The position numbers and the translations under genes are program-made. A DNA stretch of 64,000 bases from Asparagopsis taxiformis (Eukaryota; Rhodophyta; Florideophyceae; Bonnemaisoniales; Bonnemaisoniaceae). Below are positions 1 to 64,000 of the stretch, piece after piece (the stretch's first letter is position 1; each line of letters begins with the position of its first letter). The stretch lies in assembly GCA_030407315.1 (NCBI GenBank), contig JALQPE010002063.1, forward strand, positions 1-64,000, read 5' to 3'. The notes beneath the pieces are model-generated. The model was not told the origin of the DNA, made no database searches, and saw only the letters and a program-made list of their open reading frames with translations.

Positions 1-341
1 CCCCGGATTAAAGGGGTGCTCGCAGCCGTCCCAAAGCTGCCTAGCTTGACAGCTGTAATTTTAACACATTACACATCAAGGACACTGCTGCTTCACGCCA
101 CCTCGTCAGGTTTCGAGAGCCCGACTCGGGCCCGTTCCGAACGGATACTCACATCTCGATTGCCTCTCTTGCATTCCAGCGGTCACGATAGGTGTGTAAC
201 CTAACAAAATTTCGGTTCTACTGTGTTATTATTTCCAGCGATTGGCGTTCACGACCATTCTTCAACGCAACGTGACCTACCATCCACATCACTGCAATAC
301 GTCAACGTCAACCATCTCTTTTCCTTTCCAACTCAACAACC
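1..341 (+). promoter_or_regulatory. 5' flank of the third ParB-dioxygenase gene copy
   Basis: This stretch matches the upstream regions of the two fuller gene copies (51468-51797 on + and 10733-10393 on -). It begins with the box AGGGGTGCTCGC, then CCTAGCTTGACAGCTGTAATT, which also occurs upstream of the coiled-coil gene. No coding sequence is supported here. It is the promoter-side flank of an element copy whose left part lies outside the window. Confidence 0.6.
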
Positions 342-1975
342 ATGGCGGATTCGCATTCAGCAGTTTTTTTTCAACGGTTTGCGGCGATCAAGTGAGCGCG
401 TCAGCGGAGTCGCGCGGACTCAAGCGCGGCGTCGATGTCAATTTGTTTGCGCGTGGACGGTGCGGCTGTGCATATTGGGACGGCTTTCGGTGAGCACTGC
501 TGGTGGCGATGTTGGCCTTCCGCGCACGCTGCACCACCACAAGCTGCCGGAACCGACGAGGCGGACTATATCGTCGTGCGCAACATTGCGACTAAGGCAA
601 GTTCAAGGACCTCCCGTTCCCGTACATGTTTGATCGCGCCGAGGGACCGCCGGAGACGATGGGTGGAGCATACGCCGCGGCGTTTTACCCTTGGGATACT
701 CGGATGATGCGCCCCGCTGCGGAGGATGGCCCTAGCGACATTCGTACCCCTGCTGCAGCGTCAAACTTCACGCAGCAACGAACCAGGCCAGCTCGGGACG
801 GATGCCCAGTACCGGTCCAGCAGGCGAAATCACTGGTTCGGGGGTACGAAGCATCCAGCACGCTCCGTCCCGGTTTCGGGAGGCACGAAGCGCCCTGCTC
901 GCTCTGCCAGAGCCTCAGTGGAGGCACGAAGCACCCTGCTCGCTCCAACGTCACCGAAGCTACTACGCAGGACGTAACCGAGGTGGACGACGACCGGAGG
1001 TGGCGGAAAGCATTCGTGAGCAGCAGTGGTACGCAAAATTACGGTGCCGAAGTTTGTGACGTCGGATTACGTCGGAGGAAGAGCGACTGTGGTTGGTGAG
1101 GCAGCTAGTGGAACCGGCCGTGACCCTTCGCGATGTGAAAGAAGACCACGTGAGGACCTGCGCAACAATATGTGGGCGGTGGGGTATGTGAGCTCTTCGC
1201 GTATCACTGTGACGGTGCTGAGGTCGCAGAACACGCATTTGTCCGCCGACACGCGTCTGTTCCAGAATGGCAAATTCCTGCCAATGCGAACGTGACCGTG
1301 ATCGACGGACTGCATCGTCTCAATGCTATGCATAGCATTGCGGATGACTTCACGCGCCCTCACCCGTATGCACAGAACCAAGCTGCCACAGGAGCAAACC
1401 GCTTGCGCTGGGTTACTCAGCCTCTGGATGTGTACTACTTCGCCGCAAGGACGACAGTGATCTTCAGCCTCATGAGATCATCCACAAGAGTGCAGAGTCG
1501 AACCATACGACTGGGACGCAACTGACGGAACGCTCCCTGGTTCGAATCTTTTCGTCCATCCAGCAGTTCATCCGTACGATTGCTGTTGCAAAAAACGTGG
1601 AAAACGCTGGCGACTTGCGTGAGTCTGATGTCATCCGAACATTGTTCGAGGCGCAGTTCATGGGGATGATGAATTCGACGAACACGGCCCGGCGGTGGAC
1701 GCGTTTGGCTATAGCAACGCTGAAGCATCCTGTTCCTCGACGAAGTGTTGCGTGAGCTGAACAATTCCGAGCGCCGCAACGAGATTGGGATAACGCACCT
1801 GGACCACAAGATAGTGCGCGAGTTGCTGGAGAAAACTTTGTCTTCGTCTTGCGTGGTCTTTCGGAGTACTTGAACCCTGCGCATGGGGACGTTCGGATGG
1901 ACGCTTTGACGTGAACGACTTCTATACATACGTCCGTCGCGTGACTGCAATAGCAAATTCGCTGTACGCTGCGTA
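342..1975 (+). pseudogene. Decayed, truncated ParB-like/2OG dioxygenase gene (third copy)
   Basis: The sequence follows the 5' half of the gene at 51798-55753 nearly base for base, including the MADSH start at 342 and the GGTKHPARS repeats. Many one-base insertions and deletions break the frame, so only short pieces can be read (for example 435-707, 626-1099 and 1172-1525). The ParB-like core IDGLHRLNAMHS is still readable near 1300-1335. The copy stops at 1975, where the terminal repeat of E1 begins, so the dioxygenase half is absent. It is an older, non-functional copy into which or next to which E1 was placed. Confidence 0.85.
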
Positions 1976-2008
1976 CGTCTGTGTTCTCGGAAATGGACGC
2001 GGACGTCC
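1976..2008 (+). repeat. E1 left terminal inverted repeat
   Basis: It begins CGTCTGTGTTCTCGG and ends in ACGCGGACGTCC. Its reverse complement stands at 21713-21745, and the same sequence starts E2 at 36946. All three ends are flanked by or begin with CG. Confidence 0.75.
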
Positions 2009-2225
2009 ACAACCTCTAGTACACCTAGTATTACTAGGCGGACGTCCATGGTCCAGTATTTTTGGATGTCCGCCTAGACCGGACGTCCATGCGGTCTAGT
2101 ACGTCTAGTATTACTAGGACGACATTCATTGTTTCTAGTACCAACGGATGTCCTCTCGGGATGGACTCCACCATGTCTATGTCCGCCTAGGACTGGGCGC
2201 CGGTTCAGAAATTCAAAAATTTCGA
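2009..2225. repeat. Subterminal repeat region of E1 (left)
   Basis: Short motifs recur here in both orientations: GGACGTCC, CTAGTATTACTAGG, GTCCGCCTAG and TCTAGTA. Dense subterminal repeats are typical of CACTA-superfamily ends, where transposase binds. E2 lacks this segment: its homology to E1 stops at the equivalent of about 2225. Confidence 0.6.
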
Positions 2226-3429
2226 CCCCAGAAATTTTCTGCCGCCGTGCTCGACATGGGATGTCCGCATCCATCACGGCGACCACTCTAATTTTCCTTG
2301 TCGGTCGACTCCAATTTCGTCTTTAATTTTTCATCCTCTCGCTCACACCCCTTCCTGTTGGTGCTCACCTCCCCCGTACTGTACCTCAAACACCCCCAAT
2401 ACCACTCTAGCGCGCATTTTCAGCTACCTGTCCCCGCTTCCACGGTGCACACCTCCATTCCATACCTACTTTTCGGCTTTACCGTACAGATTTCGTATAA
2501 CCAGTCCTCATACTACCTCAGAATAAGGAAAAACACCCCTAACTCCTCGACCATGCTCTCCCCCATCACCTTTGCAACGTATTGTTCTTCAATACTCTCC
2601 TCCTCTACCTTCAACCCCTCTCCTTCGCCCTCTCCACAAACTTCCCCTGCAGCTTACTCTTCGAAAACCTCTCACCCCATCCCGTGCCCGACCTGCTCCA
2701 TCCCCTCCCTCCCTCAGCTGCTCCATGCCCCCCACGCCATCCGCATCTTAGATACCGTATACAGCACCACCACCGGCCCACACTCCCGCTCCCCCGCCGT
2801 CTCCTCAGAAACATCCTCTCTCTGAGCCACATATCAACTTGATAAGGGTTGAACCCCCCACTTCGCACCCTTCCTCCCACTCCCCTCCCTCCCCAGCGTT
2901 CTCTAATCCCCATAATATGCTCGTCAGCCACTCCTCTCCGAATCACATTCCAGTCTAAACCCGCACTCCGTACATTTCCACCTCCCCCTGTACCATCCAA
3001 GATTCCATCCAACCCCCCCTACAGAACACATCCTCATACCAAAGAAGAATTTTTCTTCCTCCCATACATCATCCTAAAACCTCCATCAGCTCCATGTAAA
3101 TTTCGATGTAAATATTTTCTCCACTATGCAATCTCAAACATGTATGAGCGTATGCCTTTCCGCTTTGTCAACCCGAATATTGTATTCATGTATCATAAAA
3201 TAGGGCCACCCACATCCCTATCCCGTTCTGCAAGCTTTACAAACCACCAGACGCATACTCCACAACTATACAACAACACTACTCGCTATTTCAGACGACG
3301 CGGTACACAAGTAGCATAGGCTATGCTACTTGTGTACCGCGTTGTCTGAGACTGAGTCTCAACCTTCCGTGACGCCTTCCCTGATGCGTACAAGTGCGAA
3401 ACACGTCTAGACGTATATCAGAAGTGAGT
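2226..3429. other. Element end region without an intact gene; possible zinc-finger remnant on -
   Basis: This matches E2 56600-57967 in reverse complement. The + strand is strongly pyrimidine-rich from about 2330 to 3240. On the - strand around 2915-2985 a short Cys-rich reading (KCTECGF, then ECDSER) resembles part of a C2H2 finger, but a stop follows at once; the E2 copy reads a little further (SADKHIMG). The long open frames here are low-complexity and not conserved between the copies. I support no working gene. Confidence 0.4.
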
Positions 3430-6180
3430 GCGGGAATTTTCGGCACAGGAGATGCTGGGCCACCAAATTGATTTTTCGGAAATTTTAGAATTTCTGGGCT
3501 GGCCAGCAACGCAATCGAGCTGGACATCCACCGGACGTCCATTTCAGGTTGGTCGTGGAGAGTGGGGCGGGACCATGATGAAACAAGGACCAAGACTTTC
3601 CCTGACGTATTGAGCCTGAAATCGACCCTTCGTGAGACGCCATTTGGCTTACAGTTGGTGCTTATAGAAGCCAGTGATAGCCCCGATCGGGGCGGTGGCC
3701 GGTTCCGGCTTACAGTTGGTGCTTACAGACGCCAGTGATAGCCCCCGATCGGGGCCGGCGGTCGGTTCCTGGGGCCGTTGTGGCCAAATTAGACACCTGA
3801 TTTGAATTAAAATTTGGGCTATTCTCAAAAACATGCACATGTGAACATGTTTTTGAGATGGGGGTGTGCCGTAAGGCACAATCGACCCGCCCAAATCGTT
3901 GATTTTTTACAATTTTTTGTGCCCGAAATTTTAGAATTTCTGGGCTGGCCAGCAATGCATCTGAGCTCGACATCCACCGGACCTCCATTTCAGGTTGGTC
4001 GTGAGAGAGTGAGGCGGGACCATGATGGAACAAGGACCAAGACCTGTCCCTGGCGTATTGAGCCTGAAATCGACCCGTCGTGAGACGCCATTTAGCCTAC
4101 AGCTAGTGCTTACAGAAGGCCAGTGACACCCCACTCGGGGCGGCGGCCGGTGCCTGGGGCCGTTCTGGCCAAATTAGACACCTTGATTTGAATTAAAATT
4201 TGGGCTATTCTCAAAAACATGCACATGTGAACAGTGTTTTTGAGATGGGGGTGTGCCGTACGGCACAATCGACCGCCCAAATCGTTGATTTTTGCAAGAT
4301 TTTTTGTGCCCGAAATTGTAGAATTTCTGGGCTGGCCAGCAATGCATCTGAGCTGGACATCCACCGGACGTCCATTTCAGGTTGATCGTGTGCTGCCTAC
4401 ATCCACGCATTGCAGTAACTAAGCAGGCGGGATCACTACTAATATAAAGTGCACGGAATATGAGTAACGTGATGGGTGAGTAGTGTTTGTGTTGAGGGAG
4501 TAAGGCGGGACCATTATGAAAACACGAAGAAGATGCGTACTAGCATAACTTAGGCTTGAAGCCTGGAATCGACCCATCTTTCGGCGCCATTTAGCCTTAC
4601 AGTTAGTGCTTACAGAAGCTAGTGATGACCCCGCTCGGGGCGGCGGCTCCGGTTCCTGGGGCCGTTGTGGCCAAATTAGACACCCTGATTTGAATTAAAT
4701 TTGGGCTATTCTCAAAAACATGCACATGTGAACATGTTTTTTGAGATGGGGGTGTGCCGTACGGCACAATCGACCCGCCCAAATCGTTGATTTTTGCAAG
4801 ATTTTTTTTGCCCGAAATTTTAGAATTTCTGGGCTGGCCAGCAATGCATCTGAGCTCGACATCCACCGGACGTCCATTTCAGGTTGGTCGTGAGACAGTG
4901 AGGCGGGACCATGATGGAACAAGGACCAAGACCTGTCCCTGACGTGTTGAGCCTGAAATCGACCCGTCGTGAGACGCCATTTAGCCTTACAGTTAGTGCT
5001 TACAGAAGCCAGTGACAACCCCACTCGGGGCGGCGGCCGGTGCCTGGGGCCCGTTCGTGGCCAAATTAGACACCTTGATTTGAATTAAAATTTGGGCTAT
5101 TCTCAAAAAACATGCACATGTGAACATGTTTTGAGATGGGGTGTGCCGTACGGCACAATCGACCCGCCCAAATCGTTGATTTTTGCAAGATTTTTTTGCC
5201 CGAAATTGTAGAATTTCTGGGCTGGCCAGCAATGCATCTGAGCTGGACATCCACCGGACGTCCATTTCAGGTTGATCGTGTGCTGCCTACATCCACGCAT
5301 TGCAGTAACTAAGCAGGCGGGATCACTACTAATATAAAGTGCACGGAATATGAGTAACGTGATGGGTGAGTAGTGTTTGTGTTGAGGGAGTAAGGCGGGA
5401 CCATTATGAAACACGGAAGAAGATGCGTACCTAGCATAACTTAGGCTTGAAGCCGGGAATCGACCCATCTTTCGGCGCCATTTAGCCTCACAGTTAGTGC
5501 TTACAGAAGCCAGTGATGACCCGCTCGGGGCGGCGGCTCCGGTTCCTGGGGCCGTTGTGGCCAAATTAGACGTCCTGATTTGAATTAAAATTTGGGCTAT
5601 TCTCAAAAACATGCACATGTGAACATGTTTTTGAGATGGGGGTGTGCCGTACGGCACAATCGACCCGCCCAAATCGATGATTTTTTACAATTTTTTTGTG
5701 CCCGAAATTTTAGAATTTCTGGGCTGGCCAGCAATGCATCTGAGCTCGACATCCACCGGACGTCCATTTCAGGTTGGTCGTGAGAGAGTGAGGCGGGACC
5801 ATGATGGAACAAGGACCAAGACCTGTCCCTGGCGTATTGAGCCTGAAATCGACCCGTCGTGAGACGCCATTTAGCCTTACAGTTAGTGCTTACAGAAGCC
5901 AGTGACAACCCCACTCGGGGCGGCGGCCGGTTCCTGGGGCCGTTGTGGCCAAATTAGACACCCTGATTTGAATTAAAATTTGGGCTATTCTCAAAAACAT
6001 GCACATGTGAACATGTTTTTGAGATGGGGGTGTGCCGTACGGCACAATCCACCCGCTGAAATCGATGTTTTTTGCAATATTTTTTTGTGCCCGAAATTGT
6101 AGAATTTCTGGGCTGGCCAGCAATGCATCTGAGCTGGACATCCACCGGACGTCCATTTCAGGTTGATCGTGTATCGTGCA
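3430..6180. repeat. Higher-order satellite built from the element's hairpin module
   Basis: The hairpin CTCAAAAACATG...CATGTTTTTGAG recurs at about 3824, 4210, 4711, 5102, 5602 and 5990. Spacing alternates near 390 and 500 bases, giving a higher-order period of about 890. Each unit also holds TGCCGTACGGCA, GAAATTxTAGAATTTC and GGACGTCC. The longer units add a segment found again at 10945-11080. E2 has only about one and a half units at the matching place (55998-56560), so the array expanded in E1. Open frames starting MGYSQKHAHVN come from the repeat and are not genes. Confidence 0.85.
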
Positions 6181-6439
6181 CGTCCACACATTACCGGAAG
6201 CAAGTAGGCGATGAAGCACGTACATACCCAATTGTTCTGCTATTTCTAGCATAGACCATCGAGTCTAGAGATGTGAGGGAATCGTCCTGGAAATCATGCT
6301 CCAACCCACGAGGGAATGGACAATCTAGTTTGAAAGCATGGAACGGAAGTACATTATACTAGGTTCATAGATTGGAAGTGATAAAGGAGATGATTATATT
6401 CTCGATAATTGTTTACCAAAGTAGTAGTTGTTAAGCTAT
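6181..6439. other. 3' flank of the ParB-dioxygenase gene
   Basis: This is non-coding sequence between the satellite and the gene's stop codon. It is conserved in E2 (55754-55990). I see no distinct signal apart from AT-rich runs that could include a polyadenylation region. Confidence 0.4.
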
Positions 6440-9400
6440 CTAGCCGTCGGAAAATTCTTCTTCGTCTTCGTCCTCACTATATTCAGGATCTCCCGGCAGA
6501 ATAGGCGTTATCGGCAACTGTGGAGTTGATCTGCTCAAGATGAATTCTTCACCCGGTGTGAGGGTTCTCTTCTTGGGAGCTTCTGTCGTCTTCATCCGCA
6601 TGATTCCGAGCTGCCCTGTCTTCGGCCTACGATCTTTCTTGACCGGGATGGGAACAACTGTCTTGTGGCGAACATTGACAGGTGCCGGTTGACTTTGCCT
6701 GGCAGACCGGCGCGGAGCATTGGGGATTACTTCTTCTTCGAATCCCAACCGCCTGATGAAACCAAACGAAACATTGTCGGGAATCGGATACGACGCATTC
6801 CTGAAATACGTGTGATACCTCGTTGTCGTGTGTGACACAACTCTGTCGACATGCCCTGCCCCGGCATGTTGTACATAGCCGTGACCGATGAAGACTGAAC
6901 GTGGCGGAACGATTACCTTCTTCAGCTTCATCGTCTTGGCGTACATATCTAATTCCAGCGCTTTGGAAAAGACGTACTTGTGGGACCCTGGACACACCCA
7001 GATAGGGAATGGGTCATCTCCGTTGGCAATAACAAAGTAACCCGGAAGTTGATCTTTGCGGTCGCGAGGAGGAACAGGGAAATCATTGTGTGGGACCTGC
7101 CGAGGACACCCCTTTCCCGTTATCAAAAACCGTCCCCCAGATGCCGGCATGACAAGTTTTTCTCCCGGTAAACCGCACTCCTCCAGCCCTATCAGCCGGA
7201 CAAGGATTCCCAACCACACATCCAGCAGGGCTCGCCGCGTCACAAACTTGAACCGGTCGATATGCGTCTCATCGTTCTCGGCATAGTCAACCAGGCAGTG
7301 GCGCGTAGACGTGAAGCGAGCCCTCCCCTCATTCCGGTTCTTCTCATCTGTTTCATCGTCCCCAGTATTGACAATGGGACTCCACAGCTGCCGGTTCCCA
7401 GGGTCCTTGTGCACCTCCCCCCCTCCCACGTTCCCAAAAAGTACCGAAACAATTCCTGGATAGGAATTTCTTCCATGAGACCCAAGTCAAATGGGAACTT
7501 GTCCGACGCATCGAGGTAGCTTACATCCGCGAAATTGTGCATCACCGTATACCCTCGCTCGTTGATTTCCGTTCGGCAATTGTGGAAGTACGCCATACCA
7601 GTGCCGGCCTCATACGAATCCTTCCAGCTTGTAGACATTCGCGCAACCTGGGCGAAGTCCAGCCTCGAGGGTAGAAACGTCGATGTAGGCTCACACATCG
7701 CCTTGGCAGCCATCTTCCACGCTGCGAAGAACATCGGATAGACGTGATCGATCTCGAATAGCACACGAGCCCGATGTTGTTCCGGAATATGCAGCCCCTC
7801 AAACACAGGGTCCATCGCCACTTGCTTCAAATACCTCACCTCTCTGCCCTCCTCATCGATTTCCACACTCTCCAATAACAACCTGAGCTCAATCGGGGGC
7901 AGACAACCAACCCTCACCGATGCGATGACGTCCGCGGGACGCTGCGCCAGATGATGCCCTTCAGCTCGGTCTTTGACTTCGAAATCGTCGGGAAGAGATG
8001 GCATCCGGTCGTCGAACAGGAGGTCGTGTTCAGAAGGAGAGTCACGAACGATGTAACCGTCTTCATCGACTTCGACTCCTTCCGGACCAGTGAGTGTAAT
8101 TGTCACTTCGCGGACCCCCTTGCTTTCGACTTGGCCCTCGTCTGCACTGTTGTTTTCTTCCTCGTCCGAAACGCTATGGACAGATTCTTGGTTGGAGGGA
8201 GTCGCACCAGCACGTTGGTTATCTTGGGGGACAATCTCAACGGCAGAATCGGGGGAACGGGCGGAGTCTTCGTCAACCTCATCACCGGAAGCAGTGGCTT
8301 GTTGTTGATCGGTGGGTTTATCAACAACGGCCTGCTCTTCTTCCCCGGCGGATTGTTGTACCACAACCGGCTCTTCTTCCTCGAGGCGTGTGCTCCCCGT
8401 CGAGCGAAGTCGCTGTGAACGGCGGCGGATGCCATGCGAAGCAGGCTCATGTTCGACATTCCGCTGCTTCTTGTGAGTGAGTCTCACATTGGCAGCAGAA
8501 GGGCGGCGTTTGCGTCGAGCCTTAGTCTTCTTCTTCAATGTCGGATTGAAAAACTCTTTCAAGTTCGTTTCCAAATCCTGTAAACGCGTGGTTCTCCGTC
8601 GCATTCGAACCTCACTGCTCCGGTCGTCCCCTCTATACATTGCAATGGCATTGGTGAGATGCCATTGCAACTCCTTCGGCTGCTTAACCGACCCAATTGC
8701 CATCTCTGTGCTCAGAAATGACTTGCGCATAATACTCTTTGGGCGCCCATACGCAGCGTACAGAGAATTTGCTATTGCAGTCACGCGACGGACGTATGTA
8801 TAGAAGTCGTTCACGTCAAAGCGTCCATCCGGACGTCCACCATGAGCAGGGTTCAAGTACTCCGAAAGACCACGCAAGACGAAGACAAAGTTTTCTTCCA
8901 GCAACTCGCGCACTATCTTGTGGTCCAGGTGCGTTATCCCAATCTCGTTGCGGCGCTCGGAATTGTTCAGCTCACGCAACACTTCGTCGAGAACAGGATG
9001 CTTCAGCGTTGCTATAGCCAAACGCGTCCACCGCCGGGCCGTGTTCGTTGAATTCATCATCCCCATGAACTGCGCCTCGAACAATGTTCGGATGACATCA
9101 GACTCACGCAAGTCGCCAGCGTTTTCCACGTTATTTGCAACAGCAATCGTACGGATGAACTGCTGGATGGACGACAAGATTCGAACCAGGGAGCGCTCCG
9201 TCAGTTGCGTCCCAGTCGTATGGTTCGACTCTGCACTCTTGTGGATGATCTCATGAGGCTGAAGATCACTGTCGTCCTTGCGGCGAAGGTAGTACACATC
9301 CAGAGGCTGAGTAACCCAGCGCAAGCGGTTTGCGTCCTGTGGCAGCTTGGTTCTGTGCATACGGGTGAGGCGCGTGAAGTCATCGGCAATGCTATGCATA

Positions 9401-10392
9401 GCATTGAGACGATGCAGTCCGTCGATCACGGTCACGTTCGCATTGGCATGGAATTTGCCATTCTGGAACAGACGCGTGTCGGCGGGCAGATGCGTGTTCT
9501 GCGACCTCAGCACCGTCACAGTGATACGCGAAGAGCTCACATACCCCACAGCCAACATATTGTTGCGCAGGTCCTCCACGTGGTCTTCTTTCACATCCCG
9601 AAGGGTCACGGCCGGTTCCACTAGCTGCCTCACCAGCACAGTCGCTCCTTCTCCGACGTAATCCGACGTCACAAACTTGGGCACCGTAATTTGCGTCCCC
9701 TGCTGCTCACGAATGCTTTCCGCCACCTCCGGTTCGTCGTCCACTTCGGTTACGTCCTGCGTAGTAGCTTCGGTGACGTTGGAGCGAGCAGGGTGCTTCG
9801 TGCCTCCACTGGAGGGTCTTGCAGAGCGAGCAGGGCGCTTCGTGCCTCCCGAAACCGGGACGGAGCGTGCTGGATGCTTCGTACCCCCCGAACCAGTGAT
9901 TTCGCCTGCCGGACCGGTACTGGGCATCCGTCCCGAGCTGGCCTGGTTCGTCGCTGCGTTGAAGTTTGACGCTGCAGCAGGGGTACGAATGTCGCTAGGG
10001 CCATCCTCCGCAGCGGGGCGCATCATCCGAGTATCCCAAGGGTAAAACGCCGCGGCGTATGCTCCACCCATCGTCTCCGGCGGTCCCTCGGCGCCATCAA
10101 ACATGTACGGGAACGGGAGGTCCTTGAACTTGTCCTTAGTCGCAATGTTGCGCACGACGATGTAGTCGGCCTCGTCGGTTTCCGGCAGCTTGTGGTTGTG
10201 CAGCGTGCGCGGAAGGCCAACATCGCCACCAGCAGTGCTCACCGAAGCCGTCCCAATATGCACAGCCGCACCGTCCACGTCCGCAAACAAATTGACATCG
10301 ACGCCGCGCTTGAGTCCGCGCGACTCCGCTGACGCGCTCACTTGATCGCCGCAAACCGTTGAAAACAAACTGCTGAAATGCGTATCCGCCAT
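6440..10392 (-). pseudogene. ParB-like domain + Fe(II)/2-oxoglutarate dioxygenase fusion, one frameshift (E1 copy)
   Basis: The start is the ATG at 10392 (MADTHFSS) in a CCACC-like context on the coding strand; an in-frame upstream ATG at 10512 is less likely. Read to 6440 it would be about 1318 codons. Order of parts: a low-complexity N-terminus with three GGTK(H/R)PARS repeats near residues 168-204; a ParB-like domain at about 240-340 with IDGLHRLNAM; a helical region; a basic, NLS-like stretch and an acidic linker; then a C-terminal dioxygenase core with HND, CPGSHK and QHAGAG. A one-base change in a G/A-rich run near 7414-7427 breaks the frame before the dioxygenase core, while the C-terminus stays open to 6440. 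The E2 copy is intact at that point but broken near its own 3' end. Confidence 0.8.
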
Positions 10393-10669
10393 GATTGTTG
10401 AGTTGGAAAGTAAAAGAGATGGTTGACGTTGACGTATTCGAGTGATGTGGATGGTAGGTTTCACGTTGCTTGAAGAATGGTCGTGAACGCCAATCGCTGG
10501 AAATAATAACACAATACAACCGAAATTTTGTTAGGTACACACCTATCGTGACCGCTGGAATGCAAGACAGGCAATCGAGATGTGAGTGTCCGTTCGGAAC
10601 GGGCCCGAGTCGGGCTCTCGAAACCTGACGAGGTGGCGTGAAGCAGGCAGTGTCCTTGATGTGTAATGT

Positions 10670-10737
10670 GTTAAAATTACAGCTGTCAAGCTAGGCGGCT
10701 TTTGGGGCGGCTGCGAGCACCCCTTTATCCGGGGAAC
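10670..10737 (-). promoter_or_regulatory. Shared upstream box of the ParB-dioxygenase gene
   Basis: On the - strand this reads CCGGATAAAGGGGTGCTCGC, then GCCTAGCTTGACAGCTG and TAATT. A close variant lies at 16975-17030 upstream of the coiled-coil gene. It sits about 280 bases before the ATG. A shared promoter is inference. Confidence 0.45.
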
Positions 10738-11780
10738 ACCCTGATTTGAGTTAAAATTTGGGCTATTCTCAAAAACATGCACATGTGAACATGTTTTTGA
10801 GATGGGGGTGTGCCGTACGGCACAATCGACCCGCCCAAATCGTTGATTTTTGCAAGATTTTTTGTGCCCGAAATTTTAGAATTTCTGGGCTGGCCAGCAG
10901 TGCAATCGAGCTGGACATCCACCGGACGTCCATTTCAGGTTGATCGTGTGCTGCCTACATCCACGCATTGCAGTAACTAAGCAGGCGGGATCACTACTAA
11001 TATAAAGTGCACGGAATATGAGTAACGTGATGGGTGAGTAGTGTTTGTGTTGAGGGAGTAAGGCGGGACCATTATGAAACACGGAAGAAGATGCGTACCT
11101 AGCATAACTTAGGCTTGAAGCCTGGAATCGACCCATCTTTCGGCGCCATTTAGCCTCACAGTTAGTGCTTACAGAAGCCAGTGATGACCCCGCTCGGGGC
11201 GGCGGCTCCGGTTCCTGGGGCCGTTGTGGCCAAATTAGACGTCCTGATTTGAATTAAAATTTGGGCTATTCTCAAAAACATGCACATGTGAACATGTTTT
11301 TGAGATGGGGGTGTGCCGTACGGCACAATCGACCCGCCCAAATCGATGATTTTTTACAATTTTTTTGTGCCCGAAATTTTAGAATTTCTGGGCTGGCCAG
11401 CAGTGCAATCGAGCTGGACATCCACCGGACCTCCATTTCAGGTTGGTCGTGAGAGAGTGAGGCGGGACCATGATGGAACAAGGACCAAGACCTGTCCCTG
11501 GCGTATTGAGCCTGAAATTGACCCTTCGTCAGACGCCATTTAGCCTTACAGTTGGTGCTTACAGAAGCCAGTGACAACCCCACTCGGGCGGCGGCCGGTG
11601 CCTGGGGCCGTTCTGGCCAAATTAGACACCTTGATTTGAATTAAATTTGGGCTATTCTCAAAAACATGCACATGTGAACATGTTTTGAGATGGGGGTGTG
11701 CCGTACGGCACTTTCGACCGCCTAAATCGATAAAATTTTGCAATTTTTTTCCTGCCCGAAATTCTACAAGTTCTGGGCTG
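10738..11780. repeat. Three hairpin modules upstream of the ParB-dioxygenase gene
   Basis: Hairpin cores lie at about 10771, 11274 and 11657, each followed by TGCCGTACGGCA and the GAAATTxTAGAATTTC and GGACGTCC boxes, the last one partial. The module nearest the gene ends about 350 bases before its ATG. The array matches E2 50430-51462 in reverse complement. Confidence 0.8.
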
Positions 11781-12282
11781 GCCAGTAATGCATTAGCTAT
11801 CTCCTCTAAACCGATTCTAACAAGCAGAAAGAATCCTCTCCTTCATGACGATGCTCTCCATCGTCTTTTCGAAGCCATTTCCGTACGAAAAAATCGAAAA
11901 ACATATTTGACTTTAACCTAACAGCTATCGCGAGCACCGTACTCAGCTATATTTCCTCTGTAATTTCCTTCCTCCAACCAATCAATAGCCGCTTGGTCAC
12001 AGGCTTAAAAGCCTTCCACTATCTGTCCTATCCATCGAAGACCCTCGGAGGGTTCGATCCAGGCCTTGATCACCCATGATGGGTGTGCAACCCGAGAAAA
12101 TGAAAATGGAACATATTGCCACAGGGACGAGATATCATTCCATGAAAGAGAACTTCTCTTTCGTTTACTTTTTTCTAACAAGATTCTAAACGTCTACAAA
12201 CCCTATGTCGTCCGTCCGTTTTCATCCCGGAGAGATGTGGATGTGAGGTAAGACGCAGTGGTGATGTTGTGTTGATTCCCAC
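11781..12282. other. Spacer between divergent genes, no gene seen
   Basis: This is unique-looking sequence shared with E2 (about 49900-50430), with small insertions in each copy. It contains CCCATGATGGG and GAGAACTTCTCT palindromes. No conserved open frame was found. Confidence 0.4.
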
Positions 12283-12545
12283 AGACGGAGGTGGAGGAGG
12301 TGGCTACGGAGGAAGCCTGGAGAACTTGTCCGGTACTGACATCTCACATGTTGCCATTAACGGAGGTGGTGGAGGAGGCTATGGTGCAAGCCTGGAGAAC
12401 ATGTGACTCACATCTCGCAGATGTCAGTACCCATGGATGAGAAGAAAAGCATGTTGAGGTGCGGTTCGGATATTCGATCCATTAACGGAGGTGGTGGAGG
12501 AGGCTATGGTGGAAGCGTGGAGAAGAATAGAGTAGTCCTATACCC
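12283..12545. repeat. Glycine-codon-like tandem repeat (GGAGGTGGTGGAGGAGGC)
   Basis: About two and a half copies of a unit near 115-120 bases carry GGAGGTGGTGGAGGAGGC and CCATGGATGAGAAGAAAA. E2 has a different copy number at 49590-49890. A glycine-rich peptide can be read on either arm but stops interrupt it, so I treat it as a repeat. Confidence 0.55.
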
Positions 12546-12825
12546 ATGGATCACAAGAAGACGTTGTTGGGCTCCTTTTCGAAGCCCATTCGTCTCTTGA
12601 ATAAATTTAGCACCCAAATCATATACGATTGCCGAGTTGACACCCCGTATGTCTCGTTGGTAGAAATAGCAGGGGTTCCACCACTCAGCTGGCGGGAAGT
12701 AGTTACTGATTATATGAGATATGGCTTAGCTCCCGCCAAAACCGATAGCTCTGGGCTCAGGTTCTCCAAATGTGGTTATACGAATGTGTTCTGACAATGC
12801 TAGAAGACGAATATCTGCATCCTGA

Positions 12826-13010
12826 TTTGAATTAAAATTTGGGCTATTCTCAAAAACATGCACATGTGAACATGTTTTTGAGATGGGGGTGTGCCGTACG
12901 GCACAATCGACCGCCCAAATCGATGTTTTTTTGCAATATTTTTGCTGCCCGAAATTGTAGAATTTCTGGTCTGGCCAGCAATGCATCTGAGCTGGACATC
13001 CCCATGTCCA
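12826..13010 (+). promoter_or_regulatory. Hairpin module upstream of the methyltransferase-SET gene
   Basis: One copy of the element's module (hairpin at about 12850, TGCCGTACGGCA, GAAATTGTAGAATTTC, GGACATCC) ends about 340 bases before the ATG at 13352. Its place upstream of this gene, as upstream of two others in the element, suggests a regulatory or protein-binding role; that is inference. Confidence 0.5.
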
Positions 13011-13064
13011 GTGGCCGTCCGGATGTCGCTCACCTGGTAAGCGTGATGCACCTGTGACAACCTA

Positions 13065-13094
13065 TGTGACTGCAGTCACAGCCGCCATGGCGGC
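13065..13094. promoter_or_regulatory. Two adjacent perfect palindromes before the methyltransferase-SET gene
   Basis: TGTGACTGCAGTCACA (16 bases) is followed directly by GCCGCCATGGCGGC (14 bases). Both are kept in E2 near 49023-49052. They lie about 260-290 bases upstream of the start codon and look like dimer-binding sites. Confidence 0.45.
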
Positions 13095-13351
13095 CGTGCA
13101 GTACAACCCTCAAAGACAGGGAATCACAATCTTTTTAAAATTTTTGTCTACCACGTATCCGTCACAACTTATTACCTACACCGGTTACGGGTTTCAAGAC
13201 CTTTCCAGTGCTGTGTACCCGTATACTCTGTTCCGTTCGATATCAACCAGTGTTCCTCACGAAAGAGTGCAAACGTCACGAGATACGTCGTCAAATTTGA
13301 CTGTCTCGCCGAGCGGTCGCCATCCTGTACCGAATTTCCACTCATTCCATT

Positions 13352-16300
13352 ATGACGAATAAGCGCAGGCGCAACAGCAATCCGATCGTTGACGACGCAA
13401 CCGTGCCAATTCTGCGCGAACCCGCTAGCCCTTGGGAGGATTCTAGTGACATGGGTACACGTCGAAACGTAGGTCGCGCCGCCCGCGAAACTACTCTCGC
13501 TGGCAAAGACTTCCTCCGCCTCTTGCTGGATTTGTTCGCCCACTCAAGTTTCGCAGACTTGACGGACAAGCCGGGAGGTTTCACATACGCGGACCTTGGC
13601 GCTTGGGTTGCGCAGGGCACGGAAGAACAATTTCTGGCGCTGCAAGGTCGACTCAGCATGGCCTTCAGCGGTCGTTCGAAGAATGCTGGAGTCGAGGCGG
13701 ATGTTGCCGAAATCGTCATGGCAGAGATGAACGTTGAGCGAGCCAAGCAGATTGTTCGTCTGGCATTACCGATTGCCGAGTTTTCAAGACAGGATGAGCG
13801 TATCGGGCAATGGGTTGAGCACTGCATCCTTTCTGGGATCGTGCCGCAGACCTTCCTTATTGGATGTAACATGCTTCCTTCGCCACTACAGGCGCCGCAG
13901 CGCGGGGAACCAAGCGCCTTCGTTCTTGCTCCACCGGAAACGTTCGAGGTATTGATGTATTTCCAAGCGTTGTCTATCATCCGAAATCACAACAAGAACC
14001 TGCCGCGTCGCCGAATAGGCGACGCGGCCGAGGAGGGGAACGAAGCCGCACGCGTCCCAGCCCATCGGAAAAGCACTAATCGAGCTTGTTACGTGGTTCA
14101 AGTTTTATACCATGCTTGGACCGATGTGGCCTTCGCCGCAAAGTTTTCCAGCTTCGAAGAGTTGATGGCGCCGTACATCATTTTCGACAGCAGTGAGCAT
14201 TGGTTTGACGTGCTCGATGAAGGTCTATTCGCACCGATAGAGCAGAAGCTAGATCTCTACCACGACAAAGCTCCCCTATCTCATCCTGATGGATATGGTG
14301 GAAAAGTAGAGACAAGAACCAGTGCGCAGCACAGTGTATTTAGGGACCTTGTGAGGAAGTTCTTCGACCGGTTGCAGTTTCTTATCGTCAACCCGGACCT
14401 GTACACCTGGCCGGAGTCCGACCGCTGGGGGGCGCTGGAAATATACTTGTCAAGCGGAAATCCGGACAAGCTGCCAGCGTACTTTGACACCCTCGACGAA
14501 GACGTTATGGCTGTCCTCCGCCCGGCACCACAAGCCGCGGACGCAGAAAAGGTCCCCAAGCCGGTTGATGACACTCCCACTCGTCGCAACACAGGAGGGA
14601 GAGGTTTGGTTCCGTCGACAAGACACACAACCAGGCTTCAACTTGGACCTGGGAGGACCAGTCTTACTGCCCAAGGGCCGTCTCCCCCGTCACCGTCACC
14701 CCATGCGACAGAAGAGCAGGAAAGTGAAGGGCAGGCTCTCGCAAAGGACTTTCTTTCGAAAATGAGTCAGTATTGCCGGGTGTACGACGTCCCTTTCGAA
14801 GATTTGGTCAGTGCCGACGAGAGCCGAGAACACGTGCCCATCACGGGCAACGTTCAGCTCATTCTGACTGATCCGCCCTACAATGTTCGTCGTAAGAGGA
14901 ACGATTCCAACTCTTCGTACGACAGGCTAACTGCAGAAGATATGCAGGCTAGCATCGAAGTGTTTGACGAGCTGTTGCGCCCCGGTGGCCACGGCATCGT
15001 GTTCTGCTCCGTTTTGCAGTTCTACGAATGGTTCCATTACTTGGAAACGTACAAAGGACCGCAGTCAGAAGGCCCAACCGATGCTGCTGCCAGTGATGAC
15101 GGGTCGGATGAAGAAGAGGTTACGTCCATGAATTCGGACTCCGAAGCATCGCAGCACAGTGGCGAAGAAAGTGCGGATGAGGAGGAGGAGGAGGACGTCG
15201 TTCGGAATTCAGTTTTCTTCGTTGACGAGGTACCTCTGTTGTTTGTCCGACTACCTGGGCACCTCTATCAAATGCCGGGGCGGAAGAGGTACCAACGCAT
15301 GAACATGGCAGAGGTCGCTATCCACTTCTGGAAGCGAGGTGTTCCGTTCAAGACTGGAAGCGAGATGGTGGCCTATAGGAACCACGGATACATGGACGGC
15401 ACGTACCCGGCGTGGTGCAACGTCACCATCAATATGCCCGCCATCGATTCGAATGAGATGGTGTGGCGAACAAGGAGCACAACCGGTGCTACGGTCAGAG
15501 TTCGTGCAGAGCAGAAGAGCGTCGCTCTCATGATGGAGTTGATCAGCCAGCATTCACAGCCTGGTGATATTGTTGTCGATCCATTCTCTGGCACTTTCGC
15601 AACGGGAAAAGCAGCTATGAGCTTGCCTGAGCACCGTGTTTTCGTCGGCAGTGACATGGACAAATTGTGTGTGGCACGATCGCTTCCAAAGCTGTGTGCA
15701 GTCATGTCACGTGTAATTCTTTCAAACAACACTGACATGAGGGTCACGACAGAAGCGAAACAGAGTGCGGAGAAGTTCTTGGCGTCCCCCTCTGTCACGA
15801 TGCGTACGCAGAGGGAACGCAGGATCATCGAACCCCCACCTGGCCTTCCCCTGTACCAGAGGTTCCCGAAATATATTCGGCAGTACCTCTGGCAGCTGTG
15901 CCCAGAGTCGATTGCGTCGCACGAGCACATGGAAAAACCGGTACATTATTGGCCACCTTCCCTGCGCCGCTGGTTGCAAACTGAAAACCCTCGCGTGATG
16001 CGGGCACACGATTGTGTTGCGAAAAAATTGAGCGTTCGACCATCGCTGATTAAGCATCCAAATGCAGGAAGAGGGCTCTTCGCTGAACAGACATTTAATG
16101 TTGGCGACGAAGTATGTGCATACTACGGAACTGTTGTGTACTCTGATATGAGCAAGGAGTCGATGAGGTTCGCGTACGGAGAGGGTCACATGGCGATAAC
16201 GAAGGAAACATTCTTGATGTATGCCATCAAGCTGTATGCAACAGCGGAGGACGACGAAAACATCGAGCATCCAATTTGGATTGTTCCGGCTCCGTTCTGT

Positions 16301-16540
16301 TCGGCGCAGTTCATCAACGACCCGCGGTATTTGCGAGGTGAGGACACTCCGGCGGAAGACACCAGGCGGATGGCCAACGTCGAGTTTGTCGAGAACTACA
16401 GCAGCGGTTCGACGGGGAAGAAGCTCAAGGCGAAGGACCTAGAAAATCCGAAGATCATTGTAGTACGTGCAATCCGCGATATCCGTCCGGGGCAGGAGCT
16501 CTACGTTCATTATGGGACAGCGTTTAGAGCATGGAATTAG
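13352..16540 (+). CDS. DPPY beta-class DNA methyltransferase fused to a SET domain (E1 copy, intact)
   Basis: This is one open frame of 1062 aa from the ATG at 13352. Residues 1-360 are helical and match no family I know, but the central paralogue shares them. The methyltransferase spans about 480-780: motif IV TDPPYN at 506-511, a segment like motif X (EQKSVALMMELISQHSQPGD), then motif I DPFSGT at 743-748. The order IV before I marks the beta class; DPPY suggests N6-adenine as target, though N4-cytosine is possible. An acidic, serine-rich insert (about 583-620) splits the domain. The SET domain covers about 893-1062: NAGRGLFA near 904, QFINDP at 986 in place of the usual FINHS, and GQELYVHYG at 1047-1055. 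It probably acts in the nucleus on DNA and on a protein lysine. It shares the element with a dioxygenase gene and a transposase. Confidence 0.9.
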   Translation: MTNKRRRNSNPIVDDATVPILREPASPWEDSSDMGTRRNVGRAARETTLAGKDFLRLLLDLFAHSSFADLTDKPGGFTYADLGAWVAQGTEEQFLALQGRLSMAFSGRSKNAGVEADVAEIVMAEMNVERAKQIVRLALPIAEFSRQDERIGQWVEHCILSGIVPQTFLIGCNMLPSPLQAPQRGEPSAFVLAPPETFEVLMYFQALSIIRNHNKNLPRRRIGDAAEEGNEAARVPAHRKSTNRACYVVQVLYHAWTDVAFAAKFSSFEELMAPYIIFDSSEHWFDVLDEGLFAPIEQKLDLYHDKAPLSHPDGYGGKVETRTSAQHSVFRDLVRKFFDRLQFLIVNPDLYTWPESDRWGALEIYLSSGNPDKLPAYFDTLDEDVMAVLRPAPQAADAEKVPKPVDDTPTRRNTGGRGLVPSTRHTTRLQLGPGRTSLTAQGPSPPSPSPHATEEQESEGQALAKDFLSKMSQYCRVYDVPFEDLVSADESREHVPITGNVQLILTDPPYNVRRKRNDSNSSYDRLTAEDMQASIEVFDELLRPGGHGIVFCSVLQFYEWFHYLETYKGPQSEGPTDAAASDDGSDEEEVTSMNSDSEASQHSGEESADEEEEEDVVRNSVFFVDEVPLLFVRLPGHLYQMPGRKRYQRMNMAEVAIHFWKRGVPFKTGSEMVAYRNHGYMDGTYPAWCNVTINMPAIDSNEMVWRTRSTTGATVRVRAEQKSVALMMELISQHSQPGDIVVDPFSGTFATGKAAMSLPEHRVFVGSDMDKLCVARSLPKLCAVMSRVILSNNTDMRVTTEAKQSAEKFLASPSVTMRTQRERRIIEPPPGLPLYQRFPKYIRQYLWQLCPESIASHEHMEKPVHYWPPSLRRWLQTENPRVMRAHDCVAKKLSVRPSLIKHPNAGRGLFAEQTFNVGDEVCAYYGTVVYSDMSKESMRFAYGEGHMAITKETFLMYAIKLYATAEDDENIEHPIWIVPAPFCSAQFINDPRYLRGEDTPAEDTRRMANVEFVENYSSGSTGKKLKAKDLENPKIIVVRAIRDIRPGQELYVHYGTAFRAWN

Positions 16541-16771
16541 GGTCACGAAAGATGTTTTCATTTCGACTACAAATAAAGCTACGTTCCAGAGTTGAAGTAT
16601 ATCATATAATGCAGCATGTCCAGCCACCATTACTCCAGGGTGAAACCTATTGAGCAGTACTCGCCTGTCAAAAACCAATTGTTCACACTCCAGGTGCACT
16701 TCGTCCGAGCAGTGAACCTGACTGCTTGGATGCTGTTATGCGTGCAGATGCAAAATACACGACCAAGTTGA

Positions 16772-16970
16772 AATGGACGCCCGGTGGATGTCCAGCTCAG
16801 TTGCATTGCTGTCCGGCCCAGAAATTCTACAATTCAGGGCAGAAAAAAATATTGCAAAAAACATCGATTTGGGCGGTCGAAAGTGCCGTACGGCACACCC
16901 CCATCTCAAAAACATGTTCACATGTGCATGTTTTTGAGAATAGCCCAAATTTTAATTCAAATCAGGACGT
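16772..16970 (-). promoter_or_regulatory. Hairpin module upstream of the coiled-coil gene
   Basis: This is the same module as at 12826-13010 but in reverse orientation, with the hairpin at about 16905-16940 and TGCCGTACGGCA beside it. It lies between the stop of the methyltransferase-SET gene (16540) and the start of the next gene (17200). Confidence 0.5.
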
Positions 16971-16974
16971 CTTC

Positions 16975-17030
16975 CGGACATAGGGGTGCTCGCGGCCTAG
17001 CTCTACAGCTGTAATTGTACCTCATTAAAT
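16975..17030 (+). promoter_or_regulatory. Shared upstream box of the coiled-coil gene
   Basis: It reads ATAGGGGTGCTCGC, GGCCTAGCTCTACAGCTG and TAATT. It matches the box upstream of the ParB-dioxygenase gene (10670-10737) with a shorter spacer and lies about 170-220 bases before the ATG at 17200. Confidence 0.45.
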
Positions 17031-17199
17031 ACTGTTGATGACTGCCTACCGTATACAATCTGGGCTGTTGGCGTATTATCCGGTACTTGACCTGACCTGA
17101 ACGTTCATCGCAGACCGTTGTGGTTACCGACACTATACAGCAATCTTTTTTGTATCTCGTGCAACTCAATCGTTCCATCGCTTCCGGGAAAGCTTCATT

Positions 17200-19485
17200 A
17201 TGCCGCCGCGTATTGCGAAGAAAGCTCCAAAGCCTCCGGGCCTCCAGAAAACCCGGTCAGCAGCTGCTGTATCGAGTGCCCGACAATCCCGTGCGAAGAA
17301 GCGGTCTGGGCCTACCGGCAGCATTGAACCGCGGTCCGGTAGTCGCAAGACGGACCGGCGCAGAACTGGGGATCCGCAGCGAGAAAGTGAGGAAGGAGGA
17401 ACGGCGCGGAGAGAGATGGGGCTTGACCGAGGCAAGCGTGCTCGCAGGGACAGTGAACATCATGATGATGACATGATAGTGGCTCAAAACATGTTGGAAT
17501 TGCGGCAGAGTGCTATGGCAAAGGTAGTTTCTCCCGGGTTGGCAGATGCGGAGGTGCTGCAGACGGAGTCCCAGCCGGGGGTTCCCGAGACACTGGAGGC
17601 TGTGACCCCCACTGCGCCAACTATGCCGAGTACATCACCCCCAGCAGGTAATGCAGTCAGGGACCCGAGGATAGCGGCAAGGGATGTTGTTTCTGAGCAA
17701 CGTTCACAGGATGCCAACTATCATCGGCGGTCAGGTGGTACTGAGGGGAGAGAGCAGCCGGAGTGCGGGCCTCGTCACAACAGACTGTCATTGGTGCCAA
17801 ATATGCGCGTAACGCCCCCGCGACGTCAGGCTATTGGCGATGGAGGACATCATATTCCCGATAGCGTGGGAGATGGGGGGACGGTGAGGGCAGAGAGGTT
17901 GCATCCGCCGGAATCCATCGATTTAATGGCGAGTCGCATCAATGCGCAGAAGAAGAAGATCGCGGAGCTGGAAAAAAAAGTGTTTAGCCAGGACATAGCA
18001 AACAAGGCGCTCACCACGGAGATTGTTGCGTTGGAGGCTAAGGTGAAGACTCTGCAGGCGGAAAATGCCAGCCTTACTGCAATTGCGAGAACAGGTAGAA
18101 TCAGTGATCACGGTGGCGGTAAGTCGAAAATACAGAAAGCCATTCCTGTGAAATACCTTGGAGTTCTTAGGGCGGTTGAGGAAAACCTGACAAAGTGGTG
18201 CAAGAACGAGACTATGGAGCTGGACCCTATAGCGGAACAAACGCAGAGACGTTGGACTGGACGTACCATCGAGGTAGAGCCGGTAGAAGGGGCACTTTGG
18301 AGCGAAAACGGTGTAGGATATATTGCTACCCCTCCGGGCTATATCATCAAGAATCTGCAGTGGTATACACCTTCGTACAGGGACGAGAGTGATCTGCTGA
18401 ATGACTTGGTGCGACACGTACTGCGTCAAAGTCCGTGGTGTGATGTGTTTTCCGATGAGGAGCAGCGTGTGTGCTGTCAAGAGGCTGTGGCGGGGAGCAA
18501 GGAATTGAAAGTGAAGGTGACGCAGAAACTGTCCGACGTGATGAGTGCACGGAAGCGTAATGCGAGGGACAGATTGTTCGGTTCGCTGGGGTACACGAAA
18601 TTAATGTCTAGATGCACGATGCTGACGACGCGAGCTGAGATGGACGAGCGAGAGGAACAAAAGCGCGAAGCGTCTGAGAAGCTTTTGAAACGGGAAAGTA
18701 ACGGTGATTTGGATATGGGGAGGTGGCGAACGGCACCGTTCTCAGAGCTGCGATACAGCAAAGGCTTGGTTCCTGACAGCTTCGAAATGGAAGTGAATGG
18801 TGATGCATGGTTTAACAACCGAGTAGCTGTGAATGTGCTGGACATCTTCAGGGGTTATTCGATACGACCAGAACAAGTAATGGACATAGAGACGAGCATA
18901 CTAACGCTGGCGCGCCTGGATGCTTGGCTAGTGACTACTGTGGAGTGTTTGGATGAACCGAAGGGGAAAGGAGGTGCACGGCAGAAGGAGTTTACAAGGC
19001 GGTACAGTCAATATGTGGGGGTAGCTTTTCAGCAATTAGTTGGTATGGTGGTGTACTGCATGTCTTGTCTCCAAGGCTCGCAAGCAAGGGAAGAAACGGA
19101 CGTTGTCGAGAGCGAACAGCGGACTAGTGCACAGTCACGGCATGTGTTTGCAAGCCGTACTGTGACGAGAGAGGCTGTTGAAGTGTGGCAAAGCGGAGAG
19201 GGGTCTGGAATTGTTCATGTCGTTGATGATGTAAACCGCTGCTCATCACTTGTTCTAGTGTCCGAGGATTGGATTCAATCGCATATTACGTCAAACCTCG
19301 GTGCTGTAATGGATTGTGTGATTGCGCAAGGACTAATTGGCGCAGAACTTTTCGTCGTTGACCCATATGCTGGACACCTGAGTGCAAACCTGAATGTCGA
19401 AATCAATGCCCCACAGTATGGGGGCATGGAGCGGCGCCATGCAGCCACTGCTGATAACGGTTTTGGCGTAATGGAGGATGGTTGA
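17200..19485 (+). CDS. Coiled-coil element protein, 761 aa, family unknown (E1 copy, intact)
   Basis: This is one open frame from MPPRIAKKAPKPPG. The first 100 residues are basic and NLS-like (SRAKKRSGP, ERGKRARRD-like stretches). Residues about 243-295 show heptad-like leucine/alanine spacing (KKIAELEKKVF, then ALEAKVKTLQAENASL), a probable coiled coil. Residues 330-500 form a globular, Trp- and Cys-containing part (NLQWYTPSYRDE, QSPWCDVFSDEE). The C-terminus (about 668-720, VHVVDDVN...VSEDWIQSHI) vaguely recalls BRCT, but the diagnostic glycines are missing, so I do not claim it. It is convergent with the transposase gene, whose stop is 77 bases away. It may help transposition or target the other cargo proteins; no function can be assigned from sequence. 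Confidence 0.8.
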   Translation: MPPRIAKKAPKPPGLQKTRSAAAVSSARQSRAKKRSGPTGSIEPRSGSRKTDRRRTGDPQRESEEGGTARREMGLDRGKRARRDSEHHDDDMIVAQNMLELRQSAMAKVVSPGLADAEVLQTESQPGVPETLEAVTPTAPTMPSTSPPAGNAVRDPRIAARDVVSEQRSQDANYHRRSGGTEGREQPECGPRHNRLSLVPNMRVTPPRRQAIGDGGHHIPDSVGDGGTVRAERLHPPESIDLMASRINAQKKKIAELEKKVFSQDIANKALTTEIVALEAKVKTLQAENASLTAIARTGRISDHGGGKSKIQKAIPVKYLGVLRAVEENLTKWCKNETMELDPIAEQTQRRWTGRTIEVEPVEGALWSENGVGYIATPPGYIIKNLQWYTPSYRDESDLLNDLVRHVLRQSPWCDVFSDEEQRVCCQEAVAGSKELKVKVTQKLSDVMSARKRNARDRLFGSLGYTKLMSRCTMLTTRAEMDEREEQKREASEKLLKRESNGDLDMGRWRTAPFSELRYSKGLVPDSFEMEVNGDAWFNNRVAVNVLDIFRGYSIRPEQVMDIETSILTLARLDAWLVTTVECLDEPKGKGGARQKEFTRRYSQYVGVAFQQLVGMVVYCMSCLQGSQAREETDVVESEQRTSAQSRHVFASRTVTREAVEVWQSGEGSGIVHVVDDVNRCSSLVLVSEDWIQSHITSNLGAVMDCVIAQGLIGAELFVVDPYAGHLSANLNVEINAPQYGGMERRHAATADNGFGVMEDG

Positions 19486-19562
19486 AATTAGTGCAGTAAA
19501 TGTGACGTTGACTAGAAGGCTTATCATGTAGTACATTATCAATAGAGTGCTGCGATTTAGAT

Positions 19563-21196
19563 TTATTCTTCTTCATTATCATCTGTGAACTGGTAATCAG
19601 TGTTGGTGTAGAAGCGGTTGAGATAGAAACGGTGGTCCGACCAGTGCATTTGTTTCGTAAATGGCTTGACTGGAAAGTTACTTCGTACGATGTGCACAGT
19701 GCCAGATATAGTAGATGCAGGAATGAGGTCAAACCAAGGGCCACCTGCACTGTGGGATGCAGTGTCATTGCTGTCAACGGATCCGTTGTCCGGGTCCCAT
19801 GTGGACCACTTTAAACAAATGCACCCAAGTGATTTTTCCAGAGCGGTTTTTGGGACAAAGCAGGTCATATACTGAACGAAAGCGAGTTCTACAGGTTGAA
19901 ACAGGTTTGGAGACTGCAGGCGTACCAGTGCCAGGACGCGCCCTACCCATATGGTTCTGTAGTCATCGGCAGTTCCGGAGATGACGACAAAGGAGTACTG
20001 CGATCTCTTTGCGGGGCCGAATGATGAAGTTGCAAAGACGCGCTGCTGCTTGTGCCTCGACACGTTTGTGGGGCGAAGCATGCCACTGTGCGGGTCAAAG
20101 TCGTCGGCATCTGGGACGTACCCTCCCATGACGTAGGCGGACTTTACCACGGTGACGGAAATGTCCATGTCATGTATTGGAGGGCCTTCTGCCGTGGCGC
20201 GCAGTCTAGCGAGGGTGAGGAACGCTTGTGCAGCTGTGTCACCGAGTTGCTGGAATAGCGTTATGGTGCCAGACGGGAACGAGGAGTTGTGCAGCGGCAA
20301 AAGAGTGGCAGGATCGGGCTGTCCGTCGATATCTGCAACGAGGAGGGTTGCATCGGGCAGCAGGGAGGCAAAGTCGTGCAGTGCAACGGTGAATCCGTCG
20401 CGAACGAGTACTGCACCGTCTGTGGGCGATATCATCCGTGCGTTTCCCAATGTGTTCGATGGGGTATGACCAGTTGGAGTGGCCAAGGAGAATTCCATGT
20501 GGCGAATAGTCTCTTCCATGGCTGTGGAGCGCCTTCGAGAGGTTTTCCTATAACTCTGTTTGAACAGAAGATGCGAGTGTTCGTAGGGGCCTGCATCAAT
20601 GTGTTCCAGGGCGCCATATCTCTGCAAGTCACCGGGAAGATGGTCTAGAAGATGGAACTTGAAAGTTTTGAGACCTGTGGTGTGGAATGGGCCGAGGGTG
20701 GAGAGCATTGATTGTTTGAAATAGGAAATGGAGTTCTGGAGGCTTTCTAGTTCGGCGGCAGTCCAGTGCTTGATGCGACCGCGTTTCATGACCCATGCGA
20801 CGAGGTCAGAGTATTGCGTGCAGATGGAAGTGAGGGGGGCTGTATCTACTTCGTCACAGCATGTGTCAATGAATGCTGCGATGAAAGGGAACACCATGTC
20901 GACATGGTGATAGTCTTTGGCTGCGAGCATGCCGCGCCGCGTATGCCGTCCTCCGTGAAGAGGCCGTTCAAATTGGTGCCCTTCTCACCATTGGAGAAGT
21001 CGACATGAAGACCGGTGATGTAGTAGTCGCGTTCGATAGCGGACAGAATGCTGTTTGAGCCGGCGAGGATGGATTTTTTCACCTTCTTGAAGGTGCGAGG
21101 TGTCCCGGAATGGGAGGCAGTGGTGGTGGTGAGGTCTGGGGAGCTGAGGCGGTGGACAATGCACTGTTTGATGAGCTTTGAGATGCCGAGGTGGAG
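19563..21196 (-). pseudogene. Plavaka/CACTA-like transposase, C-terminal part only (E1 copy)
   Basis: This covers the C-terminal half of the transposase at 39502-42550. It keeps KTFKFHLLDHLPGDLQRYG followed by AYEHSH-like and SYRKTSRR motifs typical of Plavaka/En-Spm transposases. At 21193-21196 the sequence jumps to the equivalent of E2 37585, so zinc finger, first catalytic Asp and central domain are deleted; CTCC is shared at the joint. A five-base duplication (GCGGC) near 20930 shifts the frame again, so only 19563-20930 reads openly (455 aa). It is not functional as a transposase. Confidence 0.8.
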
Positions 21197-21712
21197 CGTA
21201 TTTTTTGTAATCTAGGTCGTGAGGGTTCTTGCAGTATGTGCGGATGGTGGTGCATGGCGTTCGGATGGTAGGGAGAACGCGATAGTGAGGGAGATGGGTG
21301 ATCGACGATATGCTGACAGGTATTTTGTATTCTGGCTGGATACGTATTTCCTATTCTAACCGGGTATTTATTTCTATTCTGACCAGATATGTATTCCCTA
21401 TTCTAGAGAGACGTATTGTATACGAGCAGTTTCCTAAATGAGAGAATAAAATACGGTCCGATATGGGCCCTGAATTTACCATCCGCTGTAATTTCTTCCC
21501 TCCCGGTTTTCGCTGATATATTGTATACTGGATGTCGGGTCCTAGTATTCCGCCATATGTACTAGAGAAAGTGGATGTCGGGCCCTAGTATTCCGCCATA
21601 TGTACTAGAGAAAGTGGACGTCCGCATCCAAAAAATTTTTTTTTTTTTTGGACGCGGACGTTCATTTGTTCTAGTAAATCTCGGGGCCGACTAGGACCCG
21701 TACTAGAGAGAC
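21197..21712. repeat. Subterminal repeats at the right end of E1
   Basis: Two tandem copies of a unit near 43 bases (TAGTATTCCGCCATATGTAC with GGATGTCGGG) lie at about 21528-21620, with a palindromic pair of GACGTCCGC(A/G)TCC boxes around an A/T run at 21616-21663. Upstream are units with CTATTCTAACC. E2 has four copies of the 43-base unit at 37070-37250. Confidence 0.65.
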
Positions 21713-21745
21713 TGGACGTCCGCGTCCACTTCCGAAAACACAGAC
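21713..21745 (-). repeat. E1 right terminal inverted repeat
   Basis: On the - strand it begins CGTCTGTGTTTTCGG and ends in ACGCGGACGTCC. It is identical to the E2 terminus at 36946-36978 and faces away from it. Confidence 0.75.
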
Positions 21746-22117
21746 GAACAACGCCTTCGCTTTCCCCTTCTCCGACAGACCGCTGAGAGCTATCGCCAAA
21801 ATCCGTCGATAACACAAGCACCATCGACTCCTTGACTGTTTTCGTAACAGCACCAGCACCATTGGATAGCTTATCCGCCAACATCGCTGATTCAATGCAA
21901 TAATTCGAAACAAACTCATAATCGAACTGCTCTCGAGTCTCAGCGCAATCACCAGCGAGAGCCACGCCATCGTTGCACTTGTTGCTGGCTGTTCTACGAG
22001 CGCCGGCACTGAGAGACTACCGATGCGGAGAGCGGTTACGGCAATTTCAAGCCGCTTCTCATGCTGCAGATGCGCGGAGTGCTGCATGTCAGCCGCGTTA
22101 GAAACCACTGGTTTCAT
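21746..22117 (-). pseudogene. Gene fragment cut by the E1 terminus, family unknown
   Basis: Two overlapping frames on - run into the terminal repeat. The 21585-21965 frame, which starts MALAGDCAETREQFDYEF, has the more protein-like composition up to about 21746. The other (22117-21671) starts MKPVVSNAADMQHSAHLQHE. They may be one exon with a frameshift. Both end in residues encoded by the transposon end (CVFGSGRGRP or its shifted form), as does the gene at 35801. I recognise no family. Confidence 0.35.
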
Positions 22118-24210
22118 GGGATGGGATGGCTGACAACTCGCAGGCGTAAATCTTCATCGTTACGTCGCCGCCACGATGACAGGCTATGGCAACCCCGAGA
22201 CAGAGGGTCGCGTCATCTGGATTGCATTCGACAAGCCGTCCACAGGCGTGTCTCTCTACGTGATAGGTTTTCAACGCGCAATCAAACTCGCCGTTGCGAC
22301 TGGTCGGAGCCCGGGATTCTTTTTCAGCAGGTAGGCTTCCGCATCGTCGTCTTCGATGTTCTCACGGGCACAGTGAATTCTGTGACGTCGAAGTTGCGGT
22401 GAAATCTAATCAACGATAGTTTGCGTTGAGAGGCATGGGCATCGATTGAAAATTTGGGGCGAGTTCGGCTATTTTCCTGCTCGTGAACATAATTTTTATA
22501 TTGCGGTCAACGGGTTAAAGGCATCCGTTGAAGTTGTAACCATTTGTCGAATTTTTGCTCATCTAATGACTTCCTTGCTACACTCAAAAAGATACGGCGC
22601 CACGAAGGGTAATCCCTCCAGATCGACAGTGGGCTGCAACCACATGATGTACGCGATATCATCCAATCTGACGACATGCACATTCATTGTATGCGCGTGG
22701 CCAACGCCTACCTTATATGCTCGCAAACTGATGCACATACTTGGCTTCAGCCACCCGCGCAGTCCAGTCCCTCTGGAAAAGCTGTTGTGTTTCTGGTGTC
22801 CGCCTTACCGGTTCAATTGACTTTCCTGCCAGTTTCATGATGCGCATTACCAAGTTTCACCCTGCTGTTGGGTATGTCGATCACTTGTGAATTTTCTTGT
22901 TCATATGAATCTTCGGTCTACCGCTTCCGTTGATCCAAACCAGCGGACGGTTTACTGCGCTGTGGGTAATATTCACCTCAAATGGAGTCGGAATGATTAT
23001 AATCAATGATATATCATTGATGCAATGACGCTCAAGGCATTGGCTAGCCAAGCCGCGTTGAACATTATGGACGTATATTGTCTTCATGAACGAAGACCTT
23101 TTGACCTCATCAGATCGCCACAATAGTACCAATGTTTGGAATCTGAAGGTCAACCCAAAGAACCAAACACCACAAAGAAACTAAGTTTTCTACGTCAGCT
23201 CGTACGTTGTGTTTTGTCAGTCGTTTGTGACCGCCTACAAAGGATATATTTTACAGCCATGGGGATCTTTCTAGCATGGATATCCATTGTCGTATTCGTC
23301 ACACGACACATCGCAAGAAATCGAGCCTCTACACCGGACCGCGCTTATCAATGGTGATGTGGACATGGCCCTGCGAGCTCGTCACCTACATCGTACATCA
23401 GTCTGGTTGTTTTTCTACTCACGGGCTTCTGGATCAATGACGTCTAAGATCGACATTGGGCATACAACTCTGGCACATATCGCTCAAATAATTCCTGAAC
23501 AGGTTGCTACTTCAGATCTGCCTCCTGTGTAAAACCGGCACATGGCACAACAGAAATAGAGAGGGCTTATTCTCTCACAATGCCATCCTTCGAATAGCTT
23601 TGTGAACGAGATTGGCGATCTCAAGCCGCATAAAGGCGCGAGGAATGTTGCACAACTCGTCTTCCATAGCTGCATATTGCAAGAGATGTAAGCGAAGTAT
23701 ACCGCACAATATATGCGGCTCGGCTAAATAGCAGCAGGAGAACCTGCCGAATATCTGTGCATGGGGTTCCCTGCAGGAAAATAAGAAGCTGCAGAGAGAG
23801 ATGACAAACTCTGGTGAACGCGCCGATATTGGGAGAGTTCAAATGAGGAAGAATGATGCAATCTGACGCATCAAATACGATTTTCATGGTCAACACTTGC
23901 GCACTGTCTGAGATCATGTTCATGTCGCAGCACTTCAACATTTTGGAATGAGCCCCATCTAATTGTTGAATTCTAACGAATTGTTCCAGGGCCTCCATGC
24001 CCAAACTTTCTTCTTCACCCTTCAACAGTATGGCACAACCCGTTGTCTTTATCAACGCCATTCCCCATTGTGCCCATTCCATGCTTTTCCCGGCACCTTC
24101 CCAGCTCCAGCACCTCCACCGCACAGCCATAATGTTCACAATTACTAGGCGGCTCGCTTACAGTGAACGCAATTCCAGTCCTCAGGTCAAAGTCGAAACT
24201 TCCGCCGCGT
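22118..24210. other. Long stretch without a supported gene
   Basis: Only short, overlapping open frames occur. A reading at about 22170-22340 on + (MTGYGNPETEGRVIWIAFD and following) has protein-like composition but stops quickly and could be a gene fragment. The - frame 23621-24139 has no recognisable domain. I found no RNA gene or clear repeat here. Confidence 0.4.
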
Positions 24211-24555
24211 TCAGTCAATGTTCAAGTTGCTGCGCGACGCCGTCCTCTCTATGAACGTGAAAAGCTTGGCGGAGAGCGTTCTGTGATCTTGTGTTCGAGT
24301 GATCGGCGCGAAGTTGTCTGCTCTGCGCCAGCAGCTCAACGCAAAGGGGCATCTGCTGTGACTGTTACCAATTCAAAGAAACTGTTCACATACGATAATG
24401 TCTTCGATCAGAATGCGCCTCAGGCCGATGTCTACGACCAACTTGTTGAGCCAATTGTAGACGAAGTGCTCGAAGGTTACAATTGTACTGTCCTCGCCGA
24501 TGGTCAGACAGGAACCGGCAAAACCAATACAATGGAAGGGCGTCGTGATGACGAC
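24211..24555 (+). pseudogene. Kinesin-5 (BimC/Eg5 type) motor domain fragment
   Basis: The reading VNVQVAARRRPLYEREK, later KKLFTYDNVFDQNAPQADVY, DQLVEPIVDEVLEGYNCTV and GQTGTGKTNTMEG follows the first 115 or so residues of a kinesin-5 motor, from strand beta-1 through the P-loop. The FAYGQTG of functional kinesins is LADGQTG here. Homology ends just after the P-loop and the frame stops at 24609. A kinesin motor needs about 340 residues, so this is a captured or degraded piece. It lies directly before the gene at 24668 and could have supplied promoter or coding sequence to it. Confidence 0.85.
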
Positions 24556-24667
24556 ACTCTCGCAATGTCAGATAGCAGAAGGCAGATTGTTATACGATGC
24601 AATTCCTGAAAGGAATTACCCTTGCGTCTCCTATGAACACGTAAAATTTGTGCTGGGAAGTAAGTTG

Positions 24668-25696
24668 ATGTCCGGGGTTCAGCCACCAACACCGTGGCGA
24701 AGGAGCAACGGAGGGGTTGTGGACTACGAAGAGGCCGGAGTGGAACATCATGTCGAATCGGATGGTGAATCTGAAGCGATGTCCCCGCAAAAGAAGAAGC
24801 CAAAAGTGGAATCGGTACTTGATTCCAACACATACAGTGGCATGGAGAAGAGGCTGAGAACACTAGAACGTATTATTCTTTCTGGAAGTGGTGGCGATCA
24901 TCGTATGGTTTACAATGGGAAAGTTCCAATAGAACCTGCACTCACGTCCACTGGACCGGTTCTATTGATGCTTTTGCGCCGCTCAGTCGAGAAAGCTGTA
25001 GAACAGGCAAACAGAATTACGTTGTCAAACTCCGGGACGGATTTTCCGCATAGTGAGGTGGATGGTGCATGTACCAGTGGGACAGTTGTGAGTGGTCCAG
25101 CGCATATTCCTGCTTCATTGAGCACAGCTGTATTCCGGGAAATGTTGAAGGGAACAACAGAGTTGTATGCAGGATGTTATTACAAAGTTTACCCTGGGCT
25201 TCATGAGGCAGTGAGCGGAACTGGTGCTGAAGCTGTGAACATTACATGTTCCAGTTTTGCAGCAGTATCGGACTTGTTAGGATTACCTCACCCGTGGCGA
25301 ATGGAGTCATTGCTGCACAGACGAAAGCCTGGAGCGGCAGTGGAAGAGGAAGAAGGGAGAGTGATTAGCGGAAATCGGCCTAGGAGGCCATTGTTCTTGC
25401 GCTTGCTTGGTGCATTCTGGTGCACAGAAACGACGAACGGAGATACATCATCTGTTGCAATTGGCAGTAGCTCGTTCTGCGTATCCGGAGCAAAATCGAA
25501 CACGTGGTGCCTAATGCGCAAGAATAGTTCTGCGGTCCAAGGTCAATATGTGCATGGCATGGAGCTGAAAAAATGCCCATCGATTTGTGCCGTGCATAGG
25601 AGGCCTGACGGGGATGCGAGTCGGGAAGAGTGGAAAGGTGACGGGAAGAAGAGTTTTCGTATAGAATGGCAACCGATAACGCAAAAGAAAAGGTGA
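24668..25696 (+). CDS. Unrecognised protein of the central cassette, about 342 aa
   Basis: The open frame runs from 24500, but its first part overlaps the kinesin fragment in another frame, so I prefer the ATG at 24668 (MSGVQPPTPWRR). It has an NLS-like PQKKKPKVES, a short heptad-like segment (MEKRLRTLERIIL), and a hydrophobic, Cys-containing C-terminal half. It stands in the place that the transposase holds in E1/E2 relative to the next genes, but I see no transposase motif. It might be the product of a decayed or replaced transposase, or an unrelated gene. Confidence 0.45.
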   Translation: MSGVQPPTPWRRSNGGVVDYEEAGVEHHVESDGESEAMSPQKKKPKVESVLDSNTYSGMEKRLRTLERIILSGSGGDHRMVYNGKVPIEPALTSTGPVLLMLLRRSVEKAVEQANRITLSNSGTDFPHSEVDGACTSGTVVSGPAHIPASLSTAVFREMLKGTTELYAGCYYKVYPGLHEAVSGTGAEAVNITCSSFAAVSDLLGLPHPWRMESLLHRRKPGAAVEEEEGRVISGNRPRRPLFLRLLGAFWCTETTNGDTSSVAIGSSSFCVSGAKSNTWCLMRKNSSAVQGQYVHGMELKKCPSICAVHRRPDGDASREEWKGDGKKSFRIEWQPITQKKR

Positions 25697-26170
25697 CAGA
25701 CAGGGGATGTGTTGTGGGGAACATTTCGAATTCATATACCCTACGTCGTATTCCGAGGTTTTGGCGAACCATGGCGAATAGACAAGTTGATATCGGAAGA
25801 TCTAGTCAAAGACGTGGTGGGGTATAACTTTTCAGACAAAAGGGCAGAGGAGTACATAAAATGATACCAGTAGTGCAATGAATAAAGCAAAAACGGTTCT
25901 GCCAGGCTAATAGAGACACATGTATACTGAGAACTAGAGGCAAACAATGCCAGGTTACGTAGGCAAAGATAGCAGAACAGTAAACAGAAATCTACACATC
26001 AATTAAATAAATACCAAGTTCATCATCTTCCTCTAGAGGTACACAATGAACATTAGATGCTACTCTGGCTGTTGGGTTTTCGTAGGATTGTTCCATCTGT
26101 GTGGCATTAGAATCGAACCGCACCGAAATGTATTCCTCTGCAGTGATGTTTCTCTTCTTCCTAATAATAA

Positions 26171-27735
26171 CTAGAAGGCAATCACCCCCCTGAGGTAGTC
26201 ACGGAGGTCGATGTGACCCCATGTAACACGCAGAGGGAAACCATCATTCCCGAAATTACCGGTAGGCGCCATTGTAAGGGCTGTGGTGAATAACCCGCGC
26301 AGGCAAATTGCAATGCGATAACATGCCTGAATTGAATGGGGTTCGTGACAGAGCATCTCGAGTTGTGTGCATTGGCAGAAACTACACAGCAATATCATAG
26401 CTAATGTAAGAAAAGAAAAAGAACAGACGGCCAATTTCTCAACCGGGGCCTTTGTACCTGCATTGCAGGAGCCGTCTACGGCGCCGCTAACCTGAACTTT
26501 GTAAGTAACCTGAATGTGAAGCTCAGGTTGACTCAAAATAAAATCCGAAAAGATATCATCATTTTTGGAATAGACAGCTTGAGACTCATCCCCTGTGCCG
26601 TAAGCTTTCGAAGTTATCGGAATTTTTTCAGATGGACACATATCCAATGCAGAAATGTCATTGTCAGGCGAAAGAGAAACTTTAGCCTGCATATCTCGAT
26701 GGATGAGGAAGAATGCATGTTTGACTAATTCCATTTTCATCTGCTTCCGGGAAGTATTGAAAAACTGTGTGAGCTGCCGCAGTGCCGAAGTAACGATCGG
26801 AATGGACTGTAAGTCCGAAGGAGAAAGATTAGATACACAAGAAGACGAAGATGAGGAAGAACCAGTACGGCGCTGTTCTCCTTTAGAACCCGAGAGTCGG
26901 CGACGTTTCGAATAATTGATTGGTAGAGTTGTGGACTGTGGCGCAGGTCGATCTGTTTCCGTTGGCATCGAAATATCCATGGCATGGAAAAGAGCCCGCT
27001 GCGAAATCTGCAACCAAGCAGGCTTATTGATTGGCACGATGGTTGCATTGCGAAGTGCGTAGTCACGAGAAATGGTATTGCTGTTCAGGTCATCCTCCTC
27101 CCCAGGGTCAAGGGTACCAGAATTCCTCGTCGCCGAATCCTTCCATCGCACAATTCTGTCATTTGCCATAGAAATAAACGCAGTTCCGACAATAGCACGT
27201 TTCAGGAACACATGCTTTTCCCTACAGCTGTTCCAATTAGGGATTTCTTGGACTGCCTGACCTCAGAATTAGAACTGGATGTCTGAGAGAAGGAAAGGGA
27301 AGCCAGAAGCAAAGTAGTGCAGGAATCTTCATTTGAACACGGTACAGATGTTGCACAGAACGAGTTTGGGGTAACAGAGGTTTTGATGAACTCTGCAATG
27401 GTTCGAAACGCGACGAACCTGGATTTCACAAGTCTGTTGTTGAAAAGAGAGGACAACAGAGTGGTAACTTGTGCTGATTTTCTTGAACGCTCTTCCAGAA
27501 CCACAGGTGGAACAACGTTTGTACCAGCTGCAGCAGAGGCCATATACCGAATGCAGGCTAGTTCCATTTGAACAGATGAAAGAGAATCGCGGAGGTACTG
27601 TTCAAGGTAGGCAAACCGTTCCTCAAACTGCGCAAACCTGGTTAAGGATAGTTCGTCTCTCATGTCAGCCTGGAATAAGGAGATCTTCACAGATATGTTT
27701 CGTAACGTCAGAGCTACTGGGATCAGGTATTCCAA
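26171..27735 (-). CDS. Unrecognised protein of the central cassette, two frames joined near 27205
   Basis: Two - frames overlap by ten bases: 27735-27202 (177 aa) and 27211-26171 (346 aa). The first has a coiled-coil-like segment (FEERFAYLEQYLRDSLSSVQ). The second has an NLS (SKRRRLSGSKG) followed by a polyserine run. Either a short intron or a frameshift joins them near 27200-27260. In position and orientation it corresponds to the coiled-coil gene of E1/E2, next to the methyltransferase-SET gene, but the two proteins do not align by eye apart from the coiled-coil character. The hydrophobic stretch near its C-terminus may be intronic. Confidence 0.4.
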
Positions 27736-28206
27736 GATGAAGAGTTATCCAGTAGAATGGTGGTAAAGGTAATTTGTTTAAGTTCGGAACTTGTCCGTTT
27801 ATTGAAGAAGGGAAGGAAAGGGGAGAGATCGAAACGTTACAAATGCTACGTGTTGTAACCGACCTATTCAATTTGTAGAAGTAGGAAGAGATAAAGGAGG
27901 CTGTGGAACCGTTACGAATGCACCGTGCCGTAACGGTCGTAGATCTAAATAAATGGTGCGGTACAAGAACTGTTTAAATTATGCTTAATTTCGGACGGGA
28001 AAATTACTCGAGTAAAAATAGATCTAGACCTGAACATTAGGTAGATCAGGTCCTCGTCCTGTTCACGGGAAAGAAATGCACCTAATCATCGCGGATGTTA
28101 GAGGGAATGAGGAGATAGAACATACTTTGCCTATTTTACTATTTGCGGGGTAATGGGAAACAGGGAGAACATGATGTAGGTGTGAAAAACGCCAATGCGT
28201 TTCTGT
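27736..28206. other. Intergenic stretch
   Basis: There is no gene. A pair of similar segments (GAACCGTTACGAATGCACCG at about 27907 and a variant near 27835) and the palindrome TTACTCGAGTAA at about 28004 are present; the same palindrome sits inside the foldback at 32261. Confidence 0.4.
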
Positions 28207-31200
28207 TTAAACTGAGAAGTAGTCATTGCCATATTCTATGAACAGCTCGGATCCAGCAGAGATCGACACGTTGGCAGTAACACAGACAACTTGATAGTTT
28301 GAGACAGTATTCTCGTCGAGGAGCTCTTGAACGGGAGATGAGAAACTAACGTTAGCTGCGCGTGAAGGACGTTCAGTTCCCTCAGCTGGATCCACAAAGT
28401 TGGGGTCATTGATTTTCGAAGCGACACAGTACTCGAAAGGGACGACAAATATGGGGATTCCAGCAGTAGAAGGAAGCAAACAAGATATATTCGAATCCTT
28501 GATTTGAAAAGCGTAGCTTCTGAAGCGCTCCACGGTAAATGCGGTGGGACCTGTTCCAAACGTCTTGCCTTTTGATTTATAGAGATCTCTGTAAACCAAT
28601 GAACCGAAATAAAATCCAACAATGTCACCAGGGTCGATCTGGCCTCTGGCAAAAAGACCGTCACCAGCCCCCGGAATAGTTGAGGGCGCGACGTACACGT
28701 TGTGTGCCATGGCATCAATGGAAAGCAGAAGATTGTTGTCAATGGTGGACAGCATGCCGAGAAGTGATTGAGGCCATTTGTGAACTGGAAGGTCGCCCAG
28801 TTGTTTGTATTGGTCTGGGATACCCCACATGCTAGTGAGGAAACTGACGAGGTGGGGCGGAAGTCGCGTAGCAACTGGTAAACCTGAGGTAGGCTTTGAA
28901 ACCGTACCCTCCTCGGAAACCGGCAGATGCGATGAGGCGAGTTGTTGTAGCGAAGGATTGGAGAGCTGAGCAAAATTACCAATTGCCACTTGACGCAGAA
29001 ATGCGGTATGAACTCTCGGAAGAGATAATTCAAAGCAATCTTTGTACTTTTCACAACCGACAAACCGCCTGTACTGACCGTCGCGCATGTTAAGGCAAGC
29101 GACTGCAGTGGAGAATGTTCCGGCGAACAAGTCGACAACCAAATCTCCCTGGTGTGAAAATCGCCCAATTAGTTCCTGCAACAAACCAACGAGCTTCTGC
29201 TCTGGGCGCAATACCTTGTTATTCTGTTCCGTTTGGTCGAAATATTTGACAGTCTCTGAACGCGATATCCTTGGAATGTTGTCGATAATATTTGTCCATG
29301 CTCGGAATCTGGTTGGGATGTAACCGGCATTTTTATAGTTCACCATCGCCCATCCTTTTCTTCCCTTTCCAAGCTTTGTAGCATGTACAACCAGCTCAGA
29401 CATATTCATTAAATTGGTCGTAAATCTATATGGCGGAGAAGTGAAATGCGCTGGGCTCCGAATACAGAAGATAGGCTGTGGATCAACTGAAAACATGGGA
29501 GTGTTCGTAGAAGTCTTGACCTTTCGGAGTTCGTAAACCCAGTTGTATAAAAGGGCAGCAGATGTGAAGATGAGAACATGACCACCCTGTCGTGTTACCT
29601 TTGCGATAGTTGCCACTGTGTCCACGATTTCTTGTTGGCGGAGAATGTCATACGCTGAATTCTCTCTCCCAGCTGTTCGTCTCGAGTTATACGGTGGATC
29701 TGTGAGAACCAATTGGGCACCCTCTACAAGCTCCGGTTTTGCAGGAATATCAATGCGTTCATAGGTCTCAAGAAGATCTCTGAAACTGCAATTGAGTGTG
29801 TGTAGGCAAGAAGCCTTCATGTTTTCTAGGTTTACTGGAATTGAAACAGGGTCTCCGAGACGCATAGATTCGATGTCTAAGGACTCGGCAGTACTTGTGT
29901 CTGATGGCCTTCTATGAGCGCTCACCGGCTCGGAAGTGCGAGCTGACTTTGCAGGAACATCAGTTTCATTACTGTTGTCCAGTCGCTTCCGTTTGACACC
30001 TGTATCCGTGTTTTGTTCAATGGATGGTGACGCAGGAACGGGAGCGAAAGATGTATCAGCTTCTCCAAAAAGCTCCTCGTTTGGTTCAGGCGTCGATTGT
30101 GGTAGTTCAGAGCTTCTGAAGGCCGTGAGCTGCCTCTCGACGTTTTGAAGGCCAGGAATAGAAGTGAACCTCCCAGAATCAGTTTCTATAGAATTTTCCT
30201 GTGCTTCGAACGCGCAAAGAAACGCGTTTTGTTTCGGAGAAGAAACGGTCTGGTCAAATAATTTTCGATCCTTAGTAATATCTGTAATGTGTGCCCAGAA
30301 GGAGGAGGCTCAGAGGCGCATCTGAGCGTCTTGGAGGACGGAGCGATGAACTGCTCGATGGGATATACTTTTGGCATGCTGCAACCTTCGCACGGCCCCT
30401 CTGCCATGCAATAACGTCTTTAGCTCTCGAAGAGGAGAGAACCCCCTTTCCTCTGAGTCTAGCACATGGTACTTGAACATGCGCTGATCATAAAGAAGAT
30501 AAAGTTGGAGAAGTTCCTCGGCCGTTGAAACATCCAGTGCACGAGCCAGTGTATCCCATGCCTTCACGACCACATGAATAGCGTAGCCGAGGCGCTGAGC
30601 GGAAGCAGGAGATTCCTTTCTGATCAATACAGTTCGATTAGACGAGGACCTTGTTCTCGGCCTCGCCGGGGTGGCTTTTAAATCTCTTTCCATTTGTAGC
30701 ATTGCCATGAGAAATATAATCTTCTCGAAAGCGGAAGAAACTCTTGGAGTAGCCCAGTTTCCATGGTCCGTAGTTCGTAGCTGGGTATGCGCAACAAAGA
30801 ATTGGTAAGCCAGAGTCTGCCGCACGAATGATTCACAACCAATTGAAGACCGAGACGCCGTGTGCACTAAGTGGAAATACTGTGCAACGGGAAGAGGTTC
30901 CAAACCTTGGCTGTGGAGGCTTTGGCTGGATGGTAACTTGGTGGTTGTTCTGTGCTCTTCTACAACGAACACTGGCGTGAAGAGAGACATTGATAAGTCT
31001 AGTAAGGAACAACTGGTCAAGAACATATCCCAAACCCTCGTGTCTACGTCGGTAGACCCCTCATCGCATTCTGAAGACAAGAAAGTGCGGAGGGACTGGA
31101 CGATATTGAAGGTATGACGATGGTAGGCCTTCCCAAACCAATCTTCCATGACAGCGACTGCCGCATGCGGAAGCTTTGATTGGAACATGGCCTTGACAGC

Positions 31201-31704
31201 AGCTCGAAATCCTGGGAGGGTGCGATGTGCAAGGGGAACGTTATCCTCATTCCTCTCCCGATCATGCCAGTAGCCACGAAGGTATGCAAGTATGGCAACT
31301 GATTCAGTGAAGGGAACCCGTCTTTCTCTCCTGAGGATGTGATAAACAATAGAGATCAGTGTGTGTGGCTCTGAAGAGATAGACTCGTAGCTCATGCGTA
31401 CTAAAAACCGTGAAGTTTTCGTGCGGGGGCGCGACCAGATCTCCTCACAGACGTCCATGCCTCCGACAAGGGTGACATCACCATTTTCAGTGATAGATCC
31501 GTAAAGATGGAGTGCATCAAAGTCCAGAGACACTCGGGAAGAAATGTCTGAAGCTGCAGTACCAAAACCTTCAATTGCTGGTATAGAAACAACACGAGCT
31601 GGATCTACCCATATGATAGTTCCGTCTCCATACAAGTCTCCTGGATTGGTGGGGCCACGCTCGCTTGCAGAGATAACAGCCCCATGTTTCATTGTATCAA
31701 CCAT
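28207..31704 (-). CDS. Divergent methyltransferase-SET paralogue with one in-frame TGA
   Basis: The open frames 31704-30310 and 29925-28207 share one reading frame. A single TGA at 30312-30310 separates them, and the 128 codons between are open and include an NLS-like VKRKRLD. Read through, it is 1165 codons. The N-terminal part aligns with residues about 245-310 of the E1 protein (VVVKAWDTLARAL...EELLQLYLLYD against VLYHAWTDVAFAA...EELMAPYIIFD). The methyltransferase has LTDPPYNSRR, EQKLVGLLQELI and VDLFAGTFSTA; the SET part has GAGDGLFARG, SKINDPNF and GSELFIEYGN. The acidic insert of the E1 protein is absent. The TGA may be a nonsense mutation, lie in a short intron, or be read through. 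It is the oldest-looking and most divergent of the three copies. Confidence 0.75.
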
Positions 31705-32139
31705 CGCGCCTTGAATATAGCAATAGAAGAGGAAAAGAAGAACGCAGAATCCGAAATGAGGTCGATGCGTCGGTGGCAGCGGAGGTGCTGGTAAGAAAAG
31801 GACCGCAAATTTGAAATCGTAATTTGTGCATTCCTCGGAACAATCTGTAAAGTGCTAGAGAGAGGTCGCGAGGACATGCATGTCAGCACCTGACATTACA
31901 AGGGTTGTCCATGAAACTATGAGAATCCGAACTGAACGGTTGGAAGTATCGTATTAGTGAAATCGGGGTCTACTGCGGAGGACTCTAAGCTGGCTAATAC
32001 ACTGCTTCCACCCGTTCACACCTCATTCACTGTCTATGCAAAATACAATTTTCGTGGAAGACATCCCACACCCCTTCTAGAACGGTTCTCATGATATTAA
32101 TACCGGAGCGGATCGATGGAATTGAGCGTGAAGGGGCGC
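31705..32139. other. Intergenic stretch, nothing recognised
   Basis: This lies between the paralogue's start and the palindrome cluster. No conserved frame or repeat was noticed. Confidence 0.3.
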
Positions 32140-32214
32140 ACGTCTCGAATTATAGCGCTATAATTCGAGACGTACCACTTGTCGTAAATTGCGCGCGCAA
32201 TTTCCCACAAGTGG
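32140..32214. repeat. Two adjacent palindromes
   Basis: A 34-base perfect palindrome (32140-32173, centre TATAGCGCTATA) is followed by a 40-base interrupted one (32175-32214, arms CCACTTGT/ACAAGTGG around AAATTGCGCGCGCAATTT). They may be ends or whole bodies of tiny foldback elements. Confidence 0.8.
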
Positions 32215-32260
32215 CAATGGGTGGGACAGCAGCGAACGAACGCGAACAGGCGATTTCGGA

Positions 32261-32393
32261 GATGATAAAATTTGGTAATTTTTCGGGCTCCAAAAATTAC
32301 TCGAGTAAAAACTGATCTAGTCTTTGTCGGGAGCTTGATCAGTTTTTACTCGAGTAATTTTTGGAGCCCGAAAAATTACCAAATTTTATCATC
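32261..32393. repeat. Foldback element with 57-base perfect arms
   Basis: Arms 32261-32317 and 32337-32393 are exact inverted copies around a 19-base loop and contain TTACTCGAGTAA. The perfect match suggests recent origin or ongoing conversion. It is a MITE-like or structured-RNA candidate. Confidence 0.85.
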
Positions 32394-33007
32394 CACGGAA
32401 AAGGCGCTGCGGAGGTGTTCTGGTCGTAGGGAGCAGTGCCAAGGCACACCTGAGAACCGTTATATCTAACGAGAACAAAAAGATACTGACACTTCAGCAC
32501 TGCGCGGAAAAGGTAGGTAGGAGAAATAAAAAGGTGTGAGGCTCAATAAACGGTTCGTGTAGCTGCATCCGGCACATGTCTGAAGAACATTGACTAACTG
32601 GAACAAGTCATGAATGGTTCAGGACTACTTCCGTTGTATTAATACTTGCTGAGAAAGAGTCAGTTTCCATTTCTTCTTTTCTTATTAATAATATCCGAGT
32701 CATGAAAGGTGTATGTAGTTTGGTAACTTTTCGAAATTGCAAAATTACCGAAATTAACATTTTTATTCGAACTGGCGTTGTGACCGTTTATTCGATTCAG
32801 GTTGGACCATGCGCCAATAGAAACCGCTCGCGCGGTCTGAATTTTTACGCACAGTTTTGGTTTCCTTCCAGTTGAACAAATTTGTTGTTAATACATTGTC
32901 CCTCGCTGGCTAGCTGATTAGTACTCCCCTGCTACTTGAAAGGCATACCGCGTTACTCTGGTACCGTTTCAATCGTCAGCTATTCGACCCTCCTTGCGAT
33001 CCCAACC
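32394..33007. promoter_or_regulatory. 5' region of the ParB-like gene
   Basis: No gene is seen. AT-rich sequence precedes the ATG at 33008, which lies in an AACC-ATG-A context. I cannot point to a specific promoter motif; the module and box found upstream of the E1/E2 genes are absent here. Confidence 0.3.
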
Positions 33008-33415
33008 ATGAGCCTACGTCCCCGCCGAGGGGAAGCTTCTTCCAGCGCACGTCAACTAGCCATTCCTGCGATGTCACGCTCCGTTGCTTCTTCTTTGCCG
33101 AATTACGTTTTCAAGATGATCAAGTTGCCTATTCTGGACATATACGTCCCCGATGAAACATCCCGGGAAGTTGACGACTCTCATGTTGACTTGTTGTTCC
33201 GCAAGATGGTTATGGAAGGCTTCCAGACCTCTGCGGTGGGATGTATCACTGTTGTTTCCTTACCCTACCAATCCAGTGGAAGCCGCTATTACATCGTGGA
33301 CGGACTCCATCGTCGCCGTGCTCTTTTACGATGCAAAGGAAAAGGGGTGGAACGTTTCGCGTCTGTGCACTACGGTGTTGAAAAGGGGGCCTCAGACAGT
33401 ACGGTGAGACAGTGA
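33008..33415 (+). CDS. Stand-alone ParB-like protein, about 135 aa, probably truncated
   Basis: The start at 33008 (MSLRPRRGEASSS) has a good context; an earlier in-frame ATG at 32936 is possible. The protein shows the ParB-like pattern: IKLPILDIYVPDE, then DDSHVDLLFRKMVMEGFQ, then IVDGLHRRRALL. It aligns with residues about 240-335 of the ParB-dioxygenase fusion (VEDLRNNMLAVGYVSS, VIDGLHRLNAM). The frame runs into a foldback repeat at 33389 and ends at 33415, so any dioxygenase part is missing. It occupies the same position and orientation beside the methyltransferase-SET paralogue as the fusion gene does in E1/E2. The copy at 57968 begins inside this gene. Confidence 0.7.
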   Translation: MSLRPRRGEASSSARQLAIPAMSRSVASSLPNYVFKMIKLPILDIYVPDETSREVDDSHVDLLFRKMVMEGFQTSAVGCITVVSLPYQSSGSRYYIVDGLHRRRALLRCKGKGVERFASVHYGVEKGASDSTVRQ

Positions 33416-33563
33416 TTTTTACTGTCTGAGACAGTAAAAATCACTATGCGGCAAATGAAAATTAATGCCACACTTGGAGACAGTGATTTGCACTGTCTGA
33501 CAGACAATACGGAACACTGTCTGCAGACAGTAAAAAACACTGTCTCACCGTACTGTCTGAGGC
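33389..33563. repeat. Foldback element with nested hairpins
   Basis: Perfect 26-base arms (33389-33414 and 33538-33563, starting GCCTCAGACAGTACGG) enclose further inverted pairs such as AGTGATTTTTACTGTCT with its complement. It interrupts the reading frame of the ParB-like gene. Confidence 0.75.
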
Positions 33564-33732
33564 AGTGAATGGAGACAGTAAAAATTAATGATTTATTCAA
33601 TAGTTGGATATGATGTAATTTACTGTACTGGGCAGTGTTGGCGGATAGTGTTTTGTATTGGCCAAGGCAACATGGCCGGATAGTGAAATACGCTGCCTGG
33701 GACAATACATGGAACCAACACGGTGCACTGTC

Positions 33733-33997
33733 CTGGGCAGTACCTGTAGACAGTACTTTGTGCTGCCCTGGGCAGCACTTGTAGACAGTACTTTGTACTG
33801 CCCTGGGCAGTGCCTGTAGAAAGTATTTCGTGCTGCCCTGGGCAGCACCTGTAGACAGTACTTTGTGCTGCCCTGGGCAACACCTGTAGGCAGTACTTTG
33901 TGCTGCCCTGGGCAGTACCTGTAGACAGTATTTCGTGCTGCCCTGGGCACCACCTGGAGACAGTATTTCGTGCTGCCCTGGGCAGCATCTGGAGACA
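33733..33997. repeat. 35-base minisatellite, about 7 copies
   Basis: Units of 35 bases such as ACCTGTAGACAGTACTTTG followed by GTGCTGCCCTGGGCAG, with single-base variants. Because 35 is not a multiple of three, all - frames read as related repeat peptides; these are not genes. A shorter, changed array is at 58330-58600. Confidence 0.85.
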
Positions 33998-35522
33998 GTA
34001 AAAGTAGTGTCCTGATATAGTAAAATTCGGTGCCTGGGAGTGGTGGATGAGATGAAGCGTCCCGCTGTCGTGGGCATCTTTTTGGGGTAGAGGAAGGCAG
34101 TTCTAGCGCTATGAGGATGGGGCATGGACGGTATTCATATGGGAATGGACAGAATAGTACGGCTAGGAATTTTTATTTCGTAGTGACTATGAGCTAGCGA
34201 GAGGTATACGCGGTAGGATAGGTAGCAATCTAAGAGGGTGCGATATGGGAAGCTTCACTCTGGATTTGTTTATTTGCGCAGGCTACATTGAGAATAAACA
34301 ATCCCTATGTTAAAAATGCTACTACAACTAACACTATTCCGACGAGTAAAACTAAAACCACTAGAAAAGTCTACAAATCTATCAACTGATTGAGCTGCAT
34401 GAATAAGCTAGGAAATGAAGAGAGGAAGAAAAAATGATGTAGAGAAAGGAAACAAGTTAGTGACGTTGAATTGGAGAGGGAAATTGATGGAGATTAGGAG
34501 ACTAACGTACCTTAACAAATACCATTGCATCCCAAATTGAGATATGTACTCACAGGCAGAAAAGAAAAGTAGTGGAGAAGTGCTAAGAGAGAAAGATAAA
34601 TGAAAGTAGAAGTGGAACACTCACCGACTGGAAACCTGAGAAAGAGAAAACAAATAGAAAACTGGGTTAGTGGCGTGAGTTGTGGAAACGTACCATCATG
34701 GTTCATATCCGTCGGAGACAAAGCAACAACTTTGGCTTTGGAAGCAGTATTGATGATCTAAAACTTACGCTTTGGAAGCAGTTTAGATGATCTATACGGC
34801 TTCCACGGCCAGGGTTGTTGCTTTGTTTCCGACGGATATGAAGATGGAAACAGGGATTTCCAGAATCTGTTGTTTTAGTAGCACTCTGCGGGCGGAAATG
34901 ACCTGTAGGAGAACAATAGAGGGATGAATTTGAAACGGAGCGGTGCGATGGGAGGCCCAGAAAAACGATACCTAGGGTGCGAATTACGCTTTGAAGCACA
35001 TGACCTGGCAGAACAGGCGCAAAATTATTGTATCTTCTACCGCCTTCTCTAGTCTATAATGACGTCATCACTATAGAAATATAGGATAGACACTAGCATA
35101 TGGGGCCTAAAGGAAAGGGTGAGGCGAGGAGTAGGAAAAATGGCGCACTTTCCTGGACGAGGAGTCCGCGCTTCCAGTGATGATTTGGACGGTATATATC
35201 GATGACGTCATTGCATGCTCTGAGCACACTTGGCAGGCAGTCAAAGCGGGCCACGTGGATGGTGGCGGCTAGGAAACAGCAGTGTGGGAGAAATTTTATA
35301 ATTTTCATGTTGCAAGCGAGCAGTGAATCTGCATTGCAATATATAAATTTATGCTAATTTAAGATATCACACCGAGTACGATTCAACGAGAGATTGGGCT
35401 TTCAACTTGTAAATAGGGCCGAAAATGGTAGAGTATACGAGTAGGAAGTACGTGTATGAGAAAATCAGATTCAGTATTAGTGCCTAGAGCATCACTGCGA
35501 AATAAACGGCCGATTTCCGGAA
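33998..35522. other. Non-coding part of the duplicated segment
   Basis: This is mostly AT-rich sequence shared with 58601-60017. No conserved open frame. An inverted pair with arms CATATCCGTCGGAGACAAAG and its complement (about 34699 and 34838) encloses a partial TTTGGAAGCAGT duplication, probably a small insertion absent at 59290. Confidence 0.5.
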
Positions 35523-35699
35523 ATGGATACATCTTGGCTGGGTTTGTGGTTAGGGGATGCGATACAAGATAGCAAAACGATGTTGAGTCCGGATGAAATA
35601 GCAATCAATGTGCATAAAGCAATGAGCATAGGGCAAAGCATTGTGGTGAACCAGTTCATTGGATCGAATGAAAGCCTGGAAAGGTTTCGTAACGGTTAA
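35523..35699 (+). CDS. Small conserved open frame, 58 aa
   Basis: It reads MDTSWLGLWLGDAIQDSK and ends SNESLERFRNG. The duplicate at 60018-60203 keeps start, stop and frame in spite of many substitutions and a nine-base in-frame insertion (61 aa). This pattern suggests coding selection. It may be a short protein or the first exon of a longer one; no family is recognised. Homology between the two segments ends right after its stop. Confidence 0.4.
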   Translation: MDTSWLGLWLGDAIQDSKTMLSPDEIAINVHKAMSIGQSIVVNQFIGSNESLERFRNG

Positions 35700-35800
35700 A
35701 AGTAGTAGTACTGTATTGAGATAGTAGTCATGTCGTAGAAGTTTAGAGTTGTATCTATGCAACAAAACTGAGCGAAGAAGAAAAGAACAAAAACATCAAG

Positions 35801-36945
35801 ATGGCTCCGAGACGGACTCCTATTCGAAAGAAAACCACAAGTCGTAGGATAAAGGCGAGATTCGATTCACTCAATGTGGCCAGTCCCAGTAAACAGCTTC
35901 CTGGGAAACTGCAGGGAGACATCCGCAGCAGTGATGCAGCCTGCATGAACAAAGAAATCCCGAGAGGTAATGAGCTACGACGTGAGTGTACCACAGATGA
36001 CCTATTGGAGTCCCCAATCCCTATGGGTGACACAATAGAAGGTTGTATTGATGTGTACAGCAACAACGATGAAGCTGGAAGTGACATCTACGTAGCATCG
36101 AGCACGCTAATGGAATCGGAAGAAGCAACCGGACGAGGTTCTGATTCCATTTCAACTGGAGGCCCGATAGACCGAAATGCTGGGGATGAAGCATGTGGTG
36201 ATTTCAAGGCATTACTACAATGGCCTGCGATGTATGGGGCTCTTCAGCTGAGTGGAACTCAAAGAATGACAAGAGCCCACTATGAAGGTACCCTGTTCGG
36301 AATGAATTTCCGCAGAGATCCAAGTGAGCATGTCCCGCCGGACTCTGTGATGCGACAGAAGATACTACCATTCTTGAGGAAACACTGCTATGCAAAGAGC
36401 TGTGACATCGAGTTTCCGATAGACCTTCGAAAGAGCGGAGCAAGAGCTGCACAGCATCGAGGTGCAGTAGGAACCCGTGGAACAACAGATGACAGAGACA
36501 ATTGTGGAGGAATGGCGAAAGTTCGTATTGTACTCCCAAGCACATGGGCTCTGAAAGATGTCCAGACTCGACCAATCTTTGAAGCATTCCGCAGTGATGC
36601 GAACAATCGAAGCTCGGAAGGAGAAAAATCAACCGCAGAGTGCAGCATTGAAGATTCGTTCATTGCAAAGTGCAGGAGGGGTGTTTTGAGCGACCCATTC
36701 GTTCGCACAGCAGTTGTTCCCATTGACAGCGATGGGATAAAGGGTTTGAAGCACATTTATGTACCTGATGGAACAGCAATTCGAATCCGATGTCATCCAG
36801 GAGCTCGTCAGGTTGCCGTCATCGAAAGAGCAAAAGGGTTCAGGAAGAATGACAGAGATGGTGGGAAACCGAAGAGGAGAAGAGTGGCGGTTACGTCGTT
36901 GTGGGAACTTCATGCTAGGACCATAGTTACCTATGAGGCTCGACA
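35801..36945 (+). pseudogene. Unknown gene truncated by the E2 terminus, about 382 codons
   Basis: It starts MAPRRTPIRKKTTSRRIKAR, a basic NLS-like N-terminus. A central part has AGDEACGDFKALLQWPAMYG and LPFLRKHCYAKSCDIEFP, and a basic stretch (GGKPKRRRVAV) lies near the end. The native frame reaches TSLWELHARTIVTYEARH and then enters the transposon terminus, whose bases add CVFGSGRGRPGSLVRV up to 37021. The gene was most likely disrupted by E2. Its 5' end follows the duplicated segment. I do not recognise the family. Confidence 0.5.
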
Positions 36946-36978
36946 CGTCTGTGTTTTCGGAAGTGGACGCGGACGTCC
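36946..36978 (+). repeat. E2 terminal repeat
   Basis: It reads CGTCTGTGTTTTCGG and ends in ACGCGGACGTCC, identical to the complement of 21713-21745. The matching far terminus of E2 is absent. Confidence 0.75.
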
Positions 36979-37480
36979 AGGGTCCCTAGTACGGGTCCTA
37001 GTCGGCCCCGAGATTTACTAGAACAAATGAACGTCCGCGTCCAAAAAAAATAAAAAATTTTTGGATGCGGACGTCCACTTTCTCTAGTACATATGGCGGA
37101 ATACTAGGGCCCGACATTTACTTTCTCTAGTACATATGGCGGAATACTAGGACCCGACATCCACTTTCTCTAGTACATATGGCGGAATACTAGGACCCGA
37201 CATCCACTTTCTCTAGTACGTTTGGCGGAATACTAGGACCCGACATCCAGTATACAATATATCAGCGAAAAACGGGAGGGAAGAAATTACAGCGGATGGT
37301 AAATTCAGGGCCCATATCGGACCGTATTTTATTCTCTCATTTAGGAAACTGCTCGTATACAATACGTCTCTCTAGAATAGGAAATACATATCTCGTCAGA
37401 ATAGGAAATAAATACCCGGTTAGAATAGGAAATACGTATCCAGCCAGAATACAAAATACCTGTCAGCATATCGTCGATCA
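36979..37480. repeat. Subterminal repeats of E2
   Basis: Four tandem copies of the 43-base unit (TAGTACATATGGCGGAATAC with GGACCCGACATCCA) lie at about 37075-37250, preceded by paired GACGTCCGCGTCC boxes and followed by AGAATAGGAAATA-type repeats. Arrays of this kind near CACTA-type ends are usual transposase-binding regions. Confidence 0.65.
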
Positions 37481-37499
37481 CCCATCTCCCTCAATATCG

Positions 37500-38862
37500 C
37501 ATTCTCCCTACCATCCGAACGCCATGCACCACCATCCGCACATACTTCAAGAACCCTCACAACCTAGATTACAAAAATCCGCTCCTTCCCAATTCCATCC
37601 CCGCTTTCCTCGACACCACCGCAGCCCATTAAATCATCAAGACATCAAACACGAACATGGTCAGCAAAATCTTACACCACTTGAAACCCACTCTCACTTC
37701 TATCGTATGCCCCAAAATATACACATACCAGAAACACCTCACAGCTTCATTCCCCATCTTCCTACATCCCTTCTTCACTCTCCTTCAGTCCTGCCGTTCC
37801 TGCTTCACCACTCCTGCATCACATACAAAACATCAACCCCAACAGTCAGATTCAAAAGCAACGCTTACCACGACAGATATCCTAGAAACTCCCTTACTTA
37901 CCTCTCGGAGAGGATGAGTGAATCATCCATCCTACACAAAATACAAACCATGATCCAAAAACCTTGCAATGAATAATCAAAGTCAGCAGTCCATATCTTT
38001 GCAAAACAAGTCTTGGTGCTCAGTGAAACTTACCTTCTGTCATCAACATTCCTGCACCATCTACACAACATCGGAATCAACCACAACAGTCAGACCCAAA
38101 ACCAACCTTCCCTCGCTGCTTACTTTCAAAACTCGCACACTTACCTTCGCTCCACACAATACACACCATGACTCAATAGGCTTCCAATGAAAAATATCGC
38201 ATCAACGGAAATAGTCAGACTCAAAACCAACCTTCCCTCGCTGCTTACTTTCAAAACTCGCACACTTACCTTACCTGTTCCATCCTGCACACAATAAAAA
38301 CCATAAATCACGTAATCGTGTAGCCAAGAAAAGTAGTCAGCATTCCGCATCTTCGCACAACCGGTCTGGGCGCCCAATGTGACTTACCTTCCGTCATCAC
38401 TATTCCTCCATCACCTACGCAACATCGGATTCAATCGCAACAGTCAGATTGAAAACCAACGTTTCCCTCGCTACATACCCTGAGAACTCGCAAATGTACC
38501 TCTCATCCATCCTACACACAATACAAACCATGATCCAAAAACCTTGCAATGAATAATAATCATAGTCAGCAGTCCATATCTTCGCAAAGCACATCTTGGC
38601 ACTCAATGAAACTTACCTTCCGTCATCAACATTCCTGCATCATCTACACAACATCGGAATCAACCACAACAGTCAGACTCAAAATCAACCTTCCCTCACA
38701 GCATACTTTCAAAACTTCACGTACCTCTCTTCCATCCTCCGCTCAATACACACCATCAGTCAACAGGCTTCCCATGAAAAATATCGCATCAACGGAAATA
38801 GTCAGACTCAAAACCCACGCTTCCCTCAACGCATACCCTCGAGGGTAGAGGATGGAACGAAG
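37500..38862. repeat. Degenerate tandem repeats before the transposase gene
   Basis: Blocks sharing AAACTTACCTTCCGTCATCA, CAACATCGGAATCAACCACA and CAGTCAGACTCAAAA recur at about 37980, 38215, 38335 and 38565, with variable spacing. The + strand is pyrimidine- and A-rich. Peptides on - such as AKIWTADYDYYSLQGF recur with the repeat and are interrupted by stops. E1 has lost this region. Confidence 0.6.
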
Positions 38863-38900
38863 GTACGTGCGCGAATCTTGATCAAGATTCGCGCACGTAC
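38863..38900. repeat. 38-base perfect palindrome
   Basis: The half GTACGTGCGCGAATCTTGA is followed directly by its exact complement. It lies about 600 bases upstream of the transposase start. Confidence 0.85.
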
Positions 38901-39501
38901 AAAGCAAAGTCGGTCAAAGAATCTCAGTCGGTGATGAGGGCGGAGTGGAGCCTGCGGCGTCGACCGGACAGCTTTCTGCGTCCGCTTAAGTCTTGCTGTG
39001 CATACTCGAAATCATCGCCGGCAGTGAGATTGAGTATGGCCCAAGCCATGGTCTCTGATTCCCCGAACAATGAGATCCGGATCGAGAACAACGAATATAA
39101 ACATATAATCATATATATGAGAATCCATTTGCTTTCCTTACATGATCCGTGGCATATCCGCTGTAAAGCACATTCAGATTCCACGAAGTTCGGAAATAAA
39201 AAAGTTTATTATTACAAATGAATTAATTGAAAATTCATGTCCCAGGGCAGTCGTTCGTCCTCCCATGCACACGTTGCCAGCACGCAATGTGATGTAACAG
39301 TTGGAAATGATTGAACTCTCGGTTAAATTCCACCGTTGGGATGTCAGCTGGAGTGAGCACAAAACTACTACCCACAAAACTACGAACGAACACGTTACAT
39401 TCCAAGTCTCGAAAGCACCACAAAAATAAAATTGGTCGCATCTGGACGGCACAGTCTCCCCTGTTCAGCTCGCAATCATCCCTTTTGCGTCAAAATTCGA
39501 C
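38901..39501. promoter_or_regulatory. 5' region of the transposase gene
   Basis: No gene is seen. The region is present only in E2. AT-rich stretches occur at about 39100-39230. Unlike the cargo genes, the transposase has no hairpin module upstream. Confidence 0.3.
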
Positions 39502-42500
39502 ATGGAATGCAAGTATGAAGGGTGCTTCTACTACTGCGTAGATGCTTATGCGCTCGCGCTGCATGAGCGAACGTGTCGCTACCGTTTCAACCCCTCTCCC
39601 CAACATTTCAACAACGCTCGTGTCCCTGCCGTCACCCATGAGCCTGCTCGAAACGGCGACCATGATTCCCCGCAACCCAGCTCCCCAGACCCAGAATCTG
39701 GTCGTGCTTCCTCCAGCGACTCACCCTGTGACGCTCCACTGCCACCAACCTCAACCCCCTCCCGCGCAGACCTCCTCGTGCAATCCCTCGCCGCCAGTCT
39801 CACAACCCTCGAGTACAAGGCCGGCGCTGGCCGCGTGAGCGAAGTCATCACCATCCTACAAGACCCCGCATTCTCCCTAGAAAAGTTCAACAGCGCCGTT
39901 CGCACCGTAGAAGAATGTCGCCACGTTACCGCTTCCATGGTCGAAACACATTTCCGCACCGAAGGTTACAAGAGCCACATCATTCCAGACAAAACTGGTA
40001 AGTACTCGGCACAGCTGTACCTCCGCGACCCAGTCGACATGCTCCGCAGGCAGTTAGCACTGGCTAACGACCAAAATACTCTCTTCCACCCCTCCCCACA
40101 GACCGCCCCAGACGGCACCGCAATATTTTCTCATCCCCTACACACAGAATTCGCGAAAACGCTGCACCAGGTTACTAGACAGCGCGTGCAGCTCTCGGAA
40201 GATCCACAGGTCGTATGGGCAGAGGAAACTGATCCCACACCTTCCTCCTTTGCCGGCCTCCTCCAAGTGTACTCCGACAAGAGCAGCACAAGCCTCAAGA
40301 GCTCCGCAATCGTCGCATACCCCATACACGTCACACTGCTCAACTTCTCCGCCCCCCTCCGTCGCCACTGCATCCGTACCGGCCTCACCATCGTCGGGTA
40401 TCTTCCGTACATTGTTAACCCTTCGTCCAACGCCTTGTTCGGTGATGAAATGCCGACAACCTCTAGTTCTGCTAGTCGCGCTCGCAAAATTGATATTCTT
40501 CATAAAGCACTCGAAAAAGTGTTTTCGTGTTTCGTCCCTATCCACCGCGTTCTCTTCCGGGTTCCCCTGCACAGACTCCACTGCAACTGCCCGCCAATGC
40601 TTTCCCATCCTAGCCAATTATTGCTGCGACTTTCCAGAGGCCAAAGAGCTGTCATGCACTCGCAACAGCACTACCACCACACATCCCTGCCACCGCTGCT
40701 ACATCCCCGCCACTCAACTTGAATCCACCGCGCCACACCAGCCCCGCTCCCTCGATGATACACGCTCTGCACGCCAAGAGAGCGCTCAGGAGCATACAAC
40801 TGCTCCGCTCGAAGCTCTCTCCCTCCTCGAACAACACTCTGTCCTCGAATCGACCGCTCTTTTACCCACCAACAGTCCCCTAGACCCCTACAACATTTTC
40901 TCCTTCGAGCCTCTGCACAATCTCCACCTCGGCATCTCAAAGCTCATCAAACAGTGCATTGTCCACCGCCTCAGCTCCCCAGACCTCACCACCACCACTG
41001 CCTCCCATTCCGGGACACCTCGCACCTTCAAGAAGGTGAAAAAATCCATCCTCGCCGGCTCAAACAGCATTCTGTCCGCTATCGAACGCGACTACTACAT
41101 CACCGGTCTTCATGTCGACTTCTCCAAGGGTGAGAAGGGCACCAATTTGAACGGCCTCTTCACGGAGGACGGCATACGCGGCATGCTCGCAGCCAAAGAC
41201 TATCACCATGTCGACATGGTGTTCCCTTTCATCGCAGCATTCATTGACACATGCTGTGACGAAGTAGATACAGCCCCCCTCACTTCCATCTGCACGCAAT
41301 ACTCTGACCTCGTCGCATGGGTCATGAAACGCGGTCGCATCAAGCACTGGACTGCCGCCGAACTAGAAAGCCTCCAGAACTCCATTTCCTATTTCAAACA
41401 ATCAATGCTCTCCACCCTCGGCCCATTCCACACCACAGGTCTCAAAACTTTCAAGTTCCATCTTCTAGACCATCTTCCCGGTGACTTGCAGAGATATGGC
41501 GCCCTGGAACACATTGATGCAGGCCCCTACGAACACTCGCATCTTCTGTTCAAACAGAGTTATAGGAAAACCTCTCGAAGGCGCTCCACAGCCATGGAAG
41601 AGACTATTCGCCACATGGAATTCTCCTTGGCCACTCCAACTGGTCACACCCCATCGAACACATTGGGAAACCCACGCATGATATCGCCCACAGACGGTGC
41701 AGTACTCGTTCGCGACGGATTCACCGTTGCACTGCACGACTTTGCCTCCCTGCTGCCCGATGCAACCCTCCTCGTTGCAGATATCGACGGACAGCCCGAT
41801 CCTGCCACTCTTTTGCCTCTGCACAACTCCTCGTTCCCGTCTGGCACCATAACGCTATTCCAGCAACTCGGTGACACAGCTGCACAAGCGTTCCTCACCC
41901 TCGCTAGACTGCGCGCCACGGCAGAAGGCCCTCCAATACATGACATGGACATTTCCGTCACCGTGGTAAAGTCCGCCTACGTCATGGGAGGGTACGTCCC
42001 AGATGCCGACGACTTTGACCCGCACAGTGGCATGCTTCGCCCCACAAACGTGTCGAGGCACAAGCAGCAGCGCGTCTTTGCAACTTCATCATTCGGCCCC
42101 GCAAAGAGATCGCAGTACTCCTTTGTCGTCATCTCCGGAACTGCCGATGACTACAGAACCATATGGGTAGGGCGCGTCCTGGCACTGGTACGCCTGCAGT
42201 CTCCAAACCTGTTTCAACCTGTAGAACTCGCTTTCGTTCAGTATATGACCTGCTTTGCCCCAAAAACCGCTGTGGAAAAATCACTTGGGTGCATTTGTTT
42301 AAAGTGGTCCACATGGGACCCGGACAACGGATCCGTTGACAGCAATGACACTGCATCCCACAGTGCAGGTGGTCCTTGGTTTGACCTCATTCCTGCATCT
42401 ACTATATCTGGCACCGTGCACATCGTACGAAGTAACTTTCCAGTCAAGCCATTTACGAAACAAATGCACTGGTCGGACCACCGTTTCTATCTCAACCGCT

Positions 42501-42550
42501 TCTACACCAACACTGATTACCAGTTCACAGATGATAATGAAGAAGAATAA
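39502..42550 (+). pseudogene. Plavaka/CACTA-like (En/Spm superfamily) transposase, one frame change
   Basis: Frame one runs from 39502 (MECKYEGCFYYC) to 40722, frame two to 42550; protein-like sequence switches between about 40530 and 40565 through an indel or a very short intron. The N-terminus has a C-x4-C...H-x3-C finger (residues 3-25). The core has LLQVYSDKSS (Asp at codon 259) followed by VTLLNFSAPLRR and TIVGYLPYI, the usual first catalytic block of Plavaka transposases. Then come FPILANYCCDFPEAK with a CHRC knuckle, FSFEPLHNLHLG, and FKFHLLDHLPGDLQRYG with SYRKTSRR. The C-terminus extends far beyond the core with no known domain. It is the only near-complete transposase in the window and presumably moves the whole family. 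Confidence 0.8.
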
Positions 42551-42627
42551 ATCTAAATCGCAGCACTCTATTGATAATGTACTACATGATAAGCCTTCTA
42601 GTCAACGTCACATTTACTGCACTAATT

Positions 42628-44912
42628 TCAACCATCCTCCATTACGCCAAAACCGTTATCAGCAGTGGCTGCATGGCGCCGCTCCATGCCCCCATACTGT
42701 GGGGCATTGATTTCGACATTCAGGTTTGCACTCAGGTGTCCAGCATATGGGTCAACGACGAAAAGTTCTGCGCCAATTAGTCCTTGCGCAATCACACAAT
42801 CCATTACAGCACCGAGGTTTGACGTAATATGCGATTGAATCCAATCCTCGGACACTAGAACAAGTGATGAGCAGCGGTTTACATCATCAACGACATGAAC
42901 AATTCCAGACCCCTCTCCGCTTTGCCACACTTCAACAGCCTCTCTCGTCACAGTACGGCTTGCAAACACATGCCGTGACTGTGCACTAGTCCGCTGTTCG
43001 CTCTCGACAACGTCCGTTTCTTCCCTTGCTTGCGAGCCTTGGAGACAAGACATGCAGTACACCACCATACCAACTAATTGCTGAAAAGCTACCCCCACAT
43101 ATTGACTGTACCGCCTTGTAAACTCCTTCTGCCGTGCACCTCCTTTCCCCTTCGGTTCATCCAAACACTCCACAGTAGTCACTAGCCAAGCATCCAGGCG
43201 CGCCAGCGTTAGTATGCTCGTCTCTATGTCCATTACTTGTTCTGGTCGTATCGAATAACCCCTGAAGATGTCCAGCACATTCACAGCTACTCGGTTGTTA
43301 AACCATGCATCACCATTCACTTCCATTTCGAAGCTGTCAGGAACCATGCCTTTGCTGTATCGCAGCTCTGAGAACGGTGCCGTTCGCCACCTCCCCATAT
43401 CCAAATCACCGTTGCTTTCCCGTTTCAAAAGCTTCTCAGACGCTTCGCGCTTTTGATCCTCTCGCTCGTCCATCTCAGCTCGCGTCGTCAGCATCGTGCA
43501 TCTAGACATTAATTTCGTGTACCCCAGCGAACCGAACAATCTGTCCCTCGCATTACGCTTCCGTGCACTCATCACGTCGGACAGTTTCTGCGTCACCTTC
43601 ACTTTCAATTCCTTGCTCCCCGCCACAGCCTCTTGACAGCACACACGCTGCTCCTCATCGGAAAACACATCACACCACGGACTTTGACGCAGTACGTGTC
43701 GCACCAAGTCATTCAGCAGATCACTCTCGTCCCTGTACGAAGGTGTATACCACTGCAGATTCTTGATGATATAGCCCGGAGGGGTAGCAATATATCCTAC
43801 ACCGTTTTCGCTCCAAAGTGTCCCTTCTACCGGCTCTACCTCGATGGTACGTCCAGTCCAACGTCTCTGCGTTTGTTCCGCTATAGGGTCCAGCTCCATA
43901 GTCTCGTTCTTGCACCACTTTGTCAGGTTTTCCTCAACCGCCCTAAGAACTCCAAGGTATTTCACAGGAATGGCTTTCTGTATTTTCGACTTACCGCCAC
44001 CGTGATCACTGATTCTACCTGTTCTCGCAATTGCAGTAAGGCTGGCATTTTCCGCCTGCAGAGTCTTCACCTTAGCCTCCAACGCAACTATCTCCGTGGT
44101 GAGCGCCTTGTTTGCTATGTCCTGGCTAAACACTTTTTTTCCAGCTCCGCGATCTTCTTCTTCTGCGCATTGATGCGACTCGCCATTAAATCGATGGATT
44201 CCGGCGGATGCAACCTCTCTGCCCTCACCGTCCCCCCATCTCCCACGCTATCGGGAATATGATGTCCTCCATCGGCAATAGCCTGACGTCGCGGGGGCGT
44301 TACGCGCATATTTGGCACCAATGACAGTCTGTTGTGACGAGGCCCGCACTCCGGCTGCTCTCTCCCCTCAGTACCACCTGACCGCCGATGATAGTTGGCA
44401 TCCTGTGAACGTTGCTCAGAAACAACATCCCTTGCCGCTATCCTCGGGTCCCTGACTGCATTACCTGCTGGGGCTGATGTACTCGGCATAGTTGGCGCAG
44501 TGGGGGTCACAGCCTCCAGTGTCTCGCGAACCCCCGGCTGGGACTCCGTCTGCAGCACCTCCGCATCTGCCAACCCGGGAGGAACTACCTTTGCCATAGC
44601 ACTCTGCCGCAATTCCAACATGTTTTGAGCCACTATCATGTCATCATCATGATGTTCACTGTCCCTGCGAGCACGCTTGCCTCGGTCAAGCCCCATCTCT
44701 CTCCGCGCCGTTCCTCCTTCCTCACTTTCTCGCTGCGGATCCCCAGTTCTGCGCCGGTCCGTCTTGCGACTACCGGACCGCGGTTCAATGCTGCCGGTAG
44801 GCCCAGACCGCTTCTTCGCACGGGATTGTCGGGCACTCGATACAGCAGCTGCTGACCGGGTTTTCTGGAGGCCCGGAGGCTTTGGAGCTTTCTTCGCAAT
44901 ACGCGGCGGCAT
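42628..44912 (-). pseudogene. Coiled-coil element protein, one-base frameshift (E2 copy)
   Basis: It is nearly identical to the 761 aa gene at 17200-19485. A run of eight A in E1 (17972-17979) is seven here (44134-44140 as T), which shifts the frame at about codon 258, in the coiled coil. The remaining frame is open from 44133 to 42628. The break may be real or a sequencing error in a homopolymer. Confidence 0.8.
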
Positions 44913-45079
44913 AATGAAGCTTTCCCGGAAGCGATGGAACGATTGAGTTGCACGAGATACAAAAAAGATTGCTGTATAGTGTCGGTAACCACAACGGTCT
45001 GCGATGAACGTTCAGGTCAGGTCAAGTACCGGAGAATACGCCAACAGCCCAGATTGTATACGGTAGGCAGTCATCAACA

Positions 45080-45345
45080 GTATTTAATGAGGTACAATTA
45101 CAGCTGTCGAGCTAGGCCGCGAGCACCCCTATGTCCGGAAGACGTCCTGATTTGAATTAAAATTTGGGCTATTCTCAAAAACATGCACATGTGAACATGT
45201 TTTTGAGATGGGGGTGTGCCGTACGGCACAATCGACCCGCTGAAATCGATGTTTTTTGCAATATTTTTTTCTGCCCTGAATTGTAGAATTTCTGGGCTGG
45301 ACAGCAATGCAACTGAGCTGGACATCCACCGGGCGTCCATTTCAA
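45080..45345 (-). promoter_or_regulatory. Shared box and hairpin module upstream of the E2 coiled-coil gene
   Basis: On - this holds the hairpin module (about 45345-45146) followed by the AGGGGTGCTCGC...ACAGCTGTAATT box (about 45135-45085), in the same layout as 16772-17030 in E1. Confidence 0.5.
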
Positions 45346-45572
45346 CTTGGTCGTGTATTTTGCATCTGCACGCATAACAGCATCCAAGCAGTCAGGTTCA
45401 CTGCTCGGACGAAGTGCACCTAGAGTGTGAACGATTGGTTTTTGACAGGCGAGTACTGCTCAATAGGTTTCACCCTGGACTAATGGTGGCTGGACATGCT
45501 GCATTATATGATATACTTCAACTCTGGAACGTAGCTTTATTTGTAGTCGAAATGAAAACATCTTTCGTGACC

Positions 45573-48500
45573 CTAATTCCATGCTCTAAACGCTGTCCCA
45601 TAATGAACGTAGAGCTCCTGCCCCGGACGGATATCGCGGATTGCACGTACTACAATGATCTTCGGATTTTCTAGGTCCTTCGCCTTGAGCTTCTTCCCCG
45701 TCGAACCGCTGCTGTAGTTCTCGACAAACTCGACGTTGGCCATCCGCCTGGTGTCTTCCGCCGGAGTGTCCTCACCTCGCAAATACCGCGGGTCGTTGAT
45801 GAACTGCGCCGAACAGAACGGAGCCGGAACAATCCAAATTGGATGCTCGATGTTTTCGTCGTCCTCCGCTGTTGCATACAGCTTGATGGCATACATCAAG
45901 AATGTTTCCTTCGTTATCGCCATGTGACCCTCTCCGTACGCGAACCTCATCGACTCCTTGCTCATATCAGAGTACACAACAGTTCCGTAGTATGCACATA
46001 CTTCGTCGCCAACATTAAATGTCTGTTCAGCGAAGAGCCCTCTTCCTGCATTTGGATGCTTAATCAGCGATGGTCGAACGCTCAATTTTTTCGCAACACA
46101 ATCGTGTGCCCGCATCACGCGAGGGTTTTCAGTTTGCAACCAGCGGCGCAGGGAAGGTGGCCAATAATGTACCGGTTTTTCCATGTGCTCGTGCGACGCA
46201 ATCGACTCTGGGCACAGCTGCCAGAGGTACTGCCGAATATATTTCGGGAACCTCTGGTACAGGGGAAGGCCAGGTGGGGGTTCGATGATCCTGCGTTCCC
46301 TCTGCGTACGCATCGTGACAGAGGGGGACGCCAAGAACTTCTCAGCACTCTGTTTCGCTTCTGTCGTGACCCTCATGTCAGTGTTGTTTGAAAGAATTAC
46401 ACGTGACATGACTGCACACAGCTTTGGAAGCGATCGTGCCACACACAATTTGTCCATGTCACTGCCGACGAAAACACGGTGCTCAGGCAAGCTCATAGCT
46501 GCTTTTCCCGTTGCGAAAGTGCCAGAGAATGGATCGACAACAATATCACCAGGCTGTGAATGCTGGCTGATCAACTCCATCATGAGAGCGACGCTCTTCT
46601 GCTCTGCACGAACTCTGACCGTAGCACCGGTTGTGCTCCTTGTTCGCCACACCATCTCATTCGAATCGATGGCGGGCATATTGATGGTGACGTTGCACCA
46701 CGCCGGGTACGTGCCGTCCATGTATCCGTGGTTCCTATAGGCCACCATCTCGCTTCCAGTCTTGAACGGAACACCTCGCTTCCAGAAGTGGATAGCGACC
46801 TCTGCCATGTTCATGCGTTGGTACCTCTTCCGCCCCGGCATTTGATAGAGGTGCCCAGGTAGTCGGACAAACAACAGAGGTACCTCGTCAACGAAGAAAA
46901 CTGAATTCCGAACGACGTCCTCCTCCTCCTCCTCCTCATCCGCACTTTCTTCGCCACTGTGCTGCGATGCTTCGGAGTCCGAATTCATGGACGTAACCTC
47001 TTCTTCATCCGACCCGTCATCACTGGCAGCAGCATCGGTTGGGCCTTCTGACTGCGGTCCTTTGTACGTTTCCAAGTAATGGAACCATTCGTAGAACTGC
47101 AAAACGGAGCAGAACACGATGCCGTGGCCACCGGGGCGCAACAGCTCGTCAAACACTTCGATGCTAGCCTGCATATCTTCTGCAGTTAGCCTGTCGTACG
47201 AAGAGTTGGAATCGTTCCTCTTACGACGAACATTGTAGGGCGGATCAGTCAGAATGAGCTGAACGTTGCCCGTGATGGGCACGTGTTCTCGGCTCTCGTC
47301 GGCACTGACCAAATCTTCGAAAGGGACGTCGTACACCCGGCAATACTGACTCATTTTCGAAAGAAAGTCCTTTGCGAGAGCCTGCCCTTCACTTTCCTGC
47401 TCTTCTGTCGCATGGGGTGACGGTGACGGGGGAGACGGCCCTTGGGCAGTAAGACTGGTCCTCCCAGGTCCAAGTTGAAGCCTGGTTGTGTGTCTTGTCG
47501 ACGGAACCAAACCTCTCCCTCCTGTGTTGCGACGAGTGGGAGTGTCATCAACCGGCTTGGGGACCTTTTCTGCGTCCGCGGCTTGTGGTGCCGGGCGGAG
47601 GACAGCCATAACGTCTTCGTCGAGGGTGTCAAAGTACGCTGGCAGCTTGTCCGGATTTCCGCTTGACAAGTATATTTCCAGCGCCCCCCAGCGGTCGGAC
47701 TCCGGCCAGGTGTACAGGTCCGGGTTGACGATAAGAAACTGCAACCGGTCGAAGAACTTCCTCACAAGGTCCCTAAATGCACTGTGCTGCGCACTGGTTC
47801 TTGTCTCTACTTTTCCACCATATCCATCAGGATGAGATAGGGGAGCTTTGTCGTGGTAGAGATCTAGCTTCTGCTCCATCGGTGCGAATAGACCTTCATC
47901 GAGCACGTCAAACCAATGCTCACTGCTGTCGAAAATGATGTACGGCGCCATCAACTCTTCGAAGCTGGAAAACTTTGCGGCGAAGGCCACATCGGTCCAA
48001 GCATGGTATAAAACTTGAACCACGTAACAAGCTCGATTAGTGCTTTTCCGATGGGCTGGGACGCGTGCGGCTTCGTTCCCCTCTTCGGCCGCGTCGCCTA
48101 TTCGGCGACGCGGCAGGTTCTTGTTGTGATTTCGGATGATAGACAACGCTTGGAAATACATCAATACCTCGAACGTTTCCGGTGGAGCAAGAACGAAGGC
48201 GCTTGGTTCCCCGCGCTGCGGCGCCTGTAGTGGCGAAGGAAGCATGTTACATCCAATAAGGAAGGTCTGCGGCACGATCCCAGAAAGGATGCAGTGCTCA
48301 ACCCATTGCCCGATACGCTCATCCTGTCTTGAAAACTCGGCAATCGGTAATGCCAGACGAACAATCTGCTTGGCTCGCTCAACGTTCATCTCTGCCATGA
48401 CGATTTCGGCAACATCCGCCTCGACTCCAGCATTCTTCGAACGACCGCTGAAGGCCATGCTGAGTCGACCTTGCAGCGCCGCAAATTGTTCTTCCGTGCC

Positions 48501-48764
48501 CTGCGCAACCCAAGCGCCAAGGTCCGCGTATGTGAAACCTCCCGGCTTGTCCGTCAAGTCTGCGAAACTTGAGTGGGCGAATAAATCCAGCAAGAGGCGG
48601 AGGAAGTCTTTGCCAGCGAGAGTAGTTTCGCGGGCGGCGCGACCTACGTTTCGACGTGTACCCATGTCACTAGAATCCTCCCAAGGGCTAGCGGGTTCGC
48701 GCAGAATTGGCACGGTTGCGTCGTCAACGATCGGATTGCTGTTGCGCCTGCGCTTATTCGTCAT
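45573..48764 (-). CDS. DPPY methyltransferase-SET fusion (E2 copy, intact)
   Basis: The 1063 aa frame matches the E1 protein except for a few substitutions (for example LALQG to AALQG, FAPIEQ to FAPMEQ, QHSVF to QHSAF) and one more Glu in the polyglutamate of the acidic insert. All motifs are the same: TDPPYN, DPFSGT, GRGLFA, QFINDP, ELYVHYG. Two long open copies while neighbouring genes are broken suggest recent duplication and perhaps selection on this gene. It is divergent from the ParB-dioxygenase gene at 51798. Confidence 0.9.
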   Translation of the reverse strand: MTNKRRRNSNPIVDDATVPILREPASPWEDSSDMGTRRNVGRAARETTLAGKDFLRLLLDLFAHSSFADLTDKPGGFTYADLGAWVAQGTEEQFAALQGRLSMAFSGRSKNAGVEADVAEIVMAEMNVERAKQIVRLALPIAEFSRQDERIGQWVEHCILSGIVPQTFLIGCNMLPSPLQAPQRGEPSAFVLAPPETFEVLMYFQALSIIRNHNKNLPRRRIGDAAEEGNEAARVPAHRKSTNRACYVVQVLYHAWTDVAFAAKFSSFEELMAPYIIFDSSEHWFDVLDEGLFAPMEQKLDLYHDKAPLSHPDGYGGKVETRTSAQHSAFRDLVRKFFDRLQFLIVNPDLYTWPESDRWGALEIYLSSGNPDKLPAYFDTLDEDVMAVLRPAPQAADAEKVPKPVDDTPTRRNTGGRGLVPSTRHTTRLQLGPGRTSLTAQGPSPPSPSPHATEEQESEGQALAKDFLSKMSQYCRVYDVPFEDLVSADESREHVPITGNVQLILTDPPYNVRRKRNDSNSSYDRLTAEDMQASIEVFDELLRPGGHGIVFCSVLQFYEWFHYLETYKGPQSEGPTDAAASDDGSDEEEVTSMNSDSEASQHSGEESADEEEEEEDVVRNSVFFVDEVPLLFVRLPGHLYQMPGRKRYQRMNMAEVAIHFWKRGVPFKTGSEMVAYRNHGYMDGTYPAWCNVTINMPAIDSNEMVWRTRSTTGATVRVRAEQKSVALMMELISQHSQPGDIVVDPFSGTFATGKAAMSLPEHRVFVGSDMDKLCVARSLPKLCAVMSRVILSNNTDMRVTTEAKQSAEKFLASPSVTMRTQRERRIIEPPPGLPLYQRFPKYIRQYLWQLCPESIASHEHMEKPVHYWPPSLRRWLQTENPRVMRAHDCVAKKLSVRPSLIKHPNAGRGLFAEQTFNVGDEVCAYYGTVVYSDMSKESMRFAYGEGHMAITKETFLMYAIKLYATAEDDENIEHPIWIVPAPFCSAQFINDPRYLRGEDTPAEDTRRMANVEFVENYSSGSTGKKLKAKDLENPKIIVVRAIRDIRPGQELYVHYGTAFRAWN

Positions 48765-49022
48765 AATGGAATGAGTGGAAATTCGGTACAGGATGGCGAC
48801 CGCTCGGCGAGACAGTCAAATTTGACGACGTATCTCGTGACGTTTGCACTCTTTCGTGAGGAACACTGGTTGATATCGAACGGAACAGAGTATACGGGTA
48901 CACAGCACTGGAAAGGTCTTGAAACCCGTAACCGGTGTAGGTAATAAGTTGTGACGGATACGTGGTAGAGAAAAATTTTAAAAAGATTGTGATTCCCTGT
49001 CTTTGAGTGTTGTACTGCACGG

Positions 49023-49295
49023 CCGCCATGGCGGCTGTGACTGCAGTCACATAGGTTGTCACAGGTGCATCACGCTTACCAGGTGAGCGACATCCGGACG
49101 GCCACTGGACATGGGGATGTCCAGCTCAGATGCATTGCTGGCCAGACCAGAAATTCTACAATTTCGGGCAGAAAAAATATTGCAAAAAACATCGATTTCG
49201 GCGGTCGATTGTGCCGTACGGCACACCCCCATCTCAAAAACATGTTCACATGTGCATGTTTTTGAGAATAGCCCAAATTTTAATTCAAATCAGGA
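49023..49295 (-). promoter_or_regulatory. Palindromes and hairpin module upstream of the E2 methyltransferase-SET gene
   Basis: This has the paired palindromes GCCGCCATGGCGGC and GTGACTGCAGTCAC (about 49023-49052) and one hairpin module (about 49110-49295), mirroring E1 12826-13094. Confidence 0.5.
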
Positions 49296-49589
49296 TGCAG
49301 ATATTCGTCTTCTAGCATTGTCAGAACACATTCGTATAACCACATTTGGAGAACCTGAGCCCAGAGCTATCGGTTTTGGCGGGAGCTAAGCCATATCTCA
49401 TATAATCAGTAACTACTTCCCGCCAGCTGAGTGGTGGAACCCCTGCTATTTCTACCAACGAGACATACGGGGTGTCAACTCGGCAATCGTATATGATTTG
49501 GGTGCTAAATTTATTCAAGAGACGAATGGGCTTCGAAAAGGAGCCCAACAACGTCTTCTTGTGATCCATGGGTATAGGACTACTCTATT
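49296..49589. other. Spacer, no gene seen
   Basis: This matches E1 12546-12825. The 82-codon frame on - (MDHKKTLLGSFSKPIRLL) is identical in both copies, but the DNA is equally conserved around it, so that is no evidence for coding. Confidence 0.3.
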
Positions 49590-49890
49590 CTTCTCCAGGC
49601 TTCCACCATAGCCTCCTCCACCTCCGTTAATGGAAAGAATATCCGAACCGCACCTCAACATGTTTTCTTCTCATCCATGGGTACTGACATCTCACATGTT
49701 CTCCAGGCTTCCACCATAGCCTCCTCCACCTCCGTTAATGGAACAATATCCGAACCGGACCTGAACATGTTTTTCTTCTCATCCATGGGTACTGACATCT
49801 CACATGTTCTCACATGTGAGATGTCAGTACCGGAGAAGTTCTCCAGGCTTCCTCCGTAGCCACCTCCTCCACCTCCGTCTGTGGGAATCA
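49590..49890. repeat. CCTCCTCCACCTCCG tandem repeat
   Basis: It is the complement of the repeat at 12283-12545 with a different number and order of units; TCATCCATGGGTACTGACAT and TCTCACATGT recur. Confidence 0.55.
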
Positions 49891-50429
49891 ACACAACATC
49901 ACCACTGCGTCTTACCTCACATCCACATCTCTCCGGGATGAAAACGGACGGACGACATAGGGTTTGTAGACGTTTAGAATCTTGTTAGAAAAAAGTAAAC
50001 GAAAGAGAACTTCTCTTTCATTGAATGATATCTCGTCCCTGTCGCAATATGTTCCATTTTCATTTTCTCGGGTTGCACACCCATCATGGGTGATCAAGGC
50101 CTGGATCGAACCCTCCGAGGGTCTTCGATGGATAGGACAGATAGTGGAAGGCTTTTAAGCCTGTGACCAAGCGGCTATTGATTGGTTGGAGGAAGGAAAT
50201 TACAGAGGAAATATAGCTGAGTACGGTGCTCGCGATAGCTGTTAGGTTAAAGTCAAATATGTTTTTCGATTATTTTTCGTACGGAAATGCCTTGGAAAAG
50301 ACGATGCTTTGTCGTTCTCTTGGAGGGAGTCCGTTGCATTGCACTCAATTCGAGAGCATCGTCATGAAGGAGAGGATTCTTTCTGCTTGTTAGAATCGGT
50401 TTAGAGCAGATAGCTAATGCATTACTGGC

Positions 50430-51462
50430 CAGCCCAGAAATTGTAGAATTTCGGGCAGCAAAAATATTGTAAAAAACCTTGATTTCAGCGGTCGATTGTG
50501 CCGTACGGCACACCCCCATCTCAAAAACATGTTCACATGTGCATGTTTTTGAGAATAGCCCAAATTTTAATTCAAATCAGGGTGTCTAATTTGGCCACAA
50601 CGGCCCCAGGCACCGGCCGCCGCCCCGAGTGGGGTTGTCACTGGCTTCTGTAAGCACTAACTGTAAGGCTAAATGGCGTCTACGAAGGGTCAATTTCAGG
50701 CTCAATACGCCAGGGACAGGTCTTGGTCCTTGTTCCATCATGGTCCCACCCACTCTCTCACGACCAACCTGAAATGGACGTCCGGTGGATGTCCAGCTCG
50801 ATTGCACTGCTGGCCAGCCCAGAAATTCTAAAATTTCGGGCACAAAAAAATTGTAAATTTGGGCGGGTCGATTGTGCCGTACGGCACACCCCCATCTCAA
50901 AAACATGTTCACATGTGCATGTTTTTGAGAATAGCCCAAATTTTAATTCAAATCAGGGTGTCTAATTTGGCCACAACGGCCCCAGGAACCGGCCGCCGCC
51001 CCGAGCGGGGTCATCACTGGCTTCTGTAAGCACTAACTGTGAGGCTAAATGGCGCCGAAAGATGGGTCGATTCCAGGCTTCAAGCCTAAGTTATGCTAGG
51101 CATCTTCTTCCGTGTTTCATCATGGTCCCGCCTTACTCCCTCAACACAAACACTACTCACCCATCACGTTACTCATATTCCGTGCACTTTATATTAGTAG
51201 TGAACCCGCCTGCTTAGTTGCTGCAATGCGTGGATGTAGGCAGCACACGACCAACCTGAAATGGACGTCCGGTGGATGTCCAGCTCAGATGCACTGCTGG
51301 CCAGCCCAGAAATTCTAAAATTTCGGGCACAAAAAATCTTGCAAAAATCAACGATTTGGGCGGGTCGATTGTGCCGTACGGCACACCCCCATCTCAAAAA
51401 CATGTTCACATGTGCATGTTTTTGAGAATAGCCCAAATTTTAACTCAAATCAGGGTGTTCCC
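50430..51462. repeat. Three hairpin modules upstream of the E2 ParB-dioxygenase gene
   Basis: Hairpin cores lie at about 50520, 50899 and 51398, with the usual TGCCGTACGGCA and GGACGTCC boxes. It is the complement of E1 10738-11780. Confidence 0.8.
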
Positions 51463-51797
51463 CGGATAAAGGGGTGCTCGCAGCCGCCCCAAAAGCCGCC
51501 TAGCTTGACAGCTGTAATTTTAACACATTACACATCAAGGACACTGCCTGCTTCACGCCACCTCGTCAGGTTTCGAGAGCCCGACTCGGGCCCGTTCCGA
51601 ACGGACACTCACATCTCGATTGCCTGTCTTGCATTCCAGCGGTCACGATAGGTGTGTACCTAACAAAATTTCGGTTGTATTGTGTTATTATTTCCAGCGA
51701 TTGGCGTTCACGACCATTCTTCAACGTGAAACATACCATCCACATCACTCGAATACGTCAACGTCAACCATCTCTTTTCCTTTCCAACTCAACAACC
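51463..51797 (+). promoter_or_regulatory. Promoter-side region of the ParB-dioxygenase gene (E2)
   Basis: This contains CCGGATAAAGGGGTGCTCGC and CTAGCTTGACAGCTGTAATT about 290-330 bases before the ATG. It is conserved in all three copies of the gene, including the pseudogene at the window start. Confidence 0.45.
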
Positions 51798-54700
51798 ATG
51801 GCGGATACGCATTTCAGCAGTTTGTTTTCAACGGTTTGCGGCGATCAAGTGAGCGCGTCAGCGGAGTCGCGCGGACTCAAGCGCGGCGTCGATGTCAATT
51901 TGTTTGCGGACGTGGACGGTGCGGCTGTGCATATTGGGACGGCTTCGGTGAGCACTGCTGGTGGCGATGTTGGCCTTCCGCGCACGCTGCACAACCACAA
52001 GCTGCCGGAAACCGACGAGGCGGACTATATCGTCGTGCGCAACATTGCGACTAAGGACAAGTTCAAGGACCTCCCGTTCCCGTACATGTTTGATGGCGCC
52101 GAGGGACCGCCGGAGACGATGGGTGGAGCATACGCCGCGGCGTTTTACCCTTGGGATACTCGGATGATGCGCCCCGCTGCGGAGGATGGCCCTAGCGACA
52201 TTCGTACCCCTGCTGCAGCGTCAAACTTCAACGCAGCGACGAACCAGGCCAGCTCGGGACGGATGCCCAGTACCGGTCCAGCAGGCGAAATCACTGGTTC
52301 GGGGGGTACGAAGCATCCAGCACGCTCCGTTCCGGTTTCGGGAGGCACGAAGCGCCCTGCTCGCTCTGCAAGACCCTCCAGTGGAGGCACGAAGCACCCT
52401 GCTCGCTCCAACGTCACCGAAGCTACTACGCAGGACGTAACCGAGGTGGACGACGAACCGGAGGTGGCGGAAAGCATTCGTGAGCAGCAGGGGACGCAAA
52501 TTACGGTGCCCAAGTTTGTGACGTCGGATTACGTCGGAGAAGGAGCGACTGTGTTGGTGAGGCAGCTAGTGGAACCGGCCGTGACCCTTCGGGATGTGAA
52601 AGAAGACCACGTGGAGGACCTGCGCAACAATATGTTGGCTGTGGGGTATGTGAGCTCTTCGCGTATCACTGTGACGGTGCTGAGGTCGCAGAACACGCAT
52701 CTGCCCGCCGACACGCGTCTGTTCCAGAATGGCAAATTCCATGCCAATGCGAACGTGACCGTGATCGACGGACTGCATCGTCTCAATGCTATGCATAGCA
52801 TTGCCGATGACTTCACGCGCCTCACCCGTATGCACAGAACCAAGCTGCCACAGGACGCAAACCGCTTGCGCTGGGTTACTCAGCCTCTGGATGTGTACTA
52901 CCTTCGCCGCAAGGACGACAGTGATCTTCAGCCTCATGAGATCATCCACAAGAGTGCAGAGTCGAACCATACGACTGGGACGCAACTGACGGAGCGCTCC
53001 CTGGTTCGAATCTTGTCGTCCATCCAGCAGTTCATCCGTACGATTGCTGTTGCAAATAACGTGGAAAACGCTGGCGACTTGCGTGAGTCTGATGTCATCC
53101 GAACATTGTTCGAGGCGCAGTTCATGGGGATGATGAATTCAACGAACACGGCCCGGCGGTGGACGCGTTTGGCTATAGCAACGCTGAAGCATCCTGTTCT
53201 CGACGAAGTGTTGCGTGAGCTGAACAATTCCGAGCGCCGCAACGAGATTGGGATAACGCACCTGGACCACAAGATAGTGCGCGAGTTGCTGGAAGAAAAC
53301 TTTGTCTTCGTCTTGCGTGGTCTTTCGGAGTACTTGAACCCTGCTCATGGTGGACGTCCGGATGGACGCTTTGACGTGAACGACTTCTATACATACGTCC
53401 GTCGCGTGACTGCAATAGCAAATTCTCTGTACGCTGCGTTTGGGCGCCCAAAGAGTATTATGCGCAAGTCATTTCTGAGCACAGAGATGGCAATTGGGTC
53501 GGTTAAGCAGCCGAAGGAGTTGCAATGGCATCTCACCAATGCCATTGCAATGTATAGAGGGGACGACCGGAGCAGTGAGGTTCGAATGCGACGGAGAACC
53601 ACGCGTTTACAGGATTTGGAAACGAACTTGAAAGAGTTTTTCAATCCGACATTGAAGAAGAAGACTAAGGCTCGACGCAAACGCCGCCCTTCTGCTGCCA
53701 ATGTGAGACTCACTCACAAGAAGCAGCGGAATGTCGAACATGAGCCTGCTTCGCATGGCATCCGCCGCCGTTCACAGCGACTTCGCTCGACGGGGAGCAC
53801 ACGCCTCGAGGAAGAAGAGCCGGTTGTGGTACAACAATCCGCCGGGGAAGAAGAGCAGGCCGTTGTTGATAAACCCACCGATCAACAACAAGCCACTGCT
53901 TCCGGTGATGAGGTTGACGAAGACTCCGCCCGTTCCCCCGATTCTGCCGTTGAGATTGTCCCCCAAGATAACCAACGTGCTGGTGCGACTCCCTCCAACC
54001 AAGAATCTGTCCATACCGCTTCGGACGAGGAAGACAAACAGGGTGCAGACGAGGGCCAAGTCGAAAGCAAGGGGGTCCGCGAAGTGACAATTACATTCAC
54101 TGTTCCGGAAGGAGTGGAAGTCGATGAAGACGGTTACATCGTTCGTGACTCTCCTTCTGAACACGACCTCCTGTTCGACGACCGTATGCCATCTCTTCCT
54201 GACGATTTCGAAGTCAAAGACCGAGCCGAAGGGCATCATCTGGCGCAGCGTCCCGCGGACGTCATCGCATCGGTGAGGGTTGGCTGTCTGCCCCCGATTG
54301 AGCTCAGGTTGTTATTGGAGAGTGTGGAAATCGATGAGGAGGGCAGAGAGGTGAGGTATTTGAAGCAAGTGGCGATGGACCCTGTGTTTGAGGGGCTGCA
54401 TATTCCGGAACAACATCGGGCTCGTCATCTTGTTTTCGAGATCGACACCATCTATCCGATGTTTTTCGCAGCGTGGAAGATGGCTGCCAAGGCGATGTGT
54501 GAGCCTACATCGACGTTTCTACCCTCGAGGCTGGACTTCGCCCAGGTTGCGCGAATGTCTACAAGCTGGAAGGATTCGTATGAGGCCGGCACTGGTATGG
54601 CGTACTTCCACAATTGCCGAACGGAAATCAACGAGCGAGGGTATACGGTGATGCACAATTTCGCGGATGTAAGCTACCTCGATGCGTCGGACAAGTTCCC

Positions 54701-55753
54701 ATTTGACTTGGGTCTCATGGAAGAAATTCCTAACCAGGAATTGTTTCGGTACTTTTTGGGAACGTGGGAGGGGGAGGAGGTGCACAAGGACCCTGGGAAC
54801 CGGCAGCTGTGGAGTCCCATTGTCAATACGGGGGACGATGAAACAGATGAGAAGAACCGGAATGAGGGGAGGGCTCGCTTCACGTCTACGCGCCACTGCC
54901 TGGTTGACTATGCCGAGAACGATGAGACGCATATCGACCGGTTCAAGTTTGTGACGCGGCGAGCCCTGCTGGATGTGTGGTTGGGAATCCTTGTCCGGCT
55001 GATAGGGCTGGAGGAGTGCGGTTTACCGGGAGAAAAACTTGTCATGCCGGCATCTGGGGGACGGTTTTTGATAACGGGAAAGGGGTGTCCTCGGCAGGTC
55101 CCACACAATGATTTCCCTGTTCCTCCTCGCGACCGCAAAGATCAACTTCCGGGTTACTTTGTTATTGCCAACGGAGATGACCCATTCCCTATCTGGGTGT
55201 GTCCAGGGTCCCACAAGTACGTCTTTTCCAAAGCGCTGGAATTAGATATGTACGCCAAGACGATGAAGCTGAAGAAGGTAATCGTTCCGCCACGTTCAGT
55301 CTTCATCGGTCACGGCCATGTACAACATGCCGGGGCAGGGCATGTCGACAGAGTTGTGTCACACACGACAACGAGGTATCACACGTATTTCAGGAATGCG
55401 TCGTATCCGATTCCCGACAATGTTTCGTTTGGTTTCATCAGGCGGTTGGGATTCGAAGAAGAAGTAATCCCAATGCTCCGCGCCGGTCTGCCAGGCAAAG
55501 TCAACCGGCACCTGTCAATGTTCGCCACAAGACAGTTGTTCCCATCCCGGTCAAGAAAGATCGTAGGCCGAAGACAGGGCAGCTCGGAATGATGCGGATG
55601 AAGACGACAGAACCTCGCAAGAGGAGAGCCCTCACACACGATGAACTATTAGTCTTGAGCTATTCAACTCCACAGTTGCCGATAACGCCTATTCTGCCGG
55701 GAGATCCTGAATATAGTGAGGACGAAGAGGAAGAACAATTTTCCGACGGCTAG
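51798..55753 (+). pseudogene. ParB-like domain + Fe(II)/2-oxoglutarate dioxygenase fusion, 3' frameshift (E2 copy)
   Basis: The start at 51798 (MADTHFSSLFSTV) follows AACAACC; the frame is also open from 51654. Residues 167-204 carry three GGTK(H/R)PARS repeats. Residues about 240-340 form a ParB-like domain (VEDLRNNMLAVG, VIDGLHRLNAMHS). A basic stretch (KKKTKARRKRRPS) and an acidic linker follow. The C-terminal double-stranded beta-helix has His1103-x-Asp1105 (PHNDFP), WVCPGSHK with His1139, a distal His1177 (VQHAGAG) and Arg1185 or Arg1193 for 2-oxoglutarate, close to the PhyH pattern. A missing C at 55469-55471 shifts the frame after the catalytic core; the native tail reads on to 55753. 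Because the break is behind the core, this copy may still encode an active enzyme. The substrate is unknown; a modified DNA base is a guess from the cargo context. Confidence 0.8.
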
Positions 55754-55997
55754 ATAGCTTAACAACAACTACTTTAGGAAACAATTATCGAGAATATAAT
55801 CATCTCCTTTATCACTTTCAATCTATGAACCTACTATAATGTACTTCCGTTCCATGCTTTCAAACTAGATTGTCCATTCCCTCGTGGGTTGGAGCATGAT
55901 TTCCAGGACGATTCCCTCACATCTCTAGACTCGATGGTCTATGCTAGAAATAGCAGAACAATTGGGTTTGTACGTGCTTCATCGCCTACTTGCTTCC

Positions 55998-56560
55998 GGT
56001 AATGGGTGGACGTGCACGATACACGATCAACCTGAAATGGACGTCCGGTGGATGTCCAGCTCAGATGCATTGCTGGCCAGCCCAGAAATTCTAAATTTCG
56101 GGCACAAAAAATATTGCAAAAAACATCGATTTGGGCGGTCGATTGTGCCGTACGGCACACCCCCATCTCAAAAACATGTTCACATGTGCATGTTTTTGAG
56201 AATAGCCCAAATTTTAATTCAAATCAGGGTGTCTAATTTGGCCACAACGGCCCCAGGAACCGACCGCCGGCCCCGATCGGGGGCTATCACTGGCGTCTGT
56301 AAGCACCAACTGTAAGCCGGATCCGGCCGCCGCCCCGATCGGGGCTATCACTGGCTTCTATAAGCACCAACTGTAAGCCAAAATCGCGTCTCACGACGGG
56401 TCGATTTCAGGCTCAATACGCCAGGGACAGGTCTTGGTCCTTGTTTCATCATGGTCCCGCCCCACTCTCTCACGACCAACCTGAAATGGACGTCCGGTGG
56501 ATGTCCAGCTCGATTGCACTGCTGGCCAGCCCAGAAATTCTAAAATTTCCGAAAAATCAA
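55998..56560. repeat. Hairpin module array downstream of the E2 ParB-dioxygenase gene
   Basis: One full module (hairpin at about 56165) and part of another. It corresponds to the ends of the expanded E1 array (3430-6180). Confidence 0.75.
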
Positions 56561-57967
56561 TTTGGTGGCCCAGCATCTCCTGTGCCGAAAATTCCCGCAG
56601 TCACTTCTGATATACTATATCGTAGTAGTAGTAGTAGTAGTCTAGACGTGTTTCGCACTTGTACGCATCAGGGAAGGCTGCACGGAAGGTTGAGACTACG
56701 CTACTTGTGTACCGCGTCGTCTGAAATAGCGAGTAGTGTTTGTTGTATAGTTGTGGAGTATGCGTCTAGTGGTTTGTAAAGCTTGCAGAACGGGATAGGG
56801 ATGTGGGTGGCCCTATTTTATGAATACATGAGTACCAATATTCAGGGTTGACAAAGCGGAAAGTCATAGGCTCATACATGTTTGAGATTGCATAGTGGAG
56901 AAAATATTTACATCGAAATTTACATGGAGCAGATGGAGGTTTTAAGGATGAGGTATGAGAGGAAGAAAATTCTTCTGTGGTATGAGGATGTGTTCTGTGG
57001 AGGGATGCAATCTTGGGATGGTACAGGGGGAGGTGGAAATGTACGGAGTGCGGGTTTAGAATGGAGTGTGATTCGGAGAGGAGTGCCGACAAGCATATTA
57101 TGGGGATTGGGGAGACGCTGCGGGGTGTTGGGGTAGTGAGGGCGGAGGAGGTGTTTAGGTGGGACCGTAGGAGGGTGCGGTTGAAGTCGCCGAGAGGAGG
57201 GGTTTTAGGAAAGTGAGGAGAAAGAGGGGGAGGGGTGGCGTCTGTTCTGGCTGTGGTGAGTGGGGATGTGATGGAGAAGAAGGGGGTTATTGTATTTGGG
57301 GAGGGAGGGGAGTGGGAGGAAGGGTGCGAAGTGGGGGGTTGATATGTGTTTCAGAGCGGGGAGGTTTCTGGGGAGACGGCGGGGGTGCCACCCCGCAGTG
57401 CGGGAGCGTGGGCCGGTGGTGGTGGTGTATACGGTATCGAAGATGCGGATGGCGTGGGGGCATGGAGCAGCTGAGGGAGGGAGGGGTGGAGCAGGTCGGG
57501 TACGGGATGGGGAGTGAGAGGTTTTGGAAGAGTAAGCTGCAGGGGAAGTTTGTGTAGAGGGCGAAGGAGAGGGGTTGAGGGTAGAGGAGAGAGGGTATTG
57601 AAGAACAATACGTTGCAAAGGTGTTGGGGGAGAGCATGGTCGAGGAGATAGGGGGTGTTTTTCCCTATTCTGAGGTAGTATGAGGACTGGTTATACGAAA
57701 TCTGTACGGTAGAGCAGAACAGTAGGTATGGAATGGAGGTGTGCACCGTGGAAGCGGGGATAGGTAGCTGAAAATGCGTGCTAGAGTGGTATTGGGGGTG
57801 TTTGAGGTACAGTACGGGGGAGGTGAGCACCAACTGGAAGGGGGTGTGAGCGAGAGGATGAAAAAATTAAAGACGAAATTGGAGTCGACCGACAAGGAAA
57901 AATAGAGTGGTCGCCGTGATGGATGCGGACATCCAAGTCGAGCACGGCGGCAGAAATTTCTGGGGTC
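56561..57967. other. Distal end region of E2; possible zinc-finger remnant, + strand purine-rich
   Basis: This matches E1 2226-3429 in reverse complement. A (GTA)n microsatellite lies at about 56624-56642. At about 57025-57105 on + the reading WKCTECGFRMECDSER with SADKHIMG resembles a C2H2 finger, and a short CSVEGC occurs in another frame just before. No intact gene. Element homology ends at 57967. Confidence 0.4.
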
Positions 57968-60205
57968 CACTACGGTGTTGAAAAGGGGGCCTCAGACAGT
58001 ACGGTGAGACAGTGATTTTTACTGTCTGAGACAGTAAAAATCACTATGCGGCAAATGAAAATTAATGCCACACTTGGAGACAGTGATTTGCACTGTCCGG
58101 CAGACAGTACGGAACACTGTCTGCAGACAGTAAAAAACACTGTCTCACAGTACTGTCTGAGGCAGTGAATGGAGACAGTAAAAATTACTGATTTATTCAA
58201 TAGTTGGATATGATGTAATTTACTATACTGGGCAGTGTTGGCGGATAGTTTTTTTGTATTGGCCAAGGCAACATGGCCGGATAGTGAAATATGCTGCCTG
58301 GGACAACAGATGGAACCAACACGGTGCACTGTCTCAGATAGGATAAGCGGACAGTGCGCGGCCCTGCTGCAGGCAGCACCTGGAGACAGTGATTTTCACT
58401 GTCCTGGGCAGTACCTGGAGACAGTGATTTTCACTGTCCTGGGGGCAGTACCTGGAGACAGTGATTTTCACTGTCCTGGGCAGTACCTGTAGACAGTATT
58501 TTGTGCTGCCCTGAGCAGTACCTGTAGACAGTAATTTTCACTGCCCTGGGCAGCACCTGTAGACAGTATTTCGTGCTGCCCTGGGCAGCATCTGGAGACA
58601 GTAAAAGTAGTGTCCTGATATAGTAAAATTCAGTGTCTTGGAGTGGTGGATAAGCTGGAGAGTCATGCTGTCGTGGGCATCTTTTTGGGGTAGAGGGAGG
58701 CAGTTCTAGTGCTATGAGGATGGGGCATGGACGGTATCTACGTCGGAATGGACACAATTGTACGGCTAGGAATTTTTATTTCGTAGTGACTATGAGCTAG
58801 AGAGAGGTACAAGCGGTAGGATAGATAGAAATCTAAGAGGGTGCAATATGGGAAGCTTCACTCTAGATTTGTTTATTTGCGCAGGCTACATTGAGAGTAA
58901 ACAATCCCTATGTTAAAAATGCTACTACAACTAACACTATTCTGACGAGTAGAACTAAAACTACTAGAAAAATCTACAAATCTATCAACTGATTGAGCTG
59001 CATGAATAAGCTAGGAAATGAAGAGAAGAAGAAAAAATGATGTAGGGAAAGGAAACAAGTTAGTGACGTTGAATTGGAGAGGGAAACTGATGGTTACCAG
59101 GATACTAACGTACCATAACGAATACCATTGCATCGCAAATCGAAATATGTACTCACAGGCAGAGCAGAAAAGAATTGGAGAAGTGGTAAGAGAGAAAGAT
59201 AAATGAAAGGAGAAGTGGAAAACTCACCGACTGGAAACCTGAGAAAAGGAATAGAATAATGGGTTAGTGGTGTGAAATGTGGTTACGTACCATCTATACC
59301 GCTTCCAGAGCGTAATTTTTGTTGCTTTGTTTTCCGACGGATATGGAGATGGAAACAGGGATTTCGAGAATCTGTCGTTTAAGTAGTACTCTACGGGCGG
59401 AAAAGACGTGTAGGAGAACAATAGAGGGATAATTTTGAAACAGAGCGGTGCGATGGGAGGCCCAGTAAAACGATGCCTAGGGTGCGAATTATGCTTGGAA
59501 GCACATGATCTGGCAGAAGAGGCGCACATGATCGTATCTTCTACCGCCTTTTATTGTCTAGAATTACGTCATCACTACAGAACTATAGGAAAAACACTAG
59601 CATATGGGGCCTACAGGAAAGGGGGAGGTGAAGAGTAAGAAAAATGGCGCACTTTCCTGGACGAGGAGTCCGCGCTTCCAGAGATGATCTGGATGGTATA
59701 TATCGATGACGTCATTGCATACTTTGAGCACATTTGGCAGGCAGTCAAAGCGGGCCACGTGGATGGTGGCGGTTAGGAAACAGCAGTGTGGAAGAAATTT
59801 TATAACTTTCATGTTGCAAGCGAGCAGTGAATGTGCATTCTAATAAATAAATGTATGCTAATTTAAGATATCACACCGAGTACGATTAAACGAGAGATCG
59901 TGTTTTCACCTCGTGAATAAGGCCTAGAATATGGTAGAGTATACAAGTAGGAACTACGTGTAAGAGAAAATCAGATTCAGTATTAGTGCCTAGAGCATCA
60001 CTGCGTAATAAACGGAAATGGATACATCTCGGCCGGGTTTGTGTTTAGGGAATGCGATAGAACATAGCAAAACGATGTTGAGTAAGCTAAACCCGGATGG
60101 AATAGAAATCATTCTACATAAAGTAATGAGCATGGGACAAAGCATTGTGGTGAACCAGTTCATTAGATCGAATGAAAGCCTGGAAAGGTTTCGTAACGGT
60201 TGAAT
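57968..60205 (+). repeat. Direct duplicate of 33368-35697
   Basis: It starts inside the ParB-like gene (CACTACGGTGTTG) directly behind the broken end of E2. It includes the foldback (57989-58163, one mismatch in the arms), a changed minisatellite (about 58330-58600) and the small open frame at 60018. No intact gene other than that frame is seen. Confidence 0.8.
60018..60203 (+). CDS. Small conserved open frame, 61 aa (duplicate copy)
   Basis: It reads MDTSRPGLCLGNAIEHSK and ends SNESLERFRNG. It differs from 35523-35699 by many amino-acid changes and a three-codon insertion, yet the frame is kept. Function unknown. Confidence 0.4.
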   Translation: MDTSRPGLCLGNAIEHSKTMLSKLNPDGIEIILHKVMSMGQSIVVNQFIRSNESLERFRNG

Positions 60206-61580
60206 GTAGTGGCGAAGAAGTAGCGGAAAAGAGTAATTATCCTTCAGCAAGCGAGACAAGCATCAATATTGCTCAGTATAGTTCGTCTGAAATGCAAGTT
60301 GATCCTCGCAAATTGAATGTCAGAGGTCGTTCGCAAGTGGTTGAAGAATTCTGCAGTGATGGAGCAATTCGTGCGAACGGGTTTGACAGCAGAAAAATCG
60401 AAAGAGGACAAGGATACTGATCATCGCATTGGAGAGCGCATTGTATTCGTCCTTGCAGACTTTCATGAAGGCGTGATGGACAGAAGAAGTCTGAGAACCA
60501 AGAACGGGATGTTTCCAAACAGTTTTTATGACGAACTGGAATATGCTACGGGGACAAAGGCAATGCAGTTTACCAAGGTCGAAAAGGAAAGAGAACGGAG
60601 TAGTATGACCCCAGAGAAATAGAATAAGCACTTTCTGTTGGTGCAAAAAGCAGAAGAGGAAGAAAATGATGTCGCATAAGTAGAACAGGGAAATACTTCG
60701 ATAGAGAAGGAAAAAGTGGAAACTCCTGATTTTCCTCAAGCAGAAGAGAGATTATCTGCCGAAGCCCAAGTAGAACAGGAAGTTTCTGCTGTTGTGGAGC
60801 AAGAACAGGAAAGCACTCCAATTGTCGTGGCTGAAGAGGTGATTCCTGCTGGTGCCAAAGCAGTAGAAGAGGCATGCCTCTAGAGGTGCACCTCTAAGCA
60901 CTTGATAAGATGCAGAAGACCATCTTGCCGCGGCAAAAGTCGGAGAACAGAAACGTCCTGCTTAACGTCTTGCTGAGCTCCAAAAGAACAGGAACGTATT
61001 TCTGCGTTGAGGGCAGAGCGGGAAAGTCGTGCCAGGGATAATTCGCCGGGAAGGATTGTCAGAGAAGATCGTCCTCAGGGAAGGAAACATAGAAGCGATA
61101 CGCAAAGTCTGGAAATCAACTTGGACAATAGTGGTTTCATGGACCTAGCCACGGCTGGTGAGCAACCTCAAGATGCGCAGAACCGCTCTGTGATAATACA
61201 AATTCGAATCAGGACGCCCGAAACTAACAGCACTATCCCGGACAAGGAAGGAGACAAAGATGCCGAAGTGGACAAGGAGGAATCGGGGAGATCTCCTTTG
61301 CTTCGAAGCAGGAGTTCTGGTAGAAGCGATGAAAGTGAGTCCAGGCTGGATAAGAAGCGAAGAAGATAGCCCGAAATTTTCTGAACCTGGTACGCCTGAT
61401 AAAAACAATGAGGCTGAGCCTCCCCGGGAAAAGAATAGTAGATTCAATGCAAGGAAACGAACGACTGGAGAAGAGGCACTTTTTTCGCTGATGAGCAAGA
61501 AAACTCTCTTCCAAACGGCACATTTGCCAAAACACTATCTGCGAAGTTGCCTTTATTCGTTCCTTCCAGCTCAAGAGTGA
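60206..61580 (+). pseudogene. Decayed acidic, charged-repeat gene
   Basis: Protein-like stretches in changing frames follow each other: VECSGEEVAEKSNYPSASET (60203-60420), KWLKNSAVMEQFVRTGL and DFHEGVMDRRSLRTKNG (60340-60622), Glu/Val-rich repeats such as AQVEQEVSAVVEQEQESTP (about 60760-60880), and a charged tail ending ESRLDKKRRR (61369). Stops separate them, for example near 60622 and 60881. It could be a pseudogene or several exons. No domain is recognised. Confidence 0.35.
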
Positions 61581-61739
61581 ATTATGGTATGACAGGATAT
61601 ATACAATACTGAGCTTCTTCTGAGCTAGAGACGAAACGATGGCGGGCGCTACTGGAATAACACAAGAAGGCGATGAGGGTAATTAGTCTGCAACATTGGG
61701 AGAATGACAAACACCTACAGATGGGGCAGTTTCAGCGGA

Positions 61740-62405
61740 GGACTGAAAGCAGAGTCATCGTAACGATGACTTTGCCGTGAGGAAACAAACCATTACAGCT
61801 GCCAGGAATTTTACCCGGTGAAAAAATTCTTGGTGAATTTTTTACCCGGTAAAAATTCTTGGGCTACTGTAATGGAAACGTTTCCTTACAGCAAAGTCAT
61901 CGTAACGATGACTTTGCTGTAAGCAAACAAAACATGACAGCAGTCACGATTTTTTACCCGGTAAAAAAATTCTTGACCACTGTAATGAATTGTTTTCTTA
62001 CAGCAAAGTGATCGTAACAATGGCTTTGCTGTAAGGATATAATTCATTACAGTAGCCATGATTTCTTTACCCGGTGAAAAATTCTCCGGCCACTGTAATG
62101 GAAACCTTTCCTTACAGAAAAGTCATCGTAACGATGACTTTGCTGTAAGCATCTCTGGTAAACGGCTTTTCCTGTAAGCGGTTGGGAGTTTAGTCTCTCT
62201 CCCACCTTTGGAAGGATAGGAAGGGAATTGTGAAATCGAGAACATCGCGAGCGAATGGTTTGGACGGTTTCTGACGGCTCTGGGAGGCACCCTGCGTCAC
62301 GCTCAACCAGGTTCTAGCTGGCTTCCCTACCTGGTATGGTGGCAAGAGTACACAAAATTCCGGCCACCATTTTCTCACGGCAGAGACTCGGACTGCCGAA
62401 ATCTG
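61740..62405. repeat. Palindrome-rich repeat unit, first copy
   Basis: 39-base palindromes with the half CTTACAGCAAAGTCATCGT stand at 61885-61923, 61997-62035 (with mismatches) and 62111-62149 (near perfect), and a partial one at 61750-61780. Between them lie TTTACCCGGTAAA-type palindromes. A tail with CACCTTTGGAAGG and CCTACCTGGTATGG follows and recurs at 63070-63300. Confidence 0.8.
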
Positions 62406-62914
62406 ATCTCACTGAAAAGAGCTAGAGCAGCTGTTCTACGGTCTTGGATATCCAGGTCTGGAGTAAATCCAAGACCGCTGGAAAGGTACGATCAGGAAAA
62501 TTTCAGAAGAAATTTTCTTGAGCATGCGGGGGGCTTTCCTCGCCGAAATCGAGCATAGAGGTTCTGGTAGCAAAGCTTACTCATGAAGGAGGTAGGGTGC
62601 TTTGTATCACACCAATCATAGCTACTTACATTTGTAGTGTACTCTAGTGATCTAGTTAGTATTCTAGTTCCATATGCTCAAAGCCAAGCACGGGAGGGAG
62701 AGATGGAAGGGTAGGCATGCAGAAGTATGGAGTCAGTAGTATGTGTAGACTATGGCAGTAGTAGAAAATTATTTCATGCAAGAAAGGGGCCGGTGGAGTG
62801 ACGCTGGAGACGTGGTGCTTAGCAGGAAGGGAGGTGGAGATGATGAAGGAGGACAACAGAAATGAGAGCGAGGGTTGAGACCAACGGCTTACAGATGGAG
62901 AAGTTTACCACGGA
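62406..62914. other. Spacer, no gene seen
   Basis: Two short inverted segments (GGTCTTGGAT at about 62440 and ATCCAAGACC at about 62466) occur near the left edge. No conserved open frame. Confidence 0.3.
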
Positions 62915-63320
62915 TGCTTACAGAAAAGTCATCGTTACGATGACTTTGCTGTAAGAAAAAAACATTACAGTAGCCATGATTTCTTCACCCGGTAAAAAAA
63001 TTCTTGGCCACTGTAATGAAAACGTTTTCTTACAGCAAAGTCATCGTAACGATGACTTTGCTGTAAGCATCCGTGGTTAACTCCCGCAGCTGTAAGCGGC
63101 TGGGAGCTTCGTCCCTCTTCCCTTTGGAAGGGTGAGCAAGGAATTGTGAAGGCGGGAAACATGGCAGAGGATGATTTTGACGGCTGTCGGCGGCGTTGGG
63201 GAGCGCTCTGCGTCGTGCTCACCCGGTCTGGTCTGGGTGCCCTGCCTGGTATGTCTGCAGGAGTGCACGAAATTTCGACCACAATTTTCTCAAGACTGAG
63301 ATTCTGACGGCTGAAATTCA
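62915..63320. repeat. Palindrome-rich repeat unit, second copy
   Basis: Palindromes at 62917-62955 and 63029-63067 are followed by the same tail as in the first copy (TTTGGAAGG, CTGCCTGGTATG). The first copy has two more palindromes. Confidence 0.8.
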
Positions 63321-63362
63321 ACTTCGCAAAATGAACTAGAGTTGGCATGAGAACCTCCAGGA

Positions 63363-63455
63363 CCTCTGGGAATTCCCAGAGGACGGCAGCGCCCATGCTC
63401 GGAAAAAGTGCTGGAGTACCTTAAGGTACTCCCAGCACTTTTTCCGAGCATGGGC
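63363..63455. repeat. Perfect palindrome and long hairpin
   Basis: CCTCTGGGAATTCCCAGAGG (63363-63382) is a perfect palindrome. 63391-63455 is a hairpin of 32 and 33 bases with no loop (arm start GCCCATGCTCGGAAAAAGTG) and one unpaired C. Confidence 0.85.
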
Positions 63456-63710
63456 GGAGCCGCTGTGGGGTTAAGCACAACTTGGGAGAAGATGTTTCCG
63501 GTCGAAGGTACCTCCGAATCCCTGAGGTGGGGAGCGGAGGGTAGTTTATTAGACTAGGAGGTAGCTCTAGGAGGGGTAAAATGAAGGGTAACTACGAGGA
63601 GCTACGAGGAGTAGGCATCGGGAGATCAACCAATAGGAGAGGAGAATGGGAGATATTGTTGGTGGTGGCGGATCTGGAATCGGTCATAAGGAGAGTGTGA
63701 CAGGGAGGGC

Positions 63711-63758
63711 CACGTGTAAGAGTCCAGCAATGTAACACGTGTAAGAGTCCAGCAATGT
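63711..63758. repeat. Short direct repeat
   Basis: CACGTGTAAGAGTCCAGCAA plus TGT occurs twice with a period of 25 bases. Confidence 0.7.
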
Positions 63759-63809
63759 TCGGCAGGAACCCCTGACACGTGGAAACCTGGAGCCGGGCGC
63801 GACCGGGCC

Positions 63810-64000
63810 CCGCAGGGCGGCTTACAGTGTAAGCTTACATTTCTTACATGTAAGCTTACAGTTGAAATTTCATTGAAAAAACGAGGTTTCCGTCAGTTAC
63901 AGTTGTAAGTTACCTGTCATACGGGCGTATGTGTGTAAGTAACCCTGTAAGTGGGGCGAAAGTGGCTGAAAAAGCCATGTAATCTTGTAAGTAACCGTGT
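63810..64000. repeat. GTAAGTAAC / TGTAAGCTTACA repeat at the window edge
   Basis: TGTAAGCTTACA occurs twice and variants of GTAAGTAACC(G/C)TG recur to the end. It may be the start of another element or satellite that continues outside the window. Confidence 0.45.

Follow-up and report, generated by a model that had tools for sequence, protein, structure and literature searches.

Element copies and their genes

Self-comparison of the window, the whole stretch of 64,000 nucleotides analysed here, identified two inverted copies of one Plavaka-type DNA transposon, element A (1976-21746, plus strand, 19,771 bp) and element B (36945-57967, minus strand). The segment 12349-21196 matches 49745-40922 in inverted orientation at 99.2%, 5876-11858 matches 56316-50352 in the same way at 97.8%, and identity between A and B is 91% in the outer pieces (2224-4003). 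Element A has terminal inverted repeats at both ends, CGTCTGTGTTCTCGGAAATGGACGCGGACGTCCA at 1976-2009 (plus strand) and its inverted partner at 21713-21746 (minus strand). The 2 bp outside these ends differ (ta at one end, aa at the other), and A therefore does not count as a clean insertion. Element B has the same right terminus as A (36945-36978, plus strand) and stops at element position 252, at which a CACTA-type terminus begins (57968). Its left end lies beyond the nested CACTA element, and the left 252 bp are absent from the window. The CACTA termini of the window, at 33368 and 57968, belong to other elements; none was found on A, which ends in CGTCTG.

The transposase of B is encoded in two frames (39430-42550, plus strand; 39430-40722 and 40058-42550), with a Pfam Plavaka match in both. 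The B segment 37585-40922, which holds most of this gene, is missing from A, where self-comparison revealed a remnant of the C-terminal part (19563-20984, minus strand). In a copy elsewhere in the host genome, C52, the Plavaka domain scored 88.6 bits against a cut-off of 26.3 (PF18759, E 5.7e-25). A CHRC motif is present in the transposase ORF. A working transposase was not seen, because the gene lies in two frames in the copies read. The element termini, CGTCTG..CAGACG, are unlike those published for the fungal families PlavakaA (TGT..ACA) and PlavakaB (CATCA..TGATG) (PMC12730594). The original prediction described two inverted copies with common termini, a Plavaka/CACTA-like transposase and three cargo genes. 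The observation is confirmed, except that A lacks most of the transposase and B has one terminus in the window; the Plavaka assignment is firm, but CACTA termini are not on A.

The DNA methylase-SET gene of A is located at 13352-16540 (plus strand), with the methylase at 14852-15664 (DPPYN at 14870, DPFSGT at 15578) and the SET domain at 16067-16516. The corresponding gene of B (45573-48815, minus strand) is open. Pfam profile search placed both domains over their cut-offs (PF01555, E 2.9e-15; PF00856, E 1.1e-6, 29.5 bits against 22.4), bearing out the predicted fusion. In the beta class of DNA amino-methyltransferases, DPPY comes before the F-x-G SAM-binding motif. The methylase part has this order (Pfam N6_N4_Mtase), and its closest matches are the adenine-specific DpnA, CcrM, MboIIA and RsrI. 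From the DPPY motif and these relatives we infer that the target is adenine rather than cytosine, the predicted product being N6-methyladenine. Matches of the SET part to MLL, EZH2 and SETD8 chains are weak. The motifs of both domains are kept across 16 aligned sequences, 14 of them database rows from 68 relatives that were all picked for having both domains annotated, and N1006, D1007, E1066 and Y1071 (ND, ELxxxYG) are invariant.

Between subfamilies, dN was 0.20 and dS 2.03 in the catalytic part, and 0.33 and 2.25 in the N-part, with dS saturated. The resulting dN/dS of about 0.1-0.15, to be read with this saturation, indicates purifying selection on the methylase-SET gene; the comparison of A with C52 (dS 0) is uninformative on selection, and an out-of-frame row for gene D of the second family (30% identity) was left out. 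Pattern search of IMG/VR with methylase-SET found a methylase fragment encoded in 3 of 67 stretches, and 4 of 29 stretches of the prokaryote scan matched, in the methylase part alone.

ORF1 of A (6443-10530, minus strand) is split by a frameshift. ORF1 of B, read from its Met, spans 51798-55592 (plus strand), with a ParB-like part at about 52566-52781 (IDGLHR) followed by H-x-D at 55104, PGSH at 55203, a distal His at about 55326 and an Arg at 55374. Its frame departs from that of A after 55472, indicating a frameshift near the B C-terminus. The predicted ParB part stands as a weak PHROG match (E 3.4e-4, residues 88-180 of P0069, the ORF1 protein of a second repeat family described below), but Pfam gave no match to a ParB family. 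The DGLHR motif is invariant in the four aligned ORF1-type rows.

The oxygenase proposed for ORF1 was not confirmed. Three of the four aligned proteins have the chain H-x-D...P(G/R)SH...H...R; the relative P0074 has HFAF where H-x-D is expected and so misses the Asp. No oxygenase was found by Pfam at E up to 10, where three weak matches appeared (best RCS1, E 0.053) and TET/JBP gave no match, or by PDB profile search, which returned one chance-like match (E 3.3). When hhalign was run against five PhyH-type PDB sequences, the GYxV segment alone aligned, with a probability of 2.8%. AlphaFold2 gave no usable fold for the second-family ORF1 (pLDDT 38; C-terminal part 34), and Foldseek found no match to the pLDDT-38 model at E <= 0.001. 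Judged by its motifs, the C-terminal domain is probably a 2-oxoglutarate/Fe(II) oxygenase. Sequence homologues of A's ORF1 were absent at E <= 0.001 among 7,987 candidates scored. The second-family protein had two among 5,713 candidates, and one of these, P0073, is identical over the 306/306 residues compared to the host genome's own second family. Pattern search of IMG/VR with ORF1 gave 0 of 50 stretches.

The third cargo gene is open in A (17200-19485, plus strand) and frameshifted into two overlapping ORFs in B (42628-45011, minus strand). Residues 272-336 of the A protein (about 17914-18108) have weak, below-cut-off matches to three families, which we take to be coiled-coil proteins; the remainder matched no family.

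We also found a recurrent palindromic site, GTGCCGTACGGCAC. In A, it occurs 3' of ORF1 (4253-6045, plus strand; at 4253, 4754, 5143, 5644 and 6032, with a one-base variant at 3866), between ORF1 and methylase-SET (10810-12904, plus strand; at 10810, 11313, 11698 and 12891), and between methylase-SET and the third gene (16883-16896). The sites in A thus cluster beside and between genes, away from the termini. Six sites of this type are located in B (45216-56158; starts 45216, 49211, 50498, 50874, 51371 and 56145, converted from B coordinates). Across four copies, searching with the palindrome alone gave 31 matches, or 28 units after removal of 3 chance matches inside the third gene. The palindrome is perfect in 25 units and the adjoining 42 bp are identical in 24. 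An earlier, selected set, chosen by closeness to a 45-base pattern, held 22 units (20 distinct). Six of the 28 units are located in a cargo-free copy, which once moved, since it has a target duplication. A nearly invariant palindromic site between genes, retained without cargo, is new here.

Copies across the host genome and a second family

The 33-base terminal pattern occurs 2,435 times exactly (1,217 + 1,218) in the 141.5 Mb host genome, probably that of a red alga, and its reversed control 0 times. Marker counts were 953 for methylase-SET, 911 for ORF1 and 1,000 for the transposase, that is, around a thousand gene-bearing copies. The methylase and transposase markers lie at fixed spacing and orientation in 34 of the 67 exact matches listed (strand-flipped control 0/67), and the methylase and ORF1 markers in 25/67 (control 3/67). 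A terminus was found within 4 kb of its expected place for 22/27 ORF1, 30/38 transposase and 13/23 methylase matches listed, compared with 0, 2 and 1 in the flipped control. In the sample tested, the cargo genes therefore occupy fixed positions within the element. At full length, this Plavaka-group DNA transposon, present in high copy, measures about 20 kb. The many near-identical copies suggest recent activity.

Ten terminus pairs were fetched from 12 candidate pairs, and in six of them the same 2 bp flank CGTCTG at both ends; the four pairs without a matching duplication may be mispaired ends. The sole full-length copy among the six duplication-supported pairs is C52:39208-59251, in which both ends, a TA target duplication and the complete set of four genes are present, though not every gene is open. 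In the other five, the ends are 10-12 kb apart and no gene marker is found among the matches listed; one of these (C14) was read over its full length. Copies without cargo are thus common, so an element can do without the cargo in cis. Of the three copies with genes that were read (A, B and C52), none has four open genes, and methylase-SET alone is open in each. The original prediction named a genome search by terminal repeats as the way to expose chance cargo. Such a search does show gene-less copies to be common, but the genes are not found mainly outside the element.

Furthermore, the pair of methylase-SET (adenine-type) and ORF1 (ParB-like, putative oxygenase) recurs, at 23-30% identity, in a second dispersed family of repeats that is distantly related to the first. 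Its methylase-SET in the window (28207-31854, minus strand) is about 30% identical to that of A and has one in-frame stop codon (30310-30312). The start of its ORF1 (32918-33367, plus strand; ParB motif YYIVDGLHRR) is divergent from the methylase-SET and is cut by the CACTA terminus at 33368. Between the two lies a 125-bp imperfect palindrome (32265-32389), 91% self-complementary. The palindromes of this family are its own, with the centre changed from CTGCAG to CTCGAG. The neighbouring genes D (plus strand, 5'-truncated at 24575) and F (minus strand), at 24575-27262, have no Pfam family over cut-off. The pair was found at C635, at C2057 and in this window, and in 7 of 16 listed rows of a 69% subfamily; 58 of the 64 methylase-SET matches listed are without a stop.

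The termini of the second family were not found. The CACTA termini at C635 were rejected as its ends: the one near 17149 points away from the genes, and the window copy has an element of this type nested inside it. Position 24575 was also rejected, as it cuts gene D, with 4-bp microhomology. P0070, a transposase-like ORF near the second-family genes, was recognised by eye and has no Pfam or PDB match.

That the two genes recur together in another family, 23-30% identical, argues against chance cargo. Taken together, these data suggest that both kinds of element probably make use of methylase-SET and ORF1.

Proposed role of the gene pair

As a function, the 'epigenetic kit' of the original prediction is inferred. 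Our leading reading, to which we give a probability of roughly 45%, is that a Plavaka-group transposon uses the pair as a self-marking module. ORF1 would bind palindromic sites of the element itself through its ParB-like part and so deliver its C-terminal domain, a probable 2-oxoglutarate/Fe(II) oxygenase, to the DNA. On the same chromatin, methylase-SET would add a DNA mark (predicted N6-methyladenine) together with a mark on histone lysine. Such self-marking would most likely serve to counter silencing by the host, so that element copies remain expressed and mobile. TET/JBP genes on fungal transposons have been interpreted as anti-silencing, in an account of such elements (PMC12730594). The methylase plus SET could equally act as a silencing pair.

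A wider form of the self-marking reading, possible but doubtful, is that two deeply diverged large-repeat families each have a code of their own, in which perhaps a tenth of the genome would be marked as 'self' and the palindrome would be parS-like. If true, this would be a transposon-encoded code made up of a site, a reader-eraser (the ParB-like oxygenase) and a single-chain dual writer of DNA and histone marks.

It is unlikely, in our judgement, that the module is self-limiting, with methylase-SET writing repressive DNA and histone marks on the copies, so that less damage to the host would permit very many copies. The coexistence of more than 900 marker copies fits this, and in bdelloid rotifers an amino-methylase takes part in silencing together with H3K9 methylation (PMC8885841). 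Against this, the similarity of the SET part to MLL, EZH2 and SETD8 is weak, the adjoining second gene is perhaps a mark-changing or mark-removing oxygenase, and many copies are nearly identical, as expected if the element was active recently.

We give little credence to a role in transposition control, in which DNA methylation and the ParB-like protein would act at the termini and palindromic arrays, timing excision or pairing the ends. Adenine methylation gates some bacterial insertion sequences, and the nearly invariant palindromes are retained in a cargo-free copy with a target duplication. However, this would leave the SET domain without a role, and the sites of A gather beside and between genes rather than at the termini.

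The chance is similarly small that the pair is maintained without ORF1 having an oxygenase at its C-terminus. This protein would then be a ParB-like DNA-binding regulator, of which En/Spm TnpA is a functional analogue, and methylase-SET the sole enzyme. Every fold and profile test of the C-terminal part failed and P0074 is without the Asp of H-x-D, but three of the four aligned proteins show the H-x-D, P(G/R)SH, distal His and Arg in this order, and the GYxV segment aligns, weakly, at the position it has in PhyH enzymes. Finally, host or viral genes captured once and amplified as passengers are very improbable: the common gene-less copies with the same termini show that the genes are not needed in cis, but the same adjacent pair recurs in the second family, dN/dS is about 0.1-0.15 (dS saturated), the catalytic motifs are kept and 58 of 64 listed second-family matches are without a stop.

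Relation to known systems

En/Spm TnpA and VANDAL VANC are element-encoded DNA-binding proteins that reverse silencing via repeated sites. We know of no methylase or SET enzymes in En/Spm and VANDAL elements.

The original prediction knew of no description of this combination, a statement to be read with caution in view of the large multi-ORF EnSpm families reported from the red alga Chondrus, 16-20 kb long with 4-5 ORFs each (PMC6431247). Host group, size, gene number and transposon superfamily fit our element closely, in a comparison of the ORFs by number and not by identity, whereas the transposase of element A is of Plavaka type and its termini are CGTCTG instead of CACTA.

Fungal Plavaka, EnSpm, Zisupton and other transposons that carry TET/JBP are alike in their Plavaka type, 2-3-bp target duplications, accessory oxygenase (putative in our element) and proposed escape from silencing (PMC12730594). 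In contrast, the putative oxygenase here has no Pfam family and shares its chain with a ParB-like part, the element also encodes a DNA methylase-SET, and the termini differ. Phytophthora HarbingerS and MuDR transposons also have a SET histone methylase gene aboard (cited in PMC12730594), but the passages on them there mention no same-chain DNA methylase, and the transposase superfamilies differ.

The Plavaka giant repeats of Amoebidium likewise combine a Plavaka transposase with intron-poor genes in large clusters, and some of their genes have red-algal matches, but the cargo described there is tyrosine recombinases (PMC11244446). Neither 'SET domain' nor 'ParB' occurs in the main text of that paper, and a Dam methyltransferase is named in adintovirus-like insertions of Amoebidium (PMC11244446). 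In bdelloid rotifers, N4CMT and amplified SETDB1 also couple a bacterial-type amino-methylase to histone methylation, but these are host genes that silence transposons, and the methylase is joined to a chromodomain and makes 4mC (PMC8885841). Here, the genes ride on the transposon, with methylase and SET in one chain.

The hundreds of gene-bearing and cargo-free copies are natural replicates, which make a standing question testable, namely whether such genes protect, silence or time an element. The system also bears on whether one protein can jointly write DNA and histone marks. Transposons with one chromatin gene were already known; here, the DNA methylase and SET share a chain, and the partner gene is kept across two families.

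Proteins encoded by the element

We found that the methylase-SET protein matched both PF01555 and PF00856 above cut-off, which bears out the fusion of a DNA methylase and a SET domain proposed in the original prediction. A profile built from the sequence alignment described below matched adenine-specific methylases best (DpnA 1.1e-13, CcrM 4.4e-8, MboIIA 8.2e-7, RsrI 2.9e-6), followed by MLL-, EZH2- and SETD8-type SET chains (1e-5 to 1e-3). A protein search returned 68 relatives, all but one at 25-37% identity; the database relative P0001 is 99% identical to the protein of copy A. Since precomputed annotation places PF01555 in all 68 and PF00856 also in 28 of them, the fusion, as annotated, has relatives beyond the A/B element. 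Among prokaryotes (84,980 species), 4 of the 29 pattern stretches encode a relative, and its similarity covers the methylase part only. We aligned 16 sequences, namely the two window families and 14 database relatives, picked from the 68 so as to have both domains annotated. Invariant in this alignment were the DPP of DPPYN, D760, G764 and T765 of the SAM-binding motif, and N1006, D1007, E1066 and Y1071 of the SET part.

ORF1 had been described as a ParB-oxygenase fusion. In its ParB-like half, the N-terminal part, a DGLHR motif is invariant in four aligned proteins, and the second-family ORF1 has a weak match to a ParB family (E 3.4e-4, PHROGs). Along the C-terminal part, GYxV, H-x-D, P(G/R)SH, H-A/S-G and R follow one another as they do in phytanoyl-CoA-type oxygenases, and this family motif was also visible in the oxygenase sequences compared. 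AlphaFold2 models, Pfam/PDB profile searches and hhalign gave no oxygenase fold for this part, leaving the oxygenase half with its motifs; our guess, somewhat better than even, is a putative oxygenase. The second-family-type protein P0074 has HFAF where other ORF1 proteins have H-x-D, an exchange of Asp for Ala. The same replacement is found in some halogenases of the oxygenase fold, or in dead enzymes. Second-family ORF1 proteins (P0069 = L097:4480-8106; P0073, P0074) share a conserved Cys/His-rich segment, CxLGxxC...HKCTxC...VHNLC...CSRxCYDG, which is missing from A's ORF1; it looks zinc-binding and had no Pfam match above cut-off.

The third gene, predicted to encode a coiled-coil cargo protein, gave weak matches, below cut-off, to the coiled-coil proteins NET2A, Spc29 and Wtap. 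One more weak match over the same stretch came from PHROGs (E 0.0027).

Copies A and B and nested insertions

Element A (1976-21746, + strand) has both termini, and element B (36945-57967, - strand) has one. The match between the inverted copies spans nearly their whole length. Identity is 97.8 and 99.2% in the two longest pieces but 91% in the outer one, and A is without 3.3 kb of the transposase region present in B. Two long inverted copies are thus confirmed, and the terminal repeats said to be common to both hold for A and for one end of B. B stops at element position 252, where the terminus CACTACGGTGTTG starts, and in other copies the sequence goes on after GGGGTC, the same in B, as GAAATTTTTG. 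Therefore, B was probably once complete and later struck by another transposon.

CACTA-type left ends (CACTACGGTGTTG, 35-bp subterminal arrays) lie at 33368-36944 and 57968-64000, one inserted in the second family's ORF1 after GTG and the other in B after GTC; the window's transposons are nested several deep. Positions 1-1975 are a piece of another ORF1 of the A/B element, matching A and B at about 96.7%, and the left end of A sits within it; contig C1936 (L023) has an almost identical 30-base flank. Among the 40 matches listed, just two other places (C221, C811) have the stretch 21747-24578 in full, and C1549 and C11 have part of it, without the second-family gene D. In the window it adjoins the truncated gene D with an overlap of 4 bp (GCAG), resembling end-joining repair. 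ORF E (35747-37018), beside the nested CACTA-type terminus, has a basic N-terminus, continues into B at 36945 and had no Pfam match up to E 0.1. Crowded direct and inverted repeats at 61716-63420, close to a CACTA terminus, also occur in C635.

Copies with and without cargo in the assembly

We searched the assembly (141.5 Mb, 3,156 contigs), in which one PsbO gene was found, its matched part free of stop or break, and the ribosomal protein L3 gene is a single exon. The closest PDB relative of PsbO is 7y5e (Porphyridium, 413 bits), ahead of the cryptophyte entries 8xr6 and 8wb4 (382) and of 4yuu (Cyanidium, 367); the host would therefore be an alga with a plastid of red type, most likely a red alga. 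The PDB relatives of L3 gave no placement. The exact 33-base terminus occurs 1,217 times forward and 1,218 times reverse (control 0). For 36-base gene markers, allowing 2 mismatches at most, there were 953 methylase, 911 ORF1 and 1,000 transposase N-part matches (controls 0). We estimate that gene-bearing copies make up ~19 Mb, 13% of the assembly, if most are near full length. Contig C221 holds a near-identical second copy of part of the window locus. The assembly may hold both haplotypes, and thus copies per haploid genome may be fewer.

Gene position was evaluated among the matches listed (67 methylase, 93 ORF1, 99 transposase and, in contigs up to C100, 100 terminus), roughly the first 100 exact ones for each; misses include contig ends and neighbours that carry a mismatch and so fall outside the list. 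In 34 of the 67 methylase matches the transposase marker followed downstream in the same orientation, at a distance of 6,676-6,875 bp (strand-flipped control 0/67), ORF1 lay upstream within 3 kb of its expected place in 25 (control 3/67), and both were found in 16. A terminus lay within 4 kb of its expected place for 22/27 ORF1, 30/38 transposase and 13/23 methylase matches listed (flipped control 0, 2 and 1).

Outer ends were identical among copies at different sites. The places listed gave 12 neighbouring terminus pairs, and sequence was examined for 10. In 6 of these 10, the 2 bp outside CGTCTG..CAGACG were equal on both sides (AA, TG, AT, GA, TA, TT), against a chance of 1 in 16. One of the six is full length (C52:39208-59251, 20,044 bp, TA), and encodes ORF1 (1,268 codons, its frame departing from B's ahead of the final Arg motif), a methylase-SET of 1,084 codons, a third gene of 713 and a transposase in two frames. 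The latter matched Pfam Plavaka (E 5.7e-25), as predicted for the transposase. The remaining five span 10.0-11.7 kb without any listed gene marker; one copy read whole, C14:6193-17321 (11,129 bp, TG), has the same ends and no ORF of 200 codons. This copy (L095-L096) is a cargo-free derivative with duplicated inverted inner arms. A 10-12 kb spacing was seen in 7 of the 12 pairs, and all but one of the seven showed no listed gene marker. With five of the six duplication-supported pairs lacking a marker, cargo-free copies are therefore common. Of the two signs of chance cargo named in the original prediction, this one was seen; the other, genes lying mainly outside such elements, was not, and many listed gene copies lie at their expected places in the element.

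Second family, palindromic sites and proposed mechanism

The second-family methylase-SET (28207-31854) is about 30% identical to A's over the catalytic parts. Among 64 matches listed, 48 were at 92-100% (the window's own counted) and 16 at 69%, with no stop in 58. Since termini of this family were looked for and none found, its status as a transposon is inferred from dispersal. The start of its ORF1, ParB motif included (32918-33367), is divergent from methylase-SET and cut at 33368 by the CACTA terminus; C2057, of the same subfamily as the window's copy, has ORF1 and methylase-SET side by side. In C635, a 69% copy adjoins an ORF1 relative (C-terminal part 27.8% identity, E 1.2e-18; ParB part 22.8%, E 4e-4), and 7 of the 16 listed 69% matches had an ORF1 match ending 2.5-2.7 kb upstream on the same strand (38 candidates scored). 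The two genes are divergent in A and in the window's second-family copy (C), and tandem in C635. Between the two subfamilies, dN/dS was 0.204/2.03 in the catalytic part and 0.335/2.25 in the N-terminal part of methylase-SET, where dS is saturated and the ratios are rough, and 0.173/0.904 in gene F. P0070, a large ORF that adjoins ORF1 in C635, had no Pfam or PDB match; judged by eye, it shows a CACTA-type transposase pattern (DYPA...GHNA..CPCHLC).

Repeats beside and between the genes of A each contain a 14-bp palindrome, GTGCCGTACGGCAC. With this palindrome as the sole query and up to 2 changes allowed, we found 28 units (A 11, B 6, C52 5, C14 6); three further hits, in the third gene, are due to chance. 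The palindrome is perfect in 25 units, and 24 share an identical 42-bp block immediately left of it; this block has 12-bp inverted arms, CTCAAAAACATG and CATGTTTTTGAG, flanking CACATGTGAA, then ATGGGGGT. In the four other units these arms recur with insertions or deletions of 1-2 bases. Among 20 distinct units, a selected set, identity was 1.00 in the block and dropped to 0.5-0.6 beyond about 200 bp. Neither 26 kb of C635 nor the window at 21747-36944 and 57968-64000 contains the perfect palindrome. Palindromes of 122-128 bp, peculiar to the second family, flank its methylase-SET; in C635 they contain a perfect 30-bp palindrome around TTACTGCAGTAA, and the window's copy has CTCGAG at the centre, palindromic still. 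Identity among units proves little alone, because they are related by recent duplication, and the site argument comes from how the units differ from their flanks and from the symmetric centre change in the second family. The sites of both families look like those of a dimeric DNA-binding protein. ORF1 would be the natural candidate binder, as ParB is for the palindromic parS.

The original prediction held that this combination had no earlier description. We found no methylase-SET fusion or ParB gene on a transposon among the titles and abstract beginnings listed from open-licence PMC papers; such elements may already be in a Repbase report on Chondrus mentioned in passages of PMC6431247. Repbase listed 1,181 families from Chondrus, according to a table in PMC4455052.

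Judging from the anatomy, the transposase would move the element via its termini. The ORF1/methylase-SET pair may act on the element's own chromatin through the palindromic sites, and the most likely outcome would be escape from silencing, for which TET/JBP on fungal transposons is a precedent in passages of PMC12730594. The element shows no CpG depletion (observed/expected 0.97). In many protists, 6mA accompanies transcriptionally permissive chromatin, often with H3K4me3 (passages of PMC12695648), a pattern that would suit a 6mA-plus-histone writer as an activator. The protist 6mA, however, comes from AMT1, an enzyme of the MT-A70 type, and not from the family of methylase-SET.
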